A DNA stretch of 45,034 bases from Castellaniella sp. (GTDB lineage Bacteria; Pseudomonadota; Gammaproteobacteria; Burkholderiales; Burkholderiaceae_B). The DNA lies in contig NZ_SCQN01000055.1 in NCBI RefSeq assembly GCF_004321985.1, positions 1-45,034 of the forward strand, read 5' to 3'. The notes below the pieces were generated by a model. That model was given only the letters and a program-made list of their open reading frames with translations, ran no database searches and was not told where the DNA came from. Shown piece after piece: positions 1 to 45,034 of the stretch (position 1 is the first letter of the stretch; every line of letters starts with the position of its first letter). The position numbers and the translations under genes were made by a program.

Positions 1-68
1 CGATGCTCCTGCACCAGCCGCACGGCGCGTTCGCGCACTTCGGGGGAAAACTTCGTTTGGTTTGCCAT
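1..68 (-). CDS. IS3-family transposase OrfA, N-terminal fragment
   Basis: Only the first 22 codons are in the window. The start ATG is at 66-68 on the minus strand and the peptide begins MANQTKFSPEVRERAVRLV, the typical opening of IS3-family OrfA proteins. These are small helix-turn-helix proteins (about 90-100 residues) that bind the IS ends and are fused to the DDE integrase OrfB by programmed frameshifting. The helix-turn-helix itself and OrfB lie beyond the left edge. The gene sits 22 bases inside the inverted repeat. Whether the element is intact cannot be judged here. Confidence 0.75.
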   Translation of the reverse strand, partial: MANQTKFSPEVRERAVRLVQEH

Positions 69-118
69 GACTCCATTCTCTCAAAGCTTGGAGCCTCCGC
101 GAAACCCGGGGCGATTCA
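1..118 (-). mobile_element. Terminus of an IS3-family insertion sequence (partial)
   Basis: The terminal sequence lies at 90-118 and, read inward on the minus strand, begins TGAATCGCCCCGGG, which matches the TGA/TG-starting inverted repeats usual for IS3-family elements. Just inside it the transposase OrfA reading frame starts and runs off the left edge. The element therefore continues outside the window, and its second end and target duplication cannot be seen. The outer base is placed at 118. The phage-like reading frame to the right is open from directly next to this end, so the element seems to have landed inside that gene. The subgroup is not assigned. Confidence 0.7.
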
Positions 119-211
119 CATCGCGGCGGCCATGACATTCGAGTCACTATCGACGGATCCAACATAACCGCAGAAATTTTACGCAATGATGGCGCTACTC
201 TCGCGAAGTCG

Positions 212-664
212 ATGTCCGAGCATCACGGTGCTGTTGGGCCGCATACGGCGGAACCTGAAAAGTCTGTCTTAAGCAAGGCAGTGGTCAATGAGGCAATTCG
301 CAAACTAAATCCGTTCGACAGCCTAATCGCCGAGCTTCGCGTGGCCTATGCTCGAAAGAGGGGCTGCTCCCCACGCAAGATGATGCTAATCTTCGAGGCT
401 CCCAAGCGCGGCGCGATCTTGGCGAAGGCCGATCGCGCCCTCGAAACCGGTCGGCCGACGAAAGCGGCCAAAGCGAGCCGGCAGCCCGTGCTGAGATATG
501 ACCCGAACGCGCCCGTCGACGCCGCCGTACTCCGCCGTGTCATCGCGGTTGCCAAGCGTGGCGTGCTGACAGCCACCGACCTGCAGTCCGTCAAAGATGC
601 ATATCGCGCCGGCCTGGCGCTGCCGGGCTTCGTGCTGCGCAAACTTGCGGAGGTGCGGTCATGA
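212..664 (+). CDS. Phage-type protein of unknown function, probably 5'-truncated by the IS
   Basis: A 150-residue product counted from the ATG at 212. The same frame is open without a stop from the IS end at 119. The extra residues (VTIDGSNITAEILRNDG and similar) read like real protein, so this may be the 3' part of a longer gene cut by the IS insertion. The ATG has no clear Shine-Dalgarno sequence, which fits truncation. The product is rich in Ala, Arg and Lys with no membrane segment. Its stop overlaps the next start (ATGA at 661-664), so the two genes were translationally coupled, as is usual in phage modules. I do not recognise the family, and the phage origin comes from context. Confidence 0.5.
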   Translation: MSEHHGAVGPHTAEPEKSVLSKAVVNEAIRKLNPFDSLIAELRVAYARKRGCSPRKMMLIFEAPKRGAILAKADRALETGRPTKAAKASRQPVLRYDPNAPVDAAVLRRVIAVAKRGVLTATDLQSVKDAYRAGLALPGFVLRKLAEVRS

Positions 665-1431
665 CCGGCGTTCGCATTCCAGTTGAGGCAAGTTTTGATC
701 CTGGTGACTTGCAGCGCATGGTGCAGCAATTCACTGACCAAGTTAATAAACTTGGGACGGCCGTCGCTCAGGCGAACAAGGTCAAGTACGAACCGGTCGA
801 CAAGCGCACGCTGGACAACATGCGCACGCTCAAGGCGCAGTTCGAAAGCCTCAAACGGATCTCCGGTGGCTTCAACCAGCGCCTGCGCGCGACCGGGCAG
901 GGATCGACGGGTTTCTTCGATATCGACTGGGCCCGGATGTACGACAATCCGGCCATCCGTGCGCGCCAGATGCGACAGACCTACGAGTATGTCGCGGTTG
1001 GGGTGGGAGGGCGGTTCATTGGTGCTCCGGACGTGCCCCCCGCACCTGGCGGCGGCCGGGGTCCCGGTGGAGGTGGTGGCGATGGTGGCGTACCAAACAC
1101 GCCTCGGCCGGGCCCTGGTTCTCAACCGGGCTGGCGATCGGCCGGCCGGAATATCGTGTCATCCGGACTGCGCGCCACGGGCTCCGTAGGTGCGGGCGTT
1201 GATGGCGCGCTATCGGCAGGCGCGATCGGTGGCCTTGCCGGCTTGGTCGGCGGCATCGTGGCGCTGGGCGTTGGCAAGGCGATCGGCGCCGTCATGGGTA
1301 AGGTGACCGGGCAGTCTCAGCGTGTCTCCATCGAAGGCGCTTTCACCCTGAACAAGCCCGATGGCACGTCGGTGGCGTCGCCTATCCGGATCAACAAGAC
1401 TGTCGGTGCCCCGACATCCTTCGGAGGGTAG
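661..1431 (+). CDS. Phage virion/tail-associated type protein (hypothetical)
   Basis: A 256-residue protein coupled to the upstream gene through ATGA. Residues 1-115 are mostly helical and charged (MTGVRIPVEASFDPGDLQRM at the start). Residues about 120-165 are a Gly/Pro-rich linker with runs of glycine. Residues about 170-220 are a Gly/Ala-rich hydrophobic stretch (GGLAGLVGGIVALGVGKAIG), and the tail is short and polar. A helical N-terminus, a glycine linker and a small-residue hydrophobic segment are common in tail tape-measure or internal virion proteins, but it is far shorter than a full tape measure. It could be a truncated tape measure or a separate structural protein. No catalytic motif is visible. 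Confidence 0.5.
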   Translation: MTGVRIPVEASFDPGDLQRMVQQFTDQVNKLGTAVAQANKVKYEPVDKRTLDNMRTLKAQFESLKRISGGFNQRLRATGQGSTGFFDIDWARMYDNPAIRARQMRQTYEYVAVGVGGRFIGAPDVPPAPGGGRGPGGGGGDGGVPNTPRPGPGSQPGWRSAGRNIVSSGLRATGSVGAGVDGALSAGAIGGLAGLVGGIVALGVGKAIGAVMGKVTGQSQRVSIEGAFTLNKPDGTSVASPIRINKTVGAPTSFGG

Positions 1432-1435
1432 CGAG

Positions 1436-2002
1436 GTGCCCACCGTTGTCTACGTCGAGATCGTCCCGGGCATGAAGCACTTCACTTGCGAGCGAATGCG
1501 CGCCACCCTGTCTGTGCAGGCGTGTGCCGACAATTGGCGCCGTGGGCATTATGAGGGTGACTTGTCCCGTCAGCCTTGCAAGGGCTGCGAGATTGGTGCC
1601 ATGCACGCTGGCGAGGCGGGCGCAAGTCAATCGCCGCTGCTCAACACTCGGATCTGTGGCCGATGCCATAGGACGGGAATGCGGTTGATCCACAAACATC
1701 TGTGCGTGAGCTGCTACAACAGACAACGAGAGGTGCTGGTAGGCAAGAACGCCAAAGGCTCGTCACCGGTGAAGTGGCAGGCCCTGGCGCGGCGCACCAT
1801 CACCTATCAGCTATCCGATGGCACGGTGGCAGAGCGTACGCTTGACCGGACCACCGACATGGAGGAGCTGATCGTGGGGGTGCTACGCGATGAGCGCAAG
1901 GCGGTGCGATTCGGCTGGAAGGCGCCGGAGCATGTGCGTCAGCTATTGGACGGGCTCGACGGCGACCTCGAGTCGGACCTGGCGGCGTCTCCAACGGCTT
2001 GA
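1436..2002 (+). CDS. Cysteine-rich, putative zinc-binding phage-type protein
   Basis: A 188-residue product from a GTG start at 1436, chosen because GGAGGG at 1423-1428 lies 7 bases upstream and the preceding gene stops at 1431. Residues 10-80 carry three pairs of cysteines: C and ERMRATLSVQAC, CKGC, CGRC followed by CVSC. The last two (about residues 66-69 and 83-86) form a CxxC...CxxC zinc-ribbon layout. Residues about 110-188 lack cysteine and end in an acidic tail. The protein probably binds zinc and perhaps nucleic acid. It is third in the 212-2002 phage-type run. I do not recognise a named family. Confidence 0.5.
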   Translation: MPTVVYVEIVPGMKHFTCERMRATLSVQACADNWRRGHYEGDLSRQPCKGCEIGAMHAGEAGASQSPLLNTRICGRCHRTGMRLIHKHLCVSCYNRQREVLVGKNAKGSSPVKWQALARRTITYQLSDGTVAERTLDRTTDMEELIVGVLRDERKAVRFGWKAPEHVRQLLDGLDGDLESDLAASPTA

Positions 2003-2336
2003 AGCACGCAACGACTGCGCTGATGACGGTGCCGTCGCTGCACACGCGCTGGCACTTGGGCGCGGTCGGCGTCGCAGCGAACAAGAGCTTGCCTGTGATT
2101 CGCAACGAACGTGTTTCAGAAGGCTGGCTTCACTGGCGCTTCGGCTTTTCCTCCGGTCGGCCTGATTGCACTTTCGGCGTGTCATCATCCGGGCCCGGAG
2201 CTGGGCGTGGCGGGCGATTAAATCCTGATCGAACGGTAAGCGTGCTGCCGGATTTAGTCATGCTCATGCTGTCTCCACCTCGAAGAAAATGTCAGCGATC
2301 TCAGGGTCACCAACAAGCCTGCTGGCTACGCGATCG

Positions 2337-2720
2337 TCAGGAAGGCCGGCCAGAGACGCGATAGCGCATGCTGTGAGCCGTCGGTTGAGGACGCTGCCCC
2401 CGGCCGTGCTTTGCGAGAAGAAACAGGCGGCCCACCAGGGTTCCGAAGTCGATGTGTCGCTCATTCAGGTCGCCAGAGCGAATGTCCACGACGCCCCCGT
2501 CGTCGACTTGGACCCTAGCGCGAACGTCCGGGCCGGACACATTGGGTGAATGGTTGACAGGCCGCCATTCAGCGCGGCCGCTCCCCTCCGGGGAGACGTC
2601 CCAAGCAAAGAGTTCGAGTACCATGTCGACCGCCAGTACAAACCCAGTGGCAAGACGCGCGTCGCTGCGGCGCCGGGCGAGCTCGTGAAGCGCGGCGTCG
2701 TCGATGTCGGGGGCATTCAT
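2337..2720 (-). CDS. Third gene of the AlpA operon, apparently frameshifted near its 3' end
   Basis: As it stands the frame gives 127 residues from an ATG at 2718-2720 that overlaps the upstream stop (ATGA). The last 20 or so residues (RPQPTAHSMRYRVSGRPS) are low-complexity and look out of frame. Reading a run of five C at 2397-2401 as four would make the frame continue to a stop at 2264. The new tail (LNRRLTACAIASLAGLPDDR and on to IFFEVETA) looks much more like real protein and gives about 151 residues in total. So this is either a frameshifted gene in a decaying element or a homopolymer sequencing error. Its function is unknown, and it lies last in the alpA-led operon of the prophage remnant. 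Confidence 0.6.
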   Translation of the reverse strand: MNAPDIDDAALHELARRRSDARLATGFVLAVDMVLELFAWDVSPEGSGRAEWRPVNHSPNVSGPDVRARVQVDDGGVVDIRSGDLNERHIDFGTLVGRLFLLAKHGRGQRPQPTAHSMRYRVSGRPS

Positions 2721-3220
2721 TCGGCCTCCCGATTGGCACGCGGCTCACGGGCAACAATCGCCGCGAAAACCTCAATTGGCATCGCCTCTGAGTCGTAGCC
2801 GGCGGCGCTGAGCACGATATCGCGCACCGCCGTGACCAACACGTCGTCATCGGCGCTCAGACGCCCGATTCCTTTATCCCGAGCTATCCGGGAGAGGGTC
2901 ACCAGAAGCTGCATATCGTTGTCAACTGACTCAAGCGACGCTGTCTCGCAATCATCGGCATCGCCCAGAAAGATCTGCACGGTGCCAGGGTCGGAGGAGG
3001 AGGAAAGCGCGAAGCTTTCCTGATAGATGCCCCCGTTTTGCGCGACAGGGTGCCACCGGAATAGGCCGTGCTGAGTAGGGGGAAGCGCGACCCAGCTAAA
3101 TGCCCGGAAAATCGTGTCCGCACTAGTCATATAGCGCTTGGCCAGGTCAAGATCAGCATCATCGCCAGCGAGTTGAGCTGGTGGCTTCCGATCAAAATCT
3201 GCGCGTGTCACAGTGCTCAT
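2717..3220 (-). CDS. Hypothetical protein, second gene of the AlpA operon
   Basis: A 167-residue protein from the ATG at 3218-3220, which overlaps the TGA of the AlpA gene (ATGA). Its own stop overlaps the next start in the same way. A longer start at 3265 exists but would lie inside alpA, so the coupled start is preferred. The protein is acidic and soluble, with no signal peptide and no membrane segment. It has a moderately hydrophobic core (FRAFSWVALPPTQHGLFRWH) and an Asp-rich middle. I do not recognise the family. Strict coupling on both sides suggests the three products are made together, as in small phage or satellite regulatory modules. Confidence 0.6.
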   Translation of the reverse strand: MSTVTRADFDRKPPAQLAGDDADLDLAKRYMTSADTIFRAFSWVALPPTQHGLFRWHPVAQNGGIYQESFALSSSSDPGTVQIFLGDADDCETASLESVDNDMQLLVTLSRIARDKGIGRLSADDDVLVTAVRDIVLSAAGYDSEAMPIEVFAAIVAREPRANREAE

Positions 3221-3507
3221 GCGGCCTCCGCGTGGCTGCCTTGGGGGGCATGGGCCAATTCCCATGCTCGAGGGTCCTCTAGATACCTTCGAATCTCTTC
3301 AACGCGCCAGCGCGTACACCGCGCACTGAATCGCTCCGGCGCAGGGAATCGTCCTTGCCGGATTAGTGAAAACAGACTGCTGCGCCCCCACGGCGTGCAG
3401 CCGCTTGGCTGCGCAAGTGCTCTGATACTGCAGAATCCCTCGGAAGGAAGAGCAATTACGGCCGGACGTTGTTGAGTTCGTTCGGGCTTTTGAGTATTGC
3501 TGCGCAT
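3217..3507 (-). CDS. AlpA-type phage transcriptional regulator
   Basis: A 96-residue protein from the ATG at 3505-3507, preceded by GGAG (3513-3516 on the complement) at 5 bases. A GTG at 3549 would add 14 residues but has no ribosome site. The central part, GRSSLFSLIRQGRFPAPERF followed by WRVEEIRRYLEDP, is the usual AlpA/MerR-like winged-helix signature (a site-recognition helix then a 'trW...eI..yl' segment) of small excisionase or regulator proteins in P4-like and other tRNA-integrated elements. AlpA proteins switch on the integrase/excision genes of their element. Here no integrase is left between it and the tRNA. It heads a three-gene coupled operon, and the tandem repeats at 3563-3597 may be its operator. 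Confidence 0.75.
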   Translation of the reverse strand: MRSNTQKPERTQQRPAVIALPSEGFCSIRALAQPSGCTPWGRSSLFSLIRQGRFPAPERFSARCTRWRVEEIRRYLEDPRAWELAHAPQGSHAEAA

Positions 3508-3562
3508 ATGAACTCCGTTTGTGTGCGTCTGTGTCCATTTAGCCATCACGACCGGGCGCCGT

Positions 3563-3597
3563 GTTGCGCTCAGGTTGCGCCCTAAGCTGCGCCCTAA
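3563..3597. repeat. Tandem 12-bp repeats upstream of alpA
   Basis: Three head-to-tail copies: GTTGCGCTCAG (3563-3573), GTTGCGCCCTAA (3574-3585) and GCTGCGCCCTAA (3586-3597). The 11-12 bp period is about one helical turn, so a protein binding each copy would sit on one face of the DNA. They lie 56-90 bases upstream of the alpA start and could be an operator for AlpA or another element-encoded regulator. They could also be a recombinase arm site. Confidence 0.45.
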
Positions 3598-3633
3598 ACG
3601 CCTGCTGGAAAAAATCGTGAGTCGGCAAATAGC

Positions 3634-3652
3634 CAGACTGACAGTCTGTTTT
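3634..3652 (+). terminator. Short hairpin followed by T-run
   Basis: The sequence CAGACTGACAGTCTG (3634-3648) is a perfect inverted repeat. It can fold as a 6-bp stem with a 3-base loop and is followed by TTTTCT on the plus strand. This is a weak candidate rho-independent terminator for rightward transcription coming out of the prophage remnant. It could equally be a protein-binding palindrome. Confidence 0.3.
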
Positions 3653-3884
3653 CTGATTTGTATTTCTTGTAACAGCGTGCCGGAAACGCAACATTAGCCC
3701 GACGAGAGCGGAGGAATCCGCGCACCAACCGGACGGTCATATTCAAAAACAGGACGCATGATTGCGCCGCTATGGTTGAGGCTGCGATGCGAGTCGCTTC
3801 AGCGCCTAGACGAATACCCGCCCCCTATCGACAAGGGTCAAGGAAAAATCCTGTTTACCCCTTTGTTTACCCCTTACGCGCAAG

Positions 3885-3923
3885 AAAGCAAAAGGGCCTA
3901 CAGACTGCAATCTGTAGACCCTT
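3885..3923 (-). terminator. Rho-independent terminator of tRNA-Pro
   Basis: AAGGG-c-CTACAG (3892-3903) pairs with CTGTAG-a-CCCTT (3912-3923) around an 8-base loop. The stem is 11 bp with one C/A mismatch. Read on the minus strand it lies 9 bases past the tRNA-Pro CCA end and is followed by TTTTGCTTTC. This is a good intrinsic terminator for the tRNA transcript. Because it is right at the tRNA 3' end it may have come in with, or been kept by, the integrated element. Confidence 0.7.
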
Positions 3924-3931
3924 GATTTCAT

Positions 3932-4008
3932 TGGTCGGGGCGACATGATTCGAACATGCGACCCTCTGCTCCCAAAGCAGATGCGCTACCAGGCTGCGCT
4001 ACGCCCCG
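3932..4008 (-). tRNA. tRNA-Pro (anticodon TGG)
   Basis: 77 bases including an encoded CCA. On the minus strand it starts CGGGGCGTAGCGCAGCCTGG and ends CGCCCCGACCA. The acceptor stem CGGGGCG/CGCCCCG, the D-arm, the anticodon loop TTTGGGA with anticodon TGG, and the T-arm with TTCGAAT can all be folded. It reads proline UGG. The prophage remnant lies directly against its 3' end, the usual integration target for tyrosine recombinases. The extended -10 candidate is at 4052-4060 on the same strand. Confidence 0.95.
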
Positions 4009-4039
4009 ACAGGCGATACTTGAAACGATTTACGGGATA

Positions 4040-4071
4040 CCAGGGATGCAGATTCTACCATGCTTCCCTGG
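4040..4071 (-). promoter_or_regulatory. tRNA-Pro promoter -10 inside an inverted repeat
   Basis: On the minus strand TGGTAGAAT (complement of 4052-4060) is an extended -10 element with 5 of 6 bases of TATAAT, about 44 bases before the tRNA 5' end. No good -35 is seen. The -10 lies in the middle of an 11-bp inverted repeat with one mismatch: CCAGGGATGCA at 4040-4050 and TGCTTCCCTGG at 4061-4071. The dyad could bind a regulator, extrude, or be chance. Confidence 0.4.
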
Positions 4072-4153
4072 TGTACGAGGGGTTGCCGGGCGGCGGAGGT
4101 TGGCTTGGGGTGCGGCTCTCGCCGCGCTCGCTTGCGCCATCAACCGCACCGTC

Positions 4154-6052
4154 TCAGGCGGCTGCGTGATGCAGCAATTCGGGCAGGCTGTGGGCCTGGT
4201 GCCGATAGGCCCAGGTGGGCCAGAGCGCGTGGGCGAGGGCAATGCGGCCCAGCTCGGGATCGGGACCCAGCGGGGTATAGGTATCGGGAGCCGTGTAGCG
4301 ATAGAACAGCGGCGCCCGATGCGGTTCCAGCACCACCAGCGTATCGCCCCTCAGGTACCCGTAGTGGTCTTCGTATTGCATCAGCGCCCGGCCGCCCGTG
4401 CCAGGCTGTGTCAGGTCGTGGCCTATCATGGGGTGGGCATCGGACACGCCGATCAGCGACAGCAGGGTCGTGGGCAGATCGATCTGGCTGATGATGCGTT
4501 CGTCCCGTCTGGCCTCCACTCCAGCTCCGACGATCAGCGCCGGGATGTGAAAGTGCCGCAGCGGGATGCGCTGGGCGCCCCCTACACGCGCATCGTGGTC
4601 GGCCACGATGAGGAACACGGTGTCTTCCCAATAGCTGCTCGACCGTGCGCGATCGAAGAACTGGCCGATGGCCCAGTCAGCATATCGGACACTGTTTTCA
4701 ACCGTGGCCGGGTCTCCCTGCACGGTGATGCGGCCGGCTGGGTATTCCCAGGGGGTGTGGTTGGTGACGGAGAAAGCCAGGTGCAGCGTGGGTTGTTCGC
4801 GGCTCTGGGATAGCAGGGTGTGCAGCTTGTCGAACATGTCCTCGTCGCTGGCGCCCCAGGTGCCGACGAATGCGGGTGACTCGAAGCTGGGGAGATCATG
4901 CAGTTCGTCGAAGCCGTTGCCCAGGAAAAAACTCTTCATGTTGTCGAAGTGTGCCTCGCCGCCATAGATGAAGCGTGACCGGTAGCCGTGGCGGCGCAGG
5001 AGCTGTGCCAACGTGAAGAACCGGCTCTGCGCGCCAGTCAGCCGCAGGGCGGCATCCGACAGCGTGGGCGGGAAACCGGCCGTGACCGCCTCCAGGCCGC
5101 GGACTGATCGCGTCCCGGTTGCATAGGCGCGCGTGAAATTCCAGCCATGTCCAGACAGAGTATCCAGGCAAGGGGTGAGCCCCGAGCCGCCCAGGTTGCC
5201 CACATATTGAGCGCCCAGGCTTTCCTGCACGATCAGGACCAGATTGCGGGGCCGGGCGGGGGCCTGGCTGGCCGGCTGGGGGTGCAGGGTGGGGAGTTCG
5301 GGGGGACCGGGCTCGATGTGGGCCTGTTCTCGGATGATGGTCTGTAGCGTGTCTTCGGGCAGATCACCGTACACGTCGGCCGCCGAACGCTCGTTCTTGA
5401 TGGCGTACAGGGCGAACAGCACGCTGTAGAACGAGTTCAGCGGCAGCGTGTTGAGCAGGCTGTCTCCGCACCAGGCGACCGAGGATGGATTGATCGGGCG
5501 GTGGCCCAGCGTGCCCCGGATCGCCAGCGCGATGGCTGCTCCGATCAGCAACGTCAGCAGGATGCGCCAGGGCCAGGCCGGGAGCGCGTCCGGTTGGGCC
5601 TGGGCAAACCACACATGGCCCAGCCAGGCGGCCACTGCCATCATGACGGCCGCGCCGAACAGCACCAGTTTGTAGCCCTTCCAAAGCATGCCGAAGACTT
5701 CCTTGGGATATTTCAGATATTCGACGTACAGACGGTTCGGACGGCTGTCGTATTCCTGGATGAACTGCGGGGTCGACACTTCCATCAGCACGAACACCAG
5801 CCAGATGATTTGAAGCCACAGGCCGGTCAGGGTGATGGCGACGGGCTGGTCGGCCAGCCAGGGCGCGAGAAGCGCGGGGACTGCGGCCCACATCGCGATC
5901 TGGTTCAGGTCGATGCGCACGCCCCATCGCAGGATGGTCCAGGGCCCACCGGCTGCCCGTACGCGCGGCCAGAGCCAGGCGATCAGCGCGATCCGGCTCA
6001 GGGTGAGCAGCATCAGCATCGCCAGGATGAAAATCCCGATTTGTGTGAACAT
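4154..6052 (-). CDS. LTA-synthase-like membrane sulfatase/phosphotransferase
   Basis: A 632-residue inner-membrane enzyme. Residues 1-215 hold about five hydrophobic segments (near 5-30, 50-70, 75-92, 128-148 and 163-180). Residues 268-600 form a periplasmic alkaline-phosphatase/sulfatase-fold domain. Visible metal-site residues are Glu277 (IVQESLG) and the nucleophile Thr314 in ATGTRSVRG, with a later IVADHDARVG carrying the Asp-His pair. This is the layout of LtaS, OpgB and related phosphoglycerol or phosphoethanolamine transferases, which move a head group from a phospholipid to a glycan or lipid. The acceptor here is unknown. It lies 15 bases downstream of pldA on the same strand, so both may be one envelope-lipid operon. 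Confidence 0.8.
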   Translation of the reverse strand: MFTQIGIFILAMLMLLTLSRIALIAWLWPRVRAAGGPWTILRWGVRIDLNQIAMWAAVPALLAPWLADQPVAITLTGLWLQIIWLVFVLMEVSTPQFIQEYDSRPNRLYVEYLKYPKEVFGMLWKGYKLVLFGAAVMMAVAAWLGHVWFAQAQPDALPAWPWRILLTLLIGAAIALAIRGTLGHRPINPSSVAWCGDSLLNTLPLNSFYSVLFALYAIKNERSAADVYGDLPEDTLQTIIREQAHIEPGPPELPTLHPQPASQAPARPRNLVLIVQESLGAQYVGNLGGSGLTPCLDTLSGHGWNFTRAYATGTRSVRGLEAVTAGFPPTLSDAALRLTGAQSRFFTLAQLLRRHGYRSRFIYGGEAHFDNMKSFFLGNGFDELHDLPSFESPAFVGTWGASDEDMFDKLHTLLSQSREQPTLHLAFSVTNHTPWEYPAGRITVQGDPATVENSVRYADWAIGQFFDRARSSSYWEDTVFLIVADHDARVGGAQRIPLRHFHIPALIVGAGVEARRDERIISQIDLPTTLLSLIGVSDAHPMIGHDLTQPGTGGRALMQYEDHYGYLRGDTLVVLEPHRAPLFYRYTAPDTYTPLGPDPELGRIALAHALWPTWAYRHQAHSLPELLHHAAA

Positions 6053-6067
6053 GGTTGTGATCGGTCC

Positions 6068-7285
6068 CTACGGAACGAAGGCGATGCCGACACGGAATTG
6101 TGGATCGTTCTTCTGGTCGTAGCCTAGCAGCGTTTCGCCGTAGCCGCGGAAGTATTGGGCGTACAGGTAGCCGTTCATGTGCAGGAAGGTGCGCTTCAGC
6201 GGCCAGGCGGCTTCGATCTGGGTGGCATTGCGCCCGCCCGTGCCCTGTCGGTAGAGACCCGATAGCACCAGCCCGTCATCTTGCGCCCAGCGCAATTTCC
6301 AGTCCACGTATCCCAGTGAGTTGGGATAGCCCATGCTGGGGTCGGTCCAGACATAGTGCTTGAAACGCGGCATGAAAGTCAGTGTGCTGCCGCTGTCCGA
6401 CCGGTAGTTGAATTCCGGCTGGATGTAGAGATCATTCAGGGAGCGTGAGTCGTCGCCTGCCTTGCCGTTGGATTTGTGTTCGAACCCGGTGTTCAGTCCC
6501 AGGAACCAGTGCTTGTTGCTGCTTTGCAGCAGCGATTCGCGTGCCCAGAAGAGGCTGGGGTTGTAGGTGGTATCCACGAAGGGAATGGAGTTCGAGTGCA
6601 GGTCCCACAGCGAGGTCTGGGTGTAGCCGAGATACCAATTGTCCATGAACCGGGGATGTTCTGGATCCTGGGGGCTGAACAGGCGGTATTTGAGGCTGAG
6701 CTGGAAGCGTGCCGTGGCACCGCCATTATTGCCCACGATGAAATAGATGGGGTCGTAGGGCGAGATCGCGTTGCGGAAGGTGTCGAAGGGCGACAGTGCG
6801 GGCGCCGAGGCGACCTGGGCTGTGGGGGCCGGTGTAGAGGCCTGCGGCTCGGTCTGGGCGACGTGCTCGGAGGCGGTACCCCCGCCGACCTGCAGCGCCA
6901 GCAGCGTGTCGTTGGACCCGTTCAGACGGAGCGTCATCAGGCCCTTTGCGTCTGTGGGAACTCGGCCTGTCCAGATCATTCGCGTGAAGGTATTGGCCGG
7001 CAGGTTGGCGGTATCGGGGGACGTTCGCAGATGGAAGTGCGCGGGTATCGTGTGGCCCGCCGCATCGACCCACTCGCCGTCCAGCTCTTGGGGCGTTGGT
7101 GCAGTCAGCGGGCCACCGGTATCGTTGTAGAGAAGGCCCTGCAGTTCGACGGTAGCCCCAGGCGTTCCCTGGGGGCTGGCCAGGTGGTAGAGCATGCCTG
7201 CTTGGGCAGCGCTGACCGGCAGGAGCAACGCGGCCAGAAGCAGGCGTGGCAGTGTGCGGGAAAGGGCATGGCAAAAGGCGGGCAT
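6068..7285 (-). CDS. pldA: Outer-membrane phospholipase A (OMPLA)
   Basis: A 405-residue outer-membrane lipase that hydrolyses phospholipid acyl chains that have flipped to the outer leaflet. The ATG at 7285 is chosen because it gives a clean signal peptide (RLLLAALLLPVSAAQA, cleavage near residue 29). A GTG at 7330 would add 15 residues. Residues 30-155 form an N-terminal extra domain, about 160-190 is an Ala/Pro/Thr linker, and about 195-405 is the 12-strand barrel. The catalytic residues are plain: His270 and Ser272 in FEHKSNG and Asn284 in SLND, with the same 14-residue His-Asn spacing as E. coli His142/Asn156. It is divergent from tRNA-Arg and upstream of the sulfatase-fold gene. Confidence 0.92.
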   Translation of the reverse strand: MPAFCHALSRTLPRLLLAALLLPVSAAQAGMLYHLASPQGTPGATVELQGLLYNDTGGPLTAPTPQELDGEWVDAAGHTIPAHFHLRTSPDTANLPANTFTRMIWTGRVPTDAKGLMTLRLNGSNDTLLALQVGGGTASEHVAQTEPQASTPAPTAQVASAPALSPFDTFRNAISPYDPIYFIVGNNGGATARFQLSLKYRLFSPQDPEHPRFMDNWYLGYTQTSLWDLHSNSIPFVDTTYNPSLFWARESLLQSSNKHWFLGLNTGFEHKSNGKAGDDSRSLNDLYIQPEFNYRSDSGSTLTFMPRFKHYVWTDPSMGYPNSLGYVDWKLRWAQDDGLVLSGLYRQGTGGRNATQIEAAWPLKRTFLHMNGYLYAQYFRGYGETLLGYDQKNDPQFRVGIAFVP

Positions 7286-7368
7286 GGCGGGGGCAAGACA
7301 GGGTGCATTGCCCGAAACTTTAGCATCCACAGGGTAGAATTCGGGTTCTGGTCTGTGTCGTCAGGTAT

Positions 7369-7445
7369 CCGCCCTTAGCTCAGCTGGATAGAGCAACGGC
7401 CTTCTAAGCCGTAGGTCGCCCGTTCGAATCGGGCAGGGCGGACCA
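7369..7445 (+). tRNA. tRNA-Arg (anticodon TCT)
   Basis: 77 bases with encoded CCA. The acceptor stem CCGCCCT (7369-7375) pairs with AGGGCGG (7435-7441), A7442 is the discriminator, and CCA is 7443-7445. The anticodon loop CTTCTAA puts TCT at 7403-7405, and the T-loop is TTCGAAT. It reads arginine AGA. A TAGAAT -10 candidate is at 7335-7340. The base just past the CCA is where the catabolic block begins, so the tRNA may have served as its insertion point, although no repeat of the tRNA 3' end was found at the far side. Confidence 0.95.
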
Positions 7446-7447
7446 GC

Positions 7448-7576
7448 CTAACCTACGGGAACCCGCATAGATATTGGGTCTCCCCTGTTAATGATGAAGA
7501 GCCCTACCGCTGTGATCGTGCGGCTGAGCGTGTAGCGGCGCCCGACCGCCATGCCTTCGAACTCTTGCCTGGTCAC
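7448..7576 (-). pseudogene. MaoC-like dehydratase, N-terminal fragment
   Basis: A GTG at 7574-7576, 6 bases after the CoA-transferase stop, opens a frame reading TRQEFEGMAVGRRYTLSRTIT. This resembles the start of MaoC/hotdog dehydratases (F-E-D-x-x-V-G-x-x-F...G-R-T-I-T). After about residue 21 the resemblance stops, and the frame ends at a TAG (7448-7450) right beside tRNA-Arg after only 42 codons, where the family needs about 140. The gene has evidently lost its 3' part at a junction near 7510, which marks the left edge of the catabolic block. It was the fifth gene of the operon that starts at 11649. Confidence 0.55.
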
Positions 7577-7582
7577 CTGTTC

Positions 7583-8776
7583 TCAGCCTTTCGTCGCCTG
7601 CGCGGCCGGAATGACACCCTTGTCGACCAGATGTTGGATCTCGTCTTCTCCGTAACCCGACTCGGCGAGTACTTCGACCGTATGCTCGCCGATCCGCGGC
7701 GGTGCACGCCGCAAGGCGGGCGCCTTGCCGTCGTAGCGCACGGGGTGAGCGAGCACGCGTATCGTTCCCTTGTCGTGGTATTCGATCGGCAGCACCACCT
7801 CGTTGTGGCGGACCTGGGGGTCGCTTTCAACCTGCTCATAATCATTCACTGGCGCATACCAGATGGCGTGCTTCTCGAAGATCTCCGTCCATTCGTGCGT
7901 CGTCCGCCCCCGCACGGCTTCGCACACAATGGCATGAACCGCCTCGCGCGCCTGTCCGGCGCTCTGCCCGGCATAGTGGGCAAGCTCGGGGCGCTGCAGG
8001 GCCTCGGCCAGCTTGTCGAGCGGAGAAATCGAAATGGCGATCCAGTCATCGGCTGTCTGGTACGCCCCATAGGGCGCCGCGTGGAATCGGCTGCCCATGG
8101 AAGGCGTGGTCTTGGCCCACAAGGGACCCTTGTTCAGATAATAGGTGAACGGCTCGATTTGCAGATCCAGCGCCGCGTTGAGCAGGTTGCTCTCCACCCG
8201 GGAACCCTTGCCCGTGCGCTCGCGCTGGTGCAATGCGGCCAGCACGCCGAAGGCCGCCAGCGTGGCCGCATGCTGGTCTACGATGGCCGACCCCACCAGA
8301 ACCGGCCCCGAATCGCGGTCTCCCGACAGCTTGGACAGCCCGCTCATGGCCTGCAGCAGCACATCCTGACCCGGCCGCTCCCGATATGGCCCCGACGAGC
8401 CGTAGCCTGTACACGAGCAATAGACCAGGCGCGGGTTGACAGCCTTCAGGGCCTCGTACCCCAGGCCGAACTTCTCCAGCACGCCCGGGCGGTAATTCTC
8501 GACCAGCACATCGGCCTCGGAGGCCAGCCGGCGGGCGACCTCCTGCCCTTCGGGCTGTTGCAGGTTCAGCGCGATGCTGCGCTGATTGCGATTGGCCAGC
8601 ATGAAGAAGATGCTCACGTCATCCACGAACGCGTCGAGCCCGGCCCAATGGCGCTCCCAGGCACCGCGCGCGGGTTCGACCTTGACGACGTCCGCCCCTA
8701 TGTCGGCCAGCATCTGGACCGCGGAGGGTCCCTGAAGAAAGTGGGTGAAACTCAGGACCTTGATTCCTTCCAGCAC
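7583..8776 (-). CDS. Family III (CaiB/BaiF) CoA-transferase
   Basis: A 397-residue cytoplasmic enzyme that moves CoA between carboxylic acids through an enzyme-aspartyl intermediate. The GTG at 8776 is chosen because GAGGAGGG lies 9 bases upstream and the product then begins LEGIKVLSFTHFLQGP, matching the family start. The catalytic Asp is most likely Asp167 in GSAIVDQHAA. Other family features are ENYRPGVLEKFGLGY, the GYGSSGPY loop and RPGQD. It follows the acyl-CoA dehydrogenase by 14 bases. It is clearly related to the second CoA-transferase at 21456-22679, so the block has two paralogues. The donor and acceptor acids cannot be read from the sequence. Confidence 0.88.
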   Translation of the reverse strand: MLEGIKVLSFTHFLQGPSAVQMLADIGADVVKVEPARGAWERHWAGLDAFVDDVSIFFMLANRNQRSIALNLQQPEGQEVARRLASEADVLVENYRPGVLEKFGLGYEALKAVNPRLVYCSCTGYGSSGPYRERPGQDVLLQAMSGLSKLSGDRDSGPVLVGSAIVDQHAATLAAFGVLAALHQRERTGKGSRVESNLLNAALDLQIEPFTYYLNKGPLWAKTTPSMGSRFHAAPYGAYQTADDWIAISISPLDKLAEALQRPELAHYAGQSAGQAREAVHAIVCEAVRGRTTHEWTEIFEKHAIWYAPVNDYEQVESDPQVRHNEVVLPIEYHDKGTIRVLAHPVRYDGKAPALRRAPPRIGEHTVEVLAESGYGEDEIQHLVDKGVIPAAQATKG

Positions 8777-8790
8777 AATGGGTTCCCTCC

Positions 8791-9945
8791 TCAGGCCAAT
8801 AGTTCGCGAGAAATGATCATGCGCTGGATCTCGGAGGTTCCCTCGACGATCTCCAGCACCTTTGCGTCGCCCATGGCACGCGCGACAGGATATTCGCTCA
8901 TGATGCCGTAGCCCCCGTGGATCTGGATGGCCTGATGCGTGGCCTCCATGGCCTTCTCCGTGGCGAACAGCTTCGCCATGGACGCCTCGCGGGAAAACGG
9001 CTCGCCCCGATCCTTGCGAGCCGCGGCGTCGTAAATCATGAGACGCGCCGCATGCGTGTGGACAGCCATGTCCGCTACCTTGAATTGCAGCGCCTGAAAC
9101 TCGGAAATCGGATGGCCGAACGCCTTGCGCTCTTTCATGTAGGCGAGCGAGCGATCCAGAGACCCTTGCAGGAGTCCCAGGGCCAGCGCACCGATCAACA
9201 CGCGGCCAGTGCTGATTTGCGAGAGTGTCTGGCGCAGGCCTGCCCCCCTTTCTCCCAGGAGGTTCTCTGCCGGCAGACGGCAATCCTGGAAAGACAGCTC
9301 ATATGTGCTGGAGGCGCGCCAGCCGATCTTCTGCAGCTTGCGACCATAATGAAATCCGGGGGCGTCGCCCGGCACGATGAAGTTGGAAATCTCCTTGCGT
9401 CCATTGGCGCGCTTGCCGGTCACTGCGGCAATCACGACGGGACTGGTGATGCCCGTCCCTGTGTTGCTGATGAAAGTCTTCGCGCCATTGATGACCCACT
9501 GACTACCGTCCCAGTCGGCACGCGTCGAAACATTTGCGGCATCAGAGCCTGCATCGGGCTCGGTCAGTCCGATTGCGCCTATCCGGCTGCCTTCGAGCAT
9601 AGGCACCAGATACGCCTGTTTCTGCGCCTCCGTCCCGTAGTAATACAGCAGGCTCGACACCGTCGAATTGGCCATCACTGCATTGGCCACGGCACAATCC
9701 ACCCGTGCAAGCTCTTCGAGGACGATGGCGAAGGAAACCCAGTCACCGCCGCCTCCGTGGTATTGCACGGGATACGGCAAGGCTGGAAAGCCCAGCTTCG
9801 CCGCCTGCTTCCAGATCTCCAGCGGGAATTCCTGATGCTCCCACAACGCCTCGGAGGCCGGTGCAATCACCGCTTCTGCAAAGCGCCTCACGGCATCACG
9901 GATGATTTCATACTCGCTGTTCATGTTTGCGTCATTTTCCATCAT
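8791..9945 (-). CDS. Acyl-CoA dehydrogenase
   Basis: A 384-residue flavoprotein of the usual family length (about 380), oxidising an acyl-CoA to the enoyl-CoA and passing electrons to ETF. It has an N-terminal helical domain, a middle beta domain with IGLTEPDAGSD and FISNTGTG, and a C-terminal helical domain. The catalytic base is Glu368 in EIVEGTSEIQRM, and the FAD/CoA segment IQIHGGYGIMSEYPV is intact. The ATG at 9945 is followed by another at 9942. It lies 13 bases after the GH88 gene and before the CoA-transferase. It thus forms a CoA-transferase/dehydrogenase/hydratase set with the MaoC gene at 11212. The acyl substrate is unknown. Confidence 0.92.
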   Translation of the reverse strand: MMENDANMNSEYEIIRDAVRRFAEAVIAPASEALWEHQEFPLEIWKQAAKLGFPALPYPVQYHGGGGDWVSFAIVLEELARVDCAVANAVMANSTVSSLLYYYGTEAQKQAYLVPMLEGSRIGAIGLTEPDAGSDAANVSTRADWDGSQWVINGAKTFISNTGTGITSPVVIAAVTGKRANGRKEISNFIVPGDAPGFHYGRKLQKIGWRASSTYELSFQDCRLPAENLLGERGAGLRQTLSQISTGRVLIGALALGLLQGSLDRSLAYMKERKAFGHPISEFQALQFKVADMAVHTHAARLMIYDAAARKDRGEPFSREASMAKLFATEKAMEATHQAIQIHGGYGIMSEYPVARAMGDAKVLEIVEGTSEIQRMIISRELLA

Positions 9946-9958
9946 GTCTCACACCCAC

Positions 9959-11212
9959 TCAGGAATGCCCAGCGACGATCACAGGCGCTGAAGATGGCAG
10001 GAACTTTCCGGGCATTGCGGCGCGGCACAACGCTTCGACGAAGAAATAATCGCCAAACATCGTGGCGCTCGCCACACCGATCCGATGGGGTCGAGAGTAA
10101 CAGCTGTTGCGCAGCAGCCCACGATGCGACGCCTCGTCCGCGAATTCCTCGCGACACAGGCCGGCCAGCATTTCGAGCCCGCGTTCGCGCCAGGACAGTG
10201 CAACCGTCTCGTCAGGGTGAATGTCGCCCAACTCCAGCAGGGCCGATGCGACGGCAGCTGTCGTTGCAGTGTCCTTGATGTCCGCGTCGGGGCCCGTCGC
10301 GTCGAAATCCCAGGGCGGCACGAGGCGCCCGTTCAGGCGGGCAAGATAATAGTTGGCTGTCCGCTCTGCGAGATCCAGGTAGGCTGCTCTGCGTGTCTCC
10401 CGATAGGAAACCACGTATCCATAGATGGCCCATGCCTGGCCGCGCGACCAGTCGGACTCGTCATGCAGCCCCTGGAAGGTGAACCCGCGGGTGCGTTTGC
10501 CGGTGGCCTCGTCGTACTCCACTGCGTGATAGGTGGAGTCGTTCGGACGGATGAAGCCCTTTGCTGTCATGGCGGCGTGCGCATCCGCTGCCAAGCGGTA
10601 GCTGCCGTCGCCGCTATGGTTGGCAGCCCAGTAGAGGAGCGGCAGGTTGGCCATGGTGTCGATGGCCGAACTGCGCCGACCGCGTGGATCATCCATGGGT
10701 CCCCAGGACGCGATGTAGGCCCCCGCCGGCGTGGTGACAAGCCGGGCGCGCAGCCGGTCGGCCGCTCGCAGCGCAATCTGCGCGTACCAGTCATCTCCCG
10801 TGATGTGAAAGCCCGGAATCGCGCTGCTTTCAAAGATGAAGCCGATATCGTGCGTGTTGCCATCGTCGGCACGCTGCGCCACCAAGCGCATGCGCTCGCG
10901 CGCCCAGACCAGGTAGTGTTCGTCGCCGGTCCGTAGGTACGAGGCAAAAAGCAGTCCGACCCAGAATCCGCAGAACCAGTTGCCATGGCTCCAGGCCTCG
11001 CCCTGGTAGCCTGCCGACAGGGAGGCCGGCATCAGGTCCCAGCTGCCGTCGGTGCGTGTCACATAAGGGAATTCGACGCCCAGCCCAGGTTCGTCCTCAG
11101 CCACTTTCTGTGCCACGCGCGCCAGCGTCAGGTCGAAAAGTTCGCGCAATGGCGCCGGCAAATCATGGCGTGTTTTCTGGCTTCGGGCATCCGTTTGCGT
11201 CGTCATGTCCAT
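9959..11212 (-). CDS. GH88-type unsaturated glucuronyl hydrolase
   Basis: A 417-residue alpha/alpha-barrel glycoside hydrolase without a signal peptide, so it should act in the cytoplasm on imported oligosaccharides. GH88 enzymes hydrate the 4,5-double bond of a terminal unsaturated uronic acid and so release it. Both catalytic aspartates expected for the family are in place: Asp122 in NTHDIGFIF and Asp185 in SAIDTMANLPLLYW. WVGLLF and DWSRGQAWAIYGY are also typical. The ATG at 11210-11212 overlaps the MaoC stop (TAATG). A second ATG two codons later is possible. Sharing an operon with CoA-transferase, acyl-CoA dehydrogenase and MaoC genes is unusual, and no polysaccharide lyase is in the window. 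Confidence 0.82.
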   Translation of the reverse strand: MDMTTQTDARSQKTRHDLPAPLRELFDLTLARVAQKVAEDEPGLGVEFPYVTRTDGSWDLMPASLSAGYQGEAWSHGNWFCGFWVGLLFASYLRTGDEHYLVWARERMRLVAQRADDGNTHDIGFIFESSAIPGFHITGDDWYAQIALRAADRLRARLVTTPAGAYIASWGPMDDPRGRRSSAIDTMANLPLLYWAANHSGDGSYRLAADAHAAMTAKGFIRPNDSTYHAVEYDEATGKRTRGFTFQGLHDESDWSRGQAWAIYGYVVSYRETRRAAYLDLAERTANYYLARLNGRLVPPWDFDATGPDADIKDTATTAAVASALLELGDIHPDETVALSWRERGLEMLAGLCREEFADEASHRGLLRNSCYSRPHRIGVASATMFGDYFFVEALCRAAMPGKFLPSSAPVIVAGHS

Positions 11213-11649
11213 TACCCTTTCTTGACCCACTTGAGGATATGGTGGCCCACGGCGACCGTCTCGCCGTGCTGGTTGACAACCTGGATGTCGGCGCGCGAAC
11301 GGCGCCGCTCGGCGTCGATCTCCGAAATCGTGTAGTGCGTCGTGAGCGTGTCACCGAAGCGCACACCCTTGAGAAATCGAATCCCGTCGTAGCCCAGGGA
11401 CACCGGCAGCTCCGGGCCCGCGCTCTTGTCCTGGGTCGACTCTATCATCAGGGTCGAAGTCGTGGACATGTAGCCGACCAGCAGGGCGCCGTGCGCGATA
11501 CGCCCGCCGTAAGGCGTCTGACGCATCGTTTCTTCATCCACGTGGTTGGTCGAAAGATCGCCAGTGAGACCGGCGAAGCTGTAGACGTCATACTCGCCGA
11601 CCGTCTTGGTGAACTGGACGTGGTCGCCCACGCTGACATGAAAACTCAT
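11212..11649 (-). CDS. MaoC-family enoyl-CoA hydratase
   Basis: A 145-residue single-hotdog protein, the usual length for R-specific hydratases and MaoC-like dehydratases. The active-site pair Asp31 and His36 lies in TGDLSTNHVDEE, followed by GRIAHGALLVGY, the standard MaoC signature. It adds water to (or removes it from) an acyl-CoA. It is the first gene of a minus-strand operon (MaoC, GH88, acyl-CoA dehydrogenase, CoA-transferase, truncated MaoC), and AGGAGG stands 7 bases before the ATG. The upstream gap is shared with the divergent DapA-like gene. The substrate is unknown. Confidence 0.88.
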   Translation of the reverse strand: MSFHVSVGDHVQFTKTVGEYDVYSFAGLTGDLSTNHVDEETMRQTPYGGRIAHGALLVGYMSTTSTLMIESTQDKSAGPELPVSLGYDGIRFLKGVRFGDTLTTHYTISEIDAERRRSRADIQVVNQHGETVAVGHHILKWVKKG

Positions 11650-12053
11650 GACTTGGCCTCCTGGAGAGAGTGCGGATTAGATTGCGCAGGGATGATCCAT
11701 GAGCCCTGGCGCTCAGTCGGAAGTGACCACGGAGACGGGCCGATCTCAGCCGAGAAATGCGACACGACTCTGATCCGTGCAAGTATTATCCCGAGTAGTC
11801 TGCCGGTAAACAACCCGGTGGGTGCACCCATCAAGTCCGAGGATCACGTGTGGACCGCTTTCGGCCGCCCGATCGACGGCTCGCGCGGGACCGTGAGACC
11901 CGCGAACAGCCCTGGCCGCGCCGACAAAGCCGCATGTCCCGCTCTGACAAGCGAAAAAAAACCTATTTTCTGAACGAAGATAAAAGGTCTTCTTCCAGAA
12001 ATAGCGCTGTGCCATACTGGCTTCAGCATTTTCGGTAGACATGAGGACCTTCC
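11650..12053. other. Divergent promoter region between the MaoC operon and the DapA-like gene
   Basis: 404 bases with no convincing gene. The right end holds a long imperfect inverted repeat (11963-12004, listed separately) and an extended -10 candidate TGCCATACT at about 12010-12018 for the rightward gene. The rest is GC-rich and unremarkable to the eye. It probably contains the start sites of both divergent transcripts. Confidence 0.5.
11963..12004. promoter_or_regulatory. Imperfect inverted repeat, putative operator
   Basis: The left arm CTATTTTCTGAACGAAGA (11963-11980) matches the reverse complement of the right arm TCTTCTTCCAGAAATAG (11988-12004) with one indel and one mismatch. The arms are separated by 7 bases. 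It lies about 50 bases upstream of the DapA-like start and just before a candidate -10 element, a normal place for an operator of the uronate genes. The regulator is unknown. The only one in the block is the LysR gene at 19262-20122. Confidence 0.45.
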
Positions 12054-12980
12054 ATGGTAACCCCCAAGAAGATTCGTGGCGTGCTATCTCCGGTATTGAC
12101 CCCCTTCAACGCCGACTATTCCGTGGCGGAAGAACGATTTGTCGACCACTGCCGCACGCTGGTCGATTGTGACGTCGGCCTTGCTATCTTCGGCACGAAT
12201 TCTGAAGGGAACTCGCTGTCCGTACGCGAGAAAATGCAGCTGATGGACCGGCTGGTCGATGAGGGCCTGCCGGCTGACCGAATGATGCCGGGAACGGGTT
12301 GCTGCTCGCTTAGCGACTCCATCGAACTGACCCGCCACGCGGTCGAACTCGGCTGCGCCGGTGTCCTGATGCTGCCCCCTTTCTTCTACAAGGGAGTGAG
12401 CGATGCGGGCCTGTACCGGAACTACGCGGCGATCATCGATGCCGTTGCAAGCGAACAGCTGCGAATCTACCTGTACCACATTCCGCACGTCAGCCACGTG
12501 GGTATCACCTACGGGCTTATCGAACACCTGCTTCGGGACTTTCCAGCGACCATCGCGGGGGTCAAGGACAGTTCGGGCGACTGGAACAACACGCTGGGAA
12601 TGCTGGAACAATTCCAGCCGCACGGCTTCGACGTGTTCGCAGGCAGCGAGCCCTTCCTTCTCGAGACCATGCGTCATGGTGGGGCAGGCTGTATTTCCGC
12701 CACCGGCAACGTCAATGCCAGCGCCATCTCCCGCCTGTATGCTACTTGGCAGGAGAATTCAGCAGACCGGCAGTAGGCCGCTCTCAACACCGTTCGCTCC
12801 GTCTTTCAGAAGTTCCCAATGATTCCGGCGATGAAATCGGCCATCGCCACTCAGAAGCAGGACTCGGAATGGTGCACGCTCAGACCGCCGCTGGTCGAGC
12901 TGGATAGTGAACAGACCCGCCAGCTGCAGCAAGCGCTTGCGGCGATCGACTTCGAACCCAATGGATCGCGCCCGTACTGA
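12054..12980 (+). pseudogene. DapA-family aldolase/dehydratase with in-frame amber stop
   Basis: A DHDPS/KDG-aldolase-type protein. The frame runs 240 codons to a TAG at 12774-12776. It then continues in the same frame for 67 more codons to a TGA at 12978-12980, with sequence that is clearly the missing C-terminal part (AALNTVRSVFQKFPMIPAMK onward). Together they make 308 residues, the normal length. The catalytic residues are present: Schiff-base Lys171 in AGVKDSSGD, Tyr141 in YLYHIP and the GTNSEGN loop. In uronate pathways this family cleaves or dehydrates keto-deoxy sugar acids. The amber codon would remove the last helices. It may be a recent nonsense mutation, suppressed in vivo, or a sequencing error. 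Confidence 0.75.
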
Positions 12981-13180
12981 CGCGATCCACGGGCGTCCCA
13001 CACAAGCGGACGAGACCGCTTACAGATTTCCCTTTCATGCTGCCCCCACGGAGGCGAAGCAGACATAGACGGCAAGATTACCTTTCTTGATCACGATCAT
13101 GCGGTAAAGGGAACATAAGCCCTCTGGGCTGCCCGTTCGCGGGTCCAACGAATTCCCACGCCGTCCAGGAGACATACCGA

Positions 13181-14083
13181 ATGGCACCCAAACCGATCAA
13201 GCGGAGATTTTTCGGCGAACAGCAGCGCTTTGCCCTTGCGCTGGTGGCTCCCGCTGCCTTGATACTCATCTTCTTCCAGCTGATTCCCATCATCATGGGC
13301 ACCAGCGCGAGCTTTCGCGACTGGATGCTGTTCAATCCAAAAAAGACCTGGGTTGGACTCGCACAATATAAAGCGGTGCTGACGGACTCGGGCTTCCTCA
13401 CGATCGTTCTGCCCAACACCTTCCTTTTCATGATTTCCAGCGTCGTGATCTCGCTGGTGATCGGGATGATGCTCGCATTGGCCATGAACCGGGCCTTTAT
13501 CGGTAGGAAGCTCGTGCAGACCATATTGCTGCTGCCGTTGATGGTTGCGCCAGTCATCGCCGCCATCATGATGCGCTGGATCTTCAACGACCAGTTCGGC
13601 ATCGTCAACGTGGTGCTCGAGGCGCTGGGCGGTACAGGCCAGGCATGGCTCGTGCAGCGGTGGAGCGCCTTCAGCGTCATCGTGCTCACGGACGTCTGGC
13701 TGTGGGCTCCCTGGTTCGGCCTGCTGCTGTTGGCCGGGCTTCAAAGTCTGCCGAAAGAACCCTTCGAAGCGGCGGAAATCGATGGCACGACGGCCTGGCG
13801 TACCTTCCGCTACCTGACGCTGCCGATGCTCAAGCCCGTCATCATCGTCTGCATCGTGATCCGTGCCATCGATGCCTTCCGCACCTTCGATACTGTATGG
13901 GCGCTGACCGGGGGAGGTCCGGCGCGGCAGACAGAGCTCTTCAGCCTCTATGCCTATGAAGAAGCTTTCGTCTTCCTGAATTTTGCCAAGGGAACCGCAG
14001 CTGCCATCGTCGGCGCAATCATCATCTTGGTGGCCGGGCTCGCACTGTACCGCGCCTTGGGCCACGTACGGAGGGCTGGTTAA
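13181..14083 (+). CDS. ABC sugar transporter permease (MalF/UgpA type)
   Basis: A 300-residue inner-membrane protein with six predicted membrane segments (first at about 18-40). The EAA loop for ATPase docking reads EAAEIDGTTAWRTFRYLTLP near residues 200-220. It forms a channel with the next gene. The ATG at 13181 has AGGAGA 9 bases upstream. The 200-base gap after the DapA-like gene has no gene but contains TTACC...GGTAA half-sites. Family 1 carbohydrate importers of this sort bring in mono- to oligosaccharides or their derivatives, and the neighbours point to a uronic-acid-containing sugar. The second permease starts at the next base after the stop. Confidence 0.9.
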   Translation: MAPKPIKRRFFGEQQRFALALVAPAALILIFFQLIPIIMGTSASFRDWMLFNPKKTWVGLAQYKAVLTDSGFLTIVLPNTFLFMISSVVISLVIGMMLALAMNRAFIGRKLVQTILLLPLMVAPVIAAIMMRWIFNDQFGIVNVVLEALGGTGQAWLVQRWSAFSVIVLTDVWLWAPWFGLLLLAGLQSLPKEPFEAAEIDGTTAWRTFRYLTLPMLKPVIIVCIVIRAIDAFRTFDTVWALTGGGPARQTELFSLYAYEEAFVFLNFAKGTAAAIVGAIIILVAGLALYRALGHVRRAG

Positions 14084-14917
14084 ATGAACGGAATCCAGCG
14101 AGGCTTCGCAGCAGCCCTTGCGCCGGGGGCGCGCAAGATCACTTTCATCTGCGGGATGATGATTACCTGCTTCCTCTTCGCCTTCCCTGTGCTGTGGATC
14201 ATCCTCACGTCGATCAAGCCCCAGGCGGATATCTATTACGTCTACAAGGGGACGGACTTCACCCTGGACAACTTCGTCCAGGTGCTGGTCAACCCGCGCA
14301 TCGTCCAGGCCTTCGTCAACAGTGCAGTGGTCGCCACGACGGCAACGGTTGTCTCCATCATCGTAACCGTCTCCAGCGGCTACATGCTCTCCCGCATCAA
14401 GGGACCCATTTCGCGCACCTGGTTCGGCGCGATTTATGCAATGCGTTGCGTGCCATTCGTCACCTGGGTACTGCCTCTGTATTTCGTTGAACAGCAATAC
14501 GGGCTCTACGACACCTACACAGGCCTGTTCCTGGCGCACGTGGCCGTGCACATCTGTTTCTTTTCATGGCTCATGAAGGGTTTCTTCGACGGGATCGACC
14601 CCTCGATGGAGTATGCGGCGCTCATCGATGGCTGCACGCGGTGGGGAGCATTCTTGCGGGTGGCAGTGCCTTCTGCGCTGCCTGCCATCTCGGCGCTGGC
14701 CGTGCTCTCGTGGCTGTTTTCATGGAACGAGTTTTTGTTCGCCCTCATCCTGACCGGCCAGCACACGCCCCTGACCACCGTGGTCATGGCACAGTTCGTC
14801 TCGGAAATGGGCATGCAGTGGAACCTGATGGCCGCCACTGCCGTGCTGGCGCTGGTGCCGGCCTTCCTGCTCACGCTCTTTGGTCAGAAGTATGTGATCC
14901 GAGGCCTCAAGATCTAG
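14084..14917 (+). CDS. ABC sugar transporter permease (MalG/UgpE type)
   Basis: A 277-residue partner permease with six hydrophobic segments, the first at about 19-42. The EAA-type loop is near residues 175-195 (MEYAALIDGCTRWGAFLRVA). The C-terminus ends FGQKYVIRGLKI, the close of almost every MalG-family protein. Its ATG directly follows the stop of the first permease, so the two are made together. It acts with the binding protein and ATPase downstream. Substrate specificity cannot be read from permeases. Confidence 0.9.
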   Translation: MNGIQRGFAAALAPGARKITFICGMMITCFLFAFPVLWIILTSIKPQADIYYVYKGTDFTLDNFVQVLVNPRIVQAFVNSAVVATTATVVSIIVTVSSGYMLSRIKGPISRTWFGAIYAMRCVPFVTWVLPLYFVEQQYGLYDTYTGLFLAHVAVHICFFSWLMKGFFDGIDPSMEYAALIDGCTRWGAFLRVAVPSALPAISALAVLSWLFSWNEFLFALILTGQHTPLTTVVMAQFVSEMGMQWNLMAATAVLALVPAFLLTLFGQKYVIRGLKI

Positions 14918-15002
14918 GAGGAGTGCATTTATGACATGACCCCGAAACTAGGTTTTCCAAAAATAGTTGGTGAAGGTCCACCCAATTGAAGGAGACTGCC
15001 AG

Positions 15003-16310
15003 ATGTTTAAATTCAAAGTAAAACAGCTGCTTGCGCTGTGTGTCGTCGGACTGAGCCTGTCTGGTCTGTCCGCCACCAGCGCCATGGCGCAGCAAAAGGA
15101 ATTGCGTATTGCCTACCAACCCAATCCGCTGCAGGAAGCATCCATCGACATGATGGTGAAGTGGGGCAAGGCACATAACGTCAAGATCGTCAAGATTCCG
15201 AATTCTTACGGGGTCTATGTCGAGAAGATGACGGCCTCGCTCACGTCGGGCGCGGACCAGTATGACGTCATCTGGCACAACGACGACTGGGGGCAGCTCT
15301 GGGCCTATCTGCTGGAGCCGATGGACGATATCGCCGCCCTCAAGCACGTCGACAAGTGGAGCAACAGCCCCATCATCTTCAGCAACAAAGACGGCAAAAT
15401 GACCGTCGTGCCCATGGGAGAGACCATGGGGGCCTTCTTCTACCGCACCGATCTGGTCAAGGAAAGCGAGCTGCCCAAAACCTGGGCCGACCTGGTGACG
15501 CTGAGCAAGAAACTGCAGTCCGAAGGCAAGGTCAAGTACGGCTTCGTCGGCGGCATGGACGCGAACGGCGACTGGAACTCCACCCTGTGGTCCATGTGGA
15601 ACAATGATTGCGACGTCATGGTGCCCACGTTCTCCCGGGAAAATAAGGTGCTGGCACAGAACGGCTGGAAGAGCAATCTAGATCAGGAATGCGCCAAGCA
15701 AGCCGCGGAGTTCTGGTGGGATGCCCTGCACAAGGACAAGATCATCCCGCCCGGAATGCCGGCATACGGGCGGAACGAAGCCAATGCCGTCTTTACCGCC
15801 GGCAACGCGGCGTTCACCGTGGCCGACACCACCTACTGGGGAGACTTCAACGACCCCAAGAAGTCCAAGGTCGCCGGCAAGGTGGGGCTGGCCAAGTTCC
15901 CGATGGGTCCCTCAGGCAAGGTGTTCCGCAATTGGGACGACCTCTGGGGCTGGGCGATCCCGAAGGCCGCTCCCGCTGCCAACAAGAAACTAGCCAAGGA
16001 AATGCTCGCCGCCATGTTGGTCGACAAGGAAGGCCAGATGGCGCTCTGGAAGAAGACGGGTGCACCCCCCCCCAACGTGGACTTCTGGCCTGAAATCGCC
16101 AAGAGCGATCCTTTCATGGCACAACTTCAGAAAGTCTACCTGGACAACCCGAACAAGGTACGCGGAGCGTACTACTTCCCAGCGTGGCCCGCGGTTCACA
16201 AGGCGTACAACGACGCCATGACCAAGGCAGTCACAGGGTCGCGTGACGACATCGCCAAAGCACTGGCCGATGGTGCCAAGAACATTCACGCCGCTGCAAC
16301 AGCCAAGTGA
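15003..16310 (+). CDS. Extracellular sugar-binding protein of the ABC importer
   Basis: A 435-residue periplasmic binding protein of family 1 (PF01547-like). The ATG at 15003 is chosen for its AGGAG and because it yields a proper signal peptide (KQLLALCVVGLSLSGLS, cut after about AMAQ). An in-frame GTG at 14967 is rejected. The mature protein begins QKELRIAYQPNPLQEA and has the two-lobe pattern, with aromatic residues that usually stack on sugar rings (for instance WWDALHK and YYFPAW). It lies after the two permeases, an unusual place because the binding-protein gene often comes first. A strong hairpin follows it. Confidence 0.9.
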   Translation: MFKFKVKQLLALCVVGLSLSGLSATSAMAQQKELRIAYQPNPLQEASIDMMVKWGKAHNVKIVKIPNSYGVYVEKMTASLTSGADQYDVIWHNDDWGQLWAYLLEPMDDIAALKHVDKWSNSPIIFSNKDGKMTVVPMGETMGAFFYRTDLVKESELPKTWADLVTLSKKLQSEGKVKYGFVGGMDANGDWNSTLWSMWNNDCDVMVPTFSRENKVLAQNGWKSNLDQECAKQAAEFWWDALHKDKIIPPGMPAYGRNEANAVFTAGNAAFTVADTTYWGDFNDPKKSKVAGKVGLAKFPMGPSGKVFRNWDDLWGWAIPKAAPAANKKLAKEMLAAMLVDKEGQMALWKKTGAPPPNVDFWPEIAKSDPFMAQLQKVYLDNPNKVRGAYYFPAWPAVHKAYNDAMTKAVTGSRDDIAKALADGAKNIHAAATAK

Positions 16311-16323
16311 GGTGTCAACCGGT

Positions 16324-16353
16324 GATCCACGCCACCGTCTGGTGGTGTGGATC
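16324..16353 (+). other. Intercistronic mRNA stem-loop after the binding-protein gene
   Basis: GATCCACGCCACC (16324-16336), loop GTCT, GGTGGTGTGGATC (16341-16353). This is a 13-bp stem with a single G-U pair and no T-run, so it is not a classic terminator. Similar hairpins after binding-protein genes block 3' exonucleases and raise binding-protein mRNA over the other transporter subunits. The next gene starts 19 bases later. Confidence 0.7.
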
Positions 16354-16372
16354 GCACTAGAAAGAGCCCCCC

Positions 16373-17464
16373 ATGAGTGAAATCGTACTGAGTCGAGTGA
16401 ACAAGCACTACGGCACCACATTCCACGCAGTCAAAGACGTGGACTTGACCATCAGCGACAAAGAGTTTGTCGTCCTGGTCGGTCCCTCGGGGTGCGGGAA
16501 ATCCACCACGTTGCGCATGATTGCCGGTCTGGAAGACATCAGCAGTGGCGAGATCCGCATCGGTGACCGCGTCGTGAACACCCTGCCACCTCGGGATCGT
16601 GACATTGCCATGGTCTTTCAGAATTACGCCCTCTACCAGCATATGACGGTGTATGATAACCTGGCTTTCGGCCTGCGCAACAAGAAAATGCCAGAGGAAA
16701 AGATCAAGCAGGCCATCGGTCACGTCACCGAAATTCTGGGCCTGGGCACGATGCTGCAACGTAAGCCGCGCCAGCTCTCGGGTGGGCAGCAGCAGCGGGT
16801 CGCCCTGGGCCGTTGCATCGTCCGGAACCCCCAGGCGTTCCTTTTCGACGAACCCCTGTCCAACCTGGACGCCAAGCTGCGTACGCAGATGCGCGTGGAA
16901 ATCAAGCGGTTGCGCGCGCGAGTGCCCACTACGTCCGTCTTCGTCACTCACGACCAAGTCGAGGCGATGACCTTGGGTGATCGAGTGGTCGTCATGCGGG
17001 ATGGCTCCATCCAGCAATGCGGTACTCCCCTGCAGGTCTACAGCGAGCCGTCCAACAAGTTCGTCGCGGGCTTCATCGGAGCACCTGCGATGAATTTCCT
17101 GTCGGCGGAAATCCGCATGGAAGAAGGCGGGCTTGTGGCACACGCGCCGGGGCTGCGCATTCCGGTGCCAGCGCGCTGCCGCGAAGCGCTGTTCTCTCGG
17201 GCGGACCACAAGGTCATTCTGGGGGTGCGGCCGGAACACCTTTCCATCACCCCCACGGACAAGCCGATCGGCGCTGCACAGGTCGAGGTCGTGGAGCAGC
17301 TCGGTGCGGAATTGGTGATCGAAACCCTGGTCGAGGGGCAAGCTATCACCGTTTCCAGGATGGACCCGACGCTGCACATTACCGCGGGCCAGAAGGTCGA
17401 CCTGCACGTCACCAGCGAGCAATTACATTTCTTCGATCCTGAAACCGAATGGCGCATCCAATGA
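16373..17464 (+). CDS. ABC sugar transporter ATPase (MalK/UgpC type)
   Basis: A 363-residue ATPase that powers the importer. The Walker A motif GPSGCGKST is near residues 37-45, the Q-loop is FQNYALY, the signature is [13 protein letters not shown] near 135, Walker B is FLFDEPLSN, and the H-loop is VFVTHDQ. Residues about 240-363 form the C-terminal OB-fold (TOBE) regulatory domain of MalK-like proteins. It ends in ATGA overlap with the uronate dehydrogenase, so transport and the first oxidation step are translationally coupled. Confidence 0.92.
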
Positions 17465-18294
17465 CTCCCTTTACACAACCGAAGAAACTCAAGATTCTGA
17501 TCACGGGCGCCGCCGGCAATATCGGCACGTGCCTGCGCACGCATCTGCGCGGCCGGTACGGCCTCATGCGCCTTGCGGACATCGCCGACCAGGAAGCGGG
17601 GCAGGGGAACGAAGAGATTTACGCGTTCGACGTCCGCGACATGAAGTCGGTCGAACGCTGCATGAACGGCATTGACTGTGTGGTGCACCTGGCCGGAATT
17701 CCGGGTGCGGATACCTGGGAGAAGATCCTGCCGATGAACATCGAAGGCTGCTACAACGTCTTCGAGGCGGCACGACGCGCCGGTGTCCGACGGGTCATCT
17801 TCGCGAGCTCCAACCACGCGGTGGGTTACCACCGCCGCGAGAAATTCCTCGACAACACGGTCCAGCCCCGCCCCGACTCGCGCTACGGCATCTCGAAGGT
17901 ATTCGGGGAAGCAGTCGGGCGCATGTACGCAGACAAGTACGGCCTGTCGGTAGCCTGCCTGAGGATAGGCACCTTCCGTACGCCCGATCGGCCCGACGAA
18001 TCCAGGCAGTTGCTCACCTGGATCAGCCATCGGGATATGGCGCAACTGGTGCGCTGCTGCATCGAGCACGAGTCCTACCACTTCGTCGTAGCCTACGGCG
18101 TATCGAACAACCTGCGCAACCGCTGGGACAATTCCAATGTGAAGTTCCTCGGATACCGCCCCGAAGACGACTCGGAGGTCTTCGCCGAGGAGATCCTCGC
18201 CCGGAACATCCCCGAAGATCCGATTGCGGCACAGTTCCACGGTGGGTTCTATTGTCCGCTCGAATTCGTCGGATCAACCGACCGAGTCGATTGA
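17461..18294 (+). CDS. udh: Uronate dehydrogenase (NAD-dependent)
   Basis: A 277-residue short-chain (epimerase-type) dehydrogenase. The ATG at 17461 overlaps the ATPase stop (ATGA). An ATG at 17449 would add four residues. The NAD-binding motif is GAAGNIG at residues 16-22, the SSNHAVGYH segment carries the catalytic Ser, and Tyr142/Lys146 lie in YGISK. These match bacterial uronate dehydrogenases, which oxidise glucuronate or galacturonate at C1 to the aldaro-lactone. The next gene encodes a lactonase, supporting the call. The family also includes other sugar epimerases, but the neighbours argue for an oxidative uronate route. Confidence 0.82.
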   Translation: MTPFTQPKKLKILITGAAGNIGTCLRTHLRGRYGLMRLADIADQEAGQGNEEIYAFDVRDMKSVERCMNGIDCVVHLAGIPGADTWEKILPMNIEGCYNVFEAARRAGVRRVIFASSNHAVGYHRREKFLDNTVQPRPDSRYGISKVFGEAVGRMYADKYGLSVACLRIGTFRTPDRPDESRQLLTWISHRDMAQLVRCCIEHESYHFVVAYGVSNNLRNRWDNSNVKFLGYRPEDDSEVFAEEILARNIPEDPIAAQFHGGFYCPLEFVGSTDRVD

Positions 18295-18324
18295 TTTTAT
18301 TCATACTGCACCCCAGGAAACGCC

Positions 18325-19248
18325 ATGTTCGCCGCCCCCCCCGTCATCAGCACTGAGGTATTCGCCGTCATCCCCGACGAGTTTCGCATCCGGGGCCGGA
18401 CCAACCAATGGGTCGACGTGCAGCGTGGCGGCGCGGAAACCGGTTGCTTCCTCGAAGGTCCGTCGTTCGACCGGGACGGCAACCTGTTCGTGGTGGACGT
18501 GGCCTGGGGGCGGATCTTCCGCATCTCGCCCGATGGCAAGAAGGTAGAGCTGTTCGTCGAATACGACGGCGAGCCCAACGGGTTGAAGATTCACCGAGAT
18601 GGGCGCATCTTCGTGGCTGACTATCGCCACGGAATCATGGTCGTCGATCCCGACACACGCATCGTCAGGCCTTATCTGGACCGCTCCATCCTGGATCGGT
18701 TCAAGGGCGTCAATGATCTCGTCTTCGCCTCCAACGGCGACCTGTACTTCACCGATCAGGGGATGACGGGTATGCACGATCCCACCGGCTGCCTCTACCG
18801 CCTGGAAGCCAACGGGCGACTGGTACGGCTGTTGGACAACATCCCCAGTCCCAACGGTCTGGTGCTCAGCCTCGATGAATCGGCGGTCTTCGTGAACGCG
18901 ACCCGTGGCAACTGTGTCTGGCGGGTGCCACTTTGGCCCAACAATCGCATGCCCTACAAGGTGGGAATCTTTATCCAGCTCTCAGGAGCGCTAGGCGGGC
19001 CCGATGGGCTTGCCATCGACAGTGCGGGCAATCTGGCTGTCGCGCATATCGGTCTGGGTGTCATCTGGCTATTCAGCCGGCTGGGCGAACCCATTGCGCG
19101 CATCAACTCGTGCAAAGGGCTGGCAACCACCAACCTGGCTTATGGCGGACCTGACAACCGGACGCTCTACATCACCGAATCAGATTCGGGGTCTGTCCTG
19201 ACGGCCAGGCTCGACACGCCCGGTCAGCCGATGTTCTCGCATATGTGA
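18325..19248 (+). CDS. SMP-30/gluconolaconase-family lactonase
   Basis: A 307-residue six-bladed beta-propeller that hydrolyses sugar lactones using a divalent metal. Likely metal ligands are Glu44 in FLEGPSFD, Asn177 in SPNG and Asp227 in GGPDGLAID, with spacing close to SMP-30 (Glu18, Asn154, Asp204). There is no signal peptide, so it is cytoplasmic. It sits 30 bases after uronate dehydrogenase and would open the aldarolactone that enzyme makes. It is convergent with the LysR gene, leaving only 13 bases between the two stops, where CCGCCAGGGCGG can form a small hairpin. Confidence 0.85.
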   Translation: MFAAPPVISTEVFAVIPDEFRIRGRTNQWVDVQRGGAETGCFLEGPSFDRDGNLFVVDVAWGRIFRISPDGKKVELFVEYDGEPNGLKIHRDGRIFVADYRHGIMVVDPDTRIVRPYLDRSILDRFKGVNDLVFASNGDLYFTDQGMTGMHDPTGCLYRLEANGRLVRLLDNIPSPNGLVLSLDESAVFVNATRGNCVWRVPLWPNNRMPYKVGIFIQLSGALGGPDGLAIDSAGNLAVAHIGLGVIWLFSRLGEPIARINSCKGLATTNLAYGGPDNRTLYITESDSGSVLTARLDTPGQPMFSHM

Positions 19249-19261
19249 TCCGCCAGGGCGG

Positions 19262-20122
19262 CTACAACGCGACGCGGCGAAACTCCTGGACCAGTTCCTT
19301 GCGAATGGAAGAGCGCAGCATCAGCAGGCCGACCGACCGGGTGGGAGTGGGCCCCGGCAGGCGATGCTGTCGCACCGACGGGCCGTCGATTCCGTAGGCA
19401 GCCGAGCTGGGCAGGATGGCGACACCCAGACCGTTCCTGACAAAGTTTGCGATGTGCAGGATTCCGTCAAGCTCCACCTGCGTGTTGGGTTCGAGATTAT
19501 GGGCCTTCAGATAATCGTCGACCATCTTGCCGCCCACGACCCTCCGGTCGTACCGGATGAAGGGGTTCTGGCGAATGATGTCGAATGGATGCTGGCCGCC
19601 GATATCGGTCGGTGTCAGCAACACAATGGTGTCGGTCCAAAGAAGCTGCCAATCGCAGATCTTGGGAAGGTTGAACAGCGGCTTGGTCAGGATGGCTGCG
19701 TCCAGATCCTTGTCCAGGACGCGTTGGTACAAGATGGTCGATGAGGCAGGCTCCAGCAGGATGGAAATATCGGGGTGCCTGCTCGTCCATCGGCGCAGCA
19801 TTGCGGGGAGCATGCTGTCCATGGCTGAAGGAATCGCTCCCAGGGTCAGCGGTCCCGCCGGAAACTCGTTGCTGCTGGCCATGGACAAGAAATTATCGAC
19901 CTCAGAGAGCAGCAGTCTTGCCCGCGACAGGACCTTGATCCCCACATCCGTTGGCACGACCGTGCGCCCCGCGCGTTCGATCAGCCGCTCATGGACCTCT
20001 TCCTCGAGTGATTTGATGCGCAGCGACACCGCCGTGGGCGTCAGATGTAGTGAGCGGGCCGCTCCGGCGATGGAGCCGAGCTCGACGACCTTGACAAAGC
20101 TTTCGAGGAAACGTGTGTCCAT
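19262..20122 (-). CDS. LysR-family transcriptional regulator
   Basis: A 286-residue regulator. Residues 1-60 are the winged helix-turn-helix (LESFVKVVELGSIAGAARSL then LTPTAVSLRIKSLEEE), followed by a linker helix and a type 2 periplasmic-binding-like effector domain from about 90. It is divergent from the enolase-superfamily gene at 20319, the classic LysR layout. A 7-11-7 dyad (20209-20233) in the gap is a good binding-site candidate. It probably senses a uronate or aldarate intermediate and switches on the block, but the effector is inferred only. Confidence 0.9.
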   Translation of the reverse strand: MDTRFLESFVKVVELGSIAGAARSLHLTPTAVSLRIKSLEEEVHERLIERAGRTVVPTDVGIKVLSRARLLLSEVDNFLSMASSNEFPAGPLTLGAIPSAMDSMLPAMLRRWTSRHPDISILLEPASSTILYQRVLDKDLDAAILTKPLFNLPKICDWQLLWTDTIVLLTPTDIGGQHPFDIIRQNPFIRYDRRVVGGKMVDDYLKAHNLEPNTQVELDGILHIANFVRNGLGVAILPSSAAYGIDGPSVRQHRLPGPTPTRSVGLLMLRSSIRKELVQEFRRVAL

Positions 20123-20178
20123 TTTTCTTCAACAAGGCGTTCGACTCATCCCGCGATACTCCTGAAAATCCACTTTCC

Positions 20179-20238
20179 GTTCATTCTAAACCCACAGAAA
20201 AGGCATTGTTCTTTGAACCGGTATCGCAAAGAATGAAC
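20179..20238. promoter_or_regulatory. LysR-type operator dyads between regulator and enolase-family gene
   Basis: TTCTTTG (20209-20215) and CAAAGAA (20227-20233) form a perfect 7-bp inverted repeat spaced by 11 bases, the T-N11-A pattern of LysR sites. A second perfect pair, GTTCATTCT (20179-20187) and AGAATGAAC (20230-20238), shares the right arm and spans 60 bases. Two half-sites at such a distance fit a LysR tetramer that bends DNA. The right arm overlaps the -35 of the rightward promoter. Confidence 0.6.
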
Positions 20239-20262
20239 AGCAGAACATAACACCCCGATAAT
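20234..20262 (+). promoter_or_regulatory. Sigma-70 promoter candidate for the enolase-family gene
   Basis: The -35 is TGAACA (20234-20239) and the -10 is GATAAT (20257-20262), with a 17-base spacer. The -35 matches 4 of 6 bases and the -10 5 of 6. The weak -35 overlaps the LysR dyad, as expected for an activator-dependent promoter. The gene starts 57 bases further on. Confidence 0.5.
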
Positions 20263-20318
20263 CCGGTGGAACATCATATCTTGAATCATCCGCCGTTCTC
20301 GTTCATAGGAAGAAACCC

Positions 20319-21434
20319 ATGCCCACCATTGCCACTATCGAGACCTGCGCACCGGCTGTCCCCCTGGATAAAATAACATCGTTCTCCAACCGGACGGTGT
20401 CCGAACGGCATTATGGCCTCGTGAAGATTCGTTCGACCGATGGGGTAGAAGGGATCGGTTTCTGTTATGTCGGGACTTCGGGTGGCGCCATTTTCACGAA
20501 GATCGTGAAGGACCTCTTTAAGCCGCTATTATTGGGCGCCGACTCGTACGCGACCGAGGCCCACTGGGCCGCCATGTACCAGGAGGCCTTGCTGCAGGGC
20601 CGCGCGGGAACCGCGATGCGGGCACTTAGCGCGCTGGACATTGCCATGTGGGATCTGAATGCCAGGACCCATGGGGTTCCGCTGCATAAATATCTGGGCG
20701 CCATGGACCTGAACGAGGTTCCGGCCTACGCGAGTGGCGGCTACTATCTCGACGGCAAGAGCCCCAACGACCTTGCCAAGGAAATGACGGATTATGTCGC
20801 GCTGGGTTTCAAGGCGGTCAAGATGAAATCCGGGCGCCTCTCGCCCGCTGAAGAAGAAATCCGACTCAGGACGGTGCGCGAGGCGGTCGGTCCCGACATC
20901 GACATTATGATGGACATGAATAATGCTTGGTCCGACACGACTCAGGCCATGCGCTATGTGCGTCGTTTTGAAGCCTATGATCCCTATTTCTTCGAAGAAC
21001 CGTTCCTGCCGGACGACATCGACAACCACGCGCGTCTGGCGAAACTGACGCGGGTCCCCATTGCCACGGGCGAAATCGGCTATGGACGCTGGTACCACAA
21101 GGCCCTGATGGAAAAAGGCGGTGCGTCCATCCTCCAGACCGACGCGGCCGTATGCGGCGGGATCACGGAATGGCGCCGGATCGCTCAGACGGCGGCCAGC
21201 AACGGCCTGGTGATGCTGCCGCACTGGTTTCACGACCTGCATGCGCCGCTGGTCGCCAGCATGCCCAACGCGCATTTCGTGGAATTCTTCGCCAACGACC
21301 AGGTGCTCAACTTCCGCAAGCTGCTCGATCGCCAGCTTTCATTCAAGAATGGCAAGATCCAGCTTCACCAGGAACCGGGCCTGGGGTTCGGGTTCGACGA
21401 GGCCTCCCTTGCCAAGCTGGCCAGGTGGGAATGA
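20319..21434 (+). CDS. Mandelate-racemase-type acid-sugar dehydratase or cycloisomerase
   Basis: A 371-residue enolase-superfamily enzyme of normal length. Its active site matches the mandelate racemase subgroup: Lys168 and Lys170 (KMK), metal ligands Asp199 (MMDMNN), Glu226/227 (EEP) and Glu252 (TGEIG), and an Asp275/His302 dyad (QTDAAVCGG, LPHWFHD). Such enzymes take the alpha proton from a sugar acid and remove water. Plausible reactions here are aldarate dehydration or aldarolactone cycloisomerisation, following uronate dehydrogenase and lactonase. It is alone on the right side of the LysR regulator and convergent with the second CoA-transferase operon (21 bases apart). Confidence 0.85.
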   Translation: MPTIATIETCAPAVPLDKITSFSNRTVSERHYGLVKIRSTDGVEGIGFCYVGTSGGAIFTKIVKDLFKPLLLGADSYATEAHWAAMYQEALLQGRAGTAMRALSALDIAMWDLNARTHGVPLHKYLGAMDLNEVPAYASGGYYLDGKSPNDLAKEMTDYVALGFKAVKMKSGRLSPAEEEIRLRTVREAVGPDIDIMMDMNNAWSDTTQAMRYVRRFEAYDPYFFEEPFLPDDIDNHARLAKLTRVPIATGEIGYGRWYHKALMEKGGASILQTDAAVCGGITEWRRIAQTAASNGLVMLPHWFHDLHAPLVASMPNAHFVEFFANDQVLNFRKLLDRQLSFKNGKIQLHQEPGLGFGFDEASLAKLARWE

Positions 21435-21455
21435 ACTGGCCGTCTTTTTCCAACC

Positions 21456-22679
21456 TCATTCGGTTGTCGGACTTCCGGAGGAACTGTCGCTCCAACTGAC
21501 CACCCCGTGATTGCGAAGGCCTTCAATGGTCTCCTGGTTCAGGCCGAGTTCTCCCAGAATTTCCTGTGTCTGGGCGCCCAGGGCCTGCGGCGGCAGGCGT
21601 ACGCCCGGTGCCTGGCCGTCATAGCGGACGGGGTGGCTGACCAACCCCACCGGCGTACCCGTCCAGCCTTCGACCTCAGCGAAGCTTTGCAGGTGACGGA
21701 CCTGAGGGTCGGCGAGCACAGCGGCATAATCGTTGACCGGCGAGTACCAGATATGCCTTTCTTCAAACCGGTCGACCCAATGCGCTGTGGTTTCGCGAAT
21801 GAGGTAGTGCGCCAGAATCGTTGAGATGTCTTCTTGCCGCTGGAAGGCCTCCGCCTCGGGAATCCGTTCTGATGCGGGCACGCCCAGCACGTCGTAGATG
21901 GTTTCCAGCGGGCAGAGAGAGATTGCCAGATGGCCGTCCCGGCTCGGATACACGCCATAGGGTGCCGGAAAATACCATCCTGAAACCCTGCCCGGTTGAC
22001 GGATGTCCGCTGGCGGCTGCTTGCTGTTCAGGTAGCACACGAACGATTCCTGTTGCAGGTCAATTGCTGAGGACAGCAGATTCACATCGACCCTGCCGCC
22101 TTGCCCCGTGCGCTCACGCCGCAGCAAGGCTGCCAGGATTCCCATCGCATAGAGCGCCGCGCCATGGTGATCCACGACGGAGACTCCGACGGCGCGCGGC
22201 CCATGTTCACGATCGCCAGTGATGGCCGCAAGCCCCGACATTGCCTGAATGATCAGGTCCTGGCCCGGACGATTGACGTAAGGGCCCGTTGTCCCGAAAC
22301 CGGAAGCTGCCGCATAGATGATGTCCGGCTTGATGGCCCTGGCGGCCTCGTAGCCCAGACCCAGTCCGTCCATGACTCCGGGACGATAATTCTCGGCCAG
22401 CACGTCCACTGTGGCAATCAGCTGGCGTGCGATCTCGACGCCCCGAGGGTCCTTGAGATTGAGCGCCAGACTGCGCTTGTTCCGGTTGCCCGCCAGCTGC
22501 AGCATGGTCTGGCCATCCACGGTCTCACCGGTCCCGCCCCACTTGCGCTGGAACGCACCCTGGATGGGTTCGACCGAGATGACGTCGGCACCCAGGTCGC
22601 CCAGATGCTGGACGCCGACCGGCCCCATGAAGAAATGATTGAAACTCAGGATCCGTACGCCTTCCAATCCGAACGCCAT
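21456..22679 (-). CDS. Family III (CaiB/BaiF) CoA-transferase, second copy
   Basis: A 407-residue paralogue of the protein at 7583-8776, sharing LSFxHFxxGP near the start, ENYRPGV, RPGQD and the QAMSGL segment. The probable catalytic aspartate is Asp170 in VSVVDHHGAA. The ATG at 22679 is preceded by GGAAG. It lies 105 bases downstream of the second GH88-type gene on the same strand, so each GH88 gene in the block is paired with its own CoA-transferase. The paired arrangement suggests the two copies handle different but related acids. The substrates are not known. Confidence 0.88.
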   Translation of the reverse strand: MAFGLEGVRILSFNHFFMGPVGVQHLGDLGADVISVEPIQGAFQRKWGGTGETVDGQTMLQLAGNRNKRSLALNLKDPRGVEIARQLIATVDVLAENYRPGVMDGLGLGYEAARAIKPDIIYAAASGFGTTGPYVNRPGQDLIIQAMSGLAAITGDREHGPRAVGVSVVDHHGAALYAMGILAALLRRERTGQGGRVDVNLLSSAIDLQQESFVCYLNSKQPPADIRQPGRVSGWYFPAPYGVYPSRDGHLAISLCPLETIYDVLGVPASERIPEAEAFQRQEDISTILAHYLIRETTAHWVDRFEERHIWYSPVNDYAAVLADPQVRHLQSFAEVEGWTGTPVGLVSHPVRYDGQAPGVRLPPQALGAQTQEILGELGLNQETIEGLRNHGVVSWSDSSSGSPTTE

Positions 22680-22784
22680 TTGCTTCCACCCACAAGAAAG
22701 TCACTGATACCCGGAAGTGTGATCCAACGGACTGGCCGGGTTTCGAAGAGGAGAATCCCCGGGATGTCCAGCCAGGGGATCCCG

Positions 22785-24059
22785 TCAGAGCTCCTCGGCC
22801 TTGAGCGAGCCCACTAGCAGCAGGAGGCACTCGACAAGGAAATAGGAACCGAAAATCAGTTCCGCGTTGGTCACCCGGTCATGCGACCGGGAATCGGGAC
22901 GGTTGTTGAAGCAGCCCCCGACCAACATGCCAGCCGGCCGGCCGCCGCCTTCGCGCGTCAGATAGTCGCGCACCAATGCGCGCACCGAGTGTTCCGCCGC
23001 CTGCCGATAGCGCGCACGGTCATCGGCTGTGGGCGCGTACTGCGCCAAGCGCAACAGTGCTGCGCTGGCGATCGTGGTGGCCGCCGTGTCGCGCGGAGCG
23101 TCCGGGATGGCCGGATCGTCGAAATCCCAATAAGCAACCCCGTCCGCGGGCAAATGGGCCAGCCACCAGTCTGCCGCGCGCATGCTGTGGGCCAGCCACT
23201 GTGGTTGTCGGGTGCGCACGAATGCCATGGCGGTATACAGCATCCCCCATCCCTGGGCTCGGCCCCAGATGCTGGTATTGCTGAAGCCTTTGTGCGTGAA
23301 GTGGCGCTTCACTCGTCCCGTCGTCGCATCCAGTTCGCTGGACTGGATGATGGAGCCGTCGGGGCGGCAATGCACACGGAATACCTGCTCCGTATGGCGA
23401 TCCGCACACTCGCGGAACCGCTGATTGGCGGCCTCGTCGGCCGCCCAGTACAGCAGCGGGCTTGCCTGAAGCGAGTCTATGCTGCTGAAGACGCTGCCCG
23501 TCTCGCCGGCTTCCTCGGCTTCCGGACCCAGCGGGATCAGGCCCAGCACCGGATCGAATTGCGCAGCGAGCGACTCGGCTGCTTCCTCGGCCATCCGCCC
23601 CAATTCATCGTCCTTGGCCAGGATGCTGCCCAGGACTGCGCCGCAGAAGAATCCAAAGCCCTTGAACACGGTCTGGCGATGCACGCGTGGTCGAAGGCGC
23701 AGCCCCCAGGTGTGTGCCAGGTCCCGTAGCTGCTGCCCGCCGGTGAGCCTGTATCCCAGCCACAGGATCCCCGGAAAAGCACCACCAGTCCAGTCGCCAT
23801 CGGGCGTCGTGGTCCACTTGCCGGTACTGGCATCTGCCCAGTGTGGGAAACCTTTGCCTTCAAGGGTGAAGGCACTCTGCTCCGCGCGCCGCACCATCAA
23901 TGCAGCCGCGGCCTCCCAGGAGATGGGTTCCGAATCATGCGTCGCCAAGGTCTGCCTCTCTTCACGTTCGGCCACATATCCCCGGTCCTGCCCGGGCCCA
24001 TGTCGCACAGCGCGATAGGGGCGGTCGTCGAGTTCGTTGGCAGGAAGGGCGAGGCTCAT
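22785..24059 (-). CDS. GH88-like hydrolase lacking one catalytic Asp
   Basis: A 424-residue cytoplasmic protein of the GH88 unsaturated-glucuronyl-hydrolase fold. Family features include SSIDSLQASPLLYWAADE (Asp195), a THKGFSN...WGRAQGWGMLYT stretch and the YWDFDDP plus DTAATTIAS region. The site of the first catalytic Asp (THDIGF in the other copy) reads FKGFGF, with Gly134 in place of Asp. It is therefore either an enzyme with an altered mechanism and substrate or no longer a hydrolase. The first 40 residues are poorly conserved in style, and the true start may be a little further in. It heads a two-gene operon with the second CoA-transferase. Confidence 0.75.
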   Translation of the reverse strand: MSLALPANELDDRPYRAVRHGPGQDRGYVAEREERQTLATHDSEPISWEAAAALMVRRAEQSAFTLEGKGFPHWADASTGKWTTTPDGDWTGGAFPGILWLGYRLTGGQQLRDLAHTWGLRLRPRVHRQTVFKGFGFFCGAVLGSILAKDDELGRMAEEAAESLAAQFDPVLGLIPLGPEAEEAGETGSVFSSIDSLQASPLLYWAADEAANQRFRECADRHTEQVFRVHCRPDGSIIQSSELDATTGRVKRHFTHKGFSNTSIWGRAQGWGMLYTAMAFVRTRQPQWLAHSMRAADWWLAHLPADGVAYWDFDDPAIPDAPRDTAATTIASAALLRLAQYAPTADDRARYRQAAEHSVRALVRDYLTREGGGRPAGMLVGGCFNNRPDSRSHDRVTNAELIFGSYFLVECLLLLVGSLKAEEL

Positions 24060-24164
24060 CGGCGGTGCCGATGTTCTCGGTAGATTCTATCGCAGGACTG
24101 GACGGCGTGATTTGCGTTTTCGGCCTCGGTCGTTGCCAGCAGCGATCCCTGGAGGGTTGGGCGT

Positions 24165-25115
24165 TCAGTGAAACGGCACCGTCTTCGCGTCTGATCCTGG
24201 CGGGGGCATGAAGAAATCATGCAGGTATTTCTCGCCTTCATCGTCCAGGATGGTGACCACGGTCTTCAATTCGGGGTGTTGCTCGCGGATTCGCTTTGCG
24301 GCGAGTAAGTGGGCGCCAGAGCTGGGGCCACAGAACAGGCCACGCTTTCGTGCGAGGTGGCGCATCTCGTCCACAGCGGCGGTGCTGGAGATGCCTAGCG
24401 TGTCGTTGACCAGTTCCCGGTGGTGGGCAAAGATGCCCGGCACGAAGCCGTCCGAGATGCCCTCGATCTGGTGCAGCGCGACCTCGCCGCACAGGATGGT
24501 ACGGGATTCCGAGGGCTCCATGGCAAACAGCCGTACGTGCGGGTTGACCTCACGGAAGGCCTGGCCGACGCCGATCAGTGTGCCTCCGGTGCCGACTCCG
24601 TGCACGAAGGCATCGGGAATGCGGCCTTCTGGAAGCTGTGCAAGGATTTCCGGCCCCAGCAGCTCGCGGTTCTCCTCGACATTCCATTCCGACTCGAACT
24701 GGCCGGGGAAGAAGAACCCGGGCTGTTGACCGAGCTGTCGGGCGCGTTCCAACGCGTCGTTGACGTGGAAGGTGCCGCTGAAAAGGACTTCCGCACCATA
24801 GGCGCGCGAGATTGCCACTCGTTCCGTGGACAGGCCTTCCGGCATGACGACGATCATCTTGTAGCCTTTGACGGCGGCCACCATGGAAAATGCGTTGCCA
24901 GTGTTGCCGCTGGTGGCCTCGACGATGGTGTCTCCGGGCTTCAGTGTGCCCGTCTGCTCTGCGCGCTCGATGATGTATTTGGCGATTCGCGCCTTGATCG
25001 ACCCTGATGGGTTCAGAAATTCGCATTTGGCGAATATGCCGTCGATTTCCATGAGCGGCGTGTCGCCGACTGCGTCCAGGATGTTGGCGGTCACGCCGGT
25101 GTAACGAGTGGCCAT
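24165..25115 (-). CDS. PLP-dependent cysteine synthase family protein
   Basis: A 316-residue fold-type II PLP enzyme. The ATG at 25115 gives the family start (ITANILD-like then VGDTPL). The PLP lysine is Lys41 in NPSGSIKAR, where most cysteine synthases have KDR, so the residue after the lysine-following position differs. TSGNTGNAF binds the substrate carboxylate, and GVGTGGTL binds the PLP phosphate. It makes cysteine from O-acetylserine (or a phospho analogue) and sulfide, or a related beta-replacement. It is the first recognisable core-type gene to the right of the catabolic block and is divergent from modA. Symbols cysK and cysM are both possible. Confidence 0.85.
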   Translation of the reverse strand: MATRYTGVTANILDAVGDTPLMEIDGIFAKCEFLNPSGSIKARIAKYIIERAEQTGTLKPGDTIVEATSGNTGNAFSMVAAVKGYKMIVVMPEGLSTERVAISRAYGAEVLFSGTFHVNDALERARQLGQQPGFFFPGQFESEWNVEENRELLGPEILAQLPEGRIPDAFVHGVGTGGTLIGVGQAFREVNPHVRLFAMEPSESRTILCGEVALHQIEGISDGFVPGIFAHHRELVNDTLGISSTAAVDEMRHLARKRGLFCGPSSGAHLLAAKRIREQHPELKTVVTILDDEGEKYLHDFFMPPPGSDAKTVPFH

Positions 25116-25373
25116 GGGGAGCTCCTTGAGCCGGCCTGCCGGCAGGCTTCCGCTGTTTGCGGTGCCGGCACTGGTACAGGCCTTGTCCGTGTCATTATGA
25201 GCTTTCTGGCGAGGGCAGCAGAGCGACCGACAGCACGGTGCGGTTATCGCCTCAATCGACTGCCGGTCCGGTGGCACGACCCGCATCGCAAAGCGGCGGG
25301 ATCGTTTGCCATGACGATGGGGCGTGATACGCTGGTGGCTTTTCAGTCCATCAATCCAATGAGGTTGATTAAC

Positions 25374-26123
25374 ATGAATCGGCTCCGTTGGCTGGCTGGT
25401 TGCCTGGTGTTGTGTGCCTGGCTCCCGGCACAGGCGGGCGAGGTGCTGGTGTCGGCGGCTGCCAGCCTGACCAATGCATTCAAGGATCTGGCCGTACAGT
25501 ATCAATCGGTGCATCCGGGTGAGCTGATACTGACTACGTTTGGGGCGTCCGACGTGGTGCTGCGTCAGATCATCGAAGGCGCGCCGGCCGACGTGTTCGC
25601 GTCGGCCGACCAGAAGGCCATGGACAAGGCTCAGGCAGCGGGTGTCATCGATCCGGCGACTCGCGTGAATTTCGTGCGCAATGAGGTCGTGCTGATCGTG
25701 CCTGTGCGGGACCCCCACCATATCAAGTCGCTCGCTGATCTGGGCAAGCCGGGTGTCACACGGATTGCGCTGGGGAATCCGGTGTCGGTTCCGGTGGGCC
25801 GTTACACGCGGGCGGCGCTGGAGAAGGCCGGTCTGTGGTCCACGGTCCAGGCGAATCAGATCCTGGGGCAGAATGTGCGTCAGGTGCTGAGCTATGTGGA
25901 ACGAGGCGAGGTAGATGCCGGTTTCGTCTTTGCGACGGATGCGGCCCTGCTGAGGAACAAGGTTCGTGTGGTGCAGGTGGTCGCTACACCTGTGCCGGTC
26001 GTCTATCCGATTGCGCTGGTGCGCCGGAAGGGGCGTTCCCCCGAAGCTTCGGGATTCTTGAAATATGTGCTGTCGGATGCCGGTCGGGCTGTATTGCAAC
26101 GCTACGGATTCAGCCGTCCATGA
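25374..26123 (+). CDS. modA: Molybdate-binding periplasmic protein
   Basis: A 249-residue binding protein with signal peptide (RWLAGCLVLCAWLPAQAG) and the ModA opening EVLVSAAASLTNAFKDLA. The oxyanion-binding serines of VSAAAS and the ADVFASAD segment are in place. The ATG at 25374 is used, and one at 25359 would add five residues. It captures molybdate or tungstate for the permease downstream. The supply of molybdenum fits the molybdopterin hydroxylase and its maturation genes later in the window. Confidence 0.92.
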   Translation: MNRLRWLAGCLVLCAWLPAQAGEVLVSAAASLTNAFKDLAVQYQSVHPGELILTTFGASDVVLRQIIEGAPADVFASADQKAMDKAQAAGVIDPATRVNFVRNEVVLIVPVRDPHHIKSLADLGKPGVTRIALGNPVSVPVGRYTRAALEKAGLWSTVQANQILGQNVRQVLSYVERGEVDAGFVFATDAALLRNKVRVVQVVATPVPVVYPIALVRRKGRSPEASGFLKYVLSDAGRAVLQRYGFSRP

Positions 26124-26173
26124 GCTCCGTGGCGTACGGTTGATGAATTGTTTTGGAAACGGTGGCTGAATCG

Positions 26174-26857
26174 ATGGGGGATATCTGGGTTCCTCTGCTG
26201 CTGTCCCTGAAGGTCGCCGGATGGGCCACGGTTCTCGCGTCGCTGGCCGGGATCACGGTGGCTTATGGTCTGTCGCGCCAGGGCTCCCATTGGGGCGATT
26301 TCATGGATTCGCTGCTCACGCTGCCCATGGTGTTGCCGCCGACGGTGATTGGCTATTACCTGCTGGTGCTGTTTGGCCGAAGGGGCTGGCTGGGAGAGTG
26401 GCTGCAGGCCCATGGTTTCGAGCTGGTCTTCACCTGGCAAGGTGCCGCCGTCGCAGCCTCGGTGGTTGCTTTCCCTATGGTGCTGAAGGCATCGCGCGCG
26501 GCCTTTCTGTCGGTGGATCATCGGCTTGAACAGGCTGCTTCCGTGCTGGGTGCAGGGCGTGTGGCGGTGTTCCTGCTGGTCAGCCTGCCGCTGGCCGCCC
26601 GTGGGATCCTGGCGGGGATACTGCTTGCGTTTGCTCGCGCGTTGGGCGAGTTCGGCGCCACGCTGATGGTGGCTGGCAGCATCCCGGGCCGCACGCAGAC
26701 GCTGTCGATTGCGATCTATGAGGCGGTTCAGGCCGGCGACGATGGCATGGCTGACGTTCTGGTGCTGGTCACGTCGGCGACCTGCGTGGTGGTGCTGTGC
26801 GTGGTGGCCTGGCTGCTTCGGCGCAGCGGATCGGGGGTGCTGATCGGGCGGCGCTGA
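26174..26857 (+). CDS. modB: Molybdate ABC transporter permease
   Basis: A 227-residue permease with about five hydrophobic segments beginning WVPLLLSLKVAGWATVLASL. The conserved LPPTVIGYYLL and the docking loop EQAASVLGAGR...LPLAARGILAG are diagnostic of ModB/CysT-type permeases. The ATG at 26174 is preferred, and a TTG at 26153 is possible. It lies 50 bases after modA. The expected ATPase gene modC does not follow. Instead a minus-strand gene overlaps its 3' end by 89 bases. The ATPase must be encoded elsewhere, or the system borrows one. Confidence 0.9.
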   Translation: MGDIWVPLLLSLKVAGWATVLASLAGITVAYGLSRQGSHWGDFMDSLLTLPMVLPPTVIGYYLLVLFGRRGWLGEWLQAHGFELVFTWQGAAVAASVVAFPMVLKASRAAFLSVDHRLEQAASVLGAGRVAVFLLVSLPLAARGILAGILLAFARALGEFGATLMVAGSIPGRTQTLSIAIYEAVQAGDDGMADVLVLVTSATCVVVLCVVAWLLRRSGSGVLIGRR

Positions 26858-27701
26858 CAAGGGCCTGTGCGTAGCCTGTCGTCATGTCCGGCCACTGAGG
26901 CGTCCAGCCGCTGGCCCGCAACCTTGCGTTGGATAGCCGTTTGCCGTCTGGCGGGCGGGTTTCGCGGTCGGGCAGGTGACAGTCCGCCATCCGCGCCAGA
27001 GCGTCATACAGATCGGCCGTCGGCAGCGGGTGATCGTCCGTCCCGATGTAGCAGGACAACGGTTTCGGCAGCGCCAGAAGATGAGCACAGGCGGATGCCG
27101 CATCCTCGATGTGAATGCGGTTTGCCCAGTGGCCCGGACCGGTCGGGGCCTTGATGCGCCCGCTGCGCAGGCCTTCGATCAGCCGAAGGCGGCCAGGGCC
27201 ATAGAGGCCTGAGAGGCGCAAGGCGGTGCCGATTACATTTTGAAACCGGCCAGTCAGCTGCTCGTGCAGCAGGGCTTCGGCTGCCAGCATGGACGCGCCG
27301 CGAAAGTCCTCTGGATTGGCAGGGGTTTCCTCGTCCACCCAGGCATTCGACGGACCCCAGACGGCCGTCGAATCCACCATGACGCAGCGTCTCAGCCGTT
27401 CCGGTTCGGGGAGTGTCTCCAGCAGCGTCCGCAGCCCTTCCGGGTAGACTTGGACATAGGTTTCGGGTGTACGCGCATCCGGCGCCGGTGCATACAGAAG
27501 GTGGGTGGTGGGCGGGATGGCGGATAGTGCGGCGGACAGGCTTGCGGGATCGCGGAGGTCTGCCTGAAACCACCGGATTCGGCTGCCGGGGGTGGCCAGG
27601 ACGGGGCGCCGCCGCAGGCCAGCGCATTGCCATTCGGCAGAGTCCAGACGGCCGGCCGTGCGCATGCACAGGTCGCCGCCAATCAGAAGCAGAGTGTTCA
27701 T
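26769..27701 (-). CDS. NAD-dependent epimerase/dehydratase-like protein (YeeZ type)
   Basis: A 310-residue Rossmann-fold protein. The ATG at 27701 gives NTLLLIGGDLCMRTAGRL, a nucleotide-binding start of the form GGDxxxRxAxxL. Later features are VMVDSTAVWG, an LRLSGLYGPGR segment and a NRIHIEDAA motif, all as in YeeZ/epimerase-like proteins. The usual YxxxK pair is not obvious, so catalysis is uncertain. Its last 28 or so residues (Ala/Pro/Arg-rich) are antisense to the 3' end of modB and may be a recent extension after loss of an earlier stop. Confidence 0.75.
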   Translation of the reverse strand: MNTLLLIGGDLCMRTAGRLDSAEWQCAGLRRRPVLATPGSRIRWFQADLRDPASLSAALSAIPPTTHLLYAPAPDARTPETYVQVYPEGLRTLLETLPEPERLRRCVMVDSTAVWGPSNAWVDEETPANPEDFRGASMLAAEALLHEQLTGRFQNVIGTALRLSGLYGPGRLRLIEGLRSGRIKAPTGPGHWANRIHIEDAASACAHLLALPKPLSCYIGTDDHPLPTADLYDALARMADCHLPDRETRPPDGKRLSNARLRASGWTPQWPDMTTGYAQALVSAARSAPPIRCAEAARPPRTAPPRRSPT

Positions 27702-27803
27702 CCCATGTTTATACCCTGTCTGGCGCCGCAGCTGTCCGTGCGAGCACTGCCAGGTCAAATAGAATGATGGTCCGGAGAAACTTCATTTTGCAGGTGCCAC
27801 ATC

Positions 27804-28439
27804 ATGGCTGAAACCTTCCCCTTGCATCGCACGCATCCCGACGAACTGCTGGTCGGACTGGTGTCCATTTCGGATCGAGCGGCTGCGGGAGTCTATGAAG
27901 ACAAGGGTATTCCTGCGCTCGAGCAATGGCTGCGTGGTGCACTGACCCGCCCGCCGCAAATCGTCTCCCGGCTCATCCCGGACGGACGCGAAGGCATCGC
28001 CACGACCCTCAGGGAACTGGTGGACCAGGCTCGTTGCGATCTGGTGCTCACCACCGGCGGCACCGGGCCCGCGCGGCGCGATCTGACGCCCGAGGCGACG
28101 CTGGACGTTGCGACCCGCGAAATGCCTGGTTTTGGTGAGCAGATGCGCCAGGTCAGCCTGAAGTTCGTACCTACTGCGATCCTGTCGCGGCAGGTGGCCG
28201 TGATCCGCGAGCTTCCCGATCATGCAGCGCTCATCATCAACCTGCCGGGCCAGCCAAAGGCCATCCAGGAGACGCTGGAGGGGCTGCGGGGCGCGGATGG
28301 GGTGCTGCAGGTGCCGGGCATTTTTGCGGCGGTGCCGTATTGTCTGGATCTGATTGGCGGCCCCTACATCGACACGCACGATGAGATTGTGAGGGCGTTC
28401 CGCCCCAAGTCCGCGCGGCGGGTCAGCGGGCCGGCCTGA
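27804..28439 (+). CDS. mogA: Molybdopterin adenylyltransferase
   Basis: A 211-residue member of the MoaB/MogA family. It activates molybdopterin by adenylation before molybdenum insertion. The key nucleotide- and molybdopterin-binding stretch is TTGGTGPARRDLTPEA near residue 85, and SISDRAAAGVYEDKGIPAL near the N-terminus is typical of MogA. It lies 100 bases past the divergent epimerase-like gene and near modAB, making a small molybdenum cluster. MoaB-like proteins share the motif, but the length and N-terminus favour MogA. Confidence 0.88.
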   Translation: MAETFPLHRTHPDELLVGLVSISDRAAAGVYEDKGIPALEQWLRGALTRPPQIVSRLIPDGREGIATTLRELVDQARCDLVLTTGGTGPARRDLTPEATLDVATREMPGFGEQMRQVSLKFVPTAILSRQVAVIRELPDHAALIINLPGQPKAIQETLEGLRGADGVLQVPGIFAAVPYCLDLIGGPYIDTHDEIVRAFRPKSARRVSGPA

Positions 28440-28526
28440 GAGGGGCGCCATCAGCACCGATTCCCGTTACGCCTTAAAATCACATGAATCTGATTTCCCG
28501 CCATTTTCCCATTCAGGAGGTCCCCC

Positions 28527-29591
28527 ATGGCCCTGGTTTCCATGCGTCAGCTTCTCGATCACGCGGCCGAGCACGGCTACGGAATCCCCGCCTTCAATGT
28601 CAATAATCTGGAACAGGTTCAGGCCATCATGGAGGCCGCCGATCAGACCAGCAGTCCGGTGATCATGCAGGCTTCGGCCGGGGCTCGCAAGTACGCCGGC
28701 GAAGGCTTCCTCAAATACCTGATCCAGGCGGCCGTGAGTTCTTATCCGCACATTCCGGTCGTCATGCACCAGGACCATGGGCAGTCGCCGGACGTGTGCC
28801 GGGGTGCGATCGGCCTGGGGTTCTCCAGCGTAATGATGGACGGCTCTCTCATGGCCGACGGCAAGACCGTCTCCAGCTATGACTACAACCTGGATGTGAC
28901 CCGACAGGTCGTGGAGATGTCGCACAAGGTCGGTGTCACTGTGGAAGGCGAACTCGGCTGCCTAGGCTCGCTGGAAACCATGAAAGGCGACAAGGAAGAC
29001 GGGCATGGCGCCGAAGGCACCATGACGCGCGAGCAGTTGCTCACGGACCCCGAGCAGGCTGCCGATTTCGTGCGTCAGACGCAACTGGATGCCCTGGCTA
29101 TCGCGGTGGGCACCAGCCATGGCGCCTACAAATTCAGCCGCAAGCCGACCAGTGAAACCCTGTCCATCCAGCGCGTGAAGGAAATCCACGCGCGCTTGCC
29201 CAATACGCACCTGGTTATGCATGGCAGCTCCAGCGTGCCGCAGGAACTGCTCGCCATCATCCGCGAATTTGGCGGCGACATGAAGCAAACCTATGGCGTG
29301 CCAGTCGAGGAAATTCAGGAAGCCATCAAGCACGGCGTGCGCAAGGTCAACATCGATACCGACATCCGTTTGGCCATGACTGGGGCGATCCGCAAGTTCT
29401 TCGGCGAGAACCCGTCCAAGTTCGACCCGCGCGAATATCTGAAACCCGCCCGCGAGGCGGCCAAAAAACTGTGCGTGGCGCGTTATGAACAGTTCGGCAC
29501 GGCGGGGCATGCCCCGCAGATCAAGGCCATTCCGCTGTCCGACATGGCTGCGCGCTATGCCTCCGGTGAACTCAAGCAACAGGTGAAATAA
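28527..29591 (+). CDS. fba: Class II fructose-bisphosphate aldolase
   Basis: A 354-residue zinc-dependent aldolase of glycolysis and gluconeogenesis, cleaving fructose 1,6-bisphosphate. The zinc histidine regions [12 protein letters not shown] and VMHGSSSVP, the [10 protein letters not shown] segment and NIDTDIRLA are all family hallmarks. The length (about 350) is that of the Calvin-cycle subtype common in betaproteobacteria. AGGAGG precedes the ATG by 7 bases. purC follows 6 bases after its stop, so fba, purC, purE and purK may share a transcript. Confidence 0.95.
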
Positions 29592-29597
29592 GTCTCC

Positions 29598-30485
29598 ATG
29601 ACGGCCTTGCTTCAATCCTCCATCACGTCGCTGCCCCTGCTGGGGCGCGGCAAGGTCCGCGACATGTATGCCGTGGGCGACGACAAACTGCTGATCGTGG
29701 CGACGGACCGGATCTCGGCGTTCGACGTGATCCTGGATGATCCCATTCCCGGCAAGGGCAGGATCCTGACAGCTCTGACCGAATTCTGGCTGAAGCGGCT
29801 GGGTCACCAGATGCCCACTCACGCGACGGGCATTGCACCCGAAGACGTGGTTACGCCTCAGGAGCGCGATCAGGTGTCAGGCCGGGCCATGGTGGTGAAG
29901 CGGTTGAAGCCGATTCTGGTCGAAGCCGTCGCGCGTGGTTATCTGGCCGGGTCGGGTTGGAAGGACTACCAGGCGAACGGCTCCGTGTGTGGGGTGGCAC
30001 TGCCGGCAGGCCTGCGGCAGGCCGAAAAGCTGCCGCAGCCGATCTTCACGCCCGCTGCGAAGGCCGAATTCGGACACCACGACGAGAACGTCGATTTCGA
30101 GTATGTGGTGGGCCAGATCGGCCTGAAGATGGCCGAGGCCGTGCGCACCGCCACGCTGTCGCTGTACGCCGAGGCAGCCAATTACGCCGGTGGGCGCGGC
30201 ATCCTGATTGCCGACACCAAGTTCGAATTCGGTCTGGACGAGCACGGTACGCTGCACCTCATGGATGAGGTGCTGACGCCTGATTCCTCGCGTTTCTGGC
30301 CGGCTGATGGTTATGCGCTGGGCATCAGCCCACCGTCGTTCGACAAGCAGTTCGTGCGCGACTGGCTGGAGACCCAGGACTGGGCCAAGAAGCCGCCTGC
30401 CCCCAGGCTGCCGGCCGATGTGCTGCAACGCACTGCCGCCAAATACCAGGAGGCCCTGGATCGGTTGACCCAGGGCGCCGCATGA
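29598..30485 (+). CDS. purC: SAICAR synthetase
   Basis: A 295-residue enzyme that joins aspartate to CAIR with ATP in purine synthesis. The [12 protein letters not shown] start, the [12 protein letters not shown] substrate loop, [17 protein letters not shown], and the [14 protein letters not shown] stretch near the end are diagnostic. The protein is somewhat longer than the E. coli form (237), like the longer PurC type found in yeast and many betaproteobacteria. It begins 6 bases after fba and ends in an ATGA overlap with purE. Confidence 0.96.
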
Positions 30486-31054
30486 TTGCCTCCGGGTCCG
30501 GGGACCGGGCGGTGGCACCGCAGCAGGACTCGCAGCCGGCCGCAGCCGCACAAGGCGCTGTGTCCCCCGTCGTGGGCATCATCATGGGGTCTTCCAGCGA
30601 CTGGGAGATCATGCGACATGCAGCGGCGATCCTGGACGAGTTTGGCGTGCCGTATGAATCCCACGTGATCTCGGCGCACCGCATGCCGCTGGATATGGTG
30701 GAGTACGGTTCTCAGGCATACAACCGTGGGCTCCGTGCCATCGTCGCCGGTGCGGGAGGGGCGGCGCACCTCCCGGGCATGATGGCGGCGCTGACGCCGG
30801 TTCCCGTCTTTGGTGTCCCGGTGCCGTCGCACTACCTGCGCGGCGAAGATTCACTGTTGTCCATCGTACAGATGCCACGCGGCGTGCCGGTGGCGACCTT
30901 TGCTATCGGCGAATCGGGCGCGGCCAATGCCGCCCTGCACGCGGTGGCCAATCTGGCCATGACCGATGGCGATCTGTTGTTGCGGCTGAAGGCCTACCGG
31001 GCGCGCCAGACCGACAAGGCGCGTGCGATGGTGCTGCCGCCGGAGAATGCATGA
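30482..31054 (+). CDS. purE: N5-CAIR mutase
   Basis: A 190-residue protein that converts N5-CAIR to CAIR. The core begins near residue 30 with [14 protein letters not shown], the phosphate-binding motif, followed by SAHRMP carrying the catalytic histidine and [12 protein letters not shown]. The first 30 residues are an Ala/Gln-rich extension absent from most PurE proteins, and an internal start is possible. However, the ATG at 30482 overlaps the purC stop and is kept. It overlaps purK by ATGA too, in the usual purE-purK order. Confidence 0.95.
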
Positions 31055-32217
31055 ACGCTTCATCCGGACCTCAGCCCTCCGGGGCCTGGTTAGGGGTGCT
31101 GGGCGGCGGCCAGTTGGGCCGCATGTTCTGTCACGCGGCGCAGGCCATGGGTTATCGGGTTGCGGTGCTCGATCCGGGCGAGACCAGCCCGGCCGGCATG
31201 GTGGCCGATTGGCACATCCGCGCGGCTTACGATGACCCGGTGGCACTGGATCAGCTTGCGCAGCGCTGCGTGGCCGTCACCACGGAGTTCGAGAACGTCC
31301 CAGCCGACAGCCTCAGGCGCTTGTCCAGAACCTGCATCACGGCGCCATCCGGTGACTGCGTGGCCATTGCCCAGGACCGCCTGGACGAAAAGGCGTTCAT
31401 CCACGATTCTGGCGCGGCCGTTGTGCCGCATGCCGCCGTGCGTACACCGGCCGATCTGCAAACCTGCGACGCAGCGCTCTTTCCCGGCATTCTGAAGACG
31501 GCGCGGTTGGGGTATGACGGCAAGGGCCAGGTTCGGGTGGCGGATCGCGGCCAGGCACTGCAGGCGTTTGAGGCTCTGCATGATGTCCCATGTGTGCTGG
31601 AAGCTTTGCAGCCGTTGGATTACGAAATTTCCGTCATGGTGGCGCGCGATCTGTCGGGTAACGCCGTGACCTATCCGCCGTCGCGCAACCGGCATCGCGA
31701 TGGCATTCTGGCCCTTTCGCTGGTCGACGGCTCGGTACCGGAAGCCGTCGCCGGCCGGGCGCGTGACGATGCGCTGCGCATTGCCCGTGCGTTGGACTAT
31801 CACGGCGTGCTGGGTGTGGAATTCTTCGTGTTGCGGGACGGTCGTGTGATTGCCAACGAGATGGCTCCGCGTCCCCACAATAGCGGTCACTACACCCAGG
31901 ACGCCTGTCTGGTGAGCCAGTTCGAGCAGCAGGCGCGCATCATGGCCGGGCTCCCGTTGGGGGGTACGGATGTGTTGCGTCCCGCAGCCATGTTGAATCT
32001 GCTGGGCGACCTCTGGTTCGATGCTCGGGACCAGCGGCGGGAACCAGACTGGTCGGGTGTGCTCGCGGTACCGGGTACGCGCCTGCATCTGTACGCCAAG
32101 TCCGAGGCGCGGCCAGGACGCAAGATGGGACATGTGAACTTGCTGGCCGACACGGCAACGGAGCTGCATGCCCGTATCGCCCGGGTCGCGGCGGTGCTGG
32201 GGCTACCGGATGTCTGA
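31051..32217 (+). CDS. purK: N5-CAIR synthetase
   Basis: A 388-residue ATP-grasp enzyme that carboxylates AIR with bicarbonate. LGVLGGGQLGRMFCHAA opens the first domain, TTEFENVP follows, and KTARLGYDGKGQ is the ATP-grasp glycine loop. NEMAPRPHNSGHYTQDAC is the metal- and substrate-binding end of the active site. It is coupled to purE through ATGA and overlaps the next gene by 8 bases, so four or five genes from fba onward appear to be one unit. Confidence 0.96.
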   Translation: MNASSGPQPSGAWLGVLGGGQLGRMFCHAAQAMGYRVAVLDPGETSPAGMVADWHIRAAYDDPVALDQLAQRCVAVTTEFENVPADSLRRLSRTCITAPSGDCVAIAQDRLDEKAFIHDSGAAVVPHAAVRTPADLQTCDAALFPGILKTARLGYDGKGQVRVADRGQALQAFEALHDVPCVLEALQPLDYEISVMVARDLSGNAVTYPPSRNRHRDGILALSLVDGSVPEAVAGRARDDALRIARALDYHGVLGVEFFVLRDGRVIANEMAPRPHNSGHYTQDACLVSQFEQQARIMAGLPLGGTDVLRPAAMLNLLGDLWFDARDQRREPDWSGVLAVPGTRLHLYAKSEARPGRKMGHVNLLADTATELHARIARVAAVLGLPDV

Positions 32218-33253
32218 TCCAGACCACGACAGGATCGTCGAGGCGGCGCACCGTCTCGTACAGGGCCGGCTGGTGGCGTTTCCGACGGAGACGGTCTATG
32301 GTCTGGGAGCGGATGCCGAGAATCCGATGGCCGTCGCCCGCATCTACGCGGCCAAGCAGCGCCCGGCCAATCACCCCATCATCGTGCATCTGGCGCCGGA
32401 CACTGACCCGGCCTATTGGGTCACTGCCGTGCCACCGCTGGCGCGCAAGCTCATGGCGGCATTCTGGCCTGGGCCGCTCACGCTGATCCTGCCCAGAGCC
32501 GCGCGTATTCCGGACGTGGTCAGCGGCGGGCAGGACAGCATCGGCCTGCGCTGCCCCTCGCACCCGGTGGCCCAGACTCTGCTGCATGTGTTTGCGGGAC
32601 TCAAGTCTCATGGCTGTGGCGGCGTGGCGGCGCCCTCGGCCAACCAGTTCGGCCAGGTGTCGCCCACACGAGCCGAGCACGTCCGCCGTGAGTTTCCCGA
32701 TCTCGACGCGCAATCTCTGATGATCCTGGAGGGCGGCGAATCCGAGGTCGGCATCGAGTCGACGATTCTGGATTTGTCGCGCCTGGACCAGGGCGTTGCG
32801 CCGACGCTGTTGCGGCCCGGGGGGATCAGCAGCCTGCAGTTGGCGGATGTCCTGGGTGATCTCCCGGCGCAGCCGGATGCGGCGGCACCGCGCGTGTCCG
32901 GGTCGTTGAAGGCACACTATGCGCCACGCACGCCCTTGTCGCTGGTGTCGGCCGAGACCCTGCGGGCCTGGCGGCATCATTCAGCGCCGTCATCATCGCG
33001 GCCAGAGGCGGATGCCAGCCAGCGGGTGGCTGTGGTGGTGCTGGGCGCCGCACCCGGCCCTGCACCTGAAGGGGTCGACTGGGTGATTGCTCCCGATGAC
33101 CCCGCCGCCTATGCGCATCGTCTCTATGCCCTGCTGCGCGAACTGGATGCCGCCGGCTACGACCGCATCGTGCTCCAGCGTCCGCCTCTGGAGCCTGCCT
33201 GGCAGGGGGTCAATGACCGTATCGGACGGGCGGCTGCTGCGTTTGAGGGTTGA
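32210..33253 (+). CDS. Threonylcarbamoyl-AMP synthase (Sua5 type)
   Basis: A 347-residue protein that makes threonylcarbamoyl-AMP for the t6A37 modification of ANN-reading tRNAs. Residues 1-200 are the YrdC domain (AFPTETVYGLGADAENP, KQRPANHPIIVHL, FWPGPLTLILP, GLRCPSHP). Residues about 210-347 form the smaller C-terminal Sua5 domain, which distinguishes it from the short TsaC form. The ATG at 32210 lies inside the end of purK. Nothing links it functionally to purine synthesis beyond shared transcription. Confidence 0.93.
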   Translation: MSDPDHDRIVEAAHRLVQGRLVAFPTETVYGLGADAENPMAVARIYAAKQRPANHPIIVHLAPDTDPAYWVTAVPPLARKLMAAFWPGPLTLILPRAARIPDVVSGGQDSIGLRCPSHPVAQTLLHVFAGLKSHGCGGVAAPSANQFGQVSPTRAEHVRREFPDLDAQSLMILEGGESEVGIESTILDLSRLDQGVAPTLLRPGGISSLQLADVLGDLPAQPDAAAPRVSGSLKAHYAPRTPLSLVSAETLRAWRHHSAPSSSRPEADASQRVAVVVLGAAPGPAPEGVDWVIAPDDPAAYAHRLYALLRELDAAGYDRIVLQRPPLEPAWQGVNDRIGRAAAAFEG

Positions 33254-33448
33254 TCATCGGTTTCGGCTCTCCGCTGCCTTTCATACCACGACTTCAAATA
33301 TCAAGGATATGCATGACCCGGGGCGCCGCCCTTGGGAGGTGTTGCCGCGTCCGTCCCGTGTTGACCGGATGATCGATTGCGATGTATGAAGTAGCAGGTG
33401 CTCTGCGCGCAGAACCAGGCGTCGCAGGGCAGTCAAGCGGGAGGATAT

Positions 33449-34339
33449 ATGGCCAAGGAGATCATCGACGTATTGATGGAGCTCCGTCAGAAAAAGGTAC
33501 CCCACGCGGTCGCAACGGTGGTGGAGGTCATCGGCTCCGTTTCCGCAAAGACCGGATCCAAGGCGGTCATCGATCAGGATGGGGGAGTCGTGTGGGGATG
33601 GGTAGGCGGTAGTTGCGCGGAATCGGCGGTGTGCCAGACCGGCCTGCAGTGCATGGCGACTGGGGAAACCACAGTGATCGATGTGGATCTGGACGACGAG
33701 GTGCTGGGGGTCGGGATGCCGTGCGGAGGCAGCATGCGCGTTTACGTTGAGCCGATACGGCCCAAACCCACGCTCTGGATCATGGGGCATGGCCGGATCG
33801 CCGAGTGCATCTGCGAGGTCGGTGATCTGGTGGGCCTTGATGTGGTCGTCAATGACCCGTCCGCTACACTGGTCAAATTCCCGTCGGCCGCCCGTCTGGT
33901 GACGGATGATCTCGATTATCAGGAACTCAAGCCGGGGCCGGAAGATTTCGTAGTCATTGCGACGCAACACAAGGGCGACCATGAATCGATGCGACGGGCC
34001 CTGGCGCTGAAGCCGGGCTATATTGCGCTGATTGCAAGTCGTAAACGCGCCGGGCTCGTGATGGATTATCTCCGCCAGGAGGGCTTCCCGGAGGACGAGC
34101 TGGCCAAGGTGGTAGCTCGCGCGGGTCTGGATCTGGGTGCGAGGACCCCTGAAGAGGTCGCGGTATCGGTCATCAGCGAGATCATCATGCTGCGCCGTGG
34201 TGGCAGCGGTCTGCGCCTGCAGCAATTGCCTCGCACCGGCCAGGCTTTCGCGGGCGCTCGCACTGTGGAGACCACTCATGGTTGTGAATCGTGCGCGCCG
34301 GCGGGGCATCCAGCGGTTCCGGCTGAGGCTGAGTCGTGA
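33449..34339 (+). CDS. XdhC/CoxI-family molybdenum hydroxylase maturation factor
   Basis: A 296-residue protein. The ATG at 33449 has GGGAGG 5 bases upstream. The N-terminal XdhC domain (VPHAVATVVEVIGSVSAKTG and WGWVGGSCAESAV) is followed from about residue 105 by a Rossmann-fold XdhC C-terminal domain (LWIMGHGRIAECICEVG). XdhC proteins carry the molybdenum cofactor, help sulfurate it and insert it into xanthine-dehydrogenase-type enzymes. Its TGA overlaps the next start. The client is probably the molybdopterin hydroxylase that begins at 44087. Confidence 0.88.
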   Translation: MAKEIIDVLMELRQKKVPHAVATVVEVIGSVSAKTGSKAVIDQDGGVVWGWVGGSCAESAVCQTGLQCMATGETTVIDVDLDDEVLGVGMPCGGSMRVYVEPIRPKPTLWIMGHGRIAECICEVGDLVGLDVVVNDPSATLVKFPSAARLVTDDLDYQELKPGPEDFVVIATQHKGDHESMRRALALKPGYIALIASRKRAGLVMDYLRQEGFPEDELAKVVARAGLDLGARTPEEVAVSVISEIIMLRRGGSGLRLQQLPRTGQAFAGARTVETTHGCESCAPAGHPAVPAEAES

Positions 34340-34761
34340 CGATCTACAAGGATGTGTTGCTCGATCATGGCCGTCACCCCCGTAACTATGGGGATCCGAC
34401 CGGCATGAGAATTGTGCGGCGCGGGCGAAACCCTTTGTGTGGCGACGAAGTGGAGGTCGGCATCGACGTCGAGGGCGAGCGGCTCACGAGCGTCCGTTTT
34501 CGCGGCAGAGCCTGTGCGATTTGCGTGGCTTCGGCCTCGATCATGACTGGGGTGGCCGAGGGAAAAAGCCTGGCCGAAGCGCTCGATGTGATCGCCTTCA
34601 TGCACCAGTGGCTGGGTGCTGACGGGGAGCGGATGCAGGCTCCGGAGCCGCTGGAGCCCCTGTCCTCCGTTCGCGGTTTGCCCTCGCGCAGGAGCTGTGC
34701 GCTGTTGGCATGGGATGCATTGGCCGATGCGGTGAACGGGTGCGCCGATGCAACGGCGTGA
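34336..34761 (+). CDS. SufU/IscU-like iron-sulfur scaffold protein
   Basis: A 141-residue protein starting with GTG at 34336, overlapping the XdhC stop. It has the three cysteines and the aspartate of the NifU N-terminal/SufU family: NPLCGDE, ACAICVASASIM and RSCALLAWDAL. Such proteins assemble Fe-S clusters or take persulfide sulfur from a cysteine desulfurase. Its place between XdhC and a MocA-like gene is telling, because Mo hydroxylases need both Fe-S clusters and a sulfurated cofactor. A dedicated sulfur or cluster supplier for one enzyme is the inference. Loss of the C-terminal spacing of classical IscU suggests SufU rather than IscU. Confidence 0.82.
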   Translation: MTIYKDVLLDHGRHPRNYGDPTGMRIVRRGRNPLCGDEVEVGIDVEGERLTSVRFRGRACAICVASASIMTGVAEGKSLAEALDVIAFMHQWLGADGERMQAPEPLEPLSSVRGLPSRRSCALLAWDALADAVNGCADATA

Positions 34762-34872
34762 GATCATGCCCGCATGTCGGGAAAGGGTTGGCTGCCCGCT
34801 GGGGAGTCTCATGACCATGGACGGTTTCGATCGTTCAGGAGGCAATGCCGGCAAATCCGGTTCTGTTTCTCG

Positions 34873-35439
34873 ATGGACCCGACCGTAATCGTGCTGGCCG
34901 CCGGCCGTGGTGAACGCTTCTTGCGGTCCGGGGGCGCCACGCACAAGCTCCGTGCCCCGCTGGGTGGCGTCCCTGTGCTGCAGCGGGTGCTGCATACTGT
35001 GGAGGCTTCGGGCCTGCCTTTTCATGTCGTTCGCCCCGATGGGGGCCAGGCGGCAGATGGCATGGGTGATTCGATTGCGCGGGGTGTAGCCGCCACGACG
35101 GACGCCTCGGGTTGGCTGATTCTGCCTGGAGATCTACCATTGGTCGGCGCCGGTACTCTGCGCCTGGTTGCACAGGCCTTGGCTACCGATCTGGTCGTCT
35201 TGCCATTCTGGAGGGGGCGACGTGGCCACCCCGTCGGTTTTGGGAAGCCGTGTGGTTCGTCGCTTGCGATGCTTGGTGGTGATGTGGGTGCGGCTGCGAT
35301 TGTGAGGGCGCATCGACAGTCTGGCGAGGTACGGGATCTTGCCGTGGACGACCCTGGCATCGTGATGGATATCGATACGGTGGATGACCTAGCGCGTGCT
35401 GAAGCCTTGCTCGCGCTTTCGAGTGGCCGAGGGACGTAG
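34873..35439 (+). CDS. MocA/MobA-like nucleotidyltransferase
   Basis: A 188-residue GT-A-fold nucleotidyltransferase. The ATG at 34873 gives the normal start TVIVLAAGRGERF (the NTP-binding LAAGxxxRf loop) and a later LILPGDLPLV with the metal aspartate. A start at 34774 would add 33 unlikely residues. MocA adds CMP to molybdopterin, giving the MCD form of the cofactor used by xanthine-dehydrogenase/CO-dehydrogenase-type enzymes. This fits the XdhC and scaffold genes upstream. MobA (GMP transfer) is the alternative. Confidence 0.8.
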   Translation: MDPTVIVLAAGRGERFLRSGGATHKLRAPLGGVPVLQRVLHTVEASGLPFHVVRPDGGQAADGMGDSIARGVAATTDASGWLILPGDLPLVGAGTLRLVAQALATDLVVLPFWRGRRGHPVGFGKPCGSSLAMLGGDVGAAAIVRAHRQSGEVRDLAVDDPGIVMDIDTVDDLARAEALLALSSGRGT

Positions 35440-35524
35440 TCGGTGGTCGTGCGCCTCCGGAACGGTGGTTGCGCTGCACGAGGGGGCCGCTCTTGACAAC
35501 GCGCAGTATGCTATACCGTTTCCT

Positions 35525-35545
35525 ATGACACACGTTGTGTGGCAT
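35525..35545. promoter_or_regulatory. 21-bp palindrome upstream of the AraC gene
   Basis: ATGACACAC-GTT-GTGTGGCAT is a near-perfect inverted repeat with 9-bp arms (one mismatch) and a 3-base centre. It lies 34 bases before the AraC start, in a gap that also holds TTGACA at 35493-35498. It could be an autoregulatory site, although AraC proteins more often bind direct repeats. Confidence 0.45.
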
Positions 35546-35578
35546 GCTGTCTGTTAGGGCATACAGTGGGGCACTATC

Positions 35579-36457
35579 ATGTCGACCGCAATTCGCGTCC
35601 TTCAGGGGCAATTTGGCCGAGTTGCGCTCCTGAACATGGATCATCCTCTTGTCAATCACGCGCATTCCCAATGCCACGTCTTGATCAAGACGGGCGGATC
35701 CGATACCTTTTTTCGCGTGAAGGGCAGGTACTATCCTCTGAATGAAAACACGGCTGTCTTGATCAATGCCTGGGAGTCTCATGCCTATACCCACCACGTT
35801 GCTGGTGCCCCGCAGACGGTCATCCTGGCCTTCTACATAGAGCCGACCTGGCTTTGCGAGATTGACAGATCCTTCATCCTCAGCAATTCCTGCAATTTCT
35901 TCCTGCAATCCTGCGTTCAGTTGCCCCGGAACATTCGTAACCTGTCCGACGAGCTCGCGGCGCAGATGTTGTATGGCGAACAGCTGAGCGGCGACGAACT
36001 CCAGGCTCAGTTGTCGAATTTGATGGTCCTCATCATTGATGCGTTTTCGCAATGGCGCCGCCGTTCCACGCTGGGAAGCATTGATCTGCCGCACATACAG
36101 GATTTCCGGATCCGACGGGCCATCTCCTTCATGCGTGCCAATGCGGGGATGGAGATCGACATGAAAGAACTGGCGGCGGAGGCGTGTCTGTCCAGAGCGC
36201 ATTTCTTCAAACTTTTCCATCAGCAGACGAATCTCACGCCGAGCCTGTACAACAATATCCTGAGAGTCGAAGCCGCGATTCATGGGCTGACGGAGACGCA
36301 TCAGTCCATGAACATGCTGTCGCTGGGGTTGGGATTCAATGCCCAAAGCCATTTCACCCGTTTCTTCCAGCAGCACACGGGGGTCGCGCCGAGTCAGTAT
36401 CGGCGGGTAGTCGATATATACGGCGCCCGAGCCGAGCGTGAGGCGCGTGTCCAGTGA
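35579..36457 (+). CDS. AraC-family transcriptional regulator
   Basis: A 292-residue regulator. The N-terminal half (to about 165) looks like a cupin sensor domain (NHAHSQCHVLIKTGG, YPLNENTAVLINAWESHAY). The C-terminal third has two helix-turn-helix units (MKELAAEACLSRAHFFKLFH, and LSLGLGFNAQSHFTRFFQQH with the usual P-S-x-Y-R end). Cupin-type AraC proteins commonly sense an aromatic or sugar acid. It faces the same way as the crotonase gene, importer and decarboxylase that follow, and probably activates them. Confidence 0.9.
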   Translation: MSTAIRVLQGQFGRVALLNMDHPLVNHAHSQCHVLIKTGGSDTFFRVKGRYYPLNENTAVLINAWESHAYTHHVAGAPQTVILAFYIEPTWLCEIDRSFILSNSCNFFLQSCVQLPRNIRNLSDELAAQMLYGEQLSGDELQAQLSNLMVLIIDAFSQWRRRSTLGSIDLPHIQDFRIRRAISFMRANAGMEIDMKELAAEACLSRAHFFKLFHQQTNLTPSLYNNILRVEAAIHGLTETHQSMNMLSLGLGFNAQSHFTRFFQQHTGVAPSQYRRVVDIYGARAEREARVQ

Positions 36458-36601
36458 CGCAGCCGGGTTTGCCTGAATGCCGGGCGGCCGTTCGTGATCG
36501 AATAGTACTCATTGATAAAAGATCGCACCTGACGGTAAGGCGCTTTCTGTCATGATGGTCTACGATGGCGGAAGTTATTGCAAGATTATTCAGGTGACCC
36601 A

Positions 36602-37408
36602 ATGAATGGCATCACTCACCCATCCAGTGCCTTGCTTCAGGACCTGGACGGCTTCAGAGTCGAGACAGACCCCCAGGGTGGGCGCGCTGATATCATCCTT
36701 GACCGGCCCCCGCTCAACATCATTTCGATGCCGCAACGGGATCAGTTGCGTTGTGTTTTCGAGGCGCTGGATGCGGATGCTTCGATTCGGGTAATCGTCG
36801 TTCGCGCAGTGGGCAAACACTTTTCCAGTGGTGGCGATATCAAGGGCTTTCTGGCTGCGTCTCCTGAGCATGTCGCGAGCCTGGCCTGGAACGTGGCGTC
36901 GCCCTATCGTTGCTCCAAACCTGTCATTGCTGCGAATCAGGGCTACTGCTTTGGCGTCGGATTCGAGCTGTCCCTAGCCTGTGATTTCCGGATCGTGACG
37001 GAGTCCACGCAGTACGCGCTGCCTGAACAGAAGTTGGGTCAGATACCGGGGTCAGGGGGATCTGCGCGCCTGCAGCAGATGATCGGCATCACGCGCACGA
37101 AGGACGTTGTCATGCGGTCACGCCGCATACCTGGGCAACAGGCCTACGAGTGGGGGATTGCCACCGAGTGCGTTAAGGACGCGGAATTGTCGGATGCGAC
37201 GGACGCCATGGTGAAGGATCTGCTGGCGTTCTCACCGATCGCCCAGAGAACCGCAAAACGGTTGCTCAATGAAAGCGAGGACAGCTCATTGTCGACCGCG
37301 ATCGAGCTCGAAGGGCACTGCTACAGTCGCCTTCGGACATCGCATGACTTCCGCGAGGGGGTCGAGGCGTTTCATCAGAAAAGAGCGGCGCAGTTCATCG
37401 GTGAGTAG
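36602..37408 (+). CDS. Crotonase-fold enoyl-CoA hydratase/hydrolase
   Basis: A 268-residue member of the enoyl-CoA hydratase/isomerase superfamily. The ATG at 36602 starts the natural N-terminus, and one at 36578 is possible. The CoA/oxyanion segments are HFSSGGDIKGF and the GYCFGVGFELSLACDF stretch, with ALPEQKLGQIPGSGGSARL following. At the two usual hydratase glutamate positions the protein reads Glu (FELSLA, PEQKLG), so some acid-base function is kept. PLNIISMPQRDQ in place of the common NAL motif marks a distinct subfamily. In this setting it resembles enzymes placed in furoate breakdown as 2-oxoglutaroyl-CoA hydrolase (HmfE), though this is an inference by context. Confidence 0.82.
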   Translation: MNGITHPSSALLQDLDGFRVETDPQGGRADIILDRPPLNIISMPQRDQLRCVFEALDADASIRVIVVRAVGKHFSSGGDIKGFLAASPEHVASLAWNVASPYRCSKPVIAANQGYCFGVGFELSLACDFRIVTESTQYALPEQKLGQIPGSGGSARLQQMIGITRTKDVVMRSRRIPGQQAYEWGIATECVKDAELSDATDAMVKDLLAFSPIAQRTAKRLLNESEDSSLSTAIELEGHCYSRLRTSHDFREGVEAFHQKRAAQFIGE

Positions 37409-37859
37409 GTCATCGTCCATTGCATGTGCCCCTTGGCGGCAAATCCAGGATCACAGTGGGGCGCTGTGTGGTACTTGAACAAGAAGAAAAGACTGTAAGG
37501 TAAATGCCCGGATGGTCCGATAAGGAACTTCCTGCAATTACCGCATAATGAGGTGCGTGACGGTGTGCATGACGATGCACGGGGTGTCACGGTCATATCA
37601 AAACTATAAGTATTGCGGAGACATCATGAAGAGACAATCTCCTTCCTAGCATCTGACAGCGTATCCGGCTGGGTACGGGATCGACGACGGTCCTGTGGTT
37701 CTCACGCCGAGCAAGTCATTGCATCGCACGCATCTCGGTTTGCACAGCGGACCCTCCGACGCTGATCGGATGGGGTACGCATGCCTTGTCCAGCGCGTGT
37801 GCGTGCCCGCGGATTACCCGATTCACTCGATCAATGAGTCACGGAACAGGATGGCCATC
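37409..37859. other. Gene-free leader region upstream of the importer operon
   Basis: 451 bases without a convincing gene. Contents: a compound inverted repeat at 37556-37591 (listed separately), a CATAAT box at 37544-37549, a TATAAG box near 37604, and a tiny reading frame ATGAAGAGACAATCTCCTTCCTAG (37626-37649) after GCGGAGA that could be a leader peptide or chance. The remainder up to the binding-protein start looks untranslated. The transporter promoter probably lies here. Confidence 0.4.
37556..37591. promoter_or_regulatory. Compound inverted repeat upstream of the importer operon
   Basis: Two nested inverted repeats: outer CGTGAC (37556-37561) with GTCACG (37586-37591), inner GTGCAT (37565-37570) with ATGCAC (37575-37580). 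The inner spacer is 4 bases. The whole can fold as an interrupted hairpin. Without a T-run it is more likely an operator than a terminator. It lies about 270 bases before the binding-protein gene. Confidence 0.5.
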
Positions 37860-39047
37860 ATGAAGCGTTGTTTTTACAGAATGACAGTCGGTGCGGTAGC
37901 GGTGCTGACACTCACTATCGGTAGCGTCGCGCTCGCGGCGGATGCCGCGCCAATCAAAATAGGCGTGTTGACACCGTTGAGCGGGACGTATGCGCCGATC
38001 GGGCAGCAGGTCAAGTGGGGAACTGAGCTTGCCGTGGGGGAAATCAATGCGGCGGGCGGAATCGGCGGAAGGCAGATCAAGCTGATTTTCGAGGATGGTG
38101 AGGCCGATCCGAGCGTCATGACGCGCAAGGCCGAAAAACTTTTTCAAAGCGACAAGGTGGATTTTCTGACTGGTGTTGTCAATTCGGGCGGCACACTGGC
38201 AGTCGCGCAGGTAGCTGAACGCAATCACGTCATCGCGTCGACCACCGTTTCGCTGTCGGATGCCATCACGGGTTCGAAGTGTTCGCCGAACATGTTCCGT
38301 GTCAACGCGCCTGGCGGCATGCAGGCGACTGCGCTGGCGCAATGGATCAAGGAGGACAAGCCTAGTGCGAGGGTGTTGGCCATCGGGCCCGATTATGAAA
38401 TGGGCCGCAATACCGTCGCGAGTTTCGTCGATAAGGCGAAGGGTGCCGGCCTGAATGTCATTGGCCAATTGTTTCCGCCGCTGGGAGAGAAGGATTTCAC
38501 CTCATACTTCGGTCAGCTGAGGCAGGCACGCCCGGACATCGTCTACACGTCCACGGCCGGCAATGACACGGTGCGTCTCTTTTCCCAGCTGCAGGAATAC
38601 GGCTTGCGCGATCGGGTCACGATGGTGGGCGCTTCTGTTGCTGTCACCGCGCAGAACATCAAGGCGATGGGAAAGACGGCCGAGGGCTTCGTGACGGTCG
38701 CAGGCTATTCTCCGGATCTGGATACCCCTGCCAACAAGAAATTCACTTCCGATTTCCAGAAGAAATACGATTCGCTGCCGGATCTCTATGGAGCGGATTC
38801 GTACGGTGTCATCTATTTCTACAAGGCCGCGGTGGAGAAGGCAAACAGCACAAAGACGGACGCCGTCCGAAAAGCAATGGAGGGGCTGAAGTGGGCCACT
38901 CCGCAGGGTGAGAAGGTCATGAGGGCGGGTGACCATCAGGCGATCATGGATGTCTATGTGCTTCGCGTCAAGAATGGCCAATTCACCATCGTTGACCGGG
39001 TCAAGGGTGATGATGCGGCCGGGAAAGACGAATGCACCAGGTTCTAA
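37860..39047 (+). CDS. Branched-chain-type ABC substrate-binding protein
   Basis: A 395-residue periplasmic protein (Peripla_BP_6, LivJ/LivK type). The start is ATG 37860, after AGGA at 8 bases (37851 is also possible), and gives the signal peptide FYRMTVGAVAVLTLTIGSVALA. The mature protein begins APIKIGVLTPLSGTYAPIG, and EINAAGGIGGRQIKL is typical. Many LivK-type proteins in betaproteobacteria bind aromatic acids rather than amino acids, and the decarboxylase and Mo hydroxylase downstream favour that here. It is followed by the complete LivH, M, G, F set. Confidence 0.9.
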   Translation: MKRCFYRMTVGAVAVLTLTIGSVALAADAAPIKIGVLTPLSGTYAPIGQQVKWGTELAVGEINAAGGIGGRQIKLIFEDGEADPSVMTRKAEKLFQSDKVDFLTGVVNSGGTLAVAQVAERNHVIASTTVSLSDAITGSKCSPNMFRVNAPGGMQATALAQWIKEDKPSARVLAIGPDYEMGRNTVASFVDKAKGAGLNVIGQLFPPLGEKDFTSYFGQLRQARPDIVYTSTAGNDTVRLFSQLQEYGLRDRVTMVGASVAVTAQNIKAMGKTAEGFVTVAGYSPDLDTPANKKFTSDFQKKYDSLPDLYGADSYGVIYFYKAAVEKANSTKTDAVRKAMEGLKWATPQGEKVMRAGDHQAIMDVYVLRVKNGQFTIVDRVKGDDAAGKDECTRF

Positions 39048-39080
39048 TTTTCCACAGATCGCGCGAGTTGCGTTCGCGAC

Positions 39081-39962
39081 ATGATTGACTACATCGAGTT
39101 CGTGCTGGCGCCCCAGGTCGTCAATGGGCTGACGATAGGCGTCGCCATCATTCTGGTGTCATTGGGCCTGTCCATCATTTTTGGTCTCCTCGATGTCGTC
39201 AATATGGCTCATGGAGAGTTCTACGCCCTCGGCGCCTTCATCAGCATGTCGTTGTATTCCCTGGGCCTGGGCTTCTGGTTTGCGCTCGTGGTGACACCGT
39301 TGATCGTGTTGCCGATCGGCGTGCTTCTGGAACGTGGCCTCATACAGCTGGTCTATCATCGCCCCGCGAGGCACGTGCAGACCCTTTTGCTGACGATCGG
39401 CATTTCGATCATGCTGAAGGATCTGTTCGACATGATCTACGGGCCGAATACCATGCGCCCCGATAGCCCAATCAGTGGCGTCGCGCGGCTTGGCGACATC
39501 ATCGTTCCGAATTACCGCCTGTTCCTGATGGGGTTCGGGACGATAGTCATCTTGTTGACCTGGTATGTGCTGTTCAGAACGAAACTGGGTTCCGTCATCC
39601 GCGCAGCCGCTTATGACAAGGACATGACGGCCAGCCTGGGAGTCCCGGTGAAGGTCATCTATTCGGGGGCCTTTGCGTTCGGGACGGCCTTGGCGGCGCT
39701 GGCTGGCGTGCTTCTGGCCCCCATCTATTCCGTCTTTCCGACCATGGGACAGGATTTCATCCTGCTGGCGTTCACGGTGGTGATCGTGGGCGGGATCGGG
39801 AGTTTCTGGGGGACGGTTGTCGCGGGTCTTCTTCTGACACAGATAGAGTCTTTGTCCGCGCTGTTCATTCCACCCAATTGGAGTGAACCGCTGGTTTTCG
39901 GCATCATGATCGCGGTCCTCATCTTTCGTCCCCAAGGCCTTTTCAGCTGGAACAGGCGTTAG
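39081..39962 (+). CDS. livH: LivH-type ABC permease
   Basis: A 293-residue inner-membrane permease with about eight hydrophobic segments. GLTIGVAIILVSLGLSIIFG and GLLDVVNMAHGEFYALGAF are the LivH hallmarks, and the cytoplasmic loop RAAAYDKDMTASLGVPV sits about two-thirds along. It pairs with LivM. It starts 33 bases after the binding-protein gene. The symbol denotes the family, not proven leucine transport. Confidence 0.93.
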   Translation: MIDYIEFVLAPQVVNGLTIGVAIILVSLGLSIIFGLLDVVNMAHGEFYALGAFISMSLYSLGLGFWFALVVTPLIVLPIGVLLERGLIQLVYHRPARHVQTLLLTIGISIMLKDLFDMIYGPNTMRPDSPISGVARLGDIIVPNYRLFLMGFGTIVILLTWYVLFRTKLGSVIRAAAYDKDMTASLGVPVKVIYSGAFAFGTALAALAGVLLAPIYSVFPTMGQDFILLAFTVVIVGGIGSFWGTVVAGLLLTQIESLSALFIPPNWSEPLVFGIMIAVLIFRPQGLFSWNRR

Positions 39963-39998
39963 CCATCCAAAGATGAATCGATAGGGTGAATCTTTCAT

Positions 39999-41006
39999 AT
40001 GCTGGTTTCTGGAAGGATCTGGTCGGGCTTGAAACGCGAACCGTTGGTCGCGGTCCTTTTTGTGGCCGCCCTGGTGTTTGCGGTGATTGCATGGGCGACG
40101 CATGAAACGTTCTATCTTCGTCTTGCCACCGAAGGGGTCATCCTTGCCGGCCTCGCGCTGAGCGTTGATCTGCTGCTTGGTTACACAGGGTTGTTTTCGC
40201 TGGGTCAGGCGCTCTATTTCGGACTGGGCGCTTACGTGACGGCGTTGTTGCTGCTGCATGATCCTGGCTGGGGATTCTGGGGTGCGCTGATCTGCAGTCT
40301 GTTGGCATCGAGTCTTGTGGCGTTGATCGTGGGCGCGGTCGTGATTCGATCCCGGGGCGTCTATTTCATTCTGATCACGTTTGGCCTGGCGCAGGTCGTC
40401 GCGACGTCTGTGTACAACATCCGCCGGCTGGGTGGGTCGGACGGCCTGACGGGTATTCCAGTGCTGAAGGTCAATTTCCTGCTGTTTCATGTCGACCTCG
40501 GGAATCCGGTGAGTTTCTTCCTGTTCGCCGTGGCCGTGATCGGTATCCTGTACGCGCTGCTGAGCTACCTGATTCATACGCCACTGGGCCATGTTCTGGT
40601 GGCCATACGGTCCAACGACCAGCGGGTGCGTTTTCTGGGTTATGACTCATGGCGTTACAAGCTGGTTTCCTACGTTGTTGCGGCGGATGTCGCGGCGGTG
40701 GCGGGTACCCTGTATCCGTTGTTGCGTGGATTCGTTTCTCCCGAACTCATGTATTTTGGGGTCTCCGCCGATGCGGTCATCATGACCATCATCGGCGGCG
40801 TCGGCACGCTGATCGGACCCATCTACGGCAGCCTGATCTTGATAGCGCTCAAGACCTTCATCAGTGGGTGGACCCAGCACCACGGCCTCGTGGTGGGGGC
40901 GGTGTTCATCGCGACAGTCATATTCCTCCCCGCTGGACTCGTGGGTTTCCTCAGGACGCGTTCGCCACGAACGGCCGTGAAGGCAGCGGGTGGCGCTCAT
41001 GAGTGA
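39999..41006 (+). CDS. livM: LivM-type ABC permease
   Basis: A 335-residue permease. VDLLLGYTGLFSLGQALYFGLGAY is the conserved early stretch of LivM. The docking loop AIRSNDQRVRFLGYDSWRYK and SPELMYFGVSADAVIMTIIGG follow. It has about nine hydrophobic segments. It forms the second half of the channel with LivH and overlaps livG by 8 bases (ATGAGTGA). Confidence 0.93.
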   Translation: MLVSGRIWSGLKREPLVAVLFVAALVFAVIAWATHETFYLRLATEGVILAGLALSVDLLLGYTGLFSLGQALYFGLGAYVTALLLLHDPGWGFWGALICSLLASSLVALIVGAVVIRSRGVYFILITFGLAQVVATSVYNIRRLGGSDGLTGIPVLKVNFLLFHVDLGNPVSFFLFAVAVIGILYALLSYLIHTPLGHVLVAIRSNDQRVRFLGYDSWRYKLVSYVVAADVAAVAGTLYPLLRGFVSPELMYFGVSADAVIMTIIGGVGTLIGPIYGSLILIALKTFISGWTQHHGLVVGAVFIATVIFLPAGLVGFLRTRSPRTAVKAAGGAHE

Positions 41007-41742
41007 ATCTATTCTCAGGGTGGACGAAGTCAGCGTTTCCTTCGGGGGGCTGAGGGCGGTCGAGGGTGTCAGCTTCGAGGCTCACCGCTGCTCGGTGACA
41101 TCGGTGATCGGCCCCAACGGAGCGGGGAAAAGCACGCTTTTCAATCTGATTTCGGGAGCTATCAGGCCGCAGTCTGGACGTGTGGTCTTTGATGGCAGGG
41201 ATATTACGGGCCTGCCCCCCAACAGGATCTGCCGGATGGGGCTCGCGCGTTCCTTTCAGATTTCCAATCTGTTCTTCGACCTAACCGTTCAGGAGAATCT
41301 GCGGCTGGCGTGCCAGGTCAACGAGCCCGGCCGTCGTCTGCTGCTGCCACTGGCATTCAGCAAGGAGGTCGATGCCAAGGTCGACGCGCTGCTGGACCGC
41401 GTTGCATTGGAAAGCCAGCGCATGAATCTGGTCGGGAACCTTTCGCACGGAGAGCAGCGCAGGCTGGAGATTGCCGTCGCGCTCGGCAGCGAACCCGGGA
41501 TGCTACTCCTTGATGAGCCCACACAGGGGATGTCCCACGGTGATACTGAAGACACGAAACGGACGATACAGGACCTCTCGCGCAGTGTTGCTGTCTTGCT
41601 GGTGGAGCATGACATAGAACTTGTCATGGGGATCTCCGACTGGGTCGTGGTCATGCACCAGGGGAAAAAACTCGCTGAGGGTGACCCGGACACGGTGCGC
41701 GCCAATCGCGCGGTGCGTGAAGCCTATCTGGGGGGTGGTTGA
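40999..41742 (+). CDS. livG: LivG-type ABC ATPase
   Basis: A 247-residue ATPase. The ATG at 40999 inside the livM end is chosen over 40990. Walker A is GPNGAGKST near 38-46, the Q-loop is ARSFQIS, the signature is LSHGEQRRLEIAVALG, Walker B is LLLDEPTQGM and the switch is VLLVEHD. It is close to LivG in length but has LSHGEQ where many have LSYGQQ. It works with LivF to drive uptake. Confidence 0.93.
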   Translation: MSESILRVDEVSVSFGGLRAVEGVSFEAHRCSVTSVIGPNGAGKSTLFNLISGAIRPQSGRVVFDGRDITGLPPNRICRMGLARSFQISNLFFDLTVQENLRLACQVNEPGRRLLLPLAFSKEVDAKVDALLDRVALESQRMNLVGNLSHGEQRRLEIAVALGSEPGMLLLDEPTQGMSHGDTEDTKRTIQDLSRSVAVLLVEHDIELVMGISDWVVVMHQGKKLAEGDPDTVRANRAVREAYLGGG

Positions 41743-41745
41743 GCG

Positions 41746-42456
41746 ATGCAGCTCGAGTTGAAGAATGTGCATTCCTTCTACGGACTGAGTCATATCCTGA
41801 ACGGAGTCACCCTTCGCGTGGGTTCGGGTGAACTGGTGGGGCTGTTCGGCAGGAATGGCGTTGGCAAGACAACAACGCTGAGAACGATTGCGGGCTGGCT
41901 CGTACCTTCGGAGGGCGAGATTCTTCTGGGCGATGTGTCGCTCGCCGGAAAGACTCAGGATGATATCGCTCGTTGCGGGGTGGCTTTCGTACCGGAAGAC
42001 CGGAGAATCTTTCCCGGTTTGAGTGTGGACGAGAATCTTCAGCTTGGTTTTTTCCAGAATCGCCGGATTTCCAGGGCTCAGCGTCGCGAGGAATTGGACA
42101 AGATATACGCGAGATTTCCTCGATTGTTCGAACGGCGAAAGCAGAACGGCATCACGCTTTCCGGCGGCGAACAGCAGATGCTGACGATTGCACGGGCGCT
42201 GGTCGGCCGCCCGTCCGTCCTGCTGATCGATGAGCCCAGCGAAGGCCTGGCACCCATGATCGTCGACGAAATTTTCCGGCTGCTGACGGAACTGAAGCAG
42301 GGGGGTGTTTCCATCCTCCTGGTCGAACAGAACATCATGCGTTCCCTGGATGTGGTGGACCGCTTCTACGTCATGCGCCGTGGAGAGATCTTCATGGCAG
42401 GAGACGGGCATTCACAAGATGATCGGGAGGCTCTGTTGAATGCCGTGGCGATATAG
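41746..42456 (+). CDS. livF: LivF-type ABC ATPase
   Basis: A 236-residue ATPase, the smaller of the pair as usual. Walker A is GRNGVGKTT near residue 35, FVPEDRRIFPGLSVDENL is the LivF-specific stretch, the signature is LSGGEQQMLTIARAL and Walker B is LLIDEPSEGL. It starts 3 bases after the livG stop, and GGTTGAGCG precedes it. It closes the importer operon before the decarboxylase gene. Confidence 0.93.
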   Translation: MQLELKNVHSFYGLSHILNGVTLRVGSGELVGLFGRNGVGKTTTLRTIAGWLVPSEGEILLGDVSLAGKTQDDIARCGVAFVPEDRRIFPGLSVDENLQLGFFQNRRISRAQRREELDKIYARFPRLFERRKQNGITLSGGEQQMLTIARALVGRPSVLLIDEPSEGLAPMIVDEIFRLLTELKQGGVSILLVEQNIMRSLDVVDRFYVMRRGEIFMAGDGHSQDDREALLNAVAI

Positions 42457-42590
42457 AAATTTCGATCGGGTGATTAAAGATACCGTTTGGTAAATCGAGA
42501 CGCGATGCGGTGTTTCGCTACCGGGGTGATTACCTATCATGGGAAGAAGGGTTAGTTGGATCTGTCGATATTGTGATGAGGGTCATGTGC

Positions 42591-44042
42591 ATGGCTTCTG
42601 ATCTGAATGATGGCCGCCCACTGACGTTGCGGCGCTGGCTGCGGCACCTGCATGATACCGATCGGCTGTTCGTCGCACGCGCGGGCGTGGGCTTGAAATT
42701 CGAGCTGGCGGCGGTTGCCAAGTGCCTGGATGGCACGAAGGCTGTCTTTTTTCCTGGGCCGGGAGGACACGAAATTCCGGTCGTATCGGGGCTGGTGTCT
42801 AATCGCGGCTGGATTGCGGAAGCCCTGGGAGTCCCTGCCTCGGCGGTGCTGCAGCGATTCCGGGAAGCAACGGAGCATCCCGTGGCATGGTCCGAGGTTG
42901 ATGCCGGTGCGGCCCCATGTCAGCAGGTGGTGAAGAAAGACGTGGACATAAGGGCGGATCTGCCGATCCCGACCCACAGCGAACACGATAGCGGCCCCTA
43001 TATCACGGCGGGTGTGGTCATTGCCCGGAACCCGGTCACGGGCATTCAGAACGTATCGATCAACCGGATACAGATCAATTCCAGAAACCGGATGGCGGCC
43101 CTGTTGTTGCCCAGACATCTCCACGCCTTTTTCGCCGAGGCCGAGAGTCGTGGAGAGGCACTGCCCGTCGCCGTCGTCGTTGGTGTGGATCCGTTGGTTC
43201 TGCTGGCATCGCAGGCCATCACGCCTATCGATCGCGACGAGCTCGAGATTGCCGGGGCTCTGGGTGGCGCGCCGTTGTCCGTCGTGAAGTGCCTGACCAA
43301 TGACGTCCGGGTTCCGGCGCAGGCGGAGATCGTCATCGAAGGGCGCTTTCTACCAGGCGTGCGGGAATCTGAAGGCCCCTTCGGGGAATTCCCGAAATAT
43401 TACAGCGCACAGGAAAAGCGTGAAGTGATCCAGATCGATCTGATCACCCACCGTAGAAATCCGATCTATCACACCATCATTCCTTCGGAGATGGAGCACC
43501 TCCTGCTGGGTGCCATCCCGCGAGAGGCGACCCTGCTTTCACATCTGCAAAAGAGTTTCCCGAATGTTCTGGACGTGCATCTTTCGGTCGGCGGCGTATG
43601 CCGGTACCACCTGTATGTGAAGCTGAGAAAACACCACGAGGGCGAGCCGAAGAACGTCATCCTGGGCGCCTTGAGCGGTCATTACGACATCAAGCACGTG
43701 GTTGTGGTGGATGAGGATGTGGATGTGCACGATCCGCGGCAGGTGGAGTGGGCCGTTGCCACCCGGTTTCAGGCAGACCGCGATCTGGTCGTGATTTCCG
43801 GGGCGCAAGGATCTGCACTCGACCCCTCGACAACCAAGGTGTTCGGGGCGGCTGAGACGCATATACCCAGGCAGCTTCAGGGCCTTGGCGCCAAGATGGG
43901 GCTGGATGCGACCCGGCCGCTCGAGTACGGAGAGTATGTCTTCACGAAGGTGATCATCCCGGGAAGTGATCGCATCGATGTGGATGATTTCGCGGCCAGT
44001 GATATGTCGGACGTGATCCATTTGCTGGAGTCGGATTCCTAG
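42591..44042 (+). CDS. UbiD-family prenylated-FMN decarboxylase
   Basis: A 483-residue reversible (de)carboxylase of the UbiD family, using prenylated FMN made by a UbiX-type enzyme not seen in the window. The ATG at 42591 follows GAGGG at 8 bases. A longer frame from 42510 is rejected. The Arg-Glu-Glu catalytic triad is intact: Arg159 in INRIQI, and Glu261 and Glu266 in ESEGPFGEF, with 102 and 5 residue spacing like Fdc1. This family removes carboxyl groups from aromatic, heteroaromatic or alkenoic acids. The HmfF member acts on furan-2,5-dicarboxylate. Substrate assignment here is by context only. Confidence 0.88.
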   Translation: MASDLNDGRPLTLRRWLRHLHDTDRLFVARAGVGLKFELAAVAKCLDGTKAVFFPGPGGHEIPVVSGLVSNRGWIAEALGVPASAVLQRFREATEHPVAWSEVDAGAAPCQQVVKKDVDIRADLPIPTHSEHDSGPYITAGVVIARNPVTGIQNVSINRIQINSRNRMAALLLPRHLHAFFAEAESRGEALPVAVVVGVDPLVLLASQAITPIDRDELEIAGALGGAPLSVVKCLTNDVRVPAQAEIVIEGRFLPGVRESEGPFGEFPKYYSAQEKREVIQIDLITHRRNPIYHTIIPSEMEHLLLGAIPREATLLSHLQKSFPNVLDVHLSVGGVCRYHLYVKLRKHHEGEPKNVILGALSGHYDIKHVVVVDEDVDVHDPRQVEWAVATRFQADRDLVVISGAQGSALDPSTTKVFGAAETHIPRQLQGLGAKMGLDATRPLEYGEYVFTKVIIPGSDRIDVDDFAASDMSDVIHLLESDS

Positions 44043-44086
44043 AGCCATGTCTGTGATTGTTTTGTATCTGCCGCTTGTTGGAGCCT

Positions 44087-45034
44087 GTGGGTGTTGATGT
44101 TGACAGTGAGGGTGTGTTGAATTTGCTTTCTGATACTTCGCGGAAATCGGGTTTGGGGACACAGGGGCGGGAGCCGCGCCCGCACGTCGGCCGTGCCGAG
44201 ACTCGCGTGGAAGACGCTCCTCTGCTGACCGGACGTGGGCTGTACGCTGACGACGTCGGAATCAAGCCAGGAACTCTGCATGCCGCGATCTTGCGTTCGC
44301 CCTTCGGGCATGCCGAGATCGTGTCGATCGACACCGAGCTAGCGCTTCAACAGCCTGGCGTGCGTGCTGTTTTGACGGGCGAGGACGTCAGGCGTTGGTC
44401 GGCTCCGTTCCCGGTTGGCGTCAAGCAGCCCATGGAACACTGGTGTCTGGCCGTCGATCGCGCGCGCTATGTGGGCGAGCCCGTCGCCGTGGTGATCGCC
44501 GAGGACCGTTATGTTGCGGAGGACGCGCTGGATCTGGTCGACGTGAGATATCACCAGCTCCCCGTTGCGGTGGACCCGGAGCGTGCGATGCTGCCGGATG
44601 CGGTGCTGCTGCATCCGGCCGTCGGTTCCAATGTCGTCAGTGATCGTCATTTCTCCTACGGTGAACCTCAGCCTGCCTTCGAGGCTGCGGAACACAAGGT
44701 ATCGCTCACCATTCGGTATCCGAGGAATTCGACGACCCCCATAGAAGGCTTTGTAGTGGTGGCGGATTTTCTGGCGGGTGGACAAGGCTACGACGTGCTG
44801 TCCAATTTCCAGGGACCGTTTGCCGTGCACACGGTGGTGGCGCGTGCCCTGAAAATCACGACCGGCAGGCTGCGGCTCAGGTTCGTGCGGGATTCGGGAG
44901 GCAGTTTTGGCGTCAAGCAGGCCGTTTCCACGTATATCGCACTCCTTTGTCTTGCTTCACGCAAGGCGGGCGCTCCCGTCAAGTGGGTGGAAGACCGCTA
45001 CGAGCATCTGATGGCCGCGGCGTCGGCGCCGAAT
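44087..45034 (+). CDS. Molybdopterin hydroxylase large subunit, N-terminal part
   Basis: The frame runs off the right edge, so about 316 residues of a roughly 750-residue protein are seen. The start is uncertain: GTG at 44087 (GGAG close by) or GTG at 44114. The sequence follows the xanthine-dehydrogenase/CO-dehydrogenase large subunit: VEDAPLLTGRGLYADD, ILRSPFGHAEI, GEPVAVVIAEDRYVAEDAL, and a molybdopterin-contact loop RDSGGSFGVKQ where many members have GGGFGGK. It would hydroxylate a ring carbon using water. Small (2Fe-2S) and FAD subunits would be expected beyond the window. XdhC, the scaffold and the MocA-like protein upstream are its likely maturation factors. Confidence 0.85.
   Translation, partial: MGVDVDSEGVLNLLSDTSRKSGLGTQGREPRPHVGRAETRVEDAPLLTGRGLYADDVGIKPGTLHAAILRSPFGHAEIVSIDTELALQQPGVRAVLTGEDVRRWSAPFPVGVKQPMEHWCLAVDRARYVGEPVAVVIAEDRYVAEDALDLVDVRYHQLPVAVDPERAMLPDAVLLHPAVGSNVVSDRHFSYGEPQPAFEAAEHKVSLTIRYPRNSTTPIEGFVVVADFLAGGQGYDVLSNFQGPFAVHTVVARALKITTGRLRLRFVRDSGGSFGVKQAVSTYIALLCLASRKAGAPVKWVEDRYEHLMAAASAPN

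Follow-up and report, generated by a model that had tools for sequence, protein, structure and literature searches.

Why genes for glycoside hydrolase family 88 (GH88) proteins should lie among genes for CoA-ester chemistry is the question raised by a locus in Castellaniella sp. (contig NZ_SCQN01000055.1), which we analyzed within a 45,034-nucleotide stretch of DNA, hereafter the window. GH88 enzymes are usually assigned to polysaccharide breakdown that depends on a lyase, and their classical substrate is a 4,5-unsaturated uronide, whose double bond needs a source. As described in sections of PMC4528949, GH88 enzymes act by hydrating the C4=C5 enol ether. A preliminary description of the locus had proposed that an acyl or aglycone acid could be freed from a uronic-acid conjugate and then handled as a CoA ester; overall, we found that interpretation partly supported.

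We checked the identities of the genes between 7583 and 24059 by Pfam, NCBIfam and PDB sequence searches, with the Pfam scan of the window covering 39 ORFs chosen from among its frames. Four genes form a single tight unit on the minus strand: a MaoC-family hydratase/dehydratase (11212..11649; Pfam MaoC, 48 bits), the GH88-type hydrolase GH88A (9959..11212; PDB 1vd5, 8.2e-51), an acyl-CoA dehydrogenase, or ACAD (8791..9945; Pfam Acyl-CoA_dh_1, 168 bits), and the family III CoA-transferase CaiB1 (7583..8776; Pfam CoA_transf_3, 371 bits). The MaoC stop codon and the GH88A start codon (ATG, at 11212) overlap as TAATG; ACAD lies 13 nt after GH88A and 14 nt before CaiB1, and CaiB1 starts with a GTG at 8776 that is preceded in the sequence by GAGGAGG. 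The nearest PDB entry to the MaoC protein is 4ffu, with R-specific enoyl-CoA hydratase among the further matches, and the top NCBIfam model for ACAD is acryloyl-CoA reductase (394 bits, under its cut-off of 640). Also on the minus strand, a second family III CoA-transferase, CaiB2 (21456..22679; Pfam, 311 bits), and a second GH88-type protein, GH88B (22785..24059; PDB 2ahf, 9e-40), are separated by 105 nt. CaiB1 and CaiB2 share 45% identity, and the PDB entry nearest to CaiB2 is a succinate-hydroxymethylglutarate CoA-transferase (9br7, 1.6e-58).

The plus strand carries the importer and the uronate genes, divided among separate units. They encode ABC sugar importer permeases A (13181..14083) and B (14084..14917), both matching Pfam BPD_transp_1; a solute-binding protein (14967..16310; SBP_bac_1, 102 bits); a MalK-type ABC ATPase (16373..17464; ABC_tran, OB_MalK and TOBE_2); a uronate dehydrogenase (17449..18294), whose sequence matches are solved uronate dehydrogenases (PDB 3rft, 3.6e-56); an SMP-30/gluconolactonase-type lactonase (18325..19248; Pfam SGL, 143 bits); and an enolase-superfamily acid-sugar dehydratase (20319..21434; Pfam MR_MLE_C, 203 bits), for which the top NCBIfam model is talarate/galactarate dehydratase (217 bits, under the cut-off of 500). 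A LysR regulator identified by Pfam lies on the minus strand (19262..20122). A DapA-family gene (12054..12776, plus strand), which Pfam DHDPS matches with 121 bits from position 2 to 223 of its 289-position profile, contains an in-frame TAG at 12774-12776 after 240 codons, and because the frame stays open on to 12980, this gene is probably broken. The gene set listed in the preliminary description (two GH88-type proteins, two CaiB/BaiF proteins, ACAD, MaoC, the ABC importer, uronate dehydrogenase, SMP-30 protein and dehydratase) is therefore real by these searches, and the DapA protein belongs to its stated family but probably does not come from an intact gene. The statement that the sugar and CoA genes are interleaved in the same operons holds for GH88 with the CoA genes on the minus strand but not for the importer, uronate dehydrogenase, lactonase and dehydratase.

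GH88A and GH88B are 31% identical to each other. At E 0.001, the Pfam GH88 model matches GH88A only, under its cut-off (21.5 of 26.6 bits), and no Pfam family is assigned to GH88B; the top PDB match of each is nevertheless an unsaturated glucuronyl hydrolase, with that of GH88A spanning residues 83-404. The equivalents of D88, D149, H193, W42, R221 and W225 are kept in all 77 GH88A sequences (two genomes are counted twice), which form their own supported clade and have the predicted activity of hydrating 4,5-unsaturated uronides. GH88B falls in a second clade. In a residue census of GH88B and its relatives, the D88 and H193 equivalents were present in 0 of 11, with F in the D88 column and Q (10) or E (1) in the H193 column, while the catalytic Asp D149 was retained. 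Having lost two active-site residues, GH88B may cleave another enol ether.

A scan with GH88A alone as the query identified 72 loci, and CaiB is present in 66 of them. A MaoC or crotonase (ECH) hydratase accompanies CaiB in 63 (i.e., 63 of the 66), leaving three CaiB loci with no hydratase; counted by taxon label, CaiB occurs in 37/41 and CaiB plus hydratase in 35/41. The carriers are soil, plant-associated and symbiotic bacteria of the Burkholderia group, Bradyrhizobium, Cupriavidus and other Hyphomicrobiales. Eight loci have CaiB and MaoC but neither ECH nor ACAD, and another eight have CaiB and ECH but neither MaoC nor ACAD, which suggests that either of two unrelated hydratase families can serve in the same role. 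One minimal locus, L072 of the Bradyrhizobium type, includes a Liv importer, GH88, LacI, CaiB and MaoC. CaiB, MaoC, ECH and ACAD occur together in 38 loci, ACAD is present in 39, and many Burkholderiales loci have a second MaoC. GH88 is within 120 nt of a CoA gene on the same strand in 14 of the 72 loci and more than 1 kb from the CoA genes in most Burkholderiales loci. Among the six loci that lack CaiB (L060, L094, L067, L085, L088 and L091), L060 ends at a contig end and L094 has a broken GH88. In genome G408, which encodes a protein 66% identical to GH88A, the set is absent; a CaiB at 35% identity lies ~12 kb away, and neither MaoC nor ACAD was matched.

The partner enzymes also appear intact, as the catalytic Asp aligned in 69 of the 70 nearest CaiB proteins (with one gap) and the catalytic Asp and His of MaoC aligned in all 58 nearest MaoC proteins. 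Divergence of GH88A and that of its nearest CaiB are correlated (r=0.888, n=70; 0/999 permutations as high), a relationship that can partly reflect shared species history. Canonical GH88 loci in genomes sampled from the phylum and the order served as controls: full-length CaiB, MaoC and ACAD were found in 0/22, and these genes were listed in 0/3 annotated rhizobial canonical GH88 loci. The conserved unit consists of GH88, CaiB and a hydratase of the enoyl-CoA type, namely MaoC or crotonase; an importer usually accompanies them, and roughly half of the loci also have ACAD.

Co-conservation of sugar and CoA genes, a check set beforehand, was thus found for GH88 with the CoA genes, and sugar- or acid-type importers, which fall into four types, likewise recur at GH88A loci. 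The oxidative uronate genes did not follow: uronate dehydrogenase occurs in 1/72 loci, SMP-30 in 0/72 and the enolase-family (MR_MLE) dehydratase in 2/72, at 30-33% identity. On these counts, we discarded the whole window gene set as one conserved pathway; the uronate-oxidation genes lie outside the conserved core and look like a local companion. We also set aside a tRNA-borne integrative island. The tRNA 3' end is not repeated within the window. In six longer stretches from the genus, PLA1 lies with a tRNA-Arg within ~5 kb (a seventh, L166, is short and fell outside the tRNA scan). No CaiB, GH88, ACAD or importer permease genes were found beside PLA1/tRNA-Arg in the genus stretches, three of which have weak MalK or DapA-type matches (28-31%) beside PLA1.

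No lyase was recognized among gene clusters that recur in at least five of the 72 loci, where the labels of some clusters were assigned by eye and one cluster has no label. KduI (PF04962) has no match in the whole genome of the strain, as the preliminary description had noted for the locus, and has matches in 6 of 14 control genomes. KdgD is encoded elsewhere in the genome (417 bits, cut-off 374). A 2-keto-3-deoxyarabinonate dehydratase-like (FAH) protein recurs in 23/72 loci, which fits a keto-deoxy acid product; DapA-type genes occur in 8/72 and aldehyde dehydrogenase (ALDH) in 6/72.

Chemically, uronic acids are 3-hydroxy acids: the carboxyl group is at C6, the ring oxygen is attached to the alpha carbon (C5), and the beta carbon (C4) carries a hydroxyl group. 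CaiB and a hydratase could therefore make a 4,5-unsaturated uronide. We propose, at somewhat short of an even chance, that they convert an ordinary uronide to the unsaturated form that GH88 cleaves. CaiB would load CoA onto the carboxyl group of an imported uronide, the thioester would make the C5 hydrogen more acidic, and MaoC or crotonase would remove water across C4-C5 to give 4,5-unsaturated uronyl-CoA. CaiB would then pass the CoA to the next uronide, freeing the 4,5-unsaturated uronide; GH88 would hydrate its enol ether, and the glycosidic bond would collapse, releasing 5-keto-4-deoxyuronate together with the aglycone or sugar. In this way the CoA enzymes would stand in for a polysaccharide lyase, acting on single uronides and not on polymers alone. 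In the window, uronate dehydrogenase and the lactonase could oxidize C1 of 5-keto-4-deoxyuronate to give 5-keto-4-deoxyglucarate, a candidate substrate for the KdgD encoded elsewhere.

We infer every uronyl-CoA reaction, the order of the steps and the substrate; the computed basis is the gene identities, co-conservation, co-divergence, the intact GH88A, CaiB and MaoC residues and the lack of a match to enzymes that finish beta-oxidation. We know of no enzyme shown to accept a uronyl-CoA. As a family rule, MaoC enzymes are R-specific and elimination is syn in both hydratase types; by our reading of the stereodescriptors, C4 of glucuronate suits an S-specific crotonase, and R-like galacturonate would require anti elimination. 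Because of this stereochemistry, the loci with MaoC only fit the scheme less well. ACAD and the second Burkholderiales MaoC are not needed, although ACAD could provide a second enol-ether route by oxidizing a saturated alkoxy-acyl-CoA. Across six annotated GH88B plasmid loci, MaoC or enoyl-CoA hydratase is listed in three only, which also speaks against the scheme. With somewhat more reserve, we consider it possible that uronides are cleaved without a lyase via a CoA thioester and that the same logic, with a dehydrogenase replacing the dehydratase and GH88B as an altered GH88, would amount to a general CoA-dependent strategy for cleaving ethers.

The reading closest to the preliminary description, in which an acidic aglycone or acyl group released by GH88 is activated by CaiB and then degraded as a CoA ester by ACAD and MaoC or ECH, is unlikely in our assessment. 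The 38 loci with CaiB, MaoC, ECH and ACAD agree with it, as do a CoA synthetase/AMP-binding protein, an Fe-dependent alcohol dehydrogenase and ACAD at two GH88B plasmid loci and ETF genes at one; the aglycone idea may keep most room in loci with ACAD and in GH88B loci with an acyl-CoA synthetase. It was set aside as the main reading, since thiolase and 3-hydroxyacyl-CoA dehydrogenase (HCDH) queries matched in 0/72 loci at E 1e-12, which makes the CoA genes look unlike aglycone beta-oxidation. This search used three thiolase frames and one HCDH query, and one thiolase frame (L147, 492 aa against 396 reported) is perhaps wrong, whereas the other two match reported frames. Ligase-like matches occur in only 5/72 loci, minimal loci contain a single hydratase, and an unsaturated GH88 substrate would still be required, with no lyase recognized. 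The data agree better with a CoA step that precedes GH88 and has the uronide as its substrate. Somewhat less probable again is that the GH88 proteins, above all GH88B, act on an enol ether that is not a sugar: an ether acid would be turned into an alkoxy-enoyl-CoA by ACAD or a hydratase, and water addition by GH88 would then break the ether, leaving an alcohol plus a keto acid. The loss of D88 and H193 with D149 kept in all 11 GH88B-type proteins points this way, and a vinyl/enol ether route has been proposed for polyethylene glycol breakdown in sections of PMC7299911. Three GH88B plasmid relatives occur with an aldehyde dehydrogenase and importers of the Liv type; the two with ACAD, the Fe-dependent alcohol dehydrogenase and a ligase-type gene are among them. 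Against a non-sugar ether, the sugar-site residues are kept in GH88A, and GH88B shares its locus with CUT1-type sugar importer permeases both in the window and at five loci of Bradyrhizobium (L026, L030, L036, L039 and L084).

The CoA genes might instead work after GH88 on a sugar-derived acid, neither uronide nor aglycone, which we rate as slightly more doubtful still. The same co-conservation counts agree with it; in addition, enzymes of the mesaconate and glutarate type belong to the CaiB family, and their NCBIfam models score better than others, though far below cut-off, and the structure nearest to CaiB2 handles succinate and hydroxymethylglutarate. However, no enzyme that would finish a CoA route was recognized, the FAH, DapA-type and ALDH proteins could serve CoA-free routes, and such routes for 5-keto-4-deoxyuronate exist in other bacteria according to parts of PMC5430744. 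That the genes are chance neighbors in genomes rich in catabolic genes is very improbable. CaiB is common (10-32 genes each in six Burkholderiales-family genomes of 3.4-5.5 Mb), the genes are not in a fixed order, and relatives in the genus lack the cluster beside the same tRNA; nonetheless, CaiB would be expected in ~5-15% of random 21-kb stretches of those six genomes, and it was seen in 66/72 loci, with 0/22 at canonical GH88 loci and co-divergence of r=0.89. These counts already contradict chance.

The placement of GH88 beside CoA-ester enzymes in many soil and plant-associated bacteria suggests that uronic-acid compounds, or ethers like them, are made ready for cleavage in a way not yet reported. 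In open-licence full texts, a set without subscription papers and preprints, we found no account of GH88 or unsaturated glucuronyl hydrolase (UGL) with a CoA-transferase and a hydratase, and no mention of uronyl-CoA. The terms "glucuronyl hydrolase" and "CoA transferase" both occur in one open-licence paper, a Pleurotus multi-omics study. For a GH88 clade of soil, plant-associated and symbiotic bacteria, the partner is not a lyase route but CoA-ester chemistry. Were the proposed uronide scheme true, single glucuronides and galacturonides would be accessible to GH88 without a lyase, uronyl-CoA would join the known CoA esters, and many genes annotated just "CoA transferase" or "glycoside hydrolase family 88 protein" would gain a testable role.

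Parts of PMC5430744 describe the glycosaminoglycan route as a lyase, importer, UGL, DhuI/KduI, DhuD/KduD, KdgK and KdgA. GH88A resembles such pathways in being GH88-type, with active-site residues kept and an importer at the locus; it differs in its separate supported clade, in the lack of a recognized lyase and of KduI in the genome, and in having CaiB and a hydratase instead. The window shares uronate dehydrogenase, SMP-30 and an enolase-family dehydratase with the oxidative uronate pathway, and KdgD is encoded elsewhere, but the genes of that pathway are not co-conserved with GH88 and CaiB. As in CaiABCDE, a CaiB-type transferase occurs with crotonase and ACAD in many GH88A loci. The NCBIfam Cai models score under their cut-offs (L-carnitine CoA-transferase, 128 and 93 of 413 bits; crotonobetainyl-CoA dehydrogenase, 159 of 540 bits for the window ACAD), GH88 and sugar- or acid-type importers are added, MaoC often replaces or accompanies crotonase, and the proposed substrate is a uronide. 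Carnitine dehydration requires CaiD and CaiB, with CoA cycled between product and substrate, as reported in sections of PMC2131755; CaiABCDE thus dehydrates a 3-hydroxy acid as its CoA ester, which is the likeness to the scheme proposed here for uronides.

The genome that carries the window (3.41 Mb, 86 contigs) has the gene cluster directly after a tRNA-Arg(tct) gene (7369-7445). The adjoining minus-strand unit begins with MaoC (11649-11212), whose stop overlaps the start of the first GH88-type protein, GH88A (ATG at 11212), and it continues with an acyl-CoA dehydrogenase (ACAD; 9945-8791) and, as the last gene, the CaiB/BaiF CoA-transferase CaiB1 (GTG at 8776 to 7583). On the plus strand, a DapA-family gene (12054-12980) has an in-frame TAG after codon 240, with the frame open to 12980, which probably reflects gene disruption or misassembly; 3' of this gene lie an ABC sugar importer, a uronate dehydrogenase that matches solved uronate dehydrogenases, and SMP-30. 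A minus-strand LysR gene separates SMP-30 from a plus-strand enolase-superfamily dehydratase, which is followed by a second transferase, CaiB2 (minus strand), beside the second GH88-type protein, GH88B (22785-24059, minus strand), where the cluster ends at 24059. The GH88s, CaiBs, ACAD, MaoC, importer and uronate-oxidation genes listed in the preliminary description are all in the window. PLA1 with a nearby tRNA-Arg is kept in all six genus relatives read, and the cluster was not found there; it therefore looks inserted beside tRNA-Arg. A second catabolic-looking block (36578-44042) encodes an enoyl-CoA hydratase, a Liv-type binding protein with permeases, and a UbiD decarboxylase.

Five GH88A proteins (own genome and four family members), selected irrespective of CaiB, were combined into a profile, and a scan of genome contigs with this profile and two short peptide patterns yielded 72 loci, mostly with 10 kb on each side. 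CaiB is present in 66, MaoC in 55, crotonase/enoyl-CoA hydratase (ECH) in 54 and ACAD in 39, and 63 of the 66 loci that hold CaiB also have MaoC or ECH. All four occur together in 38 loci; CaiB is joined by MaoC and ECH in eight, MaoC in eight, ECH in eight, and MaoC and ACAD in one, stands alone in three, and six loci have none of the four. Among those without CaiB, the L060 stretch stops just past LacI, short of the CaiB position in sister loci, and the GH88 of L094 is broken. One genus group (Caballeronia and one Burkholderia turbans record) supplies 15 of the 72 loci (L042-L056); grouped by taxon labels taken from record titles, CaiB occurs in 37/41 and CaiB with a hydratase in 35/41. Four importer types, with representatives verified, accompany the core: TRAP (34 loci), CUT2 (7), CUT1 (6) and Liv (6), with any of these in 53/72. 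Six loci (L069, L070, L073, L074, L075, L093) have a ribose-type importer, crotonase, CaiB, a GMC oxidoreductase (choline dehydrogenase-like) and a DUF1349 protein beside GH88A. L081, which holds CaiB, MaoC and GH88A, encodes a further GH88-type protein (12466-13656; Pfam 39.7 bits) directly after a second CaiB.

GH88 matches occurred in 21/398 genomes of the phylum sample, and GH88A matches were rare, in 4/300 of the order and 7/268 of the family (GH88A query; own genome counted in each). Across 24 neighbourhoods fetched from the phylum and order samples, three of them short (10.7-18.0 kb), the 22 control loci outside the GH88A and GH88B clades held no full-length CaiB, MaoC or ACAD and one ECH; control L118 has a CaiB-like stretch of 54 residues. 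The two GH88B-type loci were L135, with CaiB 262 nt away, and L132, without CaiB. Three annotated rhizobial GH88 plasmid loci, whose gene tables are incomplete, list no CoA genes; CUT1-type importer genes occur there together with DUF2264 proteins, and two of the loci also have KdgD or KduI. From the CaiB density of six family genomes, the expectation is ~5-15% per 21 kb. GH88A and the nearest CaiB co-diverge (r=0.888, 70 loci, one genome entering twice as L037 and G473), a value reached in 0/999 permutations; shared species history can add to this correlation. The association of GH88 with CoA genes is real and wide.

GH88A occurs in four family members at 65-84% identity. In three, G307 (of the window's genus), G461 and G473, CaiB (63-77%), ACAD (72-78%), two MaoC (28-42%), crotonase and a TRAP importer lie near GH88A, and searches of these stretches matched neither uronate dehydrogenase nor SMP-30. 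G408, the fourth member, lacks the CaiB, ACAD, MaoC, crotonase and TRAP set and is another context for the GH88A clade. Its loci (L019/L020; GH88A 66%) have a TauD-type dioxygenase, tripartite tricarboxylate receptors, IclR, 3HCDH and an enolase-family protein, with no close CoA genes.

Among the 25 listed of 213 plasmid hits, seven were examined, six of them annotated; a CoA-transferase lies ≤8 kb from the GH88B relative in 6/6, and MaoC or enoyl-CoA hydratase occurs in 3/6. The Agrobacterium pusense locus also has a Liv importer, ALDH and ETF genes, and the Aminobacter locus ACAD, Fe-ADH and an AMP-binding protein. Cupriavidus pinatubonensis plasmid p2 (L173) reads GH88-MaoC-CoA-transferase-Fe-ADH-ACAD-synthetase, and it is resembled by L021 of genome G417 (GH88B, family I transferase, AMP-binding enzyme, ACAD, MaoC); by gene content, both look like CoA-dependent ether or acid degradation clusters. 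Given these varied partners, the CoA-loading enzyme and hydratase can each be drawn from unrelated families, with GH88 constant.

GH88A forms a single clade (support 1.0) and GH88B a separate one (0.999), and the deeper nodes joining them and the controls are weakly supported (0.23-0.47). Based on alignment to a solved unsaturated glucuronyl hydrolase (UGL), equivalents of D149, W42, R221 and W225 (the last two also with roles in UGL) are present in 111/111 GH88 sequences. D88 and H193 are retained in 77/77 GH88A sequences, which include second copies and two genomes twice (L037/G473, L090/G307), and in 22/22 controls; both equivalents are retained in 0/11 GH88B sequences and are missing in genome G502. 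All 11 GH88B sequences (including the window's, L026, L030, L036, L039, L040, L064, L084 and L135) have F at D88 and Q/E at H193 and keep the catalytic Asp, and their reaction may differ from that of ordinary GH88. The available text of PMC4528949 describes roles for W42, D88, D149 and H193. The CaiB catalytic Asp aligned in 69/70 sequences, with one gap, and the MaoC Asp and His in 58/58.

GH88 requires a C4=C5 enol ether (PMC4528949, available text), supplied by a lyase in other systems (PMC5430744, available text). No lyase was recognised among gene clusters recurring in at least 5/72 loci, where AraC, LacI and AsnC-type clusters were labelled by eye and one 152-aa cluster has no label. Carnitine dehydration, according to the available text of PMC2131755, employs CaiB and a hydratase, the same pair as in most GH88A loci. 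As a 3-hydroxy acid, a uronide would be a candidate for CoA-ester dehydration; its ring would give an E-like enoyl geometry, and dehydration of uronyl-CoA would yield the 4,5-unsaturated form on which GH88 acts. This proposed CoA-dependent route to GH88 substrates fits best among the readings and is held with slightly more doubt than belief. Stereochemistry is its weak point, and ACAD and the second MaoC have no place in it; ETF genes adjoining one GH88B hint that a dehydrogenase at that locus acts as an oxidant. Downstream, 2-keto-3-deoxyarabinonate dehydratase-like proteins (23/72 loci by cluster size, one representative tested) and one DapA-family cluster (8/72) recur, and a keto-deoxy acid product fits these genes. 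KduI had no match in the own genome, and KdgD scored above the cut-off at a locus outside the window, beside SMP-30-like (31%) and MR_MLE-like (24%) proteins.

The preliminary description had proposed that an acyl or aglycone acid, freed from a uronyl glycoside, is handled as a CoA ester; co-conservation of GH88 with CoA genes agrees with this (66/72), but queries for thiolase and 3-hydroxyacyl-CoA dehydrogenase matched in 0/72 loci, and this chemistry has partial support only. In a Pfam tally of 86 of the 128 listed ORFs around 16 loci, made after removal of GH88A, CaiB, MaoC and several importer clusters, no acyl-CoA step recurred among the first 25 of 80 families apart from ECH, in 3 ORFs, and a single additional CaiB.
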